A DNA stretch of 64,000 nucleotides from Pocillopora verrucosa (taxonomy: Eukaryota; Cnidaria; Anthozoa; Scleractinia; Pocilloporidae). A program made the position numbers and the translations under genes. The DNA is taken from NCBI RefSeq assembly GCF_036669915.1, contig NC_089321.1, positions 7,298,663 to 7,362,662 of the forward strand. The letters are read 5' to 3'. Positions 1 to 64,000 of the stretch are shown one piece after another. Position 1 is the first letter of the stretch. Each line of letters starts with the position of its first letter. A model generated the notes under the pieces. That model was not told where the DNA came from. It did not search any database and saw only the letters and a program-made list of their open reading frames with translations.

Positions 1-91
1 GTAGGTAACCAAGGTGATTTTATTCAAGATGAGACAATGATCCAATGAAAACAGCTGTTAGCAGTGGGATGATATAATATATAATTAAGTC

Positions 92-211
92 TGGTCCCCA
101 TGGAAATAGTTTGTTTTGTTTTCCTGAGATTCCTGATGTTTCCCTCAACTTTGTCTTGGGAAACATCAGAACTCTCAAGAAAACAAAACTAACTAGTTTC
201 CCAAGGGACCA
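92..211. mobile_element. Foldback MITE-like hairpin in DONSON intron 1, copy 1
   Basis: About 120 bp form one long imperfect inverted repeat. The outer ends are TGGTCCC and GGGACCA. Inner arms include GATGTTTCCC paired with GGGAAACATC, separated by about 13 bases. There is no coding capacity. The same hairpin is at the matching place in the other two DONSON introns, so it predates the duplication. Calling it a MITE is inference from its shape. Confidence 0.6.
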
Positions 212-932
212 TACATTAGGTGCTTTGTTCTATATTTGGACTTTCTCTTAAACAATCATATGGGAAAAACATGCTGTTGTACATGTATTCAGCATGCTTG
301 CAACAACTGCATAATTGTGGTCAGGATTTTGATCAGGGGCAGGTGACCAAGATCAACCAATCACAGTGCTTGTTTTGTTGAGTGAAAGTCCAGGAATATA
401 ACAATGTGATTTGAGCTCCAAAATAAATTTGTATGTATGCTTACATGTACTGACCACTACAGACAAGAAATGCTCCCAGGATGCCACTGGTTTTGAGTAA
501 AATAACTGAGCTGCTGCAACCACTTGTTTAGAGAAGAATTTGTAAACATGATTGTAACATTTTAGATTTATTGTGTTTTTACAAATTTATATTCAATTAC
601 AGCAATTGAAGACTTTTCCTTGTTCACATAACCAATTGAACACCCATGGTTTGGGAAAACTCACCAAAATTATGCAAACAGTTAATGCATCATGGTTTAA
701 GTAACACAATCTTAAGCTTTCCCAACGTGCCCTGTGTTCACCTGATTTAAAGTGATTACAGGGCTAGCCCTCTAGTACTTGTGTTCATCTGGTTTCTTTT
801 TTCAGGATGTATTGAATATAATCTACCTTGAAATTACCCAACCACTTAATCAGTAATTTTACCCTTCAAAGGCTATTTTTCTCTTGAATCTAATTTTCTT
901 CATAATAACAATATTATATTATCACATCCCAG

Positions 933-2490
933 GAATTAACTTTACCATGCCGCACTTGGAGGTCAAAGGAAAGAAAGAGTCTGGGCCTGGATCTAAGGAT
1001 GAGGACTCAGACGAAGAGGAAGATGCTGAGCTTGAGAATGATTCTGATGATGAGAGTATTGACAAGTGTGAGTGGCTAGAAAGCGTGGGACTTGATAAGG
1101 AACAGTTTCCACTGTTAAACCCCAAAGTTGTTACACCACATCAGAGGAACAATCTAAGAAGCTTAGATCAACAACCAACTTCTACAGTGTTAGTGAGAGG
1201 AGTTGATACTCTTGCATTGTTTAACTTCCTACTCAACTGTAAAAGTTTAACAGCCAACACTGGACCACAAGCTCAGGTGCCACCAACACTGCTGGCCCCT
1301 GTTGCATTTGAAGGAGCCACTTTAAAGGGTCTGAAGGTAAACCAAGGGACCACGAAGCATCAAAAAGCTAAGGCTATGGCACAGGTATAGGATACATTTG
1401 ATTGATTTTCAATATTTCTTGACCTCATTCTTTACAGATGCTCTACCATCATGATAAGATCAATGATAATTCTCGCAACAATAAGGTAAAGGTTATGCTT
1501 TCTCTGGAGACTATTGGCCAAAACAGTAACATGTAACACAGTTTATTCTTGTTCCACTATTATGAAGCTACTAACAGTATTGCATAGTGATCCCCCTCCC
1601 CTCCAATGTTTTGCTAGGTTTACCTGAAAATTTTATGTTGCCAATTTAAACTAAGTGGAAAGAGGAGAAGTATCTTACCTGAAAAATGCATGCTATGACA
1701 ATAACTGTTTATGATGTCACTGGCAGCGCCTTTGGTCAATATGAAGTGAATCCTGTTCTTTGATTGGCTACCCCAACAGGCAAGATGGGCCTCTCTTGCC
1801 TGCTTGGGATTTCCCACTTTGATCCTGTGCGAAAATACATTGCATGGAAGGGACTTAAAAATTTTTTTTTCAATTTTTGGACAGTGTGGGCAATGGAGTT
1901 GCAAAAAGCTGCAGAAGACAAGAAAAACAAAGACAATATAAACTACTCTCATGGGTTTATTGTGCACAAAAAAAAAAACTTGGTCAATATGTAGCCATCT
2001 TGATCAAACAAGCTTGGTCAATAACGCACATTTATTTCCAGCACTTCAGATGATTTGTTTAGTTTACTGTGAATTTTCATTGGTTCCTTAAGATGTTTTC
2101 ATTGCTGTAATTGGTGACTATGATTACTTACTAGGTTTTGGGTTTTTCAACTCTTAAATGAAGGGTGCTCTAATTGTGATGATATCCTTTTAGTTATACA
2201 GCCTGGAGATTTCTGGTCCAATCCTTCCTGGCTGTCTGTATGAACTGTGTCATCTACTGAGGGAATCACAAGGAGGAGACTTCAAAGCCACCTTCTTTGT
2301 GCACCAACCATCAGTAGCATTTAATGTCCCAAGCATTAAAACAGAGGAAAACTATATTCAGAGTGGGTGTAATTTACAGCAAAGCATCTCACATGGACAG
2401 TGGAGACACTACCTGGAGGCAGAAAAACTTAAGGAAATGTGTTTAAAAGACCTTAGCTGCAAAGACAAACTTTTCTCTTGGACAACTTGA
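933..2490 (+). CDS. DONSON: DONSON copy 1, exons 2-4 (5' partial at window edge)
   Basis: DONSON protects replication forks and helps load the CMG helicase in the nucleus. Visible exons are 933-1384, 1438-1485 and 2194-2490 (TGA). Exon 2 opens in phase 1 with GINFTMPHLE, matching the EGIEFSLPL region of vertebrate DONSON. It then has an acidic stretch rich in D, E and S, the WLESVGLD motif (vertebrate SWLEEMGV), VLVRGVDTLALFNFLLN, and GPQAQVPPTLLAPVAFEGAT, which is the most conserved block of the family. Exon 3 is a 16-codon mini-exon with good splice sites. Exon 4 carries LYSLEISGPILPG and ends FSWTT, 98 residues, identical in protein to copies 2 and 3. All visible exons are open. The first exon must lie left of base 1, so whether this copy is complete cannot be judged. 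Confidence 0.88.
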
Positions 2491-2708
2491 GTAAGACACT
2501 GCAGCCATTTAAATAATTTTTCCACAACAAGTACAGTCGTTTGAATTTAAAATGCAGCTGGATCTTAATGGAATCAATATTTACAGGGCAGCAGAAGTGT
2601 ACTTGGCTTAACTTAATTCTAAAGGGATCTGAATTTTATAAAGGGAGCCTTTCTAACATAACCAAGGAACAAATGTTTTAATTTTATTATTTATGGGTTT
2701 ATACAGAC

Positions 2709-2714
2709 AATAAA
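2709..2714 (+). terminator. AATAAA poly(A) signal, DONSON-1
   Basis: AATAAA lies about 220 bp after the stop codon. It is conserved at 25242-25247 and 40576-40581 behind the other DONSON copies. Assignment is by motif and position only. Confidence 0.45.
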
Positions 2715-3409
2715 TTATGAGTATCCATCCGCAGACATGAAAATCATATTTTTCCAAGTGTACAGCTTGACATGAAATGTTGTATTATAATTGTAGGACT
2801 AATTAGAAATAAGAGGTACTTGTCTAATTGTTATCTAAAAATGGATAAATTGCTGTCTGGTGCTTAAGTGTCATCAAAAGCTTGCTTTCCACCAGATGGA
2901 GATTAAATTTGCTGCTTCAACAACGGGGGCCAAATCAATAAGGCCTCAATTTGCATATTTTATGATAAATAATAAAGTGTAACTGTCCATTCCACATTTT
3001 TTCTGTAAAGCAATCATGTATAACCAAAGGAGACTGTCACTTAAATAACCATAACTTCACAAACCACACCAGCATATACATCAGTCATTTCTGCAAAAAT
3101 AAAAAAAAACGCAAAACCCCTAGATTGGGAATGAAATCATTTGTTATCCTATAGCACTCATATTAGTCAAGGGCGTATTAAGTATCTCAAGGACTCTTGA
3201 TTGAATGCTTGCCATGCTACATGCTGTGATCAGTATAAGGCTACCAAAGATTCTATATCACTTGAATACCCCATGCACTTCTACTTCAGTGTATTCAACA
3301 TTAGCTGAGAGAATGTCAATACAACCAGAATTGTTTTAAAGTACAGAACAAAAACATTTATAAGTCTTTTTTCTCAAACGCCCATGTTGCAAATTCTTGC
3401 TCAAAAAGT

Positions 3410-4405
3410 GAAAAGATCATAGACAGGCCTACACAGACTCCCCTGTGTGGTTTTACGTTTGCGACGCAAAAGCCTTTAATTAAAGCTTCGCTGTGACGAG
3501 TATGTCTTTGAGCGATTTACCTCTTTTGTATGATATAATCGGAGGCGTTTTGAAAATTGTGTTCAGCAGTGGCTGATTTTGGATGAGGTTCCATTCTTGC
3601 ATCAGTATTTGTTGTAAATGTTTAACCCCTGGGTGGTATGCTGTCACAAAAGGCAATATTTTGCCTTTAGTTTTTTTGGTTTGTTTTTTAAGTGTCGACT
3701 GCCTTGCGGCAAACGAGACCTCAGATAACGTTTTTTCAATTAGGCTTTTTGGGTAACAGTATTTACAATGTTCCTCAAGGGCGAACGTGATCTTTCACGT
3801 GTATTTACATTGTATTGTGATCGAGACTTGGCAATATTAGCCTTTTCAAGTTTGTTCTTGTGACTAACAAGTCTACGCTGATGGAAGCGCACTAGGGCGC
3901 TAACGTATTGTTCTTCGGCGTGACTTTTAATAGCGCTTATTTCCTGTCGAAAGGTTTCGTCAGGCGTGACGTTTGCCTTCGCCTTGTCTTGAAGCGACTT
4001 AGGGCAAGTCTTTTGTTGTAAGTGTCTCTCCAGTTTTAAAATGGAGGTTTCAGTTTTTTGCTTCTTGAACTGGATAGCGCTGATAGTGTCTTCATGTTTC
4101 CTCTTCCTTGGCTGCCGCGTGGATCGGCTATTCCTCGGAAGGTTTTCTTTTTGACGGCTTCCTTTTTGAAGGCGTAGACCTTCGTTGCTGCGTTGTTTGG
4201 CTAATGCAGCTTTATGCCTTGGCTCGAGTTGTGATGCTGGAGGGCTATCCTCTGGGTCCGGTTCTAGGTTCGGATCAGTGTACGTTAATTCCATCGCCTC
4301 GTCCAGATTTGGACGGTAGTCTGGCGTTTTTGGTGGCCGCAATGGTGTTTCAAAAGCTGACATCTTTTTCAGGTAAAACTGAAAGTGAAGTATATCGTCT
4401 AGCAT
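3410..4405 (-). mobile_element. Penelope-like retroelement copy 1, internally deleted
   Basis: This is the decayed relative of the element at 26049-28920. On the minus strand the open stretch 4405-3740 encodes the basic, coiled N-terminal region of a Penelope-like protein (starting MLDDILHFQF). About 1.95 kb, holding the rest of the ORF and the whole reverse transcriptase, is missing. The deletion joins sequence equivalent to 26398 directly to 28350, near base 3756, with a CA microhomology. It keeps a 72-bp piece (near 4160-4232) that the second copy has lost. Non-functional. Confidence 0.75.
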
Positions 4406-4439
4406 TTTCCCATCCCCGTTGCCTTAAACAAACGCATGC

Positions 4440-4800
4440 ACTCATAAATCTTCCCTTGCTGACTTGAACCCCGCGTGTTAACTTGAATAAAAACCGATTT
4501 CCCCAGGATTTCCATCAAACATTTCTAGCAGTTTTATCCACGGTAACTCAAACCCTCGATAACTCGAGCTTCCCGCCAACTCAGGTAATTTTCAGTAATT
4601 TTGTGTTCCGTTTTCATTCGACTTCTCTGTAATTGAATTGTATTAAAATGTATACTGTATAAGACGAAAAACAGTAAACACCGTTTTTCCCTCATTCCCG
4701 AGCCCTTGTTTTCAATTCCCGTTAACTCGAACTCCCGGTAACTCAATGGAACCTTCTTCAATTCTCCTTAAAGGTTCAAGTTATCGGGAGTCGATTGCAT
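4440..4800. mobile_element. Pogo/Tigger-like MITE remnant, block 1
   Basis: The region is dense with the words TAACTCGAA and CTCCCGATAACT in both orientations. The right end reads as the reverse complement of a terminal repeat of type TCGACTCCCGATAACTTG. This fits a non-autonomous pogo/Tigger-type element, but the left end and target duplication are not clear. Block 3 carries a further insertion inside this element. Confidence 0.4.
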
Positions 4801-5282
4801 TTATTTTTCGTATTGGATTTCATTTCGATCAAACTTTTGCTCATTTCCTCTCTAACTGATCGGAAACTCTTTATTTACAGGTGGTAAGGGAATAAATACT
4901 GTAGAACCGGAAAACAAGCAGCAGAGTTCAAACAATGGTTTGAACCAATGAACTAAGTTTGACTTGCCATAATGTAAATTGTAAATAGGATTTAAGTAAG
5001 TTAGTTCTCAAAGCAGACATTTCAATTCATGATTATTTCTAAGTTTCGTGAAAAAATTGGACCTAATGGGTCTGGGGGAAATCCGGTTTATCTCAGTGAC
5101 GTAATTTTTCATTATGCACGTTCAGTTGAAAATAAACAGACCTCCCCCCCCAAAAAAAACAAAACAAAACAAAATCAAAAAGAAAAGTGTAATAACTAGT
5201 TGCGATCGTAAAACAACTACCAACTGAAAAAATAGAAAAAACAGAAAAACCATGGAAATAGCTTCCATTTGTTAACTTATTT

Positions 5283-5764
5283 CATCGAGGTGCTGGTAAG
5301 AATAGCGATGATCCAAGTGAAAAGAATAAGGAACTGACACAGCTTTGAACTGATCAGTTAGGGACGGAGGGAAAAATATACATCTCCAAATCGATTGAAT
5401 GCTATTAAAACTAGGCTCTGAATAGACACACTAAAGCAGATATCTCCCAAGAAGACAGTCAGCTTTCACAACGCATCTCTAAGAGGACCGCTGATCAACC
5501 AGGAGCCGAGCGTTTGTGTTGTCTGTAAAAAAGGAAAAAAAGAAACAGAAGATCGGATATGGCCATATTTACCAAGAAAAAGTTGGTAGGCTTTCTCATG
5601 GATCTAGTTTTGTGGACAATTGTTGCAATGAAAAAACTTCCAGACACTGAGAAAACAAGTAACAGGCCGCAAAAAAAGGTTTTACCAATCCTCTTTACTA
5701 CTGGATTCAAGCAGTTCAGTGTTACTGGTGTTCTGTTCACCGTCGCACTAACGTTTGCCGACAT
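5283..5764 (-). pseudogene. Class A GPCR pseudogene (psi-II), block 1
   Basis: The reading starts MSANVSATVN at 5764 and gives TM1 and TM2 (FLVNMAISDLLF) of a GPCR related to the intact neighbour. The frame then shifts by one base after TM2. Downstream the other frame gives ISGPLRDAL, stop, then SIQSLVLIAFNRF (TM3 with NRF for DRF), and a further stop inside SLRP*LISSKLC before TM4. TM5-TM7 are absent. The frameshift and the SLRP* stop are also in blocks 2 and 3, so the gene was dead before the block was duplicated. The stop just after ISGPLRDAL is specific to this copy. Confidence 0.8.
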
Positions 5765-5829
5765 TCTTGGAACTGTAGGATCAGTGTCGTCTTCAGCAAG
5801 ATGCTCTCTAACTCTAGAAGCCAACTATT

Positions 5830-7715
5830 CTTTTATAACGAAAAAATAGAACAAAATTTATACTTCATTTGTACTTTAACTATTCGATGCAAAATTCGAT
5901 CTTTTGTACTTCAACAACAATTTTTACAATTGTAACCAAAATTGGAGACAGAGAAAAATAGGTTCCCTAATTTTTAGATGCAAGGATATCTTACAGATGC
6001 TTATATCTATTTTGTTTGATTTTCAATCTGCGCTAATCCTCCTACCTTACACACCCCAAACTAATAATTCGCACCAAAACATCAATTAAAACCCGACAGA
6101 TGGCCAGCTGTTATTCAGAATAGGTTAGGCATGTAATAGTTTTTGAATCAAATCGTTTCGCTCATTTTATGCTAAGTAGCTAGTTCTGCGATGTATTTGC
6201 TTTTTCGAAACAGCCTTTCATAAGTGTTTCATGTAATGCTCTCTGAATTTTTTTCGTATTTCATCACAATTCTATTCTGTGAGACTTTTGTTTCATACAG
6301 AAAGGCATTCCGCGTTTTGGGATATTCCGCTATTTCACTTCTTAAGACGGGTTTTGGGATATTCCGCCATTCAACTATTCCGCCGTTCTACCGTTCACGG
6401 TTCCAGTGTTCTATCATTCCATTGAATAGGGTCACCCTGTAATTTAGCGGCTCTTTTGGGCATATGTCGCTCATTGAAACGGTAAAATGTTCTCTTTCCA
6501 AAGTTTCCATGATATGCAGATCACACCTATTGATATATTTTTGCGCGGAAAATATGAGACTCACGAGAGTCAGACAGCTTTGCTACCCTCTACACGGTTT
6601 CCATTATGAGCCCAAGCAACTTCGACATACGCAGTAAAATTTGTAGATGCTTTTTAGGCTCTCTCCCCGTTATGAGGCTCACAGGAGTCAGACAAGTTCT
6701 GAGCCTGCACTTTGCTTACGGTCATATATACTTTTAGTTACAGTCCTCATCATTAGGTCGCCCTCTTCTTCTCCAGGGTTTGTCCCTCTCAGAAGAACGT
6801 CAAAAGTTCGATTTTTAATGAGAATTTTTTTAAATTCGGTTGGCCTCCTAATAGACTCTGTCAAATTTACTCTAAATGTAAAAAAATATGACTAAAGGTT
6901 TTTAAAGTTAACTCAGTACTCGTTAGAATTCAGGAAGTGAGGCAATTTTTGATCCATTAGGGTTTTTTTCCCCAAAAACTCTAATTTTCCATAAAAAGGA
7001 ATGACCGTGATGACAAATAATCTGAAGCTGAAGCAGAAGCAGAACCAGTTCCCATTGCTTTCTTGATAATATTTATTTGTAATATTAGATGTCAAGTAGA
7101 TTTTACTTTTTCTTTTTCCATCACATATTGATTGGAAACCTCTCTATTTTACACGAAGAGTGTAAAACTTTAATAACCGCAAACTGTACACAATAGAACC
7201 GAAATCCTCAAGTCAGAGTTCAAAAAACGGTTTGAACCGTTGAACAAAGTTTCTCTTGCTATAAGGTAAACTAACGTAAATGAATGAAATAAATATTATT
7301 TTCAAGTTTTGGGAAACAACTGGATTTAACGTATCCTATAGAGATCGCAGTAAATCATCTCGGTAAATACGTTGTCCTTTTTCATGCACAGCTGAAAATA
7401 GATAAACAAGGAAAAAAGGAAAAATCGTAATACTCTCTTCTTTTTATTAACTGAATTTCACTGAGTGCTACTTCAAACATTCTAGATGCAATAAAGCGAG
7501 GCTCCTCTAGAATCAGATAGATATAGGATTTCCGTAAGAGCTTGGCTGTTATCTTCGATATGATATGCTAGATACAAGAGTTTACAAAAAAGTTTGACCT
7601 TACAAGTTAGAAAAACAAAAACAGATTGAAAATATGGGAAACCAATTGTTGGCATGGGAAACAAATTTTATTCCTCGAATAATGCTGAACAGTATGCAAA
7701 AGATTGGGGCGACAA
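5830..7715. other. Non-coding part of module G, block 1
   Basis: No gene is visible in this 1.9-kb stretch between the pseudogene and the intact GPCR. It is nearly identical to 15306-17156 and 30557-32414. It holds two degenerate copies of a GGGATATTCCGC repeat at about 6318-6400 and paired direct repeats with AGACTCACGAGAGTCAGAC / AGGCTCACAGGAGTCAGAC at about 6554-6700. Short ORFs here are not conserved in length between blocks. Confidence 0.55.
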
Positions 7716-8720
7716 CTATGTCAGGGCAGCTTCATTGGTGGAGAAACAGCCGAGGAGGTTCTTAAGACCTTGACGATAATTACCGCTGAATATGAAACAG
7801 ATACAAGGGTTTACAGCGCAGTATGATCGAACCAGAATGATAGTAATATGTGCAGAGTATTGGAAGGCACAAGATGACATCATGGCGCTGTCTGATAAAA
7901 ACAAGAATAAGAAGAAAATGATACAGGATGGCAGCCAGCATACTGCAAAAGCGAACACGATGGCAACGGACATCTTCAGAGCATTTCTCTCTCTCTTCAA
8001 GCGCTGTTTTCTTGCGTTTACTGAAGGCTCACCTGGAATCTTCTGCGATTTAATTCTTACGGCAATGGAAAAGTAAAATATGGCAATCAAAACCAAAGGG
8101 ACATAGAGGAATACAATGATCGTTACCAGAGTGTAGTTTTTAATCGATGAGGACTCTCTAAATTTGTCGTTCAACTCCCGCTGACAAACCAGCCTTTCTG
8201 TATTGTCGACAACTTTCCACACAAGCAATTGTGGGCAACAGACTGCCATGGCGACGACCCAAATTACGAGAATGAAGAGCCTGCATCGCTTTGAACTGAT
8301 CAGTGAGGGACGGAGAGGAAATACCACAGCTACAAATCGATCCACTGCTATCAGAACGAGGCTCTGAACGGACACAACAATGGAGACATCAGTAACGAAA
8401 TACCTTAGTCTACACAACGCTTGGCCAAATGGACCGCTGAGCAGCCAGTGGCTGGCTGCGTTTAACCTTACAAAAAGTGCAGGAAAACAGATAATCGAGA
8501 ACAACAGATCGGATATTGCCATGTTTACAATCAAAATGTTGATTGGTGTTCTCAGAGCTTTTTCCTTGTAGACAATAATTCCAATGAGGATATTTCCAGC
8601 CAGCGACACAACAAATAGCAGACAGTAGGCAAAGGTTTCACCAATTCTTGTCGCTGTGGGGTTGAAGCAGCTCGACATGGACTGTGTTCCATTCATCGTT
8701 GCTGTCACGTTTGCTGACAT
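7716..8720 (-). CDS. Class A (rhodopsin-like) GPCR, copy 1
   Basis: An intact single-exon seven-transmembrane receptor of 334 residues in the plasma membrane, ATG at 8720. The N-terminus has N-glycosylation sites (NVT, NGT). TM1 carries GNILIG, TM2 has NMAISDLLF (D2.50), and TM3 ends in DRF instead of DRY. ICL2 has FPLRPSLISSKRC, TM6 has CWLP, and TM7 has NPCIC in place of NPxxY, followed by NYRQGLKNLL. An in-frame TAG shortly upstream supports this ATG. It resembles the lineage-expanded cnidarian peptide/amine-receptor-like GPCRs. No ligand can be assigned. By eye it differs from copy 3 at about 40 of 334 residues, mostly in TM3 and TM4-TM7, while the N-terminus to TM1 and ICL3 are the same. 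Confidence 0.9.
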   Translation of the reverse strand: MSANVTATMNGTQSMSSCFNPTATRIGETFAYCLLFVVSLAGNILIGIIVYKEKALRTPINILIVNMAISDLLFSIICFPALFVRLNAASHWLLSGPFGQALCRLRYFVTDVSIVVSVQSLVLIAVDRFVAVVFPLRPSLISSKRCRLFILVIWVVAMAVCCPQLLVWKVVDNTERLVCQRELNDKFRESSSIKNYTLVTIIVFLYVPLVLIAIFYFSIAVRIKSQKIPGEPSVNARKQRLKRERNALKMSVAIVFAFAVCWLPSCIIFFLFLFLSDSAMMSSCAFQYSAHITIILVRSYCAVNPCICFIFSGNYRQGLKNLLGCFSTNEAALT

Positions 8721-10039
8721 ATTGCAGTGCCAGGAGATCAGTTTTGTTTTCAGCCAGCAGCTCTACGAAGGCCACTTATATTCTACCAAAGCAGGAAAAA
8801 AAACATAGCTTATGAATCATATCTATCTATATAAATAAAACATGCTTAATTATTAAACATGGCTAGAAATTTAGGCAAATCGGCAGTCTACACCCGAAAC
8901 TTCCCCCAACAGATAACCAGAGTGGAGTTTAATAACTTTCGTTCGGAGTTATATTATCGAGATACTTTTCCAATTCAGAGTATGGTTGGAGAAAAAAGGA
9001 CAATTTTCGAAAGTTCTAAGTTGTTCCTATTATTAAAATTATTATTGTTACTATTGACAAAATGATGAGAAAAAGACTCCAGAAACATCCCAGCAACAGA
9101 TGTTTACTGATAATGATCACGTATTGAAGCAAGCGAAATAATCTAATGACAATGTTCTACACCCACATTTTTATTAAGAATTCATTTTTATTAAGGATTC
9201 ATTTTTAATTATTTTGTCATCGAAAGTTTAATCCAGCCTGGAACTTACTCAGAAGGCTCGTTACTCAATTGACTGGTTGGAGGTTTTTCAAGTACATTTT
9301 ACGGATTTTCACGAAGTTGTAATGAAAGGGAAGGGCTCAGGACAATTTTTATGTCAAGTGGGGAGTTTTCTTTTGCCACGAAGAGAATTTGTACGTCGCT
9401 GAACAGAATTTTACAGCTGCTGAAGCTGGTGGAAAAAAATAGGCAAATAAAGCATCCAGCACTATGCTCGAGGAGATAAAACAGCCGAGCAGATCGTGTA
9501 AAGGATTGGTGCTGAAGAGTTCCTCTTCCAGCTTTCCATGTGAACGACAATTTTTTCTATGAAAAAAAGAAAGAAAAAGATGAAGGAAATAGATAAATGC
9601 TCATATTGCCTATTTTCGCACTTAATGAATAACGATTCACAGCCCGAAGAGAATAAGTGGGCGTTAAAGCTAACAACAATATTGTTTAATGTTCTGTGCT
9701 CCGTCGATATGTCAATTAGGCATTCCTTCTCTCATCAATACCATCTAAGAAATGGGTCCGAAAGTTTCAGAAAATTTACGTGATCGTCGCCGAACAGAAT
9801 TACTCAGCTGCTGAAGTCGGTGGAAGGAGGCCAGATAAAGCTTCCGCTCTGCCTGAGGGGGGAGGACAGTTGGTTCACTTGCACGTGATCATACCGTATA
9901 AATGATATTTACAGCGCCTTTATCATCAAGCTTCTCATTCAGTGAATAAGTTATTAAATTCGAGATCGTTTTTGCGCAGAAGAAAAAGAATAAATAAAAC
10001 AAAGGCAGTTCCAGGACATTTTGACAGGGAGATCGAAAA
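8721..10039. other. Non-coding upstream region of GPCR copy 1
   Basis: No gene is seen. A TATATAGATAG-rich stretch at 8820-8835 lies upstream of the GPCR start on the minus strand and could be promoter. The rest is AT-rich and shared with blocks 2 and 3. The segment 8850-9040 is missing in block 2, where a ribozyme-like element (18279-18350) takes its place. Confidence 0.45.
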
Positions 10040-10200
10040 TAACTTCAGACCTTCAGGTTACGCGCTTCCATGCTCTAGAGCATCGGCTGCGGAATCCGAT
10101 GGTGGAGGTTCGATTCCTCACGGGGACTCCGAATGTTTTCTTTGTCCCACGCTCGTGACAAGACGAAAAACATCTTTTTCTATTTCCTTACCGAGCTCAA
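10040..10200 (+). mobile_element. tRNA-derived SINE-like unit, block 1
   Basis: A tRNA-like 3' half is visible: GAGCATCGG, a G-rich anticodon-like loop, ATCCGATGG, then a good box B, GGTTCGATTCC (10107-10117). The 5' half is degenerate. A body with GACAAGACGAAAAACATC follows and is conserved in all three blocks. The anticodon-like loop is one base too long for a working tRNA, so a SINE or tRNA pseudogene is more likely. Confidence 0.5.
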
Positions 10201-10220
10201 AACTTACCGTCTCTCATATT

Positions 10221-10580
10221 CTATTTACAAATAATGATAATGTATTGAAAGGCAATCAACAGCATAGGCATATAGTAAAGTGCTTTTATATTTGCCACGA
10301 CGTAGTCTAAGAATTCAGAAGTATCTCTGAAGATATTTTCCCAGTGAGGCTCACACTCTATCACTGCTGTGGGATACTGAACAAGTTCATTAGCGATAAA
10401 GAAAAGGGACTGGATGGCCATGGCGATAATCCAAGTACCCAGGATGAACAAGGAACACCGCTTTGAGTTGACGAACGGAGAATGGAAGGGATATACCACA
10501 GCACCAAATCGATCTACTGCTATTAGAACCAGGCTCTATAGCAGCGGAGACTTCCGAGAGAAAGACACCAACTTACACAG
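10221..10580 (-). pseudogene. GPCR fragment TM3-TM5 (psi-III), block 1
   Basis: The minus strand reads SLVLIAVDRFGAVVYPFHSP, then NSKRCSLFILGTWIIAMAIQ (TM4), an extracellular loop with CEPHW, and TM5 ending IAFQYIIIICK and a stop. TM1-2 and TM6-7 are not adjacent, and a stop precedes SLVLIAV. It is a third, more diverged paralogue of the GPCR family, reduced to a fragment. Block 3 has additionally lost the DRF segment. Confidence 0.75.
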
Positions 10581-10624
10581 GACAAAAGCTCCAATTTGTT
10601 TTGTTTTGTTTTTGTTCTCTTTGG

Positions 10625-11220
10625 TCGAGGGAAAGAAACCACTGTTTTTCTCGTGTAAATATTACCCACGCAAAATAAAATTGTCTCTACATTGCAGCCG
10701 GTTTGCAAGGGGCATGGATCTTTGAATATCCGCATCATATGACTTTGTACTGCGTGTCGTTTTTATTCCATTTTATCATTCATAACGACCAATCTTTTCA
10801 CAGGCTAAGAAAATTTACGATGGAAAATTTTGGAGAATTTGTTATTTTACATGCACTAGTTTAATTTGCGTCTGTCTAAAAAAACCACAAAGTTAAGGGA
10901 AACGAAATTTTGTCCGAAATAGGCTAGTAGCTGTCAGCTGTTAAAACTGATATTCCATAATCATGGCGCTATTTGCATTAAACAGCGTCTTGAATATTCT
11001 CCTAATTGGTACAAGCCGTAACCGGCGATATTTGAAGTCGTTTTGCTCGTCAATTTACGGAGTTATGTGTGATGAACTTATTTCAAGACGATTATTGAAC
11101 GTCAAAATTCTTGACGCTTCGGAACGTAGAGATCAATAAATGTCAAGTGAATCCAGTTTTATTACCGTCGTTGTTAACAATTGGAATTTGGAAAAACTTA
11201 GAAGAACATTACAGGGATCA
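10625..11220. repeat. About 600-bp module, single copy in block 1
   Basis: It runs from TCGAGGGAAAGAAACC to ACATTACAGGGATCA. It is tandemly doubled in blocks 2 and 3 but single here. I see no coding content. Confidence 0.75.
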
Positions 11221-11439
11221 GGGGAAAAAATTTTCATCTAGAAACATTTATCAGAGTAAACGTACTGAAAAAGATCTTGGTTGAAATGTGATGTTTTGAG
11301 GCAACACGATCTCCTCCCTGAAAGAAGAATTATCATAACTTCTCAAATGTGCCAAAATGAAGTACTTATCATTCAACATTGAGATGACCATGAGGCCAGC
11401 GGTAGACTGGAGCTACTAAGGTAGCGCGAGTCTCAAAAT

Positions 11440-11650
11440 GCAAAATGGTGGCGAAGCCACGTTTACGATTAAAAAGTTAATGGGTTTTCTCAGGGATTTC
11501 GTCTTGTAGACAACTATTGCAATAAAACTATTTCAAACCAACGAAACAACAAGTTGCAAACAGAATACCACCGTGATTCCAACCCTTCCAGCTTCTTGAC
11601 TAAAGCACCTCGTCTCATTCATAGTTGCAGTAACTATTGCCGACCTTCTC
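11440..11650 (-). pseudogene. GPCR N-terminal fragment (TM1 to start of TM2), block 1 only
   Basis: The minus strand reads SAIVTATMNET, then TM1-like VVFCLQLVVSLV. After a frame break comes IAIVVYKTKSLRKPINFLIV, matching the ICL1/TM2 start of the neighbouring receptors. The usual start codon is AGG here. It is possibly the displaced front half of psi-III. It is absent from blocks 2 and 3. Confidence 0.65.
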
Positions 11651-11724
11651 AGAACTATGAGATAGGTTTTCTCTTCAGCCAGTAGGTATCTGGAGGCTAC
11701 CAATGCTCTATTTAAAGAAAGCAC

Positions 11725-13867
11725 GTGTAATTATACTAATCTATCATACGTATATACGCATCTCTAACTACTGATATTCCTATATCCATATTTACGTCAT
11801 TTTTTATAAATTTATAAAACAGATTCCTTGTTTCCACACGTTTGTTTAGAAATAAATAAAAAATAACGTCAACATGTGGCATTAAACTAAATGGAGAGTT
11901 AGAAAAGTTCCCTTTTTTTTCACCTTATTTTCCATTTTTTCAGGTTTCACACTGAACCGACAAATATGGTATTTAAACTGACACGAGTTTTGATTACTGA
12001 GGTTAAATGCTTAATTAATATATTCTTCTTTCGATTTTATCATATTTTTATTCTTTTTGTAATACGTCTTGATCGAAAGACTCTCATTATCAAGTAATGT
12101 TTTCAAAGCATTTACTCTGATCCTGCTTTATTTTATTTTTTTCTGTCGAAAACGTTCCGGCCTAAAGCCGTTAATGTAATTGAATTTGTGCCTCTATGCC
12201 TTGTCCGCAATTTTGGTCTGTATGCAAATTGTAGCCTACAACCTCTCTACAACTGAAAACAAGTGTAAACTTATGAAATGTTCATAATGAATTGACTGCA
12301 AAACATTTACTTGCTTGAGTATCAAGCAGTTGTCCAATGTTCGTAGTGGTATGATAGATGTTTTAATCTCCTTCAGAGTAACACGATCTGAGGAAAAATC
12401 AATTTTATAGATAGTTGTGCATCGATATAAATACGGAACATATCAAGCCTAGTGTAAGGGCACATTTAAAAAGTACTCAGTACCGTTTCTTGAACAAATT
12501 AAGTGAAACTTAAAAAAAACCAATGCAAACTATATAACATTTCATTTATCGCCCAAAACTGTGTAGTCGCAAAATAGATCTCCTACCTCGTTGCATAGCT
12601 TTCTTTGCTGGACTGTTTGGTGTTAATTAGATTGAGCAACTTGAGCAAACGGGAGACACTAAGAATCTGTTCAGGAAATGTATTTCTGTCTCTGTTCTCA
12701 CGAATTCAGCTCGAAGTACACACTCTTAAATATCCTACGATAGGCATGTTCGGGCATACGGGACAACTGACCTTGGCGGAGTAAACATATTTTTAGAATG
12801 CTAACTAAAACAATCTCACAAGACATTCAAAATTAACAACAAATTACTAAAAAACAACCAATCTTTGAGAACTAAAACGTAAAGAAAACTCCCCGTTGAA
12901 GACTTATAGCAAGGTCAAGGGCAAACCTAAACACGACTAGCGATGACGATTATCGTGGGAGAATTAAGTCCTCCTACAACGGTCAGGACAAATCACTCAA
13001 AAGGCAAAGATAAGTGTGTGGTCTTGCAGCACATGACAAACCAAGGCTCACAAGACTGGCATAAAGATTTCGAGATAAACTAATTAACAGGCATAACTGA
13101 ACAATCCCCAAACACTCCTAATTTTAGTTGTTTCCAAACACTCCTCGTTTTAGCTGTTCCCAAACACTCCTGATTTTGGTTGTTCCAAAACACTCCTAAT
13201 TTTAGTTACTCATAACATCTTGTGACAGTATCTCAATGGGGAGGTAGTTCTGGCGGTTGACGATTGTTTCATTTTTGCGGTTTTGACGGTTAGGGGTTAA
13301 ATTTTAAGGCTTTTGACGGTTCAATTTTAGGGTCTGAACGGTTGACGGTTATTAAGAAGGTATCCTATCAGTTTACATCAATTCTGAACTTTTTATTTTT
13401 TAATAGGAGTCAAATTTTTATTAAGATCTATACAATAATTCAAAATAAACAAGTTTCGTCCGAGTGCCATGTACTAAACTACTTACTCAATTTGCTTGAG
13501 GCGTACACAGGAATAATGGCCCTGGGTCATTGAAGAAGATCCCTTGACGAATAAATGGTGGCTACTTGCTAAGTAATATAGCTCAACGCGAGGGCTGATG
13601 TGAATGTAAATCTGATAATGAATGAGTTTTGACAGCTGGTCTCAGAATCCTCGCTTATGAGAAAGGAAGTTGTTTTAAAATAGAGAAATTAAGCGTGTCG
13701 TTAACGGCAAATAATATTGCTAACAGTAACTATTGAACGTTTAGCTGTCTGTTTAAGCTGTTTACACTTGGAAATGAAAAAAAAAAAAACTCACACCAGC
13801 CATTTTTTCCCAATTTTATTAAAAATATTTTGGGAGATTATAGAAAACATGGGTCAAATCAGAGCCC
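11725..13867. other. Unique spacer between blocks 1 and 2
   Basis: Not repeated elsewhere in the window. No gene is recognised. It is AT-rich, with a 26-bp minisatellite at 13108-13211 and a run of GACGGTT words at about 13255-13350. It probably represents the original left flank of block 2, or the scar of a lost DONSON module. Confidence 0.5.
13108..13211. repeat. 26-bp minisatellite, 4 units
   Basis: Four units start CCAAACACTCC (the last CAAAACACTCC) at 13108, 13134, 13160 and 13186, each followed by an ATTTTAGTTGTT-like half. The period is exactly 26. Confidence 0.8.
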
Positions 13868-13914
13868 TTTTTTCCCATCCCCATTGCCTTAAACGACCGC
13901 ATGTACTCATAAAT

Positions 13915-14270
13915 CTTCACCTGCTGACTTGAACCTCGCGTGTTAACTTGAACCAAAACCGATTTCCCCTGAATTTCCTTTACACATTTACAGAAATTTT
14001 ATCTCCGGTAACTCGAACCCTCGATAACTCGAGCCTCCCGCTAACTCGGAGTAACTTTCAGTAATTTTGCGTTCCGTTTTCATTCGACTTCTCTGTAATT
14101 GAATTGGATTAAAATGTATACTGTATAAGACGAAAAACAGTAAACACCGTTTTGCCCTCATTCCCGAGCCCTTGTTTTCAATTTCCGTTAACTCGAACTC
14201 CGGGTAACTCAGTGGAACCTTCTTCAATTCTCCTTAAAGGTTCAAGTTATCGGGAGTCGATTGCATTTAT
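13915..14270. mobile_element. Pogo/Tigger-like MITE remnant, block 2
   Basis: Equivalent of 4440-4800, with the same TAACTCGAA / CTCCCGATAACT words. It shows the empty site (GGATTAAAATG, about 14104-14114) for the element inserted in block 3. Confidence 0.4.
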
Positions 14271-14756
14271 TTTTCGTATTGGATTTCATTTCGATCAAAC
14301 TTTTGCTCATTTCCTCTCTAACTGATCGGAAACTCTTTATTTACAGGTGGTAAGGGAATAAACACTGTAGAACCGGAAACAAGCAGCAGAGTTCAAACGA
14401 CGGTTTGAACCAATGAACTTAGTTTGACTTGCCATAATGTAAATTGTAAATAGGATTTAAGTAAGTTAGTTCTCAAAGCAGACATTTCAATTCATGATTA
14501 TTTCTAAGTTTCGTGAAATAATTGGACCTAATAGGTCTGAGGGAAATCCGGTTTATCTCAGTGACGTAATTTTTCATTATGCACGTTCAGTTGAAAATAA
14601 ACAGACCCCCCCCAAAAAAAAAAAAAAAATTAAATAAAATAAAAACAAAATCAAAAACAAAAGTGTAATAACTAGTTGCGATCGTAAAACAACTACCAAC
14701 TGAAAAAATAGAAAAAACAGAAAAACCATGGAAATAGCTTCCATTTGTTAACTTAT

Positions 14757-15240
14757 TTCATCCAGTTGCTGGTAAGAATAGTGGTGATCCAAGTGAAAAG
14801 AATGAGGACCTGATACAGCTTTGAACTGATCAGTTAGGGACGGAGGGTAAAATATACAGCTCCAAATCGATTGAATGTTATTAAAACTAGGCTTAGAATA
14901 GACACGCTAAAGCAGATATCTCCCAAGAAGACAGTCAGCTTACACGACGCATCTCCAAGAGGACCGCTGATCAACCAGGAGCCGAGCATTTGTGTTGTCT
15001 GTAAAAAAGGAAAAACAGAAACAGAAGATTGGATATGGCCATATTTACCAAGAAAAAGTTGATAGGCTTTCTCATGGATCTAGTTTTGCGGACAATTGTT
15101 GCGATGAAAAAACTTCCAGACACTGAGAAAACAAGTAACAGGCCGCAAAAAAAGGTTTTACCAATCCTCTTTACTACTGGATTCAAGCAGTTCAGTGTTA
15201 CCTGTGTTCCATTCACCGTCGCACTAACGTTTTCCGACAT
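14757..15240 (-). pseudogene. Class A GPCR pseudogene (psi-II), block 2
   Basis: It starts MSENVSATVNG, gives TM1 and TM2, then shifts frame after TM2. It continues in the other frame as LISGPLGDASCKLTVF and SIQSLVLIAF, with the same stop before LISSKLC as in blocks 1 and 3. It lacks the extra stop that block 1 has after TM2. Confidence 0.8.
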
Positions 15241-15305
15241 TCTTGGAACTGTAGGATCAGTGTCGTCTTCAGCAAGCTGCTCTCTGACTCTAGAAGCCAA
15301 CTATT

Positions 15306-17156
15306 CTTTTATAACGAAAAAATAGAACAAAATTTATACTTCATTTGTACTTTAACTATTCGATGCAAAATTCGAACTTTTGTACTTCAACAACAATTTT
15401 TACAATTGTAACCAAAATTGGAGACAGAGAAAAATAGGTTCCCTTATTTTTAGATGCAAGGATATCTTACAGGTGCTTATATCTATTTTGTTTGATTTTC
15501 AATCTGCGCTAATCCTCCTACCTTATACACCCAAAAATAATAATTCGCACCAAAACTTCAATTAAAACCCGACAGATGGCCAGCTGTTATTCAGAATAGG
15601 TTAGGCATGTAATAGTTTTTTAATCAAATCGTTTCGCTCATTTTATGCTAAGTAGTTAGTTCTGCGATGTATTTGCTTTTTCGAAACAGCCTTTCATAAG
15701 TGTTTCATGTAATGCTCTCTGAATTATTTTCGTATTTCATCACAATTCTATTTTTGTGAGACTTTTGTTTCATACAGAAAGGCATTCCACGTTTTGGGAT
15801 ATTCCGCTATTCCAATTCTTAAGACGGGTTTTGGGATATTCTGCCATTCAACTATTCCGCCGTTCTACCGTCCACGGTTCCAGTGTTCTATCATTCCATT
15901 GAATAGGGTCACCCTGTAATTTAGCGGCTCTTTTGGGCATATGTCGCTCATTGAAACGGTAAAATGTTCTCTTTTCAAAGTTTCCATGATAAGCAGATCA
16001 CACCTATTGATATATTTCTGCACGGTAAATATGAGACTCACGAGAGTCAGACAGCTTTGCTACCCTCTACACGGTTTCCATTATGAGCCCAAGCAAGTTC
16101 GACATGCGCAGTAAAATGTGCAGATGCTTTTTAGGCTCTCTCCCCGTTATGAGGCTCACAGGAGTCAGACAAGTTCTGAGCCTGCACTTTGCTTACGGTC
16201 ATATATACTTTTAGTTACAGTCCTCATCATTAGGTCGCTCTCTTCTTCTCCAGGGTTTGTCCCTCCCAGAAGAACGTCAAAAGTTCGGTTTTTTAATGAG
16301 AATTTTTTTAAATTCGGTTGGCCTCCTAATGGACTCTGTCAAATTTACTCTCAATGTAAAAAAATATGACTAAAGGTTTTTAAAGTTAACTCAGCACTCG
16401 TTAGAATTCAGGAAGAGAGGCAATTTTTGATCCATTAGGGTTTTTTTTCCCCAAAACTCTAATTTTCCATAAAAAGGAATGACCGTGATAACAAATAATC
16501 TGAAGCTGAAGCAGAAACAGAACCAGTTTCCATTGCTTTCTTGATGATATTTATTTGTAATATTAGATGTCAAGTAGATTTTTCTTTTTCTATCACATAT
16601 TGATTGGAAACCTCTTTATTTTACACGAAGAGTGTAAAACTTTACTAACCGCAAACTGTACACAATACAACCGAAATCCTTAAGTCAGAGTTCAAAAGAC
16701 GGTTTGAACCGTTGAACAAAGTTTCTCTTGCTATAAGGTAAACTAAAGTAAATGAGTTAAATAAATATTATTTACAAGTTTTGAGAAACAACTGGATTTA
16801 ACGTATCCTATAGAGATCGCAGTTCATCTCGGTAAATACGTTGTTCTTTTTCATGTGCAGCTGAAAATAGATAAACGAGGAAAAGAGGAAAAATCGTAAT
16901 ACTCTCTTCTATTTATTAACTGAATTTCACTTAGTGCTACTTCAAAAATTTTGGATGCAATAAAGCGATGTTCGTAAGAGCTTGACTGTTATTTTCGATA
17001 TGATATGCTAAATGTACGAGTTTACAAAAAGGTTTGACCTTACAAGTTAGAAAACAAAAACAGCGATTAAAAATGTGGGAAACCAACTGTTGGCATGGGA
17101 AACAAATTTGATTCCTCGAATTATACTGAACAGTGTGCAAAAAATTGGGGCGACAA
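15306..17156. other. Non-coding part of module G, block 2
   Basis: Counterpart of 5830-7715, with the same short direct repeats. No gene is seen. Confidence 0.5.
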
Positions 17157-18161
17157 CTATGTCAGGGCAGCTTGATTAGTAGAGAAAGAGCCGAGGAGGT
17201 TCTTAAGACCTTGACGATAATTACCGCTGAATATGAAACAGATACAAGGGTTTACAGCGCAGTATGATCGAACCAGAAAAAAGGCAATATGCGCAGAGTA
17301 TTGGAAGGCACAAGATGACATCATGGCGCTGTCTGATGAAAACAAGAATAAGAGGAAAACGATACTGAATGGCAGCCAACATACTGCAAAAACGAACACG
17401 ATGGCAACGGACATCTTCAGAACACTTCTTTCTCTCTTCAAGCGCTGTTTTCTTGCGTTTACTGAAGGCTCACCTGGAATCTTCTGCGATTTAATTCTTA
17501 CGGCAATGGAAAAGTAAAGTATTGCAATCAAAACCAAAGGGACATAGATGAATACAATGATGATTACCAGACTGTAATTTTTAATCGATGAGGACTCTCT
17601 AAATTTGTTGCTCCACTCCTGCTGACAAACCAGCCCTTCTGTATTCTCGACAAATTTCCACACAAGCAAGTGTGGGCAACAGACTGCCATGGCGACGACC
17701 CAAATTACGAGAATGAAGAGCCTGCATCGCTTTGAACTGATCAGTGAGGGACGGAGAGGAAATACCACAGCTACAAATCGATCCGCTGCTATCGGAACTA
17801 GGCTCTGAATGGACACAGCAAAGGAGACATTAGTAATGAAATACTTTAGTCTACACAACGCTTGGCCAAATGGACCGCTGAGCAGCCAGTGGCTGGCTGT
17901 GTTTAACCTTACAAAAAGTTCAGGAAAAGTGATAATCGACAACAACAGATCGGAAATTGCCATGTTTACAATCAAAATGTTGATTGGTGTTCTCAGAGCT
18001 TTCTCCTTGTAGACAATAATTCCAATGAGGATATTTCCAGCCAGCGACACAACAAATAGCAGACAGTAGGCAAAGGTTTCACCAATTCTTGTCGCTGTGG
18101 GGTTGAAGCAGCTCGACATGGACTGTGTTCCATTTATGGTTGCTGTCACGTTTGCTGACAT
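17157..18161 (-). CDS. Class A GPCR, copy 2
   Basis: An intact 334-residue single-exon receptor, ATG at 18161. It has the same layout as copy 1: GNILIG in TM1, NMAISDLLL in TM2, DRF at the end of TM3, CWLP in TM6, and NPCIC with NYRQGLKNLL at the C-terminus. Two changes are unusual. TM3 reads SLVPIAADRF, where copies 1 and 3 have SLVLIAVDRF, placing a proline one turn before the DRF switch. The C-terminal cysteine of LLGCF, a possible palmitoylation site, is serine. The proline could alter activity, so this copy may be functionally changed even though its frame is open. An in-frame stop lies upstream of the ATG. Confidence 0.88.
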   Translation of the reverse strand: MSANVTATINGTQSMSSCFNPTATRIGETFAYCLLFVVSLAGNILIGIIVYKEKALRTPINILIVNMAISDLLLSIITFPELFVRLNTASHWLLSGPFGQALCRLKYFITNVSFAVSIQSLVPIAADRFVAVVFPLRPSLISSKRCRLFILVIWVVAMAVCCPHLLVWKFVENTEGLVCQQEWSNKFRESSSIKNYSLVIIIVFIYVPLVLIAILYFSIAVRIKSQKIPGEPSVNARKQRLKRERSVLKMSVAIVFVFAVCWLPFSIVFLLFLFSSDSAMMSSCAFQYSAHIAFFLVRSYCAVNPCICFIFSGNYRQGLKNLLGSFSTNQAALT

Positions 18162-18278
18162 ATTGCGGTGCCAGGAGATCAGTTTTGTTTTCAGCCAGCA
18201 GCTCTACTAAGGCCACTTATATTCTACCAAAGCCGGAAAAACATAGCTTATATATCGTATCTATCTATATAAATAAAA

Positions 18279-18350
18279 GGTAATTTAGTGTTAGCCTTCG
18301 TCAGAGCGACTGCGAAGGGCTAACGCTCGAAACGTCAGCTTTTTTTTTTC
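18279..18350 (+). mobile_element. Hammerhead-ribozyme-like Penelope terminal fragment, head-to-head
   Basis: The plus strand reads CTGCGAA-GGGC-TAAC-GCTC-GAAA-CGTCAGC, close to a hammerhead core: CTGANGA, a 4-bp stem II with TAAC loop, GAAA, then the 3' side of stem III. One base of the CTGANGA box is missing. The minus strand of the left part reads CTGACGAAGGCTAAC and then ACTAAATTACC, so two termini face each other around an internal deletion. A poly(T) run follows. Hammerhead ribozymes are known in Penelope-like retroelements. It replaces about 190 bp present in blocks 1 and 3. Confidence 0.55.
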
Positions 18351-19344
18351 TATTATTGAAATTATCATTGTTTCTATTGACGAAATGACGAGAAAAAGGC
18401 TCCAGAAATATCCCAGCAACAGATGTTTACTGATGATGATCACGTATTAAAACAAGCCAATCAATCAAATGACAATATTCTACACCGACATTTTTATTAA
18501 GGACTCATTTTTAATCACGTTGTCATCGAAAGTTTAATCCAGCCTAGAACTTACTCAGTAGGCTCGTTACTCAGTTGACTGGTTGGAGGTTTTCAAGTAC
18601 ATTTTACGGCTTTTCACGAAGTTATAATGAAAGGGAAGGGCTCAGGACAATTTTTATGTTAAGTGGGGAGTTTTCTTTCTCCACGAAGAGAATTTGTACG
18701 TCGCTGAACAGAATTTTACAGCTGCTGAAGCTGGCGAAAAAAATAGCCAAATAAAGCATCCAGCACTATGTTCGAGGAGATAAAACAGCCGAGCAGATCG
18801 TGTAAAGGATTGATACTGAAGAGTTCCTCTTCCAGCTTTCCATGTGAACGACAAGTTATTCTATGAAAAAGAGAAAAGATGAAGTAAATAGATAAATGCT
18901 TATATTAACGATTTTCGCACTTAATGAGTGACGATTCGCAGCTCAAAGAGAATAAGTGGGCGTTAAAGCTAACAACAATATTGTTTAATGTTCTGTGCTC
19001 AGTCGATATGTCAATTAGGCATTCCTTATCTCATCAATACCATCTAAGAAATGGGTCGGAAAGTTTCAGAAAACTTAGGTGATCGTCGCCGAACAGAATT
19101 ACTCAGCTGCTGAAGTCGGTGGGAGAAAGCCAGATAAAGCCTCCGCTATGTCTGAGGGAGGACAGTTGGTTCACTTGCACGTGATCACACCGTATAAATG
19201 ATATTTACAGCGCCTTTATCATCAAGCTTCTCATTCAGTAAATAAGTTATCAAATTCGAGATCGTTTTTGCGCAGAAGAAAAAAAAATAAATATGACAAA
19301 GGCAGATCCAGGACATTTTGACAGGGAGATCGAAAATTACTTCA

Positions 19345-19500
19345 GACCTTCAGACTACGTGCTCCCATGCACTAGAGCATGGGACTGCGGAATCCGATGG
19401 TGTGAGGTTCGATTCCTCATGGGGACTCCGAATGTTTTCTTTGTCCCACGCTCGTGACAAGACGAAAAACATCTTTCTTTTTCTATTTCCTTACCGAGCT
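19345..19500 (+). mobile_element. tRNA-derived SINE-like unit, block 2
   Basis: Same unit as 10040-10200. Box B GGTTCGATTCC is at 19406-19416. The TGCGG loop and the GACAAGACGAAAAACATC body are present. Confidence 0.5.
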
Positions 19501-19523
19501 CAAAACTTACCATCTCTCATATT

Positions 19524-19883
19524 CTATTTACAAATAATGATAATGTATTGAAAGGCAATCAACACCATAGGCATATAGTAAAGTGCTTTTATATTTGCCA
19601 CGACGTAGTTTAAGAATTCAGAAGTATCTCTGAAGACATTTTCCCAGTGAGGCTCACACTCTATCACTGCTGTGGGATACTGAACAAGTTCATTAGCGAT
19701 AAAGAAAGGGGACTGGATGGCCATGGCGATAATCCAAGTACCCAGGATGAACAAGGAACACCGCTTTGAGTTGACGAACGGAGAATGGAAGGGATATACC
19801 ACAGCACCAAATCGATCTACTGCTATTAGAATCAGGCTCTATAGCAGCGGAGACTTCCGAGAGAAAGACACCAACTTACACAG
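19524..19883 (-). pseudogene. GPCR fragment TM3-TM5 (psi-III), block 2
   Basis: Nearly identical to 10221-10580: LIAVDRFGAVVYP, TM4 GTWIIAMAIQ, CEPHW, and TM5 ending IIIICK and stop. It lacks both ends of a receptor. Confidence 0.72.
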
Positions 19884-19927
19884 GACGGAAGCTCCAATTT
19901 GTTTTGTTTTGTTTTTGTTCTCTTTGG

Positions 19928-21149
19928 TCGAGGGAAAGAAACCACTGTTTTTCTCGTGTAAATATTACCCACGCAAAATAAAATTGTCTCTACATTGCAG
20001 CCGGTTTGCAAGGGGCATGGATCTTTGAATATCCGCATCATATGACTTTGTACTGCGTGTCGTTTTTATTCCATTTTATCATTCATAACGACCAATCTTT
20101 TCACAGGCTAAGAAAATCTACGATGGAAAATTTTGGAGAATTTGTTATCTTACATGCACTAGTTGAATTTGCGTCTGTCTAAAAAAACCACAAAGGTAAG
20201 GGAAACGAAATTTTGTCCGAAATAGGCTAGTAGCTGTCAGCTGTTAAAACTGATATTCCATAATCATGGCGCTATTTGCATTAAACGGCGTCTTGAATAT
20301 TCTCCCAATTGGTACAAGTCGTTACCGGCGATAATTTGAAGTAATTTTGCTCGTCAATTTACTTTGCGGAGTTATCTGCGATGAACTTATTTCAAGACGA
20401 TTGTTAAACGTCAAAATTCTTGACGCTTCGGAACGTAGAGATCAATAAATGTCAAGTGAATCCAGTTTTATTACCGTCGTTGTTAACAATTGGAATTTGG
20501 AAAAACTTAGAAGAACATTACAAGGATCAGTCGAGGGAAAGAAACCACTGTTTTTCTCGTGTAAATATTACCCACGCAAAATAAAATTTTCTCTACATTT
20601 AAGCCGGTTTGCGCAGAAGAAAAAGGCATGGATCTTTGAATATCCGCATGATATGACTTAATATTTCATGTCGTTTTTACTCCATTTTATCATTCATAAC
20701 GACCAGTCTTTTCACAGGCTAAGAAAATATTCGATGGGAAATTTTGGAGAATTTGTTATCTTACATGCACTAGTTTAATTTGCGTCTGTCTAAAAAACCA
20801 CAAAAGTAAGGGAAACGAAATTTTGTCCGAAATAAGCTAGTAGCCGTCAGCTGTTAAAACTGATATTCCATAATCATAGCGCTATCTGCATCAAACGGCG
20901 TCTTGAATATTCTCCCAATTGGTAGAAGCCGTAACCAGCGATAATTTGAAGTCGTTTAGCTCGTCAATTTACTTTGCGGAGTTTTATGTGATGAACTTAT
21001 TTCAAGGCGATTATTAAACGTCCAGTCCGTAAAAATTCTTGACGCTTCGGAACGTAGAGATCGATAAATTTCAAGTGAATCCAGTATTATTACCGTCGTT
21101 GCTAACAAATGGAATTTGGAAAAACTTGGAAGAACATTACAGGGATCAG
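19928..21149. repeat. Tandem duplication of a 600-bp module, block 2
   Basis: The first copy is 19928-20530 and the second 20531-21149. Both run from TCGAGGGAAAGAAACC to an ACATTAC-GGATCAG end. The second copy has its own changes, such as an inserted AGAAGAAAAAGGC. No coding content is seen. It ends about 200 bp before the DONSON-2 start codon, so it may form the upstream boundary of its promoter. Confidence 0.78.
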
Positions 21150-21269
21150 GAGAAAAAATTTTTATCTAGAAACATTTATCAGAGTAAACCTACCGAAAAA
21201 GATCTTGGTTGAAATGAGATGTTTTGAAGAGACGAAGAGATGAAGGTTGGGTACTAGCAAAGTAAATAT

Positions 21270-21300
21270 CACGTGATGTTTTGGCGCGGAATTTATAAAA
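21270..21300 (+). promoter_or_regulatory. Putative DONSON-2 core promoter (E-box, E2F-like, TATA-like)
   Basis: CACGTG at 21270-21275, TTTTGGCGCGG (E2F-like TTTSSCGC) at 21279-21289 and TTTATAAAA from 21292 lie 50-80 bp upstream of the start codon. The same three words in the same order precede DONSON-3. E2F control would suit an S-phase replication gene. Motif match only. Confidence 0.5.
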
Positions 21301-21348
21301 ATCAACGTTGCTAGCAAAGTTGAAGGAAAATAATTGTCGCTTTTTAAC

Positions 21349-24300
21349 ATGGAAGAAAAACACTCACCTGAGCTTATTCGGTTTAAAAAACCTTCAGGAG
21401 TTATAAAATTGAAGATAAAAAAGAAGAAGCTGACTCAAAACTCATCAAAACGGATTTCAAACGCCTTGAAACCTATCAATGGACGAATTCAAGATGGACG
21501 CTCACAGGCGTTAAAGCGAGCGAATCCGTTTAAGTGTTCTCCGAGGAAAAAGGCGAATCTCTCCGCAGAAGAGAAAACTACAGAATGCAGGCTGTTTAGT
21601 GCCCTCGATGGACTGGACGAGAATCAGGAAAATAGATCCACAAACACTGTTCATGAAACAAGTAATAACTCACAACAGCAAAATACTGGCAATAGCCTGG
21701 AAACTGACGTTGCTGATTCTCCACTAACTGTGGCTAAAGAGAAAATCGGCGAGAATGATGGTTCAGAATTTTTTCCTTTAGACTGGAGCTTAAAAACCAA
21801 AGTAAGATTTTCTTCTTCCAAGACGTTTAATTGGTGTGGGACATTGAAGACATTTGAGGAAGGTGCTGGTATGTCACATTTTGTTCGTTGCCAAACAAAG
21901 GAAATCGATTCAAATGGAAACGGTGCTTCTCATCCTGAATCATTTTGTTCCTTTACCAAAGTTTGGATGCACCCTTCTCTACCGTGGCTTGAACTTTTTC
22001 CACGTAAATCAGCCGATGGTAGAACTAGTTCGAAAAGACATTTTCTAATCACGGAAGAAATGGCATCTTCTCTTCACCATGACTGGGTGTCCAGTTTTCG
22101 CTCCGTCTTCAACATGGTGCGCGTTGGTTTTTGTCCTTACTTTTATCTAGTTGCAAATCAGAACACTATGCTTTTTCAGGCAGCTGGAATAAACAGGGAT
22201 GATGCAGTTCAAGTGGTTATAACACCCACGACCAAAGGTTTCCGGGATGCACTGAGGAGTGAAGGTAAATCTACATCACTGTACAGGTTTATGAATAAAG
22301 GGAGAAACTGTGGTGCTGCGATATCCCTCTGACAAAGGGCTACAGCTCAAAACGTCAGCTTTTAAACTCTTTAAGATGACCAATTTATGTTATCAACTCA
22401 GTTGATAATACTTAATTACACTGTACAGATTAGTTTCATGGGTGCAATAATCATTGTAGAAATAGTTCATCGAAAACCTTTACCAGACACTTATAACCTT
22501 GAGCTGGTAACCTTGTACCTTTATACGTAGGTAACCAAGGTGATTTTATTCAAGATGAGACAATGATCCAATGAAAACAGCTGTTAGCAGTGGGATGATA
22601 TAATATACAATTAAGTCTGGTCCCCATGGAAATAGTTAGTTTTGTTTTCCTGAGATTCCTGATGTTTCCCTCAACTTTGTCTCGGGAAACATCAGAACTC
22701 TCAAGAAAACAAAACTAACTAGTTTCCCAAGGGACCATACATTAGGTGCTTTGTTCTATATTTGGACTTTCTCTTAAACAATCATATGGCAAAAACATGC
22801 TGTTGTACATGTATTCAGCATGCTTGCAACAACTGCATAATTGTGTCCTGGTCAGGACTTTGATCAGGGGCACGTGACCAAGATCAACCAATCACAGTTC
22901 TCGTTTTGTTGAGTGAAAGTCCAGGAATATAACAATGTGATTTGAGCTCCAGAATAAATTTGTATGTATGCTTACATGTACTGACCACTACCGACAAGAA
23001 ATGCTCCCAAGATGCCACTGGTTTTGAGTAAAATAACTGAGCTGCTGCAACCACTTGTTTAGAGAAGAATTTGTAAACATGATTGTAACATTTTAGATTT
23101 ATAGTGTTTTTACAAATTTATATTCAATTACAGCAATTGAAGACTTTTCCTTGTTCACATAACCAATTGAACACCCATGGTTTGGGAAAACTCACCAAAA
23201 TTATGCAAACAGTTAAGGCATCATGGTTTAAGTAACACAATCTTGAGTTTTCCCAACGTGCCCTGTGTTCACCTGATTTAAAGTGATTACACGGCTAGCC
23301 CTCTAGTACTTGTGTTCATCTGGTTTCTTTTTTCAGGATGTATTGAATATAATCTACCTTGAAATTACCCAATCACTTAATCAGTAATTTTACCCTTCAA
23401 AGGCTATTTTTCTCTTGAATCTAATTTTCTTCATAATAACAATATTATATTATCACATCCCAGGAATTAACTTTACCATGCCGCACTTGGAGGTCAAAGG
23501 AAAGAAAGAGTCTGGGCCTGAATCTCAGGATGAGGACTCAGACGAAGAGGAAGATGCTGAGCTTGAGAATGATTCTGATGATGAGAGTATTGACAAGTGT
23601 GAGTGGCTAGAAAGCATGGGACTTGATACGGAACAGTTTCCACTGTTAAACCCCAAAGTTGTTACACCACATCAGAGGAACAATCTAAGAAGCTTAGATC
23701 AACAACCAACTTCTACAGTGTTAGTGAGAGGAGTTGATACTCTTGCATTGTTTAACTTCCTACTCAACTGTAAAAGTTTAACAGCTAACACTGGACCACA
23801 AGCTCAGGTGCCACCAACACTGCTGGCCCCTGTTGCATTTGAAGGAGCCACTTTAAAGGGTCTGAAGGTAAACCAAGGGACCACGAAGCATCAAAAAGCT
23901 AAGGCTATGACACAGGTATAGGATACATTTGATTGATTTTCAATATTTCTTGACCTTATTCTTTACAGATGCTCTACCATCATGATAAGATCAATGATAA
24001 TTCTCCCAACAATAAGGTAAAGGTTATGCTTTCTCTGGAGACTATTGGCCAAAACAGTAACATGTAACACAGTTTATTCTTGTTCCACTATTATGAAGCT
24101 ACTAACAGTATTGCATAGTGATCCCCCTCCCCTCCGATGTTTTGTTAGGTTTACCTGAAAATTTTATGTTGCCAATTTAAACTAAGTGGAAAGAGGAGAA
24201 GTATCTTACCTGAAAAACGCATGCTATGACAATAACTGTTGTTTATGATGTCACTGGCAGTGCCTTTGGTCAATATGAAGTGAATCCTGTTCTTTGATTG

Positions 24301-25023
24301 GCTACCCCAACAGGCAAGATGGGCCTCTCTTGCCTGCTTGGGATTTCCCACTTTGATCCTGTTCGAAAATACATTGCATGGAAGGGACTTAAAATTTTTT
24401 TTTTCAATTTTTGGACAGTGTGGGCAATGGAGTTGCAAAAAGCTGCAGAAAACAAGAAAAACAAAGAAAATATAAACTACTCTCATGGGTTTATTGTGCA
24501 CAAAAAAAGAACTTGGTCAATATGTAGCCATCTTAATCAAACAAGCTTGGTCAATAACACACATTTATTTCCAGCACTTCAGATGATTTGTTTAGTTTAC
24601 TGTGAATTTTCATTGGTTCCTTAAGATGTTTTCATTGCTGTAATTGGTGACTATGATTACTTACTAGGTTTTGGGTTTTTCAACTCTTAAATGAAGGGTG
24701 CTCTAATTGTGATGATATCCTTTTAGTTATACAGCCTGGAGATTTCTGGTCCAATCCTTCCTGGCTGTCTGTATGAACTGTGTCATCTACTGAGGGAATC
24801 ACAAGGAGGAGACTTCAAAGCCACCTTCTTTGTGCACCAACCATCAGTAGCATTTAATGTCCCAAGCATTAAAACAGAGGAAAACTATATTCAGAGTGGG
24901 TGTAATTTACAGCAAAGTATCTCACATGGACAGTGGAGACACTACCTGGAGGCAGAAAAACTTAAGGAAATGTGTTTAAAAGACCTTAGCTGCAAAGACA
25001 AACTTTTCTCTTGGACAACTTGA
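21349..25023 (+). CDS. DONSON: DONSON copy 2 (complete)
   Basis: A complete DONSON, the nuclear replication-fork/CMG-helicase factor. Exons: 21349-22264, 23464-23915, 23969-24016 and 24727-25023. They total 1713 nt, giving 570 residues (human 566). ATG is at 21349. Exon 1 is unusually large (305 codons) where vertebrate genes are split. It shows KKPSGVIKLKIKKKK (basic N-terminus), NPFK, LDENQEN, FPLDWSLKTKVRFSS, PSLPWLELFPR, DWVSSFRSVFNMVR, CPYFYLV and PTTKGFRDALRSEG. Exon 2 supplies GINFTMPHLE, the acidic stretch, WLES, RGVDTLALF and GPQAQVPPTLL. Exon 3 is a 16-codon mini-exon and exon 4 ends FSWTT. All frames are open and every intron is GT-AG. It is the only DONSON copy here that is both fully inside the window and free of lesions. 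Confidence 0.93.
22329..22415 (+). mobile_element. Degenerate hammerhead-like Penelope terminus in DONSON-2 intron 1
   Basis: CTGACAA-AGGGCTACAGCTC-AAAA-CGTCAGC has the layout of a hammerhead core, with mutated invariant bases (CTGANGA to CTGACAA, GAAA to AAAA). TTATCAACTCAGTTGATAATA follows in the style of Penelope-like termini. Probably inactive. It is shared with copy 3 at 37671-37755. Confidence 0.45.
22618..22737. mobile_element. Foldback MITE-like hairpin in DONSON-2 intron 1
   Basis: Copy of the hairpin at 92-211, ends TGGTCCC / GGGACCA, with a slightly better-preserved inner stem (TAGTTAGTTTTG paired with CAAAACTAACTA). Confidence 0.6.
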
Positions 25024-25241
25024 GTAAGTCACTGCAGCCATTTAAATAATTTTTCCACAACAAGTACAGTCGTTTGAATTTAAAATGCAGCTGGATCTTA
25101 ATGGAATCAATATTTACAGGGCAGCAGAAGTGTACTTGGCTTAACTTAATTCTAAAGGGATCTGAATTTTATAAAGGGAGCCTTTCTAACATAACCAAGG
25201 AACAAATGTTTTAATTTTATTATTTATGGGTTTATACAGAC

Positions 25242-25247
25242 AATAAA
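25242..25247 (+). terminator. AATAAA poly(A) signal, DONSON-2
   Basis: Same position relative to the stop as in copies 1 and 3, about 220 bp downstream. Confidence 0.45.
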
Positions 25248-25740
25248 TTATGAGTATCCATCCGCAGACATGAAAATCATATTTTTCCAAGTTTACAGCT
25301 TGACATGAAATGTTGTATTATAATTGTAGGACTAATTAGAAATAAGAGGTACTTGTCTAATTGTTATCTAAAAATGGATAAATTGCTGTCTGGTGCTTAA
25401 GTGTCATCAAAAGCTTGCTTTCCACCAGATGGAGATTAAATTTGCTGCTTCAACAACCGGGGCCAAATCAATAAGGCCTCAATTTGCATATTTTATGATA
25501 AATAATAAAGTGTAACTGTCCATTCCACATTTTTTCTGTAAAGCAATCATGTATAACCAAAGGAGACTGTCACTTAAATAACCATAACTTCACAAACCAC
25601 ATCAGCATATACATCAGTCATTTCTGCAAAAATAAAAAAAAACGCAAAACTCTTAGATTGGGAATGAAATCATTTGTTACCTTATAGCACTCATATTAGT
25701 CAAGGGCGTATTAAGTATCTCAAGGACTCTTGATTGAATG

Positions 25741-25899
25741 CTTGCCATGCTACATGCTGTGATCAGTATAAGGCTACCAAAGATTCTATATCACTTGCCA
25801 TGCTACATGCTGTGATCAGTATAAGGCTACCAAAGATTCTATATCACTTGCCATGCTACATGCTGTGATCAGTATAAGGCTACCAAAGATTCTATATCA
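25741..25899. repeat. 53-bp tandem triplication, copy 2 only
   Basis: Three units begin CTTGCCATGCTACATGCTG at 25741, 25794 and 25847. The units appear identical. Copies 1 (about 3208-3260) and 3 (about 41067-41120) have a single unit, so the expansion happened after the segmental duplication. Confidence 0.9.
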
Positions 25900-26375
25900 C
25901 TTGAATACTCCATGCACTTCTACTTCAGTGTATTCAACATTAGCTGAGAGAATGTTAATACAACCAGAATTGTTTTAAAGTACAGAACAAAAACATTTAT
26001 AAGTCTTTTTTCTCAAACGCCCATGTTGCAAATTCTTGCTCAAAAAGTGAAAAGGTCATAGACAGGCCTACACAGACTCCCCTGTGTGGTTTTACGTTTG
26101 CGACGCAAAAGCCTTTAATTAAAGCTTCGCTCTGACGAGTATGTCTTTGAGCGATTTACCTCTTTTGTATGATATAATCGGAGGCGTTTTGAAAATTGTT
26201 TTCAGCAGTGGCTGATTTTGGATGAGGTTCCATTCTTGCGTCAGTATTTGTTGTAAACGTTTAACCCCTGGGTGGTATGCTGTCACAAAAGGCAATATTT
26301 TGCCTTTAGTTTTTTTGGTTTGTTTTTTTTAAGTGTCGACTGCCTTACGGCAAACGAGACCTCAGATAACGTTTT

Positions 26376-27236
26376 TTAAATTAGGCTTTTTGGGTAACCA
26401 CGTGCTTCAAGTCGTGTTTTGAAATTACACATGGCCTCCTGGAAATTTCTTTCCGAGGAGTTTGTTCTTAGAAGTCTGATAGCTTCTCCTTTAATAAAGC
26501 CTTTCTTAACACCTGGCGGGTGGCAAGATGAATAGTGTGTATATTGAAAGGTCTCGGTCGGTTTGTAATGAGTTTTGACGTCGAAGATAGCTTCGTTTTG
26601 GAATCTTTCACCTTTGTAGACAACCGTGTCTAAGAATGTGATTTCAGTCTCTGAGATTTCAGCCGTGAACTTTATAGTTGGATGGAACGTGTTAGCTTGT
26701 TCTATGAATAGATCAATGTCTTGTTTACGAACATCCCACAGGGAGAAAACGTCGTCAATGTAACGCTTCCATACTCTCGGCTTGATACTGCTTTGGTGAA
26801 GCAGTTTTGTTTCAATTTCTGCCATAAAGAGGTTGGCGAAAGCAACCGCCATTCGTGTTCCCATGGCAGTTCCAAAACATTGGAGATAGTTTACTCCGTT
26901 GAACTGGAACGAATTTTTCAGTATAAGCCCGAGCATTTGTTTTAAGTAGTGGGACGGAATGGGAGGGCTGTTATTGTGGTATTTTTCGTATGCTTGGCAT
27001 ACTATTGTGATACCCTCTTCTTGTGGGATGTTTGTGTACAAGCTTGTTACATCCATTGATACTAAAATAGTATCATTTGACACTTGCGTTTTCTCTATAA
27101 AGTTGATGAAATCAGTTGTATCTTTGAGATAGGATTTTTGCTTTTGAGCAATAGGCTGTAATAAATGATCCACAAAAGATGATATCCTTTCAGTTGGTCC
27201 TTCGCAGCCCGATATAATCGGTCTACCCACTGGCAA
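26376..27236 (-). pseudogene. Penelope-like reverse transcriptase fragment
   Basis: The open stretch of 286 codons carries the reverse transcriptase palm of the Penelope-like family. PVGRPIISGCEGPTER leads in. Motif A is VSMDVTSLYTNIPQEEG, the GTAMGTRMAVAFANLFMAEIE block follows, and the catalytic motif is RYIDDVF. Then come the TEITFLDTVVYKG and PTETFQYTHYSSCHPPGVKKGFIKGEAIRLLRTNSS blocks (shown here in part). It normally copies the element's RNA. A stop after GYPKSLI, and frame breaks on both sides, make this copy inactive on its own. The retroelement identity is sure. The subfamily is not determined. Confidence 0.85.
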
Positions 27237-27411
27237 AGGTTTGTGGATTTTTGTTCAAGTGTAGAAAATCGGTATTCTGGGCGGATTGGGAGTCTGTGAA
27301 AGCCACTTTTTTGTCATATCGTCTATATGTTTGCCATTGTGCAGTTGAGCAATAAGCTCATTAACTTTTTTTAATGTGTTTGGACCATGGGGTTTTCAAG
27401 AGGTCGGTAGT

Positions 27412-27650
27412 CAGGGTCGGCCAGGGGGGGTAGTGGAATACCAATATACCCGAAAAAAAATCGACAAAATACCCCAAAATACCCCAAATTCCTCCAAATA
27501 TACCCCAAAATAATCGAAGCTTTGAATACTTTATACCTGAAATTCAAAGAAAGTGATATACTGAATACCCATATTTAAGCTGCAATATACCGTATACCCG
27601 ATTTAAAACGCCCCTGAATACCGAATACACAAAAACCCTGGCCGACCCTG
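27412..27650. mobile_element. hAT-type MITE nested in the Penelope-like element
   Basis: Perfect 15-bp terminal inverted repeats CAGGGTCGGCCAGGG / CCCTGGCCGACCCTG enclose 239 bp. GGTAGT is duplicated on both sides (27406-27411 and 27651-27656). The interior is built from degenerate ATACCCCAAA words. CAGGG-type ends fit hAT elements. A 6-bp target duplication is shorter than the usual 8, perhaps because the outer two bases mutated. It interrupts the reading just after the DNRDHY stretch. Confidence 0.8.
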
Positions 27651-28974
27651 GGTAGTGGTCTCTGTTGTCGAGCTGAACCTGGGCCTCTTGAATTTTGTCC
27701 CTCTTGTTGAGAATCACTGTTGTGGTGCCTTTGTCAGCACGTTTAAGGTTAATGGCAGTATTGTTTTGCAGTTCTTTGACTGCTTTGTGTTCGTTGTATG
27801 ACAGGTTGTGTTTTGGCTTTGTTATTTCTATTTCAGCAAGGCTTAACTTGATATTTTCCAAGTAGCGTTCAAGGGCAATAGAAGGTTGTACTGGTGGTAT
27901 CCAGTTTGATTTGACGTGGAAAGGATGTGGTTCCTTGTCATTCCTGTGGAATATATATCTAAGTCTCATTCGCCTAGCGAATTGTTCGAAGTCACGCAAC
28001 AATTGTTGCCTGATCTTATTTTCATTTGTCACGGGTGTTTCAATAAATTTGAGCCCTTTTGCTAACACGCTGACTTGGTGATCAGTTAATGTATTGTCTG
28101 AAAGGTTTTTAAGGTATTTTTCATTTTTCTCCCTTTCTGTAGTCACTCGCTTGTGTAGTGTATTTTTTCTACGCTTTTTGCGTTTATTATTCTTGGATAG
28201 CCTTTTTGCTGTAGTGGGTTTGGCGACTGATTTTTCAGAGATGACACTGTTGTACTTTTCAACATGTTTATTATCACTCTGAAAGCGTGTACATATAAGA
28301 TCTTTCAGCTCTGAAAGCTGATTTTCTATTTTGTCTATCCTGTCGACATCAGTATTTACAATGTTCCTCAAGGGCGAACGTGATCTTTCACGTGTATTTA
28401 CATTGTATTGTGATCGAGACTTGGCAATATTAGCCTTTTCAAGTTTGTTCTTGTGACTAACAAGTCTACGCTGATGGAAGCGCACTAGGGCGCTAACGTA
28501 TTGTTCTTCGGCGTGACTTTTAATAGCGCTTATTTCCTGTCGAAAGGTTTCGTCAGGCGTGACGTTTGCCTTCGCCTTGTCTTGAAGCGACTTAGGGCAA
28601 ATCTTTTGTTGTAAGTGTCTCTCCAGTTTTAAAATGGAGGTTTCAGTTTTTTGCTTCTTGAACTGGATAGCGCTGATAGTGTCTTCATGTTTCCTCTTCC
28701 TTGGCTGCTGCGTGGATCGGCTATTCCTCGGAAGGTTTTCTTTTTGACGGCTTGGAGGGCTATCCTCTGGGTCCGGTTCTAGGTTCGGATCAGTGTACGT
28801 TAATTCCATCGCCTCGTCCAGATTTGGACGGTAGTCTGGCGTTTTTGGTGGCCGCAATGGTGTTTCAAAAGCTGACATCTTTTTCAGGTAAAACTGAAAG
28901 TGAAGTATATCGTCTAGCATTTTCCCATCCCCATTGCCTTAAACGAACGCATGCACTCATAAATCTTCCCTTGC

Positions 28975-29525
28975 TGACTTGAACCCCGCGTGTTAACTTG
29001 AATAAAAACCGATTTCCCCTGGATTTCCATCAAACATTTCTAGCAGTTTTATCCACGGTAACTCAAACCCTCGATAACTCGAGCTTCCCGCTAACTCAGG
29101 TAATTTTCAGTAATTTTGTGTTCCGTTTTCGTTCGACTTCTCTGTAATTGAATTGTATTAACCCTTTAACTCCCAAGATCTCATTAGTAATTCTCCTTAC
29201 GGTCCGCCGTACAATTCTTATGATGTCAATCTGGAGAATTTGGTATTGGATCAACTAATAATCCCCTAATTTATATTTAACTTTATTCTCATCACTTCTA
29301 TCCTTGATATTGTATTGATATTGTAAGGAGAAATTCTCTCTTGGTCACTCATGGGAGGTAAAGGGTTAAAATGTATACTTTATAAGACGAAAAACAGTAA
29401 AAACCGTTTTTCCCTCATTCCCGAGCCCTTGTTTTCAATTCCCGTTAACTCGAACTCCCGGTAACTCAGTGGAACCTTCTTCAATTCTCCTTAAAGGTTC
29501 AAGTTATCGGGAGTCGATTGCATTT
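28975..29525. mobile_element. Pogo/Tigger-like MITE remnant, block 3
   Basis: Counterpart of 4440-4800 and 13915-14270, lengthened by the piggyBac-type insertion at 29162-29365. Confidence 0.4.
29162..29365. mobile_element. piggyBac-type MITE, 204 bp, block 3 only
   Basis: Ends CCCTTTAACTCCCAAGA and (reverse complement of the right end) CCCTTTACCTCCCATGA. It is flanked on both sides by TTAA (29158-29161 and 29366-29369), the piggyBac target. Blocks 1 and 2 show the empty site ATTAAAATG. No coding capacity, so it would be moved in trans. Confidence 0.88.
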
Positions 29526-29999
29526 ATTTTTCGTATTGGATTTCATTTCGATCTAACTTTTGCTCATTTCCTCTCTAACTGATCGGAAACTCTTTATTTA
29601 CAGGTGGTAAGGGAATAAACACTGTAGAACCGGAAAACAAGCAGCAGAGTTCATACAATGGTTTGAACCAATGAACTAAGTTTGACTTGCTATAACGTAA
29701 ATTGTAAATAGGATTTAAGTAAGTTAGTTCTCAAAGCCGACATTTCGATTGATGATTATTTCCAAGTTTCGTGAAATAGTTGGACCTGATCGGTCTGAGG
29801 GAAATCCGGTTTATCTCAGTGACGTAATTTTTCATTCTATACGGTTCAGTTGAAAATAAACAGACCCCCCCCCGCCAAAAAAAAAAAAAAAAAAAAAAAA
29901 TCAAAAACAAAAGTGTAATAACTAGTTGCGATCGTAAAACAACTACCAACTGAAAAAATAGAAAAAACAGAAAAACCATGGAAATAGCTTCCATTTGTT

Positions 30000-30491
30000 A
30001 ACTTATTTCATCGAGGTGCTGGTAAGAATAGCGATGATCCAAGTGAAAAGAATGAGGAACTGACACAGCTTTGAACTGATCAGTTAGGGACGGAGGGAAA
30101 AATATACAGCTCCAAATCGATTGAATGCTATTAAAACTAGGCTCTGAATAGACACACTAAAGCAGATATCTCCCAAGAAGACAGTCAGCTTACACGACGC
30201 ATCTCCAAGAGGACCGCTGATCAACCAGGAGCCGAGCATTTGTGTTGTGTGTAAAAAAGGAAAAAAAGAAACAGAAGATCGGATATGGCCATATTTACCA
30301 AGAAAAAGTTGATAGGCTTTCTCATGGATCTAGTTTTGTGGACAATTGTTGCGATGAAAAAAACTTCCAGACACTGAGAAAACAAGTAACAGGCCGCAAA
30401 AAAAGGTTTTACCAATCCTCTTTACTACTGGATTCAAGCAGTTCAGTGTTACCTGTGTTCCGTTCACCGTCGCACTAACGTTTGCCGACAT
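30000..30491 (-). pseudogene. Class A GPCR pseudogene (psi-II), block 3
   Basis: Same shared lesions as blocks 1 and 2 (frameshift after TM2, stop before LISSKLC). In addition there is an extra A in the TM1 run near 30360, which shifts the frame inside TM1. Confidence 0.8.
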
Positions 30492-30556
30492 TCTTGGAAC
30501 TGTAGGATCAGTGTCGTCTTCAGCAAGCTGCTCTCTGACCCTAGAAGCCACCTATT

Positions 30557-32414
30557 CTTTTATAACGAGAAAATAGTACAAAATTTACACTTAATTTTTA
30601 CTTTAACTGTTCGATGCAAAATTCGAACTTTTGTACTTCAACAACAATTTTTACAATTGTAGCAAAAATTGGAGACAGAGAAAAATAGGTTCCCTAATTT
30701 TTAGATGCAAGGATATCTTACAGATGCTTATATTTATTTTGTTTGATTTTCAATCTGCGCTAATCCTCCTACCTTATACACCCCAAAATAATAATTCGCA
30801 CCAAAACATCAATTAAAACCCGACAGATGGCCAGCTGTTATTCAGAATAGGTTAGGCATGTAATAGTTTTTGAATCAGATCGTTTCGCTCATTTTATGCT
30901 AAGTAGCCAGTTCTGCGATGTATTTGCTTTTTCGAAACAGCCTTTCATAAGTGTTTCATGTAATGCTCTCTGAATTATTTTCGTATTTCATCACAATTCT
31001 ATTTTGTGAGACTTTTGTTTCATACAAAAAGGCATTCCGCGTTTTGGGATATTCCGCTATTTCACTTCTTAAGACGGGTTTTGGGATATTCCGCCATTCA
31101 ACTATTCCGCCGTTCTACCGTCCACGGTTCCAGCGTTCTATCATTCCATTGAATAGGGTCACCCTGTAATTTAGGGGCTCTTTTGGGCATATGTCGCTCA
31201 TTGAAACGGTAAAATGTTCTCTTTTCAAAGTTTCCATGATAAGCAGATCACATCTATTGATATATTTCTGCACGGTAAATATGAGACTCACAAGAGTCAG
31301 ACAGCTTTGCTACCCTCTACACGGTTTCCATTATGAGCCCAAGCAACTTCGACATGCGCAGTAAAATGTGCAGATGCTTTTTAGGCTCTCTCCCCGTTAT
31401 GAGGCTCACAGGAGTCAGACAAGTTCTGAGCCTGCACTTTGCTTACTCTCATACGTACTTTTAGTTATAGTCCTCATCATTAGGTCGGCCTCTTCTTCTC
31501 CAGGGTTTGTCCCTCCCAGAAGAACGTCAAAAGTTCGGTTTTTTCATGTAAAATTTTTTAAATTCGGTTGATCTCCTAATGGACTCTGTAACATTTACTC
31601 TCAAGGCAAAGAGATATGACTAAAGGTTTTTAAAGTTAACTCAGTATTCGTTAGAATTCAGGAAGAGAGGCAATTTTCGATCCATTAGGGTTTTTTTTTC
31701 CCCAAAACTCTTGTTTTCCATAAAAAGGAATGACCGTGATGACAAATAATCTGAAGCTGAAACAGAAACAGAACTAGTTCCCATTGCTTTCTTGATAATA
31801 TTTATTTGTAATATTAGATGTCAAGTAGATTTTACTTTTTCTTTTTCTATCACATAGTGATTGGAAACCTCTTTATTTTACACGAAGAGTGTAAAACTTT
31901 ACTAACCGCAAACTGTACACAATACAACCGAAATCCTTAAGTCAGAGTTCAAAAAACGGTTTGAACCGTTGAACAAAGTTTCTCTTGCTATAAGGTAAAC
32001 TAACGTAAATGTATTAAATAAATATTATTTACAAGTTTTGGGAAACAACTGGATTTAACGTATCCTATAGAGATCGCAGTTCATCTCGGTAAATACGTTG
32101 TTCTTTTTCATGTGCAGCTGAAAATAGATAAACGAGGAAAAAAAGGAAAAATCGTAATACTCTCTTCTATTTATTAACTGAATTTCACTGAGTGCTACTT
32201 CAAACATTTTGGATGCAATAAAGCGATGTTTGTAAGAGCTTGACTGTTATTTTCGATATGATATGCTAAATGCACGAGTTTACAAAAAGGTTTGACCTTA
32301 CAAGTTAGAAAACAAAAACAGCGATTAAAAATGTGGGAAACCAACTGTTGGCATGGGAAACAAATTTGATTCCTCGAATAATACTGAACAGTGTGCAAAA
32401 AATTGGGGCAACAA
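30557..32414. other. Non-coding part of module G, block 3
   Basis: Counterpart of 5830-7715. No gene is seen. Confidence 0.5.
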
Positions 32415-33419
32415 CTATGTCTGGGCAGCTCTATTAGTAGAGAAACAGCCGAGGAGGTTCTTAAGACCTTGACGATAATTACCGCTGAATATGAAACAGA
32501 CACAAGGGTTTACAGCGCAGTATAATGCAGCCAGAAAAAGGACAATATGTATAGAGTATTGGAGGGCACAAGATGATATCATGGCGCTGTCTGATGAAAA
32601 CAAGAATAAGAGGAGAACGATACTGAATGGCAGCCAGCATACTGCAAAAACGAACACGATGGCAACGGACATCTTCAGAACACTTCTTTCTCTCTTCAAG
32701 CGCTGTTTTCTTGCGTTTACTGAAGGCTCACCTGGAATCTTCTGCGATTTAATTCTTACGGCAATGGAAAAGTAAAGTATGGCAATCAAAACCAAAGGGA
32801 CATAGATGAATACAATGATCATTACCAGAATGTAATTTTCAATCCATGAGGACTCTCTAAGTTTGTCATTCCACTCCCGCTGACAAACCAGCCCTTCTGT
32901 ATTCTCGACAAATTTCCACACAAGCAAGTGTGGGCAACAGACTGCCATGGCGACGACCCAAATTACGAGAATGAAGAGCCTGCATCGCTTTGAACTGATC
33001 AGTGAGGGACGGAGAGGAAATACCACAGCTACAAATCGATCCACTGCTATCAGAACTAGGCTCTGAATGGACACAGTAATGGAGACATCATTAACGAAAT
33101 ACTTTAGTCTGCACAACGCTTGGCCAAATGGACTGCTGAGCAGCCAGTGGCTGGCTGTGTTTGACCTTACAAAAAGTGCAGGAAAATAGATAATCGAGAA
33201 CAACAGATCGGATATTGCCATGTTTACAATCAAAATGTTGATTGTTGTTCTCAGAGCTTTCTCCTTGTAGACAATAATTCCAATGAGGATATTTCCAGCC
33301 AGCGACACAACAAATAGCAGACAGTAGGCAAAGGTTTCACCAATTCTTGTCGCTGTGGGGTTGAAGCAGCTCGACATGGACTGTGTTCCATTCATCGTTG
33401 CTGTCACGTTTGCTGACAT
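32415..33419 (-). CDS. Class A GPCR, copy 3
   Basis: An intact 334-residue single-exon receptor. I chose ATG at 33419 because it matches the start of the other two copies. The frame stays open upstream here only because the upstream TAG has become CAG. It has GNILIG, NMAISDLLF, DRF, CWLP and NPCVC, then NYRQGLKNLLGCF. Sequence to the end of TM1 and across ICL3 (IKSQKIPGEPSVNARKQR) is the same as in copies 1 and 2. TM7 and the last extracellular loop differ most (SIHIVLFLAALYC against SAHITIILVRSYC in copy 1). Also RTTIN replaces RTPIN at the TM2 entrance. The ligand is unknown. Confidence 0.9.
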   Translation of the reverse strand: MSANVTATMNGTQSMSSCFNPTATRIGETFAYCLLFVVSLAGNILIGIIVYKEKALRTTINILIVNMAISDLLFSIIYFPALFVRSNTASHWLLSSPFGQALCRLKYFVNDVSITVSIQSLVLIAVDRFVAVVFPLRPSLISSKRCRLFILVIWVVAMAVCCPHLLVWKFVENTEGLVCQREWNDKLRESSWIENYILVMIIVFIYVPLVLIAILYFSIAVRIKSQKIPGEPSVNARKQRLKRERSVLKMSVAIVFVFAVCWLPFSIVLLLFLFSSDSAMISSCALQYSIHIVLFLAALYCAVNPCVCFIFSGNYRQGLKNLLGCFSTNRAAQT

Positions 33420-34679
33420 ATTGCGGTGCCAGGAGATCAGTTTTGTTTTCAGCCAGCAGCTCTGCGAAGGCCACTTATATTCTACCAAAGCCGGAAAAAC
33501 ATAGCTTATGAATCATATCTATCTATATAAATAAAACATGCTTAATTATTAAACATGCCTAGAAATTTGAGAAAATCGGCAGTCTACACCCGAAACTTCC
33601 TCCAACAGATAACCAGAGTCGGAGTTATCTTATCGATATACTTTTCCAATTCAGAGTATGGTTGGAGAAAAAAGGAGAATTTTCGAAAGTTGTTCCTATT
33701 ATTGAAATCATTATTGTTACTATTGACGAAATGACAAGAAAAAGACTCCAGAAATATCCCAGCAACAGATGTTTACTGATAATGATGACGTGTTAAAACT
33801 AGTCAATCAATCAAATGACAATATTCTACACCGACATTTTTATTAAGGACTCATTTTTAATCACGTTGTCATCGAAAGTTTAATCCAGCCCAGAACTTAC
33901 TCAGTAGGCTCGTTACTCAGTTGACTGGTTGGAGGTTTTCAAGTACATTTTAAGGCTTTTCACGAAGTTATAATGAAAGGGAAGGGCTCAGGACAATTTT
34001 TATGTTAAGTGGGGAGTTTTCTTTTTCCACGAAGAGAATTTGTACGTGGCTGAACAGAATTTAACAGCTGCTGAAGCTGGCGAAAAAAATAGTCAAATAA
34101 AGCATCCAGCACTATGCTCGAGGAGATAAAACAGCCGAGCAGATCGTGTAAAGGATTGATAGTGAAGAGTTCTTCTTCCAGCTTTCCATGTGAACGACAA
34201 GTTATTCTATGAAAAAGAGAAAAGATGAAGTAAATAGATAAATGCTTATATTGCCTATTTTCGCACTTAATGAATAACGATTCACAGCTCAAAGAGAATA
34301 AGTGGGCGTTAAAGCTAACAACAATATTGTTTAATGTTCTGTGCTCCGTCGATATGTCAATTAGGCATTCCTTATCTCATCAATACCATCTAAGAAATGG
34401 GTCGGAAAGTTTCAGAAAACTTAGGTGATCGTCGCCGAACAGAATTACTCAGCTGCTGAAGTCAGTGGGAGAAAGCCAGATAAAGCCTCAGCTATGTCTG
34501 AGGGAGGAGGAAAGTTGGTTCACTCGCACGTGATCATATGATATTCACAGCGCCTTTATCAACAAGCTTTTCATTCAGTGAACAAGTTATCAAATTCGAG
34601 ATCGTTTTTGCGCAGAAGAAAAAAAAAAAAATAAAACAAAGGTAGATCCAGGACATTTTGACAGGGAGATCGAAAATAA

Positions 34680-34830
34680 CTTCAGACCTTCATATTCCGC
34701 GCTTCCATGCTCTAGAGCATCGGACTGCGGAATCCGATGGTGTGAGGTTCGATTCCTCATGGGGAATCCGAATGTTTTCTTTGTCCCACGCTCGTGACAA
34801 GACGAAAAACATCTTTTTCTATTTCCTTAC
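34680..34830 (+). mobile_element. tRNA-derived SINE-like unit, block 3
   Basis: Same unit as in blocks 1 and 2. The stem CATCGGA / TCCGATG is intact here. Box B GGTTCGATTCC is at 34746-34756. Confidence 0.5.
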
Positions 34831-34859
34831 CGGGCTCAAAACTTACCGTCTCTCATATT

Positions 34860-35212
34860 CTATTTACAAATAATGATAATGTATTGAAAGGCAATCAACA
34901 CCATAGACATATAGTAAAGTGCTTTTATATTTGCCACGACGTAGTCTAAGAATTCAGAAGTATCTCTGAAGACATTTCCCCAGTGAGGCTCACACTCTAT
35001 CACTGCTGTGGGGTTACTGAACAAGTTCATTGGCGCTAAAGAAAGGGGACTAGATGGCCATGACGATAATCCAAGTACCCAGGATGAATAAGGAACACCG
35101 CTTTGAGTTGACGAACGGAGAATGGAAGGGATACACCACAGCATGATATCGGCCAGGCTCTGAATTGACATAGCAGCGGTGACTTCCGAGAGAAAGACAC
35201 CAACTTACACAA
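34860..35212 (-). pseudogene. GPCR fragment TM3-TM5 (psi-III), block 3
   Basis: It reads SEVTAAMSIQSL, then has lost the LIAVDRFGA segment and continues out of frame. TM4-TM5 residues are split over two frames. More decayed than in blocks 1 and 2, but it retains the MSIQSL part that the others lack. Confidence 0.72.
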
Positions 35213-35256
35213 GACGGAAGCTCCAATTTGTTTTGTTTTGTTTTTGTTCTCTTTGG

Positions 35257-36487
35257 ACGAGGGAAAGAAACCACTGTTTTTCTCGTGTAAATATTACCCA
35301 CGCAAAATAAAATTGTCTCTACATTGCAGCCGGTTTGCAAGGGGCATGGATCTTTGAATATCCGCATCATATGACTTTGTACGTCGTGTTGTTTTTATTC
35401 CATTTTATCATTCATAACGACCAGTCTTTTCACAGGCTAAGAAAATCTAGGATGGAAAATTTTGGAGAATTTGTTATCTTACATGCACTAGTTTAATTTG
35501 CGTCTGTCTAAAAAAACCACAAAGTTAAGGGAAACGAAATTTTTTCCGAAATAGGCTAGTAGCTGTCAGCTGTTAAAACTGATATTACATAATCATGGTG
35601 CTATTTGCATTAAATGGCGTCTTGAATATTCTCCCAATTGGTACAAGCCGTAACCGGCGATAATTTGAAGTCATTTTGCTCGTCAATTTACTTTGCGGAG
35701 TTATCTGTGATGAACTTATTTCAAGACGATTGTTAAACGTCAAAATTCTTGACGCTTCGGAACGTAGAGATCAATAAATGTCAAGTGAATCCAGTTTTAT
35801 TACCGTCGTTGTTAACGAATTTGGAAAAACTTAGAAGAACATTACAGGGATCAGTCGAGGGAAAGAAACCGCTGTTTTTCTCGTGTAAATATTACCCACG
35901 CAAAATAAAATTTTCTCTACATTTAAGCCGGTTTGCGCAGAAGAAAAAGGCATGGATCTTTGAATATCCGCATGATATGACTTAATACTTCATGTCGTTT
36001 TTACTCCATTTTATCATTCATAACGACCAGTCTTTTCACAGGCTAAGAAAATATTCGATGGGAAATTTTGGAGAATTTGTTATCTTACATGCACTAGTTT
36101 AATTTGCGTCTGTCTAAAAAACCACAAAAGTAAGGGAAACGAAATTTTGTCCGAAATAAGCTAGTAGCTGTCAGCTGTTAAAACTGATATTCCATAATCA
36201 TAGCGCTATCTGCATCAAACGGCGTCTTGAATAAATTCCCAATTGGTAGAAGCCGTAACCAGCGATAATTTGAAGTCGTTTTGCTCGTCAATTTACTTTG
36301 CGGAGTTATATGTGATGAACTTATTTCAAGGCGATTATTAAAGGCGATTATTAAACGTCCAGTCCGTCAAAATTCTTGACGCTTCGGAACGTAGAAATCA
36401 ATAAATGTCAAGTGAATCCAGTATTATTACCGTCGTTGCTAACAACTGGAATTTGGAAAAACTTAGAAGAACATTACAGGGATCAGG
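35257..36487. repeat. Tandem duplication of a 600-bp module, block 3
   Basis: First copy 35257-35854, second 35855-36487. Same arrangement as 19928-21149, so the doubling preceded the split of units 2 and 3. A small extra direct repeat, AAGGCGATTATTA, is doubled near 36330-36352. Confidence 0.78.
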
Positions 36488-36606
36488 AGAAAAAATTTTT
36501 TTCTAGAAATATTTTCCAGAGTAAACCTACCGAAAAAGATTTTGGTTGAAATGTGATGTTTTGAGGAGACGAAGAGAGGAAGCTTGGGTACTGGTAAAGT
36601 AAATAT

Positions 36607-36640
36607 CACGTGATGTTTTGGCGCGGAATTTATAAAAACC
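36607..36640 (+). promoter_or_regulatory. Putative DONSON-3 core promoter (E-box, E2F-like, TATA-like)
   Basis: CACGTG at 36607-36612, TTTTGGCGCGG at 36616-36626, then TTTATAAAA. Same arrangement as DONSON-2. A short insertion (about 7 bp) separates it from the start codon compared with copy 2. Confidence 0.5.
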
Positions 36641-36692
36641 ATTGTACTTCGTTGCTGGCAAAGTTGAAGGAAAATAATTGTCGCTTTTAAAC

Positions 36693-39600
36693 ATGGAAGA
36701 AAAACACTCACCTGAGCTTATTCGGTTTAAAAAACCTTCAGGAGTTATAAAATTGAAGATAAAAAAGAAGAAGCTGACTCAAAACTCATCAAAACGGATT
36801 TCAAACGCCTTGAAACCTATCAATGGACGAATTCAAGATGGACGCTCACAGGCGTTAAAGCGAGCGAATCCTTTTAAGTGTTCTCCGAGGAAAAAGGCGA
36901 ATCTCTCCGCAGAAGGGAAAACTTCAGAATGCAGGCTGTTTAGTGCCCTCGATGGACTGGACGAGAATCAGGAAAATAGATCCACAAACACTGTTCATGA
37001 AACAAGTAATAACTCACAACAGCAAAATACTGGCAATAGCCTGGAAACTGACGTTGCTGATTCTCCACTAACTGTGGCTAAAGGGAAAATGGGCGAGAAT
37101 GATGGTTCAGAATTTTTTCCTTTAGACTGGAGCTTAAAAACTAAAGTAAGATTTTCTTCTTCCAAGACGTTTAATTGGTGTGGGACATTGAAGACATTTG
37201 ACGAAGGTGCTGGTATATCACATTTTGTTCGTTGCCAAACAAAGGAAATCGATTCAATTGGAAACGGTGCTTCTCATCCTGAATCATTTTGTTCCTTTAC
37301 CAAAGTTTGGATGCACCCTTCTCTACCGTGGCGTAAATCAGCCGATGGTAGAACTAGTTTGAAAAGACATTTTCTAATCACGGAAGAAATGGCATCTTCT
37401 CTTCACCATGACTGGGTGTCCAGTTTTCGCTCCGTCTTCAACATGGTGCGCGTTGGTTTTTGTCCTTACTTTTATCTAGTTGCAAATCAGAACACTATGC
37501 TTTTTCAGGCAGCTGGAATAAACAGGGATGATGCAGTTCAAGTGGTTATAACACCCACGACCAAAGGTTTCCGGGATGCGTTGAGGAGTGAAGGTAAATC
37601 TACATCACTGTACAGGTTTATGAATAAAGGGAGAAACTTTCTAAAGAAACTGTGGTGCTGCGATATCCCTCTGACAAAGGGCTACAGCTCAAAACGTCAG
37701 CTTTTAAGCTCTTTAAGATGGCCAATTTATGTTATCAACTCAGTTGATAATACTTAATTACACTGTACAGATTAGTTTCATGGGTGCAATAATCATTGTA
37801 GAAATAGTTCATCGAAAACCTTTACCAGACACTTATAACCTTGAGCTGGTAACCTTGTACCTTTATATGTAGGTAACCAAGGTGATTTTATTCAAGATGA
37901 GACAATGATCCAATGAAAACAGCTGTTAGCAGTGAGATGATATAATATACACTTAAGTCTGGTCCCCATGGAAATAGTTAGTTTTGTTTTCCTGAGAGTC
38001 CTGATGTTTCCCTCAACTTTGTCTCGGGAAACATCAGAACTCTCAAGAAAACAATAACTAACTAGTTTCCCAAGGGACCATGCATAAGGTGCTTTGTTCT
38101 ATATTTGGACTTTCTCTTAAACAATCATATGGCAAAAACATGCTGTTGTACATGTATTCAGCGTGCTTGCACAACTGCATAATTGTGTCCTGGTCAGGAT
38201 TTTGATCAGGGGCATGTGACCAAGATCAACCAATCACAGTGCTCGTTTTGTTGAGTGAAAGTCCAGGAATATAACAATTTGATTTGAGCTCCAGAATATA
38301 TTTGTATGTATGCTTACATGTACTGACCACAAGACAAGAAATGCTCCCAGGATGCCACTGGTTTTGAGTAAAATAACGGAGCTGCTGCAACCACTTGTTT
38401 AGAAAAGAATTTGTAAACATGATTGTAACATTTTAGATTTATTGTGTTTTTACAAATTTATATTCAATTACAGCAATTGAAGACTTTTCCTTGTTCACAT
38501 AACCAATTGAACACCCATGGTTTGGGAAAACTCACCAAAATTATGCAAACAGTTAATGCATCATGGTTTAAGTAACACAATCTTGAGTTTTCCCAAAGTG
38601 CCCTGTGTTCACCTGATTTAAAGTGATTACAGGGCTAGCCCTCTAGTACTTGTGTTAACCTGGTTTCTTTTTTCAGGATGTATTGAATATAATCTACCTT
38701 GAAATTACCCAATCACCTAATCAGTAATTTTACCCTTCAAAGGCTATTTTTCTCTTGAATCTAATTTTCTTCATAATAACAATATTATATTATCACATCC
38801 CAGGAATTAACTTTACCATGCCGCACTTGGAAGTCAAAGGAAAGAAAGAGTCTGGGCCTGAATCTCAGGATGAGGACTCAGACGAAGAGGAAGATGCTGA
38901 GCTTGAGAATGATTCTGATGATGAGAGTATTGACAAGTGTGAGTGGCTAGAAAGCATGGGACTTGATAAGGAACAGTTTCCACTGTTAAACCCCAAAGTT
39001 GTTACACCACATCAGAGGAACAATCTAAGAAGCTTAGATCAACAACCAACTTCTACAGTGTTAGTGAGAGGAGTTGATACTCTTGCATTGTTTAACTTCC
39101 TTCTCAACTGTAAAAGTTTAACAGCCAACACTGGACCACAAGCTCAGGTGCCACCAACACTGCTGGCCCCTGTTGCATTTGAAGGAGCCACTTTAAAGGG
39201 TCTGAAGGTAAACCAAGGGACCACGAAGCATCAAAAAGCTAAGGCTATGGCACAGGTATAGGATACATTTGATTGATTTTCAATATTTCTTGACCTTATT
39301 CTTTACAGATGCTCTACCATCATGATAAGATCAATGATAATTCTTGCAACAATAAGGTAAAGGTTATGCTTTCTCTGGAGACTATTGGCCAAAACAGTAA
39401 CATGTAACACAGTTTATTCTTGTTCCACTATTATGAAGCTACTAACAGTATTGCATAGTGATCCCCCTCCCCTCCGATGTTTTACTAGGTTTACCTGAAA
39501 ATTTTATGTTGCCAATTTAAACTAAGTGGAAAGAGGAGAAGTATCTTACCTGAAAAACGCATGCTATGACAATAACTGTTTATGATGTCACTGGCAGTGC

Positions 39601-40358
39601 CTTTGGTCAATATGAAGTGAATCCTGTTCTTTGATTGGCTACCCCAACAGGCAAGATGGGCCTCTCTTGCCTGCTTGGGATTTCCCACTTTGATCCTGTG
39701 TGAAAATACATTGCATGGAAGGGACTTTAAATTTTTTTTTTTCAATTTTTGGACAGTGTGGGCAATGGAGTTGCAAAAAGCTGCAGAAGACAAGAAAAAC
39801 AAAGAAAATATAAACTACTCTCATGGGTTTATTGTGCACAAAAAAAGAACTTGGTCAATATGTAGCCATCTTAATCAAACAAGCTTGGTCAATAACGCAC
39901 ATTTATTTCCAGCACTTCAGATGATTTGTTTAGTTTACTGTGAATTTTCATTGGTTCCTTAAGATGTTTTCATTGCTGTAATTGGTGACTATGATTCCTT
40001 AGGTTTTGCGTTTTTCAACTCTTAAATGAAGAGTGCTCTAATTGTGATGATATCCTTTTAGTTATACAGCCTGGAGATTTCTGGTCCAATCCTTCCTGGC
40101 TGTCTGTATGAACTGTGTCATCTACTGAGGGAATCACAAGGAGGAGACTTCAAAGCCACCTTCTTTGTGCACCAACCATCAGTAGCATTTAATGTCCCAA
40201 GCATTAAAACAGAGGAAAACTATATTCAGAGTGGGTGTAATTTACAGCAAAGCATCTCACATGGACAGTGGAGACACTACCTGGAGGCAGAAAAACTTAA
40301 GGAAATGTGTTTAAAAGACCTTAGCTGCAAAGACAAACTTTTCTCTTGGACAACTTGA
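36693..40358 (+). CDS. DONSON: DONSON copy 3 (open frame, 5-residue deletion)
   Basis: Exons: 36693-37593, 38804-39255, 39309-39356 and 40062-40358. They total 1698 nt, giving 565 residues. The frame is open throughout and all introns are GT-AG. Compared with copy 2, a 15-bp in-frame deletion in exon 1 (after 37332) removes LELFP from PSLPWLELFPR, a motif that vertebrate DONSON also has (WLPLFPR). By eye exon 1 carries about eight replacement and four silent differences from copy 2. Exons 2-4 are almost unchanged and exon 4 is identical in protein. It could therefore be impaired or differently specialised. It lies tail-to-tail with CCDC148 at what seems to be the ancestral right edge of the array. 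Confidence 0.9.
37671..37755 (+). mobile_element. Degenerate hammerhead-like Penelope terminus in DONSON-3 intron 1
   Basis: Same motif as 22329-22415. Twelve bases (TTTCTAAAGAAA) just upstream are present here and missing in copy 2. Confidence 0.45.
37960..38080. mobile_element. Foldback MITE-like hairpin in DONSON-3 intron 1
   Basis: Third copy of the 120-bp hairpin, ends TGGTCCC / GGGACCA. Confidence 0.6.
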
Positions 40359-40575
40359 GTAAGACACTGCAGCCATTTAAATAATTTTTCCACTGCAAGT
40401 ACAGTCGTTTGAATTTAAAATGCAGCTGGATCTTAATGCAATCAATATTTACAGGGCAGCAGAAGTGTACTTGGCTTAACTAGATTCTAAAGGGATCTGA
40501 ATTTTATGAAGGGAGCCTTTCTAACATAACCAAGAAACAAATGTTTTAATTTTATTATTTATGGTTTATACAGAC

Positions 40576-40581
40576 AATAAA
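40576..40581 (+). terminator. AATAAA poly(A) signal, DONSON-3
   Basis: About 220 bp after the stop codon, conserved with copies 1 and 2. Confidence 0.45.
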
Positions 40582-41592
40582 TTATGAGTATCCATCCACA
40601 GACATGAAAATCATATTTTTCCAAATGTACAGCTTGACATGAAATGTTGTATTATAATTTTAGGACTAATTAGAAGTAAGAGGTACTTGTCTAATTGTTA
40701 TCTAAAAATGGATAAATTGCTATCTGGTGCTTAAGTGTCATCAAAAGCTTGCTTTCCACCAGATGGAGATTTATTAGCTGCTTCAACAACCGGGGCCAAA
40801 TCAATAAGGCCTCAATTTGCATATTTTATGATAAATAATAAAGTGTAACTGTCCATTCCACATTTTTTCTGTAAAGCAATCATGTATAACCAAAGGAGAC
40901 TGTCACTTAAATAACCATATCTTCACAAACCACATCAGCATATGCATCAGTCATTTCTGCAAAATAAATACAAAACCCTCAGATTGGGAATGAAATCATT
41001 TGTTACCCTATAGTACTCATATCAGTCAAGGGCATATTAAGTATTCTGAGGACTCTTGATTGAATGCTTGCCATGCTACATGCTGTAATCAGTCATAAGG
41101 CTACTTAAGATTCCATATCACTTGAATACTCCATGCACTTGTACTTCAGTGTATTCAACACCGGCTGAGAGAATGTCAATACAACCAGAATTGTTTTAAA
41201 GTACAGAACAAAAACTTTTGCAAGTCTTTTTTCTCAAATGCCCGTGTTGCAAATTCTTGCTCAAAAAGTACTTTTCCCTTTTCCTTGAAGGTATTTCTGT
41301 CATCAAAACTTTTTTTCCACAACATCTGCCAATTATATTTCTGTCACCCAACAACTCAAATTGAAGTTAGCCTTTATGTGAACATTTAATAAAATAGACC
41401 TGAAACTTCCCTTTAATTTAATTAAAACATTAAAAAAAAAACCCTTATGAGGATGGGAAAAAGCTTTGTGGCCCTGCATGGTGCTAGCTGAAAGGAGAAA
41501 GGGATGGTTATAAATACATAAAATTGGTTTTAATGTAATAAGCAAAGCCTAAGGTCTGGATTAAGAGCCTACAACAAATAATAATAAAAAAA
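40582..41592. other. Intergenic region between convergent DONSON-3 and CCDC148
   Basis: It holds the 3' flank of DONSON-3, the duplication edge at about 41269, and then unique AT-rich sequence. No gene is seen. A CCDC148 poly(A) signal was not identified with confidence. Confidence 0.5.
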
Positions 41593-44500
41593 TCAACCAT
41601 ACTTGAACACAGTTGAATGCTGATCCTTTCTTGGTTCCTGAGGAGGTTTGATGGAGGCCATGATTCTTCTTGCATAATCAGTGTGATGGATGCCAGCTTC
41701 TCTCAGAGCATTTTCAACCTTTAATCTTCTGTCTGCCGCCACCTAAAAGCAGCAACAAAGTTTCATGATTCCAGCTTCGACTGGCAATGAAACTTTCCAT
41801 CTGGGATTGTTCTTTCAGGGTTACGTATCATAACTGAATTTGTTTATCACAGTGACTGACTAAATTTGTGGCAGATAAAGATAACAATGACATATTGAGT
41901 GCATTTAACCTTTTTTTCATCATATCCATGGACAGCAAAGAGAGGTTGTTGAAGGTCAAGTTCTTCCTCGTACATACTGGCCATACGTGCTTGGGATGCC
42001 TGGAAAATGGAAGAAACTAACATTGGTTCTAAGTACTGGCTTTTTTATTTTGTTGAAGTGACCCCTGTGGATGTTTTTGGGTCTGGATACAGGTTATGTG
42101 GTGTCTAGCTTTGATTCATGCAAACGAAGAGGGCTGAAAAGAATGAAAGATGATGGAGATTGGCACCTCGGGTAAGTTGTTGCTCCTAGGTGTTCAACCG
42201 ATAACAAGAAATTAACAGGAGTTACAAGTTTCACATAAAGTAGTGTAATGGGGAAATGTTTGCTTCAAAATTACTGGCTTTATTCTGCTAAATCTTGCTA
42301 CCAGAAGAAACAGCTATGACCATGGTTGTTAAATGCAATGACAGAGTTAGAAATGGATAACACACAGACAAAAACAGCTTTAAGTTACAACCCAAAGTAC
42401 ACATCAAATATTTGCATTGTTACATAATCTAACATTCACACATGCTACACTCACACCAGTGCCTCACATAGGACTCAGAATTGTTCTTTCTGACAAATTA
42501 TTCACCTTTTCTTTCCTTTCCGACATGATTCATGCCTCTGGTAACCTTTTTTTCACCACTTACCTCTGTTTGTTTGTATAATCTCTCTGGATCGTCCTCT
42601 ACATGAACTTGTACCTTAAGAAAAAAAATTAAAGATGACTTTTTACAATAATGGGAAATCTGTTTACCAAAAGACAATGTGAAGTCAAAAAAATGAAGTA
42701 AATAAAATTTGCCTTGTTCCAAACATGTGCTTTTGTAGCACAGAGGGAAGTAAGGCTCTACCCATATCTGAGGAGGGCACAGGCTCTAGCCTTGACAAAG
42801 CCTAAATTTTTTCAACTTCTGTTTTTTACAATTTCTTTAGTTTCACTTCACTTGTGAAGACCTTTTTTTCATTTTCATTCTAAAGTCGCTGAATGAAACA
42901 ACAGCACTACCACATGCCTGTGCTCTAAGTTTATCCAGACGTCGTTGTTTTTCATTTTCTTGTTCAATAGCCAACTCTCTGGCTTTTTGCTTTTCTTCTT
43001 CCTGCAGTTTTAACTGCTCCTTGCGATACTGTACTCTGGAAAGACATTAAGTCAGTCAGTGATAGGAATGTTCATTGCACAGTTCTCTTGACCTTGTCTA
43101 CAGGCTAATGTATGTTACTGGTTTGGCAATTGGTATCTCAGTAGCAGAGATGTGAAGTACTGGACCAAATTTAAAAATACACTAATCTTTTACCAACCAA
43201 TTCCTAAAAGTACAAGAACTTAAAATTACAAGAAAGTTTTCAGAGGTGAAGATCTCAACATAAGTTGTACATAAAAAGAAAAATGGCTGCTAATTGAAGT
43301 AAATTGTGTTCATATGCTTAAGTAAGCTATGTAGGTGAGCTTTAGAAGACCAAATTTTTGTCAAGGACTGCAACTGCTAACCAGCTAATTCATAAGTATC
43401 AAACACTGGTAGATTTGAAGTTAAAAATGATTTAAATCATCATCATTTCTAAAAATATACAACAATAGAAACTGTACCTTTCTCTATCCCATGCAGCTTG
43501 CTCCACCATTTTTTCTTGAAGCTCAGCCAGTCTTTTTCTTTCCTCTTGGGCTGAAAGCTCTCTTTCTCTCTCTTTCAAATCTTTAAATTCCTGGATCTGC
43601 AAGAAAGTTTTTGCTACATCATACAAGAAGTTTCCATCCCACAAAAATACTAAAATGATTACACACACATCTTGATTTACTTCACAACCTACTTCAAGGG
43701 GTGATTGTCGGTCACTGTCAAACAAACACGAGACTCACCAATAATTTTAGCTGGAATTGGGCATGGATTTCTTTGCATTTTGCAAAAGAGGGCTATTGGT
43801 AAAAAGCAGGTACCGCTGAGTATTAAGTAGCTGCCATATTTTGCAATACCTGAGGTAGCCTTAGCTTAAAAATCCTAACAATTTTACTGTTTGCTCAAGC
43901 GTGTTTGTCCATGGGGTATATACATATCTTATTAGATGTTTTGGTGTGTAGTATTGCTGAGCATTTTTACAAGTTGTGCCATATTTTGACAAGCCTGTAA
44001 GCCAGGTAAACATATGACAACATGTAAAAATACACAGTGATACTATACACCAAAACATCTAATAAGACATTTATCATCCAACTGCTTTTTTTCTGCAAAG
44101 TCTTTCTGCTCATTTCCTACAAGGTGGAAAAAGCAAAGCAGATAGAGAAGCGTAGCATGCACAGCTGACTGGCTAAACATGATTTTTTTACAGTACAAAA
44201 TAACCAACTGTCTAAATAAACATACAATATCGCAGGATATTTGTACATTATTTCACTCTATTAGGTGCAGTTGGATAATAAAATTATATACAAGTAGGTG
44301 ATGCAAGAATTAATCTGTTAATTGACAAAATAATATTTATTCAATATCTTTAAATCAGCTTCATCATACCTGCCTATGTTTTTTATCTCTGAGCTTTCTT
44401 TCCCTTTCTTCAGCAGCCCTTAGTTGTTCTTCCTCTTCCTCTTGCTGTTTTTCAGCAATAGCAGCTTGCAGCTTTAGTGCCTCAAGCTTCTGTTCACGGA

Positions 44501-47500
44501 ATGCAAGTACCTGTTGGAGGTTGAACACAAAAGTTAGAAGTATTGGTAGTAAAGACTGAATTGTACCTGTGAGCCTAGAGTCTTTCTACATGCATCACTC
44601 CCCAAGACCACATGGCCAGATTGTTCTGCAGTATTTCTACACTAAATTCAAATGAAATTCCAAAGAACTGCCCAGGACCAACCTTCTTATAGAGTTCTTG
44701 ACAGATGTGTTCCTGTTTCTTTCTAGTTTTGGCTTTCTCTGTGGCTTCCTCATAAGCTGTCCATGCATCAATAAATGTTACCTTAACTTTTATGAGTAAA
44801 TCTTGTCTATCATGCACCCAGGAACGAAGTGTGCTGGAAAACTGCTCTTGGTAAAATTTGTGTGCAACAAACCATTCTTCATGTTCAACCTAAAACATAA
44901 TGTAACTTAAAAATTGACCTATTTCAGAATTGTGACTGAGTATCAAAAACATGTATTGAATTTATCATCAATGCCAAAATTTGATGGAAATGTTGTCATC
45001 TAGTAAAAAAAGAAAACCTCTTAGTACCAGCTGTGAGCGAGTCTTGTGTGAGATTTCCCTAAGCATCCTGTCAATATAGAGCATTCTTCTGTTTGGCAAC
45101 TCAGGTGGGTACTGTTCCATTAGATGGACAAAGTGCAAATGATCATGCTTTGACCATCCTCCAGTGCTAGATCTAAAAGAAAAATAATTACACTGTCCTT
45201 AAATATCAATGCATCTCTTAATTCATATCTTTTTAATAATAACTAATAACTACATGTAGGTCCAGGGATTCCTGACTAAGGTCAATTGACATGTTTTTGC
45301 AGGTACCTCTCTCCATGCAGGAGTATTGTAAATATGTTATCAGAGAGCTGTCATGAAACCTAGTGAATACTGATGAGTGACCTACAAAGGCCTTACCAGT
45401 GCACCCAAGAGGAGAAACAGTACTCCTTGTCTCTCTATCAAAATGGGACAAGCTTTGTGAATTTGTTGAGACACTACCTCTTATAGACCAATATTAAAGT
45501 TCTGAATGGAATCATTTTGTTGACCGGTGATCCAGGAAACTAAGAAAAGGTAATCTCCAGGACAAAACGAGCTATTGAATATCATATACAAAATACTTGA
45601 AGAATTGCTGTGTTGTGTTCTTTAAGAATTATAAGCTAATCTAGCTCTGAATCACAGCAGGAGGGCAGTTTAAAGGTCTGACAGAAGATCCAGGAAAAGA
45701 AAAGGTGGCCCTTAGGTGAAGTAGCATTTCTGGTAAAAGTAATTTTACATGTAAATGCTAGTTAATATGAAACAAATTCAGGGACCAACTCTACAATCAA
45801 GACACTGGTCAGAATCAAGAAGATTTCCAAATAAGACTTTCATTCCACAAGTGATAAGGAGGGAGGAGGTGTGTGAAAATTGCCCTTAATTCAAGGATTT
45901 ATGATACTTACTGTTTGACATTTTGATATTTCAGATTTAAGTACTCCAACTGAGCTTCATATTTCTTATCCAGAAGAAGGAACTCTTCCAAAACAGTATC
46001 CTTTAACTGTTCATCAGGACAGTCCAAATAAAATGCCTCATCAGGGATGCCTGTCTCTATACCAACATCAGACACCACTCCCAATCCTGTAATTTCATGC
46101 AATGATAAACTCTCCAGTTCTTGTTCAAGCTGTTCTTGTTCCATTTGAAGTTTGTCTATCACTATGCGCTGCTGCATTTTGACTGATTCCACAATGTTGA
46201 GCACATCTGCATGTTCTTTGTCAGCAACTCCTAGAAAGATTATCAAAAGCAGTATTAGAGATTAGGGTATCTGGGCAAGCTCAGCTTATTAAGTGTTTCT
46301 TTGCCACATGTTGGCAGCATCATCCTTCCTGAAAGAAATTATTACTCAGGGTTTAGCCATACCAATTTTAAAAGGCCAAACCTTGCATCTGCCAAATAAA
46401 TTAATTAATTCACAATTTCCTACTGAGTGCCTATTTCATGTTGACCTTGAAGAGAGAACAAAATTTACATAGTAAACCTGAAAGATAAATGAAACACTGA
46501 GCACAACTTCCAGGATTTTATTGATAATTCTCCTATCTCGCTGCTACAGATTTCCTTGTAAATTAGTTACCAGTATTTGGTGTTAGATCAAGATAAAAAC
46601 TACTACCTGATAAGTTTGAATATCCTCATTACCTGTTTACTGGATAATGTCAGGATATTACTGGGAGTTAAAGGGTTAAAACATGACCATGTCAATAGAA
46701 CTTGCAAATTCTAAAAAATTGATTAAATAATTAAGAAATTAAAGGTTCTGACTGACCCATCACAATTCTGTCTCTGTTCTCTCCAAGCCAGAACTGCAAG
46801 TCTTCTCTTAAATCCCATAATGGTTGAATAGTGCTTTTCTTAAACTCAGTGCTGTCTTCACTAAGCACTTCCTCATAGATTTCCAGATCTTGAAAGAACT
46901 CCTTAATTGAGCTGTAATCAAGAGGACTTCCAGGTCTCAATGCATCAATTTCACTTTGTAGTTTTCGCTGTAAACTATGAAGTCTTATTTTTTCTTTTGA
47001 CCAACAGGCTTTGTGCTGCTGAATAAGATTCTGTTCCTTTTTCTCTTTGTTAACTCTGGTTATCTTTTCTACTTTTTGAAAGGTTTTGTTTCCAGCAGCT
47101 TTCCTGAGCTGAGCGATGGCTTGAAGTTTGTCATAATCAGCTGGTCTATACTGATTACTACCATGTCCTTCTATAAAGCGGTTAACAAGTGAACTATCTG
47201 CAAAATGAGTAAAAATACCTGACTTCATATTTGAATACTTAGAAGAAAATTATCTTATCTCAGAACTTCAAGACTCGGCTTGTTACTTATACAACATAAC
47301 ACATTTTAAGGTTCTTTGCATCTTAACATGAGACCTGTGCCATTTCGAAAACACTAAAAAAATTAACATTTTACAATTGTCAAATAAGTCAGTCAGTTAG
47401 TAAGCTTAAGTAGGTAAGTAAATAAAAATATTTATCGGGGGCTCATAATTGTATACAAAACACTAATAAAACAGTGACCTTCACACAAATAAATGTATTA

Positions 47501-47712
47501 AAATCAAAGTATACATTACAAAAGACTTAAAATATCCTCCAAACAATAAAATCATAAAAAACAATGTAAATATGCAGAGTGAAATAATTTCATTTAAAAG
47601 CTGCTGCTGATCTTTGGAAATCATTTAACAATTTTGTTATTTGATCCCTACCTGCGGCCCCGATGGCAGTTCTGTGGAAGTTCACAAACTTCCTAAGATC
47701 CCGTCCACTCAT
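41593..47712 (-). CDS. CCDC148: Coiled-coil domain-containing protein 148, complete
   Basis: Eleven exons on the minus strand: 47712-47652, 47197-46757, 46230-45912, 45172-45028, 44889-44683, 44510-44370, 43596-43478, 43035-42918, 42614-42564, 41999-41910 and 41742-41593. The 1842 nt give 613 residues (human 591). Recognised by the N-terminal YRPADYDKLQA...KEQNLIQQHKACW block, by WSKHDHLHF...YPPELPNRRMLYIDRM, by the long charged coiled coil with REQKLEALKLQ and RKRLAELQEKMVEQA, and by the C-terminal LREAGIHHTDYARRIM...PPQEPRKD ending STVFKYG. Its function is poorly known. The family is found in ciliated animals. The intron after exon 8 starts GC (CAG/GCATGT) while all others start GT. At exon 4 two in-frame AG acceptors 6 bp apart are possible. 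It shares a 170-bp head-to-head spacer with INO80C. Confidence 0.93.
46510..46680. mobile_element. Relative of the piggyBac-type MITE in CCDC148 intron 2
   Basis: The right end reads GGGAGTTAAAGGGTTAA, the same terminus as the element at 29162-29365 including the TTAA. Upstream, AATTCTCCTATC resembles its interior. The left end is not clear. Confidence 0.5.
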
Positions 47713-47882
47713 TAAGTAAAAGTCAGGGACCTACATGATTACATTTCTTGAAAAATCGCTCAGTGACAACCGTCTCTACTGTCAACAACATTTTTACCCG
47801 GGCGCCATTTTGAAACTTCAAATAGACCTCGTTTTCATTCTAACAAAGTACCAACTTTCGTCTCGTTCTCATGCTATCCAAG
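47713..47882. promoter_or_regulatory. Bidirectional promoter region CCDC148 / INO80C
   Basis: Only 170 bp separate the two start codons, which point away from each other. The spacer is locally GC-richer and holds GGGCGCCATTTTG (a CCATTTT YY1-like word on one strand). AAGATGGCG, another YY1-like word, overlaps the INO80C start. The motifs are suggestive only. The shared-promoter call rests on the spacing. Confidence 0.6.
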
Positions 47883-50195
47883 ATGGCGTCAAGTAGGCCT
47901 TCGAGCAGAAGTAAAAAACCGAAGCGTCCATCTAGCCCTGCCGTGGCCTCCGCTCCTCCAAGCAAGCGAAAAAGACCTTTAACTGTAAGTTAATCTATTT
48001 GTAAAACATTTAAATTCAGTTTTGTAATGTTTTCTTTTGCTTTAGCCCTGTGTAGCTGACGAGTTAGATTCAACATCAAGTAGTCCGTCATCATATAGTG
48101 CTGTCAGCGAGGCCAGTACTCAGCCAAACGGCCACTTTGTGTTCAAAGATTCTAATTTCGAAGTAAGTTTGGTAACTATACTATAAATTTTTTTGTAGTA
48201 AAAATAAGCGGTAATTTGTGTCTTCTCAAAGATGTATATGATTAAAACATATGATAAATTTTGTTCATACTTCAGCATTCTGGTGTCAATGCAGGCAAGA
48301 AAAGGATATGGAAAAATTTAAAACAAATAATGACGTTAGAAAGGGGACTGCCATGGAAACAAGATGATCCAACATGTAAGTAGCCCAGCTTATGGTTATC
48401 ATTTATTTTATCTCTCAGTCAGTTTATGCGCCATGATTGGTCAACTTAGCCAGCCGTATTTCACAATTTGGCCCACAAATTTTTTTATTTTTTTAATTGA
48501 AATCTTTCCTCCTCTTCCATTTGAACTCAAAGATACAATAAATATTTTACTAACCTTATTTTCTTGGTCCATACCGTACGTTACAGAACTTTTCAGTCCA
48601 AACTATTTTACCTTAGGACCAGCAACAAATGATCTTCTAAGGAAAATAGGTATTAAAAATAAGTACATGTGCACCTTTTGGGAAGCTGAATTAGAGAACC
48701 TAACTCACCTGTTTTGATTTTGTACCATTTGGCAAAAGTTTAAGTAATGGTTGATAAATGACAAACACTTTGCAACACTACAGGATACAGACCTTATCAG
48801 AACTTATCCTTCATAATTGGTTTGAGACCTAATGCTTTCAAAAACAAAAAAATCCATCTCTATTTTTAGTTGAGAGATATTTGATCCAAATTTGTTGAAT
48901 AGGAGATTGAGTCCCCAGTTCAGTGTTTTCTCTTCCTTTATAACCTCATTTTCACTGTCTCACAAATTGTCTCTTGAGCCTCTTTCCTCTGGCATTTTAT
49001 GTTAAAACAGCCTACAGTAGGTTAAAGCGAAAAGCCATGTAGTTGTATCCTCTTAATTTTTTTTTTCTCTTAAGTGATGTCCATATAGTATTGTCTGTAA
49101 TTTAAATGTATCACAAAATAATAGTAATTATAATAATAATAATGAAAAAAGGAAGTTACAAATTCTCAGTTTTTTTACCTGGATTTATGGTCCCTCACAC
49201 ATTGTGTTGAAGGGCTCTAACTCTAAGCAGAAAAAAACTTGGTCCATAAGTTACAGTGCAGACCTCAAACTCAGTTAGTAAATGGTATCTCTTGAGCCCT
49301 AAGGTACACCAAGGGTTAAGCTGGATAGAATGTTAGGCATGACTTGGTTTTTCAGTAGTAATCTCATTTTGTATCTCTAGACAGCAGCATAGATGCCCCA
49401 CCTTCATTCAAACCAGCCAAAAAATATGCTGACCTCTCTGGCTTACCAGTAAGTGGTATTTGAATGACATTCCCATTTTTAAGTATTTATTTGTAAATAG
49501 TCTTGATAGTTCACTGGCTCCTTGTCATCGTGTCTGAACAAGTCAGATGCAAGAGATGATGAAGTGTCAGATTTTATTGACTTGAGTGAAAAGGAATCAG
49601 TGTAAAATTGTTTTTTGGCAGAGAAATACAATGTAGTTTTACACTGACAGAGTCTGATTGTGTGTTCTGTTTATGTTTTTCGTCATTTATGAAATGTAGG
49701 TTTAATTTAGCTAATCCAGCCTCTGACCTTGTGTTATGATCTGTTTTAGTTTTTTTCTTCTGGATTGTTATTTTTTGTGTAAATTAGGAGCAAACTTTTT
49801 GGCAGATCAAGGTGACTGACTGTCCTGCAGGGAACTAGTTTTTGTTAACTATCCTCTTTAAGCACTAGAGCATTAACAAGGAGAAGAAACAATTATTTCA
49901 ACTTAAACAGTTTTGCAGGTAGTTGTACAGAGTTGTACTTTTTCACGTGTGTACATTATGTGTGGGGATTGTGACCAGTCTGCAAAGATCAGAGCTACAA
50001 AAATGTTAGGCTGCAGGGCATTTAAGATTTTTGTCAAGGATAAAAAAATCAAATTCTTGTCCTTTTCAGGCTAAATACAAAGACCCGAGAACTGGAATAC
50101 AATACAACAACTCCATGGAATTTGGTTCAATTCGTAGTTTGCCTATGGATATTGTCAGCGGGTATCTGACCTTGCGGAAAGCGGCACCTACATGA
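47883..50195 (+). CDS. INO80C: INO80 complex subunit C, complete
   Basis: Subunit of the nuclear INO80 chromatin remodeller, the Ies6 counterpart, with a YL1 C-terminal domain. Exons: 47883-47984, 48046-48162, 48276-48375, 49381-49448 and 50070-50195. The 513 nt give 170 residues (human 192). The N-terminus is basic and serine-rich. The conserved part reads FVFKDSNFEHSG, GKKRIWKNLKQIM, GLPWKQDDP, SIDAPPSFKPAKKYADLSGL, then the YL1_C segment YKDPRTGIQYNN...SIRSLPMDIVSGYLTLRKA. All introns are GT-AG and phases close exactly. The ATG lies in AAGATGGCG. Intron 3 holds a LINE remnant. AATAAA follows at 50252. Confidence 0.95.
48440..48900 (+). mobile_element. LINE reverse-transcriptase C-terminal remnant in INO80C intron 3
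   Basis: The frame reads NDLLRKIGIKNKYMCTFWEAE, then ENLTHLF, stop, and FCTIWQKF. This is the pattern of the zinc-binding tail (zf-RVT: C-x2-C..H..C) of LINE ORF2 proteins, with one cysteine changed to W and a stop. No intact ORF. Boundaries are approximate. Confidence 0.6.
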
Positions 50196-50251
50196 ATTAA
50201 GTTAATTGTATATGGAATTTTGGATGTTAATTTAATCATGTAAATAGTTGA

Positions 50252-50257
50252 AATAAA
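50252..50257 (+). terminator. AATAAA poly(A) signal, INO80C
   Basis: Lies 57 bp after the INO80C stop and about 210 bp before the next gene's start. Confidence 0.55.
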
Positions 50258-50469
50258 AAAAGAACTCAAGTTATTTCTGTGAAATAGTGTGTCTTTCCTT
50301 GAGTTGGTTTTTGATTTTGATGCATAAAAAACAAAGTGCTTAGTTTCAAGAAATTTTATTCAGCTTTCTTTCAAGCCCCATTTCCCTTCACCCTTTCGTC
50401 ATCCCTCTTCAAGGATGCAATGATGTCACATCACCTGTCACGCAATCCCGCGATAAACCTGGTAACAAC

Positions 50470-53400
50470 ATGGCAGGCGATGAGCACCGTGTAAACAAAG
50501 GCAAATTTTACCTGCGAGGTGAAGGTATGAACGATAAGTCGAGGGAACTTTACGAAAGAAACGCTTTGGGGAACATTGTCTCGCACCTATTTCCGGGGTA
50601 TGGAGAGTTCTATGCGGTTCCGTGGACAGCAAAGAAAGAGATTTTCGAACTTTTGTCAGTGTTCGTCAAAAATGGTTGTGATACTTTCGAATACGTTGGA
50701 AGTTTACGTAAGAATGGGGGAATCTTGGCGGAAGAGACGAGTGACTTATTGCATGTTTTGAAGCCTCATATGCACAGTAGCTCAAAGAAAGAAGTAAACA
50801 GATATTTAACTGCGCTAAAGCAACCATTTTCGCGCCGTGTGAGTGAACTTTTTATTAATGACTTTGTTGGCCGTCCAGAGGGAAAGATTTTTGGCTGGAT
50901 CGATTTAGGGACAACGCAGATTGAGTACGTGGACCCTGTTAAGCTTACTGCGAGAGTGAACAAGTCGAGAATTGATCAAGAGTGTTCGCAGCTTGCGGGG
51001 AAAACACACATATACGTAATTTGTAAGGTGGGGATAGCCATTGACTTACAGTGATTTTCCAGCTAATATTTTCTCATATGATATCTTCCGAATTATTAGC
51101 TCCATATGTTGGTGGTCTTTCCTAGGGGGCTCTGTATACTCTCCTAACCTTAAGATAAATAATGAAAAATATCCAATCCTGTGGACCTACATGTGCCCGA
51201 GGTGTTGTTACATACAGTGTTGCCCTTAATAATAGTCAGAGGGATTCAAACCACGAGCAAACTTGAGTGGACCTACATGTGCCCGAGGCAAATGGTGGGT
51301 GTTAAATTAAACTGGCTCCCAAGGGTTTTTTTTTTTTAAAGGAGAGGATGATTGCAATCGGTTCAGCAGGGTGCAGAATGTAATCTGAAATGAAATATTT
51401 CGTGAAAAGGAAAGGATATGAAGTTTGGAATCTTCATGGTAATTGTGAAGAACAGCTCCTTGAAAAACCTGGTTGGCTGACAGTTGACCAACCTTCGGCT
51501 GACAGGTTATAATTACCAATTGACAATATTCTCGGATACCTATGGGCCAACAAGTTTACTTAAAATTGTCGGCCAACAAGTTTTTCAAGGGAGTTGTTCT
51601 TCACAATTACAGCCTTCTGGATGCACCCTTTGTGTTTTTTAATCATTTTGTACATGCATTTATTAAGAACACCCTCATGATAGGAAAATTTTCCCCTTGG
51701 ACAAACAAAACAAAGCAACTCTTTCTAAATATGCTTTGTTTGGAGGTCTCTGTTCAAGATTTCCTAAAAGGCAAGATATTTTTTGGTTCTTTGTTATTAT
51801 TTAATGTTAAGAGACTACTAACACATTTTAAACAACATACAAACAAAAAATTAGACTGGTGTAAAATTTGTAAATGTATGGTTGCCTACCCTACCATTAT
51901 GTAATCAGTGTGTAACCCAAATTAACATAAATACTACCATAACCGTTCTTCATTTCAACAGAATTTTTCACTTTGTTTGTAGGTATGTGACTCTGAAAGA
52001 CTCCATTACTATCCAGCTGTAGAATACAGATCAAATTTGTGGCTTGGTAATGATAAATCATTACTAGAAAACCAAATCAGACTTTGCACCAAGTCTTTGG
52101 ATAGATGTTGTATTTCTCTGGATGTGAGAGGTCCAAGAGCATTAAGTGTCTGCCGCATCCCACTGACCTGTGGTGGGATACTTGGTATACCCATGTATGA
52201 TGTCAAACTTACCTCAACAAACTGTTTTAGGACAGATTGGGAAGGAAAAACGTTTTTTGCTCAAGGTAAACTCGTTCATTGCTTACATTCTCAAAGATGA
52301 AGGGCAGCCAAATGTAAATCAGGTTCTCATGCAGGCATTCTACGGCCCTAAATTGCGTCTACACAATTACTCATGAGACTGAGCTGTTTATCTGTTTGTG
52401 TTTGATACAATTTGGAAAAGCTGCAAATAGTGAGCAACATAATCTATAAACAGTGAAAAAGTGCCCTCTTAGCTCTTTCCTCCTGGCTAATATGATCAAT
52501 TAGCTGGGATATGTGTTCCACTTAATTGAGGATACATCTACCTTAGTTTGTATGCTGTTACAAGATGTGATGTTTCACTGAGCTGATCTTTCCTGTATGA
52601 TATACACAGTATCTTGTTTCACCATCTACAATTAGGTCTTTTGCCTCACTGACGATTTTTTTCAACTGTCCATCCTTATAGGATGTTGACTGACTGCTGT
52701 CAGATCTGGCAGAACTTCTAAAGACCTGTATGTGAGCTTAAGATTTGCTGCACTGGACACAGTGCAAGTAGATTATAACATTCTTAGGACCTTGCGGGAT
52801 ATCATAAACTGCAATACAGAAAACTTTATAGCCAGTGAACACCTGGTACTGAATACTGAGCATAAAAACCAGTGACAGCATTTGGTAATCATTTAATTTA
52901 CTTTTAAAGTCACTGGTTTTAATGAATCATTTGGTTTGTAGTGCTAATTTCTGTTTACATTTTACAGTCATACTGTGAGATTATTCTGGGAAACTTTACA
53001 TTATTGAAACAGGGAACATATAACTAAAAAACTCATACACTTTCATGTGATACTTTAGAACTTGATTTTGAGTTTGTTAACTGGTTGACATCCCAAGTAC
53101 AAGGCATGAGAACCAAACATTTCTGGCAGCCTGCACTGAGAAAGCTGTTTAGTTTTCCTGCAATAGATGATAGACAGGTGGCACTGGAGTTTTTGCTTGA
53201 AACCATGAAGAAATTTCAGGTAATCATTTATTATAATATTGTGTGTAGTATAGCTTGTAGAACAGGTGCTGGGATAGGTGGGTAAGATTGGGTCTCACTG
53301 ACTTTCAGTGTTTATTGAGCAGGCTCTTAAACTTTTAACTATGAGGTAATGTGCACTAGTCGTGGAGAAGCTAACAACAGTCAGCAATGTCTCAAAATTA

Positions 53401-54969
53401 AAGCCTGGGCTTGGGTCATCATCAGCATAGTCATTTAAAAAGTTCTTTTCTCTTGTGAATGGATTTACTCCTTGAAATGGATTGGTCAAATCAGCTGTCA
53501 GTGACGTTGTTTTTTTGTGACAGTCAATATGCTGGCTTATTATGCTGGCTTAATACTTTATCTTTTTGTGGTGAATACATAATTTGTGAGGTAAATAACT
53601 CATGCAAAAAGGTGTTTGGGTTATTTAATGTGGAGAGAACAAGGCAGCTTAAGTTGTGGACAGACTTTTTTGAACTGAATTTTGTCTTATGCATTTCTTT
53701 GCAGACAGAGGAGGAAGGTAACATCCAACTGGTTGATCTGTCCTTTGTGATTTCCAATCCCCCTCCATGTTTGATGTCCAGTCCATTTATCCTAGCCTCA
53801 TTTCTGAGAGGGGCTGGTATTATCTTGACTTCCTCTCAGGAGGCTGATGATGGTGAGAGATATGAAGAACAAGTAGTATTTCAACCAGAAAATTGCCAAG
53901 AGTATTTGGGAATTTTGGAAGCTCTTCTCACAGTGCTTGTGAAAGGTATGTCTTAGAACAGCTTCGGCCACTCATAATGTGTAGCAGTGGCAGTATTAAG
54001 TGAAGGGCTAAATTGATTAAGGTTAGCGGCCACTGACTCAGGTTTGCCAAGGTCTCCGCGCTTAAGGTAAATTCAACGGAGAAAAAACTTTGCGATTACA
54101 TTCTAACAGGCGCGGGCCCGAGTTAAAAATCGTCCTAACTTTTGAAATAGGCTACAGAACAGTAGCCCTTTGAATTATTGCTAATTTCTTTCTGGCCACA
54201 GAATTGAGGAAGATGTTTTTTTTAAAACAGTTTGAAACTGCCCTCCGCACTTTGAAGTAAAACTGATTTTAACTCTCACCTAGGTGTTGTAACAGAAGAG
54301 CAGGGAAAATGCGTTTCCCAGCTTCTTGCTACAGAAGTAGTCTCTCTACAAGAACTGGTACGTGATTTTCATCCCAAGACCTCACCAAAAATAATCAGAT
54401 ATACAGTTTACAAAGCTTTCGATAATTTACAACTTCTAATACTCTGGCGCCATCGATTCAGTCAGTGTAGCGTTGTCTAGTCAAAAGTTTTTTTTGTATT
54501 TAACGGAAGCTTTCAGTTTTCAGACTTTCAGTCTCAGGCATCTTTTTTATGTGAAAATGAGTTTTGACAATATGTATTTTTATACAGAGACAACCACCTT
54601 AAAATAATTTTACATTGCTTTGCCAAAAGGAAACCCGTTTTTATAATCTACGAAGCCGCATACGGAAAAAGGGGTGTGTATGGAAATAGTTGTAATATCA
54701 GTCAACTGAAAAAATAACTTTCTTTCAATTCTGTTTGTTTTGTGTTTTAGTTTTACACGCAGATGGGCTGCATATGCTCGCCATGGAAAAGCCTAGACCC
54801 ATGCGAAAAGCCTTTGTCGGAATTATGGAAAAATCCCTCAAGGACAAGAAATTTCCTGAAAAGCCTGGGACTTCAAGAGATTTACCAAGGAAACCAAGTG
54901 GTTGTTATCTGCCCCCAGAGCTGCCAGTTACTGAACATTTTAGCGTTATTTTTCGGAAACATCGACTAA
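50470..54969 (+). CDS. Unrecognised multi-exon protein
   Basis: I do not recognise this protein. Exon 1 (50470-51027, 186 codons) starts MAGDEHRVNKG and is soluble, with mixed helix and strand character (e.g. LGNIVSHLFPGYGEFYAVP, GKIFGWIDLGTTQIEYVD). Exon 2 starts at 51983 (CDSERLHYYPAVEYRS) and runs to somewhere between 52265 and 52370. Two frames look coding there (one ending TFFAQG at a good GTAAAC donor, the other LLKVNSFIAYILKDEG), so a join or an indel is unresolved. A likely exon, about 52704-52834, reads SKDLYVSLRFAALDT. Then 53059-53219, 53705-53945, 54284-54357 and 54751-54969 (stop) join in phase. There are no signal peptide, membrane segments or metal-site motifs. It starts 275 bp after the INO80C stop. 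Confidence 0.7.
51439..51610. mobile_element. Foldback element in intron 1 of the unrecognised gene
   Basis: GTAATTGTGAAGAACAGCTC on the left is repeated inverted on the right (GAGTTGTTCTTCACAATTAC), with arms of about 45 bp around a short centre that itself contains TTGGCTGACAGTTGACCAAC-like words. No coding capacity. Confidence 0.65.
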
Positions 54970-55901
54970 GAAATGATACCGCGCCGTGATAGGTTACAGT
55001 CTCTCTTTCCACATGTACTCGCTCAGTACTGAAGCATTTTACCGTTCACTGATTCCGATCGTCATTAAACTATGATTTCTGCTTCGCCCTGCGCTTGCAA
55101 GAAATCTGTTGCATATATTTCTTCTGAGAAAAACTTTCTCACTTGCCAAGAGTTAGGTTCCGATCGCTCAATATTTATTATATTAGTTGCACTAATCTGT
55201 TTTTAAGTCTGTGTTTTTTATTTAATTATGATTTATACACGGTAAAAAAATTTATGTGGATATTCCGTCTCCATGGTGAACATAACATGCCTTTTATCTT
55301 GGCTTCAAAAAAATTTCATAACATTTCCGAGGCCTTGGAGAAAGTGTCTAAGAATTTATATTCTCTGCCCATCTTTATATATATTTCAGTGGAGAGGGAG
55401 TTTGTTTGCAGATCAAGGCTGATTAACTTTTTGCTTTTTCGAGAAAAGTCTTCTATTCGACACCAATCACTTGTGAAACAGAATGTCGTGTCTTAGTTCC
55501 CAGAATACGTCCAATATAATCTGATTTTTTTTGTTTTCGTATTTTTGTGCGTCAAAATATTACGTGCGACGAAAATATCTTCAATTTTCAATTTCAATTC
55601 CGAGCAATTTGAATATTTACTTTAATATGACCTGATATAATGTCAAGATAAACATGACAGTGTTGATAATGGACTAGAAATGTCGTGTTATTTTATTGTT
55701 GACGTTCTGTGTTTCTTGGCAAACCAGGCCTGTATCGAGGCAGATGTATTTTTATAATAAAAAATAACAGTCAGACGCGAGCTCATTATTATTTATGCCA
55801 TTCATTTAAACGCTGGATCAATTTTATGCCCGACTAAATTTTGCGTCCGGTGTTGTTGCTCGGTACCGCATTCAGGGAGGAAAAAAAACGGTAAAAGAAA
55901 A
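54970..55901. other. Intergenic region upstream of the TRAF gene
   Basis: 3' UTR of the preceding gene and AT-rich sequence. No gene is recognised. AATAAAAAATAAC at about 55757 may be a poly(A) signal. Confidence 0.45.
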
Positions 55902-55934
55902 ATGAAACTTTTACAGCTTGGAAATAAGATGTAA
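55902..55934 (+). promoter_or_regulatory. Short upstream ORF before TRAF
   Basis: A ten-codon ATG...TAA frame ends 13 bp before the TRAF start codon. If it is in the mRNA it could reduce translation. Whether the transcript starts upstream of it is not known. Confidence 0.3.
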
Positions 55935-55947
55935 CTGTGTTTTAAAC

Positions 55948-58900
55948 ATGGCGGACATGGTCGATAGAGAAACCGGAGGTTACGAAGCAGAATTTCTGAT
56001 ACCGGTTCCTGAAGAATACGAATGTCCTATTTGTCAGCTAGCATTTCGCGATCCAGTTCAAATCGAGGATTGTGGCCATCGATTTTGTCAATCATGTCTA
56101 CAAGAGTTAAAACGAAGGTGAGCTGCCGTTTTTCAGAAAATCCTCTGCCGCGGTTGATAGGTGCACGAAGGAAACTTGAAGAAAATGATATTTAAAGTGA
56201 CTGGAGGCTGGTTTGATATCATCAGTTATTTTCAATCGTTTCGGTTCGAGGGATACTGATTCTACTTTTTCCTGAATTTCTAACGATGGCATAGAAATTT
56301 CTGTCTATGATGATAAAATTTCATTTGTTTGGTCGTTGTCCGAAAAAAGTAAAAACCTTGTGTGTTGCGTTCTAGTGAATTCGAGGGCCTAGAGTATCAG
56401 AATAATTTTTTCCCCATTGATAAAACTGCAGGCAAGGAAGCCCATGTTTATGCCCTCTGGATAGAAAACCAATTTCATCTTCCAAGGTAATTTAAATAAC
56501 TTTTGTATTTTCGTAAATTTGTATATTGTGTTCACTTACTTCGTTACCATGTGGTTTCGTTGTAAATATCGCTGTGGTTGCGTTCATAATAATTATGTAC
56601 ATCTTTTCCATTCAAATGAAATATCGAAATTTGCGTTTGTTAAGAATTTACCCAAGAAGTAGTTGTTTAATCGCTTATTTTCTCTTTGACGTTTTCGGCG
56701 AGCGCCTTGTAATGACTAGTGGTCGATACCATTGTCGCGCAGACATAGCCGTCAAATATGCAAACCGCAAATTAAAATTCAGAGTCAGAATAGACAATGC
56801 ATATATTTCGACTTGTTGTTCCAAATTCAAGTAAAGTTAACGAGAGTTGTATATAAGTACTTGAGTTTTATAGCTGCAATGTTAAAAAGGCAAAAGGCTG
56901 TTTGCGTCTCATTATCCTTTTAAATTCTTGAAACCATTATCGCAAGTGTCCCCGTGTACTCGTCGTACAAAAACATTTCAATGCCATTTGCTATTGACAA
57001 CAGCGAAAGCGTTGACAAAAACGGACGCGACAAGCGCTTGATTGTACTAGAAGTGTTTTTGTTACATACTGAGTCATAAAGTCTTTGTAAAATGCGGGTC
57101 AAAGTCTTATTTGTGGTTTGAAGGAAGGCCATTCCCTTGCTATAATTCATTTCTCTTGTGCAAACAGAAAGAACACCGGCTATTACATTTGCTTGTATGA
57201 AATAATTTTAGCTCACATCGGAGACATCGACGACTATTTTACCCTTTTTTTCTTTCTTTCTTGTCAGATCTTTGTCGATAAGGCAGCAAAGCGAGCCGTT
57301 TTATCACTCGGCGTGAAATGTGCTAATTGGAAAAGAAAATGTGATTGGACTGGAGATCTTATTTATGTTGAGGTAAGATTAGAGAACATTTAAAATATCT
57401 TCGCTTGCTTTGTTTTTGTCTTGTTTTATTGTTGTTATTGACTATTTGAACCTTCTCACTATCGAACAGCCTAATTTCCCCATAAGCTACATTTGCATCG
57501 TTGACTTTGAGAGAAAGTATTTCCACGAAGACTTTGAAGTATGGCGATAGATTATTTGTTACACAATCGCATGCGAATATAAATTTTCAGTTCTTCAACC
57601 AGCTCTCATCAACCCAGCTGCATGTCTCTGTTTCCAGATCACGTGTCTCAGCATTTGAGTGCTTCCTTTTACAGATGTCAACTTTCCTCTTTTTTAATTG
57701 TTTCATCTTGCTGTTCGAAAGAAATAAAAAAAAGCGATGCTACAAATTGCCTTTCTTTGAGCAGGATTAGATGGCGGGGATTTAATTATTATGAGATGTT
57801 TTCCGGCGTCGGAAAACATTATTTCTAAAGATGTACTATTTTAATGCGAGCGGTTTATTGTTTTCATTTAGAAATGTAATTATTATTTTAATCCTAGGAT
57901 GACTGTAACATCGGATGAAATTTATCTTTCTCTCTTTCTGGTAAAATTTGGCAATATGAATATCCCACCCAACTACGAATTTACCTATGCAGTAGATTAC
58001 ATCTAAAGGAAACACTGTTTACTCTTTGGAAAGTGTAATTTTCATTTGACATGTCTCTTCCAAGAATCGGTCGTCCTTTTTACTAATTATCATTTTTCAG
58101 TGCAAAGCAAACACGACAGAAAATGAATTTATAACAAAAGAGTTCTCATACTTCTCCATATACGAGTCATCTCAACAATAAATAAGCTCAAGAACTACTC
58201 CAAAAACGAGCTCAGGTATTGCAATTTCTCCACACGATTTCCTTTGTTTAAATTGTGGTTTAGATTGGGTGTTTTGATATATCGGCTCATGAATGGTACG
58301 ACCATCTGGTCAGAGTATTAACACATTTGGTGTAGTCTTCGAATTATCCTTATATGTTCTGCTTCATGAAAGGCGTCACACAGTAAATATTTTATATCGG
58401 ACGCGTGTTTAAAATCGAGCCTCGTGATTTCAGCGTGGAGTTTTTATTTTAAGTATCAGTAAATGAAAAGGCATGTGTTTCTCTCTGCTTTTCAGTTTAT
58501 TGCGAGTATTCTCACATTAATCGTCATCATTTGAAATTTGCGCAATTTATCGCACAACATATGTCTCTGAGCAGTACCGAGAGATCTGACACCGTAAACA
58601 CTTTCATCACTCAAAGAATATTTCTCAGGCTTTAAAGCATGAGGTCGTTTTGTAATGCCAACATCTTTTCGTGCTTCAGTACTCTTTGTTACCGACAGCT
58701 GAATCTTCTTTTTCGTTGACTGTCGATTGATAGTATTTTCGAGTAACTGGCCAGTCCTTGTAAAAGCTCCTTTAACAATGCTTCATTTGCACCACGAGCA
58801 AATATTGGTAAGTCCGATCCCCTTCAAGCACTTTACCTTTTTTAATTCATGTTAACAAATTCTAAATCCCAGACAAAACATATCTGATTTTTTTTTTATT

Positions 58901-61900
58901 TAAACGTTAGTTTTAAAATAACTGTAATTTCTTGTCCGAACAATTTTTAATTTGAACGATGGAGCCTTAATTTAGCTGAAAATTTCGTTGTCAGATTAAC
59001 AAAATGTCCGTCGTAATTTTCTGGAAAGACAAACCAAAACTGTTTTTAAACCTTGCTTCCTCCAAGGCCTTTGATGACTGATTTTAGATCTGTTTATTGT
59101 GCGGATCAATTTATGTTTCATGATTCTTATTTGAAATAGGATTTGTTTTTTCACTTATTGCGATCAGCTTTCTGCACAGGAAACAGCAGCAGCAGCAACG
59201 ACAAACTACTAATTAAGCTTTGCTCTGTTGGTAACAGCGTCCAGCTGGTATCTGAGAAGTCTTGGCCTAAGTTTTCAAACTTTGCGTCATTTGCAATTTA
59301 CATACGATTTCAATCAGCTCTACTGACCCACTGACTCACCAAATGCCCGGCCAACGTACCTGACCAACCGACCGAATTTAGAATAAATAGAATTCCGTGA
59401 ATATTTTCTTGCAGGAGCACATGAAAAACTGTGCGTACGAAGATGTCCATTGTACAAACGTGGAATGTAATGAACTCATGCCTCGCCGAACGCTTCAGTA
59501 TCATCTGGTGTCAAAGTGCCGTTGGAGGGTGGTGTCGTGCCAGTTTTGTTCAGAGATGTATACCTACAAGGATAGTAAGGTAGGTATGACTTGTCGCTTT
59601 TTTGTTGAAACGTTCACACGCATGCGCCATTCTACGCGTGCCATGAACTCGAAACCTGTATCAACAATAGTAGGGTTTGCGCAGACAATATAGCCTGAGC
59701 TCTACTGATGGAGATGTGCTTGCCACTTGGCATCATTTCCTTGTCTGGTTTTACAAAAACTACTCACTAATTTTCTTCCTCCTGTATAGTCGCTTTGGCT
59801 CCTGTTTTGAGCCAGATTTGTCCAATTTTAAGAGTCATGTAATTCACTTTGGAATATGAGAGGTTCACAGCTTGGGTGAGGTCGCTTCCTTAGCAAGACA
59901 TTTGCTAGACAGTGGCTCTTTCATTATAGTTTCATAAATGGTGGAAAGGGGTTTTACAGCACGAAACTGTTAGGGCGTGACTTTGAGCCTAGGCACACTT
60001 AAAAAACACTGAAAGAATGTTGTGTTGCTTGATCACGATGTAAAACGAAGAATCGAGGAATTTTTTTCATTTGAGACCCGAACTGATTTCGGAGCATTGC
60101 TAATGTAAAGTTCTAAAACCAACCTGTGGCAGGCTTTCAGTGGGAAGAGACGATTGCGAAAAGGGTTGTGGGAAATAAGCTGAGCATTTGAGGAAGAAGC
60201 AAAGTAGATCTTCTTCCCTCACTGGCTTTGCTTTTCTTTCACCTGCTTTTTCATCGTCTTCTTGGACGCAATCAGAGCCTGGAACAAGCTAGTAGAAACA
60301 GAGAGAAAAGTTGTTTAGAAAACGTCATTTTTCTCTCTTACTTTCTATTTCCGGAAAATAATAGATTCACATGAAAGTATGCAAGCGAATCCCTTTGGAG
60401 TGCGTCAACAAGTGTGGAACTAAAGAGATTCCTCGAGAGGAAGTGAGTTGCAGCAAATATTGTGGAAGGCAAGATGAATGAATGGAATAATTTTCATAAT
60501 TAGTTTGAGACCATCTAGTTTCTGAAATATGGAATTCTGTGGAGGACCTTAAGGAATTATACATCTCTTTCCAGAGTATTCAATCTACATGCTAATTCAG
60601 AATTGTTCGTCAGGGAGACCATGAAGCTATTCACCTGGTTATGGGCAGAAAACAGTACAGAAAATTGTGTGTGGATGTCAAATTCGTCTCCCCAATCCGA
60701 AGCTGGGATTGGCCCGACAAGTCCGAACGACTAATGTTTAGCCTGTATAACAATCGTTGAGGAAGGGGAAAGGGGAGGGCTGGGTCTGAAAGTTGAGTTT
60801 TGGCTCAGTCCTTTGAGGGAGGGGGAAGGGAAGGAGGAAGGGGGGAGGAGAGGGTGTATTTCAACGTTTAATTAATCGTGCGAAGATCGAAACATAGGCT
60901 CTAGCTCTACTGAGGAGTTCCATAAATCATCAACACTTTTTATGTCATGGGGTAAATAAGTTATGTCGTTTTTTGGTTAGCGTTTATTCAAGGGACAGCG
61001 TCCTTGAATTCCTAGGTGGAACGAAACAGTGACTTTAGTAACCATCGCCGTGGAAAAGAATTATCTGAAGTTTGACTTGTCGCCTCTTTTATATCCTATA
61101 GATGTCTTTTCATTTGACTGAGTGTCCGCTGGCAATCCATCCATGTCCTTATCAAGACATTGGTTGCGTATTTAAGGTTGGTGTTCTTTGGTAGTATGGT
61201 TTTGTTTCTTTTGTTTTTTTTTTTTTGACATTCAGTAACGTGTTATGTAATAGTAAATTAGCTGCATTCAGTAACGTGTGCGGCAGACGTCGAGAAGTAT
61301 TGTAGAATCCAACTTGAAGAGGCACATTTCTCCTACGCAAACTTAAACAAAACCATCAATCCTGAGCTAGACTGAAAAATCTGGCCTTATACTCTATGTA
61401 CTTGGCGCTAAGACGATAGCCTGCAAGTAACCCCTCATTATTGGTGCTGCAGCTGCAGGAAGCGCGTTTCTTCGCCCGCGAGAAGATTGGAGACGAGTCG
61501 GGGGGAGGTTTGCCGGAGCCGGTCTGGCACTAATAATCAGTTTTAGACACCTTACTCAAACCTATCGTCGGCTCACGTTCCTCAAGGCTCCATACTCAGT
61601 TCCTGCGGGCGAAGAAACACTAGACCCGAAGCACTTATAATAACTACCTGCTTGCAGGCTTACCAAGAGCCCATTACTTGGGCTCCTGAGGCTATCAAGA
61701 CGATGGGTGAAGGTGAAGACCAGAGTATGATCACAACCTACTAGGGGAAGGGGCGCGGTCGAGCGGTTTACGGCACTAAATTTGAAATCTAAATGTCCCA
61801 GGTCAAAATCAGCGCTACTCTGCGACCCAATTCTTTGCACGATTTTCTCAAGTTCAGCTCCTCCTGTGCGTTACGCAAAGAGCCAACTGGTTTACCCCTG

Positions 61901-62687
61901 GCCCGATCAGATATTGAACAATTCCGTTCTTCTTACTGCTTTTGGTAATGTGCCTTGAGGGGCTTCTACAACCATCAGCGTAGAAATTATTGATAAATCG
62001 GTGAAAATTTTATTATTTCTCATGTGATTTGGTCTTAGTTATTAGTTTATCATTTTAACTTGACCTTTCTTAATCAACTTATTGTTTATCTGTCCGTTCT
62101 TTCAGGGAAAACGCGACATTCTTGAAGACCATTCTAAGACTGCGGTTCACACACATCTGAGCTTAGCTCTTCTTAAAATTCGTGAAAATGAGAGCCGAAG
62201 TACTTGTACAAACGGCGTCTTCATCTGGAAAATCAGCAATTATAAACAAAAGTACGAACAGGCTGTTGCTTCACCTGAAGACCTGGCTATCTTCAGCCCA
62301 CCATTTTACTCATGCCAATACGGATACAAACTGAGATTAAAAGCCTATCTCCAAGGCCGTGATCGCGGCAAATCAACGCATTTATCATTGTACATTATCA
62401 TAATGAAGGGAGATTATGATGCGTTACTTGAGTGGCCCTTTAAGCAGAAGATAACTTTTTATCTCATCGATCAAGGCGAGCAGAAAGCGCATCGTACACA
62501 TCAGCTCAGCCCGAATCGATCACTACCTAACATTAAAGTTGTGTTTAATCGACCTACTATGAAAGAAAACCTCGGCATTGGTAATCCGTGTTTTGTACCA
62601 CACGAAATGCTTGAGTCTGGCGAGTTTATCAAGGACGATGCTATCTTTATCAAAGCAGTTGTTGAGCCATCAAAAGCAACTACTTAA
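55948..62687 (+). CDS. TNF receptor-associated factor (TRAF4-like), complete
   Basis: A TRAF adaptor / E3 ligase that links TNF-receptor or Toll-type receptors to NF-kB and JNK signalling in the cytoplasm. Exons: 55948-56117, 56432-56486, 57268-57372, 59415-59579, 60365-60442, 61102-61176 and 62106-62687. The 1230 nt give 409 residues. RING finger, residues 26-67: CPIC, CGHRFCQSC and CPLD, the C3HC3D form used by TRAFs. TRAF zinc fingers cover about 85-225 (KCANWKRKCDWTG, HMKNCAYEDVHC, HLVSKCRWRVVSC, HMKVCKRIPLEC, HLTECPLAIHPC). MATH domain, about 253-404: GVFIWKISNYKQ, IFSPPFYSCQYGYKLRL, GNPCFVPHEML and DDAIFIKAVV. Almost no coiled coil lies between fingers and MATH, so it is shorter than human TRAF4 (470). 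TRAF4-like is the best guess. The exact subtype is not proven. ATG in ACATGGCGG; all introns GT-AG. Confidence 0.93.
61750..61860 (+). mobile_element. tRNA-derived SINE-like unit in TRAF intron 6
   Basis: GCGGTCGAGCGGTTTACGGC is a good D-arm/box A of a Leu/Ser-type tRNA. An anticodon-like stem, ATTTGAAATCTAAAT, and a weakened box B, AGGTCAAAATC (61800-61810), follow. Too degenerate for a working tRNA gene. Confidence 0.5.
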
Positions 62688-64000
62688 CTTGTTTAATTTA
62701 GGTAAAAACTTGGGGTTAACGTAACTTAATCCTAATTAATCCTTGCTCTTTTTTCACTGTGTAGCCACAATTGGCAAGATTACATATAAACTGAAAAAGT
62801 ACAATCTTGGAAAAAGTGTTGTAACACGTTCCTCAACTTAGAGTTCAAGTTCACCCACCCGTTCTCAATACACCTCGCAGAGTTGATTTGGGCCAGCGAG
62901 GCTTTTACGTAAATGATGTTTTACAGAAAGCGAGTGTAAGGAAGGACAAATGGGGGCGGATCCTGTTCAACAAAATACTTGTCAGTGAAAATTACTAATA
63001 ACATGCATATTTCTCTGTAATGTGGTAAAGCTACTGAAATTAATGAAAACAAATTCCGACGAAATCAAAACAAATTTGCTTATGAGACGATCACCCTGGA
63101 TGAAAAAGCTCACTATTGCGGCGCCGACGAGCTTCAGGTTAACTACTCCATAAATCCAACGTTTGTGAAAAATAAATAAAGAGAGCAAGAAAGAAATAGT
63201 GGTGTTATTGCCGGTCCGGTGGGGAAACTGTCGGCATTCATGTAGGAATTCTACATTTAACATTAGAGATTGCATGTAGTGATAAGGAGTTGAGCCGTGC
63301 CGGCTTACTTCAGAAACTAATTTTTTAGAATACAATTACATGGTCTGCTAACTTTTTGTGGTATTGGAGAAGATCGTTATCACTTCAACCAAAGATATTC
63401 CACTTATTGTTTATAAGCAATGCTTTAAAATTGAAAAATACAATACTTATTTCGTTGATTTGGGCTGAATTTCTGGAAACGTTACTAATGATGACAGAAA
63501 AAATAAGCTGTAATCAAACGAACGGTCCATTTCCCCGGAGGGTGTTAATACATGAAGCGTGACGCTACGTGTCCAAATAATTACTATGCACATTTATTTT
63601 TTCAAGTTTTTCTGCGTTTGTTTTACGATGTGAAGCGAATGGCCGCAGATACATGTATATGGCTGTTTTATCAACTTATATTTGGGCAGTAACGCTGTTC
63701 TCGGTCACTGGAGCTTGGGTAAGGATTTTTTAACATCTTCAAGTTATCTCTGATGAAAATAACGAATCTAAGCATCTATCTTATACGTATATGTTCAGCA
63801 TGTTTTGTCTCGTTGGCGCTCAGACGCCATGTTAATTTATTAGGTTCAAATTAAAAACCTAGTACGCAAAAAGTGCGTTTTGACCTAGCTTACCACAAGT
63901 TAAGTCGAACTTTCCGCGAAAACAATCGTTCAATTTTGCGGTTTTGCAGGATAGCTGAAGATTAGTTAAATAATTTTATCATGACTTGTGCTATGTTTTG
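62688..64000. other. Region downstream of TRAF
   Basis: 3' UTR and AT-rich intergenic sequence. I see no gene, clear repeat or RNA in it. An exon of a neighbouring gene close to base 64000 cannot be excluded. Confidence 0.45.

Follow-up and report, generated by a model that had tools for sequence, protein, structure and literature searches.

Gene amplification of the mode considered here is already known in corals. The available text of a study of Acropora (PMC12314368) describes non-syntenic tandem expansions that arose by recurrent tandem duplication via non-allelic homologous recombination, in which transposons and neighbours of unrelated function hitchhiked, and in both respects the locus analysed here appears similar; the families named in that text are, for instance, TPR-CHAT, cytochrome P450 and sulfotransferase, whereas the present case concerns a replication gene, with steps that can be traced in the joints of a single locus. 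Tandem gene clusters are common, as here, in the coral genomes of PMC10236652, in the available part of which they hold 29.9% and 32.6% of genes, many of them validated by long reads. The name DONSON is absent from the main text of PMC12314368 and likewise from that of PMC10236652, and a literature search turned up no report of extra copies of this gene. With respect to the described DONSON and DNSN-1 proteins (8q6o, 8ouw; available text of PMC7616792 and PMC10801813), the three coding exons of the coral gene align and the second and third coral copies (D2 and D3) possess counterparts of Trp234, Trp381 and Ser437, but here three copies lie next to each other and D3 lacks the five residues after the Trp234 counterpart.

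The window, a stretch of 64,000 nucleotides of Pocillopora verrucosa DNA, contains, as assembled, within positions 1-41269 three DONSON genes (plus strand) that alternate with three blocks of rhodopsin-type GPCR genes (minus strand) in the order D-G-spacer-G-D-G-D. This alternation and order had been proposed in a first-pass annotation as a fairly young tandem amplification copying DONSON together with a GPCR block; self-BLAST, phmmer and Pfam agree on the layout, self-BLAST places the end of the repeat at 41269 as had been claimed, and the amplification itself is supported. The repeating unit is a GPCR block on the minus strand followed by DONSON on the plus strand, and the units are direct repeats in the same orientation. 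Its parts are as follows.

933-2490, plus strand: DONSON D1, with exon 2 at 933-1384 and exon 3 at 2194-2490; the window starts within intron 1, leaving exon 1 to its left
3410-4404, minus strand: retroelement remnant 1 at a D/G joint, with a 1952-bp internal deletion relative to remnant 2
4392-5040, no strand: putative unequal-exchange point (widest support interval), where divergence to 22527-36566 steps up
4405-11301, minus strand: GPCR block G1, with an intact GPCR at 7716-8720 and relics at about 5301-5764 and 10242-10535
11302-13869, no strand: spacer, interpreted as the ancestral left flank of the G-D unit, with a GPCR relic at 11455-11643
13870-21227, minus strand: GPCR block G2, with an intact GPCR at 17157-18161, relics at about 14777-15240 and 19545-19838, and a tandem repeat of roughly 600 bp (19927-20530 and 20530-21149)
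21349-25023, plus strand: DONSON D2, complete, 554 aa, exons 21349-22264, 23464-23915 and 24727-25023
26049-28919, minus strand: retroelement remnant 2 exactly at a D/G joint, with a reverse-transcriptase ORF (26376-27236) and, upstream of it, an ORF (27544-28920) with a start codon that spans the element/G joint
28920-36566, minus strand: GPCR block G3, with an intact GPCR at 32415-33419, relics at about 30027-30491 and 34881-35154, and a private TTAA-flanked insertion at about 29159-29366
36693-40358, plus strand: DONSON D3, 549 aa, exons 36693-37593, 38804-39255 and 40062-40358
41269-41270, no strand: right edge of the array, the base where D1 and D2 switch to retroelement

In the self-BLAST of the window, 14106-18278 matches 29363-33536 (95.5%), 18344-25810 matches 33690-41136 (95.9%), 1-3264 matches 22527-25797 (98.4%) and 1-3409 matches 37869-41269 (96.8%), and 22527-36566 is colinear with 1-11301. 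Sequence right of 41269 has no repeat elsewhere in the window at matches of at least 150 bp, and the window contains no N bases.

Identification of the DONSON genes was based on phmmer searches against the PDB. Exon 1 of D2 matches Xenopus DONSON (8q6o) with E=1.8e-34, residues 51-305 aligning to 59-327, and the exon 1 ORF of D3 matches the same entry (E=2.4e-29), as do its exon 2 (residues 327-473, E=7.1e-25) and exon 3 (485-578, E=1.7e-8); exon 2 of D3 also matches C. elegans DNSN-1 (8ouw, E=3.5e-4). Exons 2 and 3 of D1 and D2 were assigned via their 96-100% protein identity to the PDB-matched coral DONSON exons. Exon 3 encodes the same 98 residues in all three copies. In gene models with GT-AG introns every visible exon is open, as the first-pass annotation had it for all three copies, but exon 1 of D1 lies outside the window and the loss of five residues from D3 had been missed. 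Visual inspection raised the possibility of an additional exon of 16 codons between exons 2 and 3, which was rejected, as direct splicing keeps the Xenopus spacing (17 residues from the aligned Lys to the aligned Phe or Tyr in both, by our own count). In the alignment, all three copies carry W at Xenopus Trp381 of the MCM3-binding helix and S at the MCM3-contacting Ser437; the Xenopus acidic residues 374, 377 and 384 have no residue-for-residue match in the D3 query, and the position aligned to Met463, a homodimer contact, is Leu. Concerning the N-terminal GINS-binding peptide, a search of the PDB set with the first 60 residues of D2 found no DONSON, the only hits being weak histone H1 matches (E 0.94 and 1.3). 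D2, and probably D1, would still encode an ordinary DONSON that brings GINS to MCM. A scan of a viral-contig collection, which does not consist of animal genomes, with exon 1 of D2 gave three pattern matches, none of them confirmed. The sequence TTTSGCGC, which we take to be an E2F-like site motif, occurs three times in the window, twice at an equal place upstream of D2 and D3; since 28 of 100 shuffles had at least three such sites, the count carries no weight.

All three intact GPCRs cover positions 1-259 of the 260 of Pfam 7tm_1 (E 1.4e-51 to 8.3e-49), a match over the whole domain that assigns each of them to class A (rhodopsin-like). The GPCR of G2 yielded 38 pattern matches and no confirmed one in a genome-contig collection, again not one of animal genomes.

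The joints between the parts are informative on the history of the array. Both transitions from DONSON to a GPCR block hold a truncated retroelement exactly at the joint. The ORF of remnant 2 matches RVT_1 with E=6.1e-06, yet with 26.5 bits against a cutoff of 29.6, and neither the piece downstream of the reverse transcriptase nor the upstream ORF of this remnant has a Pfam match. The remnants may be Penelope-like; most Penelope-like retroelements encode a reverse transcriptase and a GIY-YIG endonuclease. D1 and D2 leave the DONSON flank at one and the same base (between ...CTCAAAAAGT and GAAAAG), where D3 runs into other sequence, and both retroelements meet G at one base (directly before TTTTCCCATCC), where the spacer also meets G2. 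Since the D/retroelement and retroelement/G joints recur at identical bases, this derived joint most simply arose once and was then copied; the outer joints, spacer/G2 and D3/right flank, fall on these bases too and so look ancestral. DONSON similarity in the spacer (11302-13869) is nothing above chance, and this together with the position of its joint with G2 makes it more simply the original left flank, enclosed by the two rounds of duplication.

Divergence is unevenly distributed over the copies. The earlier description of the copies as near-identical suits the DONSON gene body (0.5-3.0% in 400-bp windows) and fits the GPCR blocks less well, which are 1.5-10% diverged, with one window beside a gap at 16-17%; the DONSON 3' flank reaches 6.7%, with one D2/D3 edge window at 11%, and over its left-edge 240 bp G2 differs by 10-11% from both other blocks. 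Between D2 and D3 the exons differ by 1.1%, the introns by 1.8%, the 3' flank by 3.9% and the GPCR intergenic DNA by 4.2%, and the gap between introns and GPCR intergenic DNA (P=5e-7) is not explained by a single duplication date. When 1-11301 is compared with 22527-36566, divergence changes from 1.37% to 5.87% at position 4968 (2-unit interval 4828-5024, log-likelihood ratio 83, a value reached in 0 of 1000 block shuffles). Removal of the badly aligned right end leaves the change point at 4968 (log-likelihood ratio 74, 0/1000), and with neighbouring changes also collapsed it falls at 4897 (4392-5040; 1.25% vs. 3.54%, log-likelihood ratio 30, 0/1000). Such an identity step at about 5 kb is what an unequal exchange between GPCR blocks would leave, although a haplotype mis-join could leave the same. 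Right of it G1 is not steadily nearest to any single block, so that further exchange or older divergence is needed. A gene-conversion mosaic among the GPCR blocks was considered as well: like-labelled sites were adjacent in 227 cases vs. 146 expected (0/5000), and in 183 vs. 129 (0/5000) after 8800-9060 was dropped and gaps were masked more widely, but in 114 vs. 104 (615/5000) once same-label changes within 5 bp were collapsed, and gene conversion is therefore not claimed. In the DONSON alignment the same clustering was negative (45 vs. 42, 1590/5000).

We consider a compound tandem duplication, with DONSON as a passenger in a GPCR birth-and-death cluster, the best explanation of this sequence (probability roughly 0.6). 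The original locus would have consisted of left flank (the present spacer, 11302-13869), G, D and right flank (41270 onwards). A first tandem duplication, whose joint formed within the retroelement or together with it, would have given spacer-G2-D2-element-G3-D3-right flank. Later the left ends of G3 and G1 would have undergone unequal (non-allelic homologous) exchange, at about 4.4-5.0 kb, which set a second D-element segment, with D1, to the left of G1 at an offset of about 22.5 kb. The locus would then be a readable example of coral-type gene amplification, in which a replication gene travelled as a passenger and two duplication rounds can be ordered via joints and divergence.

The unequal exchange suggested by the first-pass annotation agrees with the step at 5 kb; the extra deletion offered there beside it does not fare as well. 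In that model a plain array of G-D-element units lost DONSON and the element between G1 and G2, leaving the spacer in their place, and G1 does end about 120-130 bp upstream of an expected DONSON start codon. We regard it as improbable, because a later independent deletion would hit the element/G base, where the spacer meets G2, only by chance, and because the spacer has its own GPCR relic and no DONSON match above chance. Alternatively, D1 could be the other allele of D2, the assembler having switched haplotype inside similar GPCR blocks, so that one haplotype would carry D2 and D3. The 1.37% between the D1-element and D2-element segments falls within heterozygosity values published for corals (1.14% in Pocillopora cf. 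effusa and 2.3% in Porites lobata, in the available text of PMC10236652), so D1 could be an allelic mis-join; allelic duplications are reported there as an assembly problem, and a mis-join inside the repeat would produce the same step. The two segments, however, differ by the 1952-bp deletion, a 78-bp indel and a 53-bp repeat array (alleles can differ in this way), accurate reads make a mis-join hard between copies whose divergence is 1.7% immediately to the left of the step and 7.0% immediately to its right (300-column windows), and no N bases interrupt the window, which leaves this account rather unlikely, though deserving of attention. The worry voiced earlier about uncollapsed haplotypes is real for D1 vs. 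D2 (1.4%) and less so for D2 vs. D3, and the D2 and D3 pair is firmer than D1 as a separate gene copy. That the entire array is an assembly artefact of a locus with one DONSON we hold to be very improbable: high heterozygosity is described as frequent in coral genomes and two coral assemblies had to be cleared of allelic duplications (available text of PMC10236652), and the D2 and D3 exons and introns are no more than 1.1% and 1.8% apart, but their GPCR intergenic DNA (about 4.2%) and 3' flank (3.9%) differ by more than the quoted heterozygosities, two D-element-G joints share their breakpoints although the copies are not identical, and nothing right of 41269 is repeated in the window (matches of at least 150 bp).

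DONSON and the GPCRs seem to differ in constraint. For D2/D3, dN/dS is 0.34 (8 synonymous, 10 nonsynonymous changes; P=0.037), with 0.56 (P=0.31) in exon 1, and in exons 2 and 3 together it is 0.13 for D2/D3 (P=0.021), 0.68 for D1/D2 (P=0.65) and 0.40 for D1/D3 (P=0.29), all P values being uncorrected for several tests. The three GPCR pairs have dN/dS of 0.90, 1.47 and 1.68, none different from 1, and GPCR coding DNA is as diverged as the surrounding intergenic DNA (P=0.61). Nonsynonymous to synonymous counts of DONSON D2/D3 differ from those of G2/G3 (P=0.021) and G1/G3 (P=0.028), the pairs taken into this comparison, with G1/G2 left out. The DONSON pair looks constrained, though on thin evidence and by a pairwise figure not specific to D3, and for the GPCRs little constraint is detectable.

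In D3, 15 bp are deleted in frame after about position 37331. Where D2 has the Trp234 counterpart followed by LELFP, D3 keeps the W and lacks LELFP, the missing residues aligning to Xenopus 235-239, and Xenopus Trp234 is a reported dimer-interface residue (available text of PMC7616792). As its protein would be altered beside a homodimer contact, D3 may act as a hypomorph or as a poison subunit, or may be decaying. More speculatively, and at long odds, it could be a retained, dimer-contact-altered paralogue that pairs or competes with the normal copies, so that origin-firing capacity would be set by the ratio of dimer-competent to dimer-impaired DONSON instead of by one essential gene. If the three copies are real, one may ask if the animal tolerates surplus DONSON and if a naturally occurring form altered beside the dimer contact can coexist with normal copies, the latter bearing on the dominant action of the human Trp228Leu change. 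The gene had been called dosage-sensitive beforehand, but the available text of PMC10801813 concerns biallelic partial loss of function that lowers the protein level, and says nothing about extra copies. As for the genes with which DONSON is repeated, neuropeptide Y and neuropeptide FF receptors head the solved relatives of the intact GPCR of G3 (among the best 60 of 326 matches).

Self-comparison of the window and the gene models bear out the alternation of three DONSON genes (+ strand) and three GPCR blocks (GPCRs on the - strand) that the first-pass annotation had read as a young tandem amplification. The order is D1-G1-spacer-G2-D2-G3-D3, with D and G numbering the DONSON copies and GPCR blocks from left to right, the spacer being the segment between G1 and G2 and the array ending at 41269. 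As had also been claimed, every visible DONSON exon is open in the gene models, the first of the three coding exons of D1 lying outside the window:

933-1384, 2194-2490, + strand: D1, exons 2 and 3 (exon 1 left of the window)
21349-22264, 23464-23915, 24727-25023, + strand: D2, 554 aa
36693-37593, 38804-39255, 40062-40358, + strand: D3, 549 aa

In phmmer searches against solved structures, all three D3 exons and exon 1 of D2 matched Xenopus DONSON (8q6o), and exon 2 also matched C. elegans DNSN-1. Since the other exons share 96-100% identity with the structure-matched ones, all copies can be assigned to DONSON. The 98 residues encoded by exon 3 are identical in 3/3 copies.

D3 lacks 15 bp in frame and has thereby lost LELFP directly after the tryptophan of HPSLPW, which is itself retained. 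In the one reference protein compared, Xenopus DONSON, the LELFP of D2 aligns with VQLFP at positions 235-239. The preceding Trp234 is located at the homodimer interface, and the human counterpart change Trp228Leu is described as dominant negative, disrupting dimers, GINS binding and MCM binding (extract of PMC7616792). The deletion in D3 might thus break the DONSON dimer.

Across the whole coding sequence of D2 and D3, dN/dS is 0.34 (8 synonymous and 10 nonsynonymous changes, P=0.037), with 0.56 in exon 1 (P=0.31) and 0.13 in exons 2 and 3 (P=0.021); for the latter two exons, the D1/D2 value is 0.68 (P=0.65) and the D1/D3 value 0.40 (P=0.29). Among the GPCRs, the three pairs yield 0.90, 1.47 and 1.68, none of them distinguishable from 1, and GPCR coding sequence diverges about as much as the surrounding intergenic DNA (4.6% vs 4.2%, P=0.61). 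Nonsynonymous to synonymous counts of DONSON D2/D3 differ from those of each of two GPCR pairs (P=0.021 and 0.028). These figures, from small counts and with P values uncorrected for several tests, favour a constrained DONSON next to weakly constrained GPCRs.

D1 might be an allele that was mis-joined in the assembly, since its divergence from D2 (1.37%) falls inside the heterozygosity reported for two coral species (1.14% and 2.3%; extract of PMC10236652). D2 and D3 appear safer as separate copies because their 3' flanks differ by 3.9% and the GPCR intergenic DNA by 4.2% and because the joint between them occurs twice with identical breakpoints, although their low divergence in DONSON exons (1.1%) and introns (1.8%) weighs against this. 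The introns and the GPCR intergenic DNA differ in divergence (P=5e-7), and homogenisation of DONSON by gene conversion may be one explanation; conversion tracts were sought directly in the alignment of all three DONSON copies, with a negative result. In our judgement, the probability that one haplotype carries all three DONSON copies is about 0.7, and two or more are very likely.

Retroelement remnants mark the joints between DONSON and the following GPCR block, and G3 carries an insertion of its own:

3410-4404: retroelement remnant exactly between D1 and G1, with a 1952-bp internal deletion
26049-28919: retroelement remnant exactly between D2 and G3
29159-29366: 208-bp insertion private to G3, with TTAA at both ends and inverted termini CCCTTTA

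The truncated retroelement gives a weak reverse-transcriptase match; an endonuclease was looked for in it and not found. D1 and D2 switch from their common 3' flank into the same element sequence at an identical base, from which D3 continues into other sequence, unrepeated in the window in matches of at least 150 bp. Both elements abut their G block at the base where the spacer abuts G2. On the simplest reading, spacer|G2 and D3|right flank would be the outer boundaries of the original locus on either side, and D|element|G a single derived joint that was copied later. With TTAA ends and inverted termini, and with G1 and G2 showing a clean empty site, the 208-bp insertion looks like a small transposon that arrived later, presumably piggyBac-like.

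The segment 1-11301 is colinear with 22527-36566 in the self-comparison, and divergence between them rises from 1.37% to 5.87% at 4968 (2-unit interval 4828-5024; log-likelihood ratio 83, equalled in 0/1000 shuffles of 100-column blocks). A doubled segment inflates roughly the last 300 alignment columns; removing these leaves the step in place (1.37% to 5.64%, ratio 74, 0/1000), and with neighbouring changes collapsed it lies at 4897 (4392-5040; 1.25% to 3.54%, ratio 30, 0/1000). Such a step would mark an exchange of G1 with a G3-type block at the latter's left end; in this way another D-element segment would have come to lie left of G1. Of the extra deletion or unequal exchange proposed earlier, the exchange thus finds support in this step. 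Deletion of a fourth DONSON between G1 and G2 is not required, because neither protein nor DNA searches found a DONSON match above chance in the spacer.

For Acropora, repeated rounds of tandem duplication through non-allelic homologous recombination have been proposed, with unrelated neighbours carried along (extract of PMC12314368), and tandem clusters hold 29.9% of genes in Porites lobata and 32.6% in Pocillopora cf. effusa (extract of PMC10236652). The word DONSON is absent from the main texts of both papers, and no report of extra DONSON copies was found in searches of a collection of open-access papers, judged by title and abstract start. With these precedents, none found naming DONSON, the amplification mode is already known from corals, and DONSON as carried gene and the D3 lesion are new instances as far as our literature search goes.

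Several smaller features accompany the DONSON copies. Intron 1 contains a self-complementary stretch (89-233, 22598-22759 and 37940-38087; about 76-78% between strands), perhaps a small inverted-repeat element. Downstream of D2, a 53-bp unit is repeated 3.1 times with 100% matches (25741-25903), and the corresponding stretches at D1 and D3 fall short of it by 106 and 105 bp, roughly two units. The sequence TTTGGCGC, which we take to be an E2F-like motif, precedes the start codons of D2 and D3 by about 70 bp (21280-21287 and 36617-36624); such sites are no more numerous in the window than expected by chance.

The three intact GPCRs (334 aa) match positions 1-259 of 260 of Pfam 7tm_1, and neuropeptide Y and neuropeptide FF receptors are the top solved relatives of the G3 receptor among the matches listed. 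Each block also holds two GPCR relics, broken or fragmentary, and a further one lies in the spacer, so DONSON is embedded in a partly decayed GPCR cluster. Between GPCR relic and DONSON promoter, a segment of roughly 600 bp occurs as a tandem pair in G2 and G3 (19927-21149 and about 35258-36486) and once in G1. In the right flank (55906-62684), RING, TRAF-type zinc-finger and TRAF/MATH domain matches follow one another in that order and probably belong to one TRAF-like gene.
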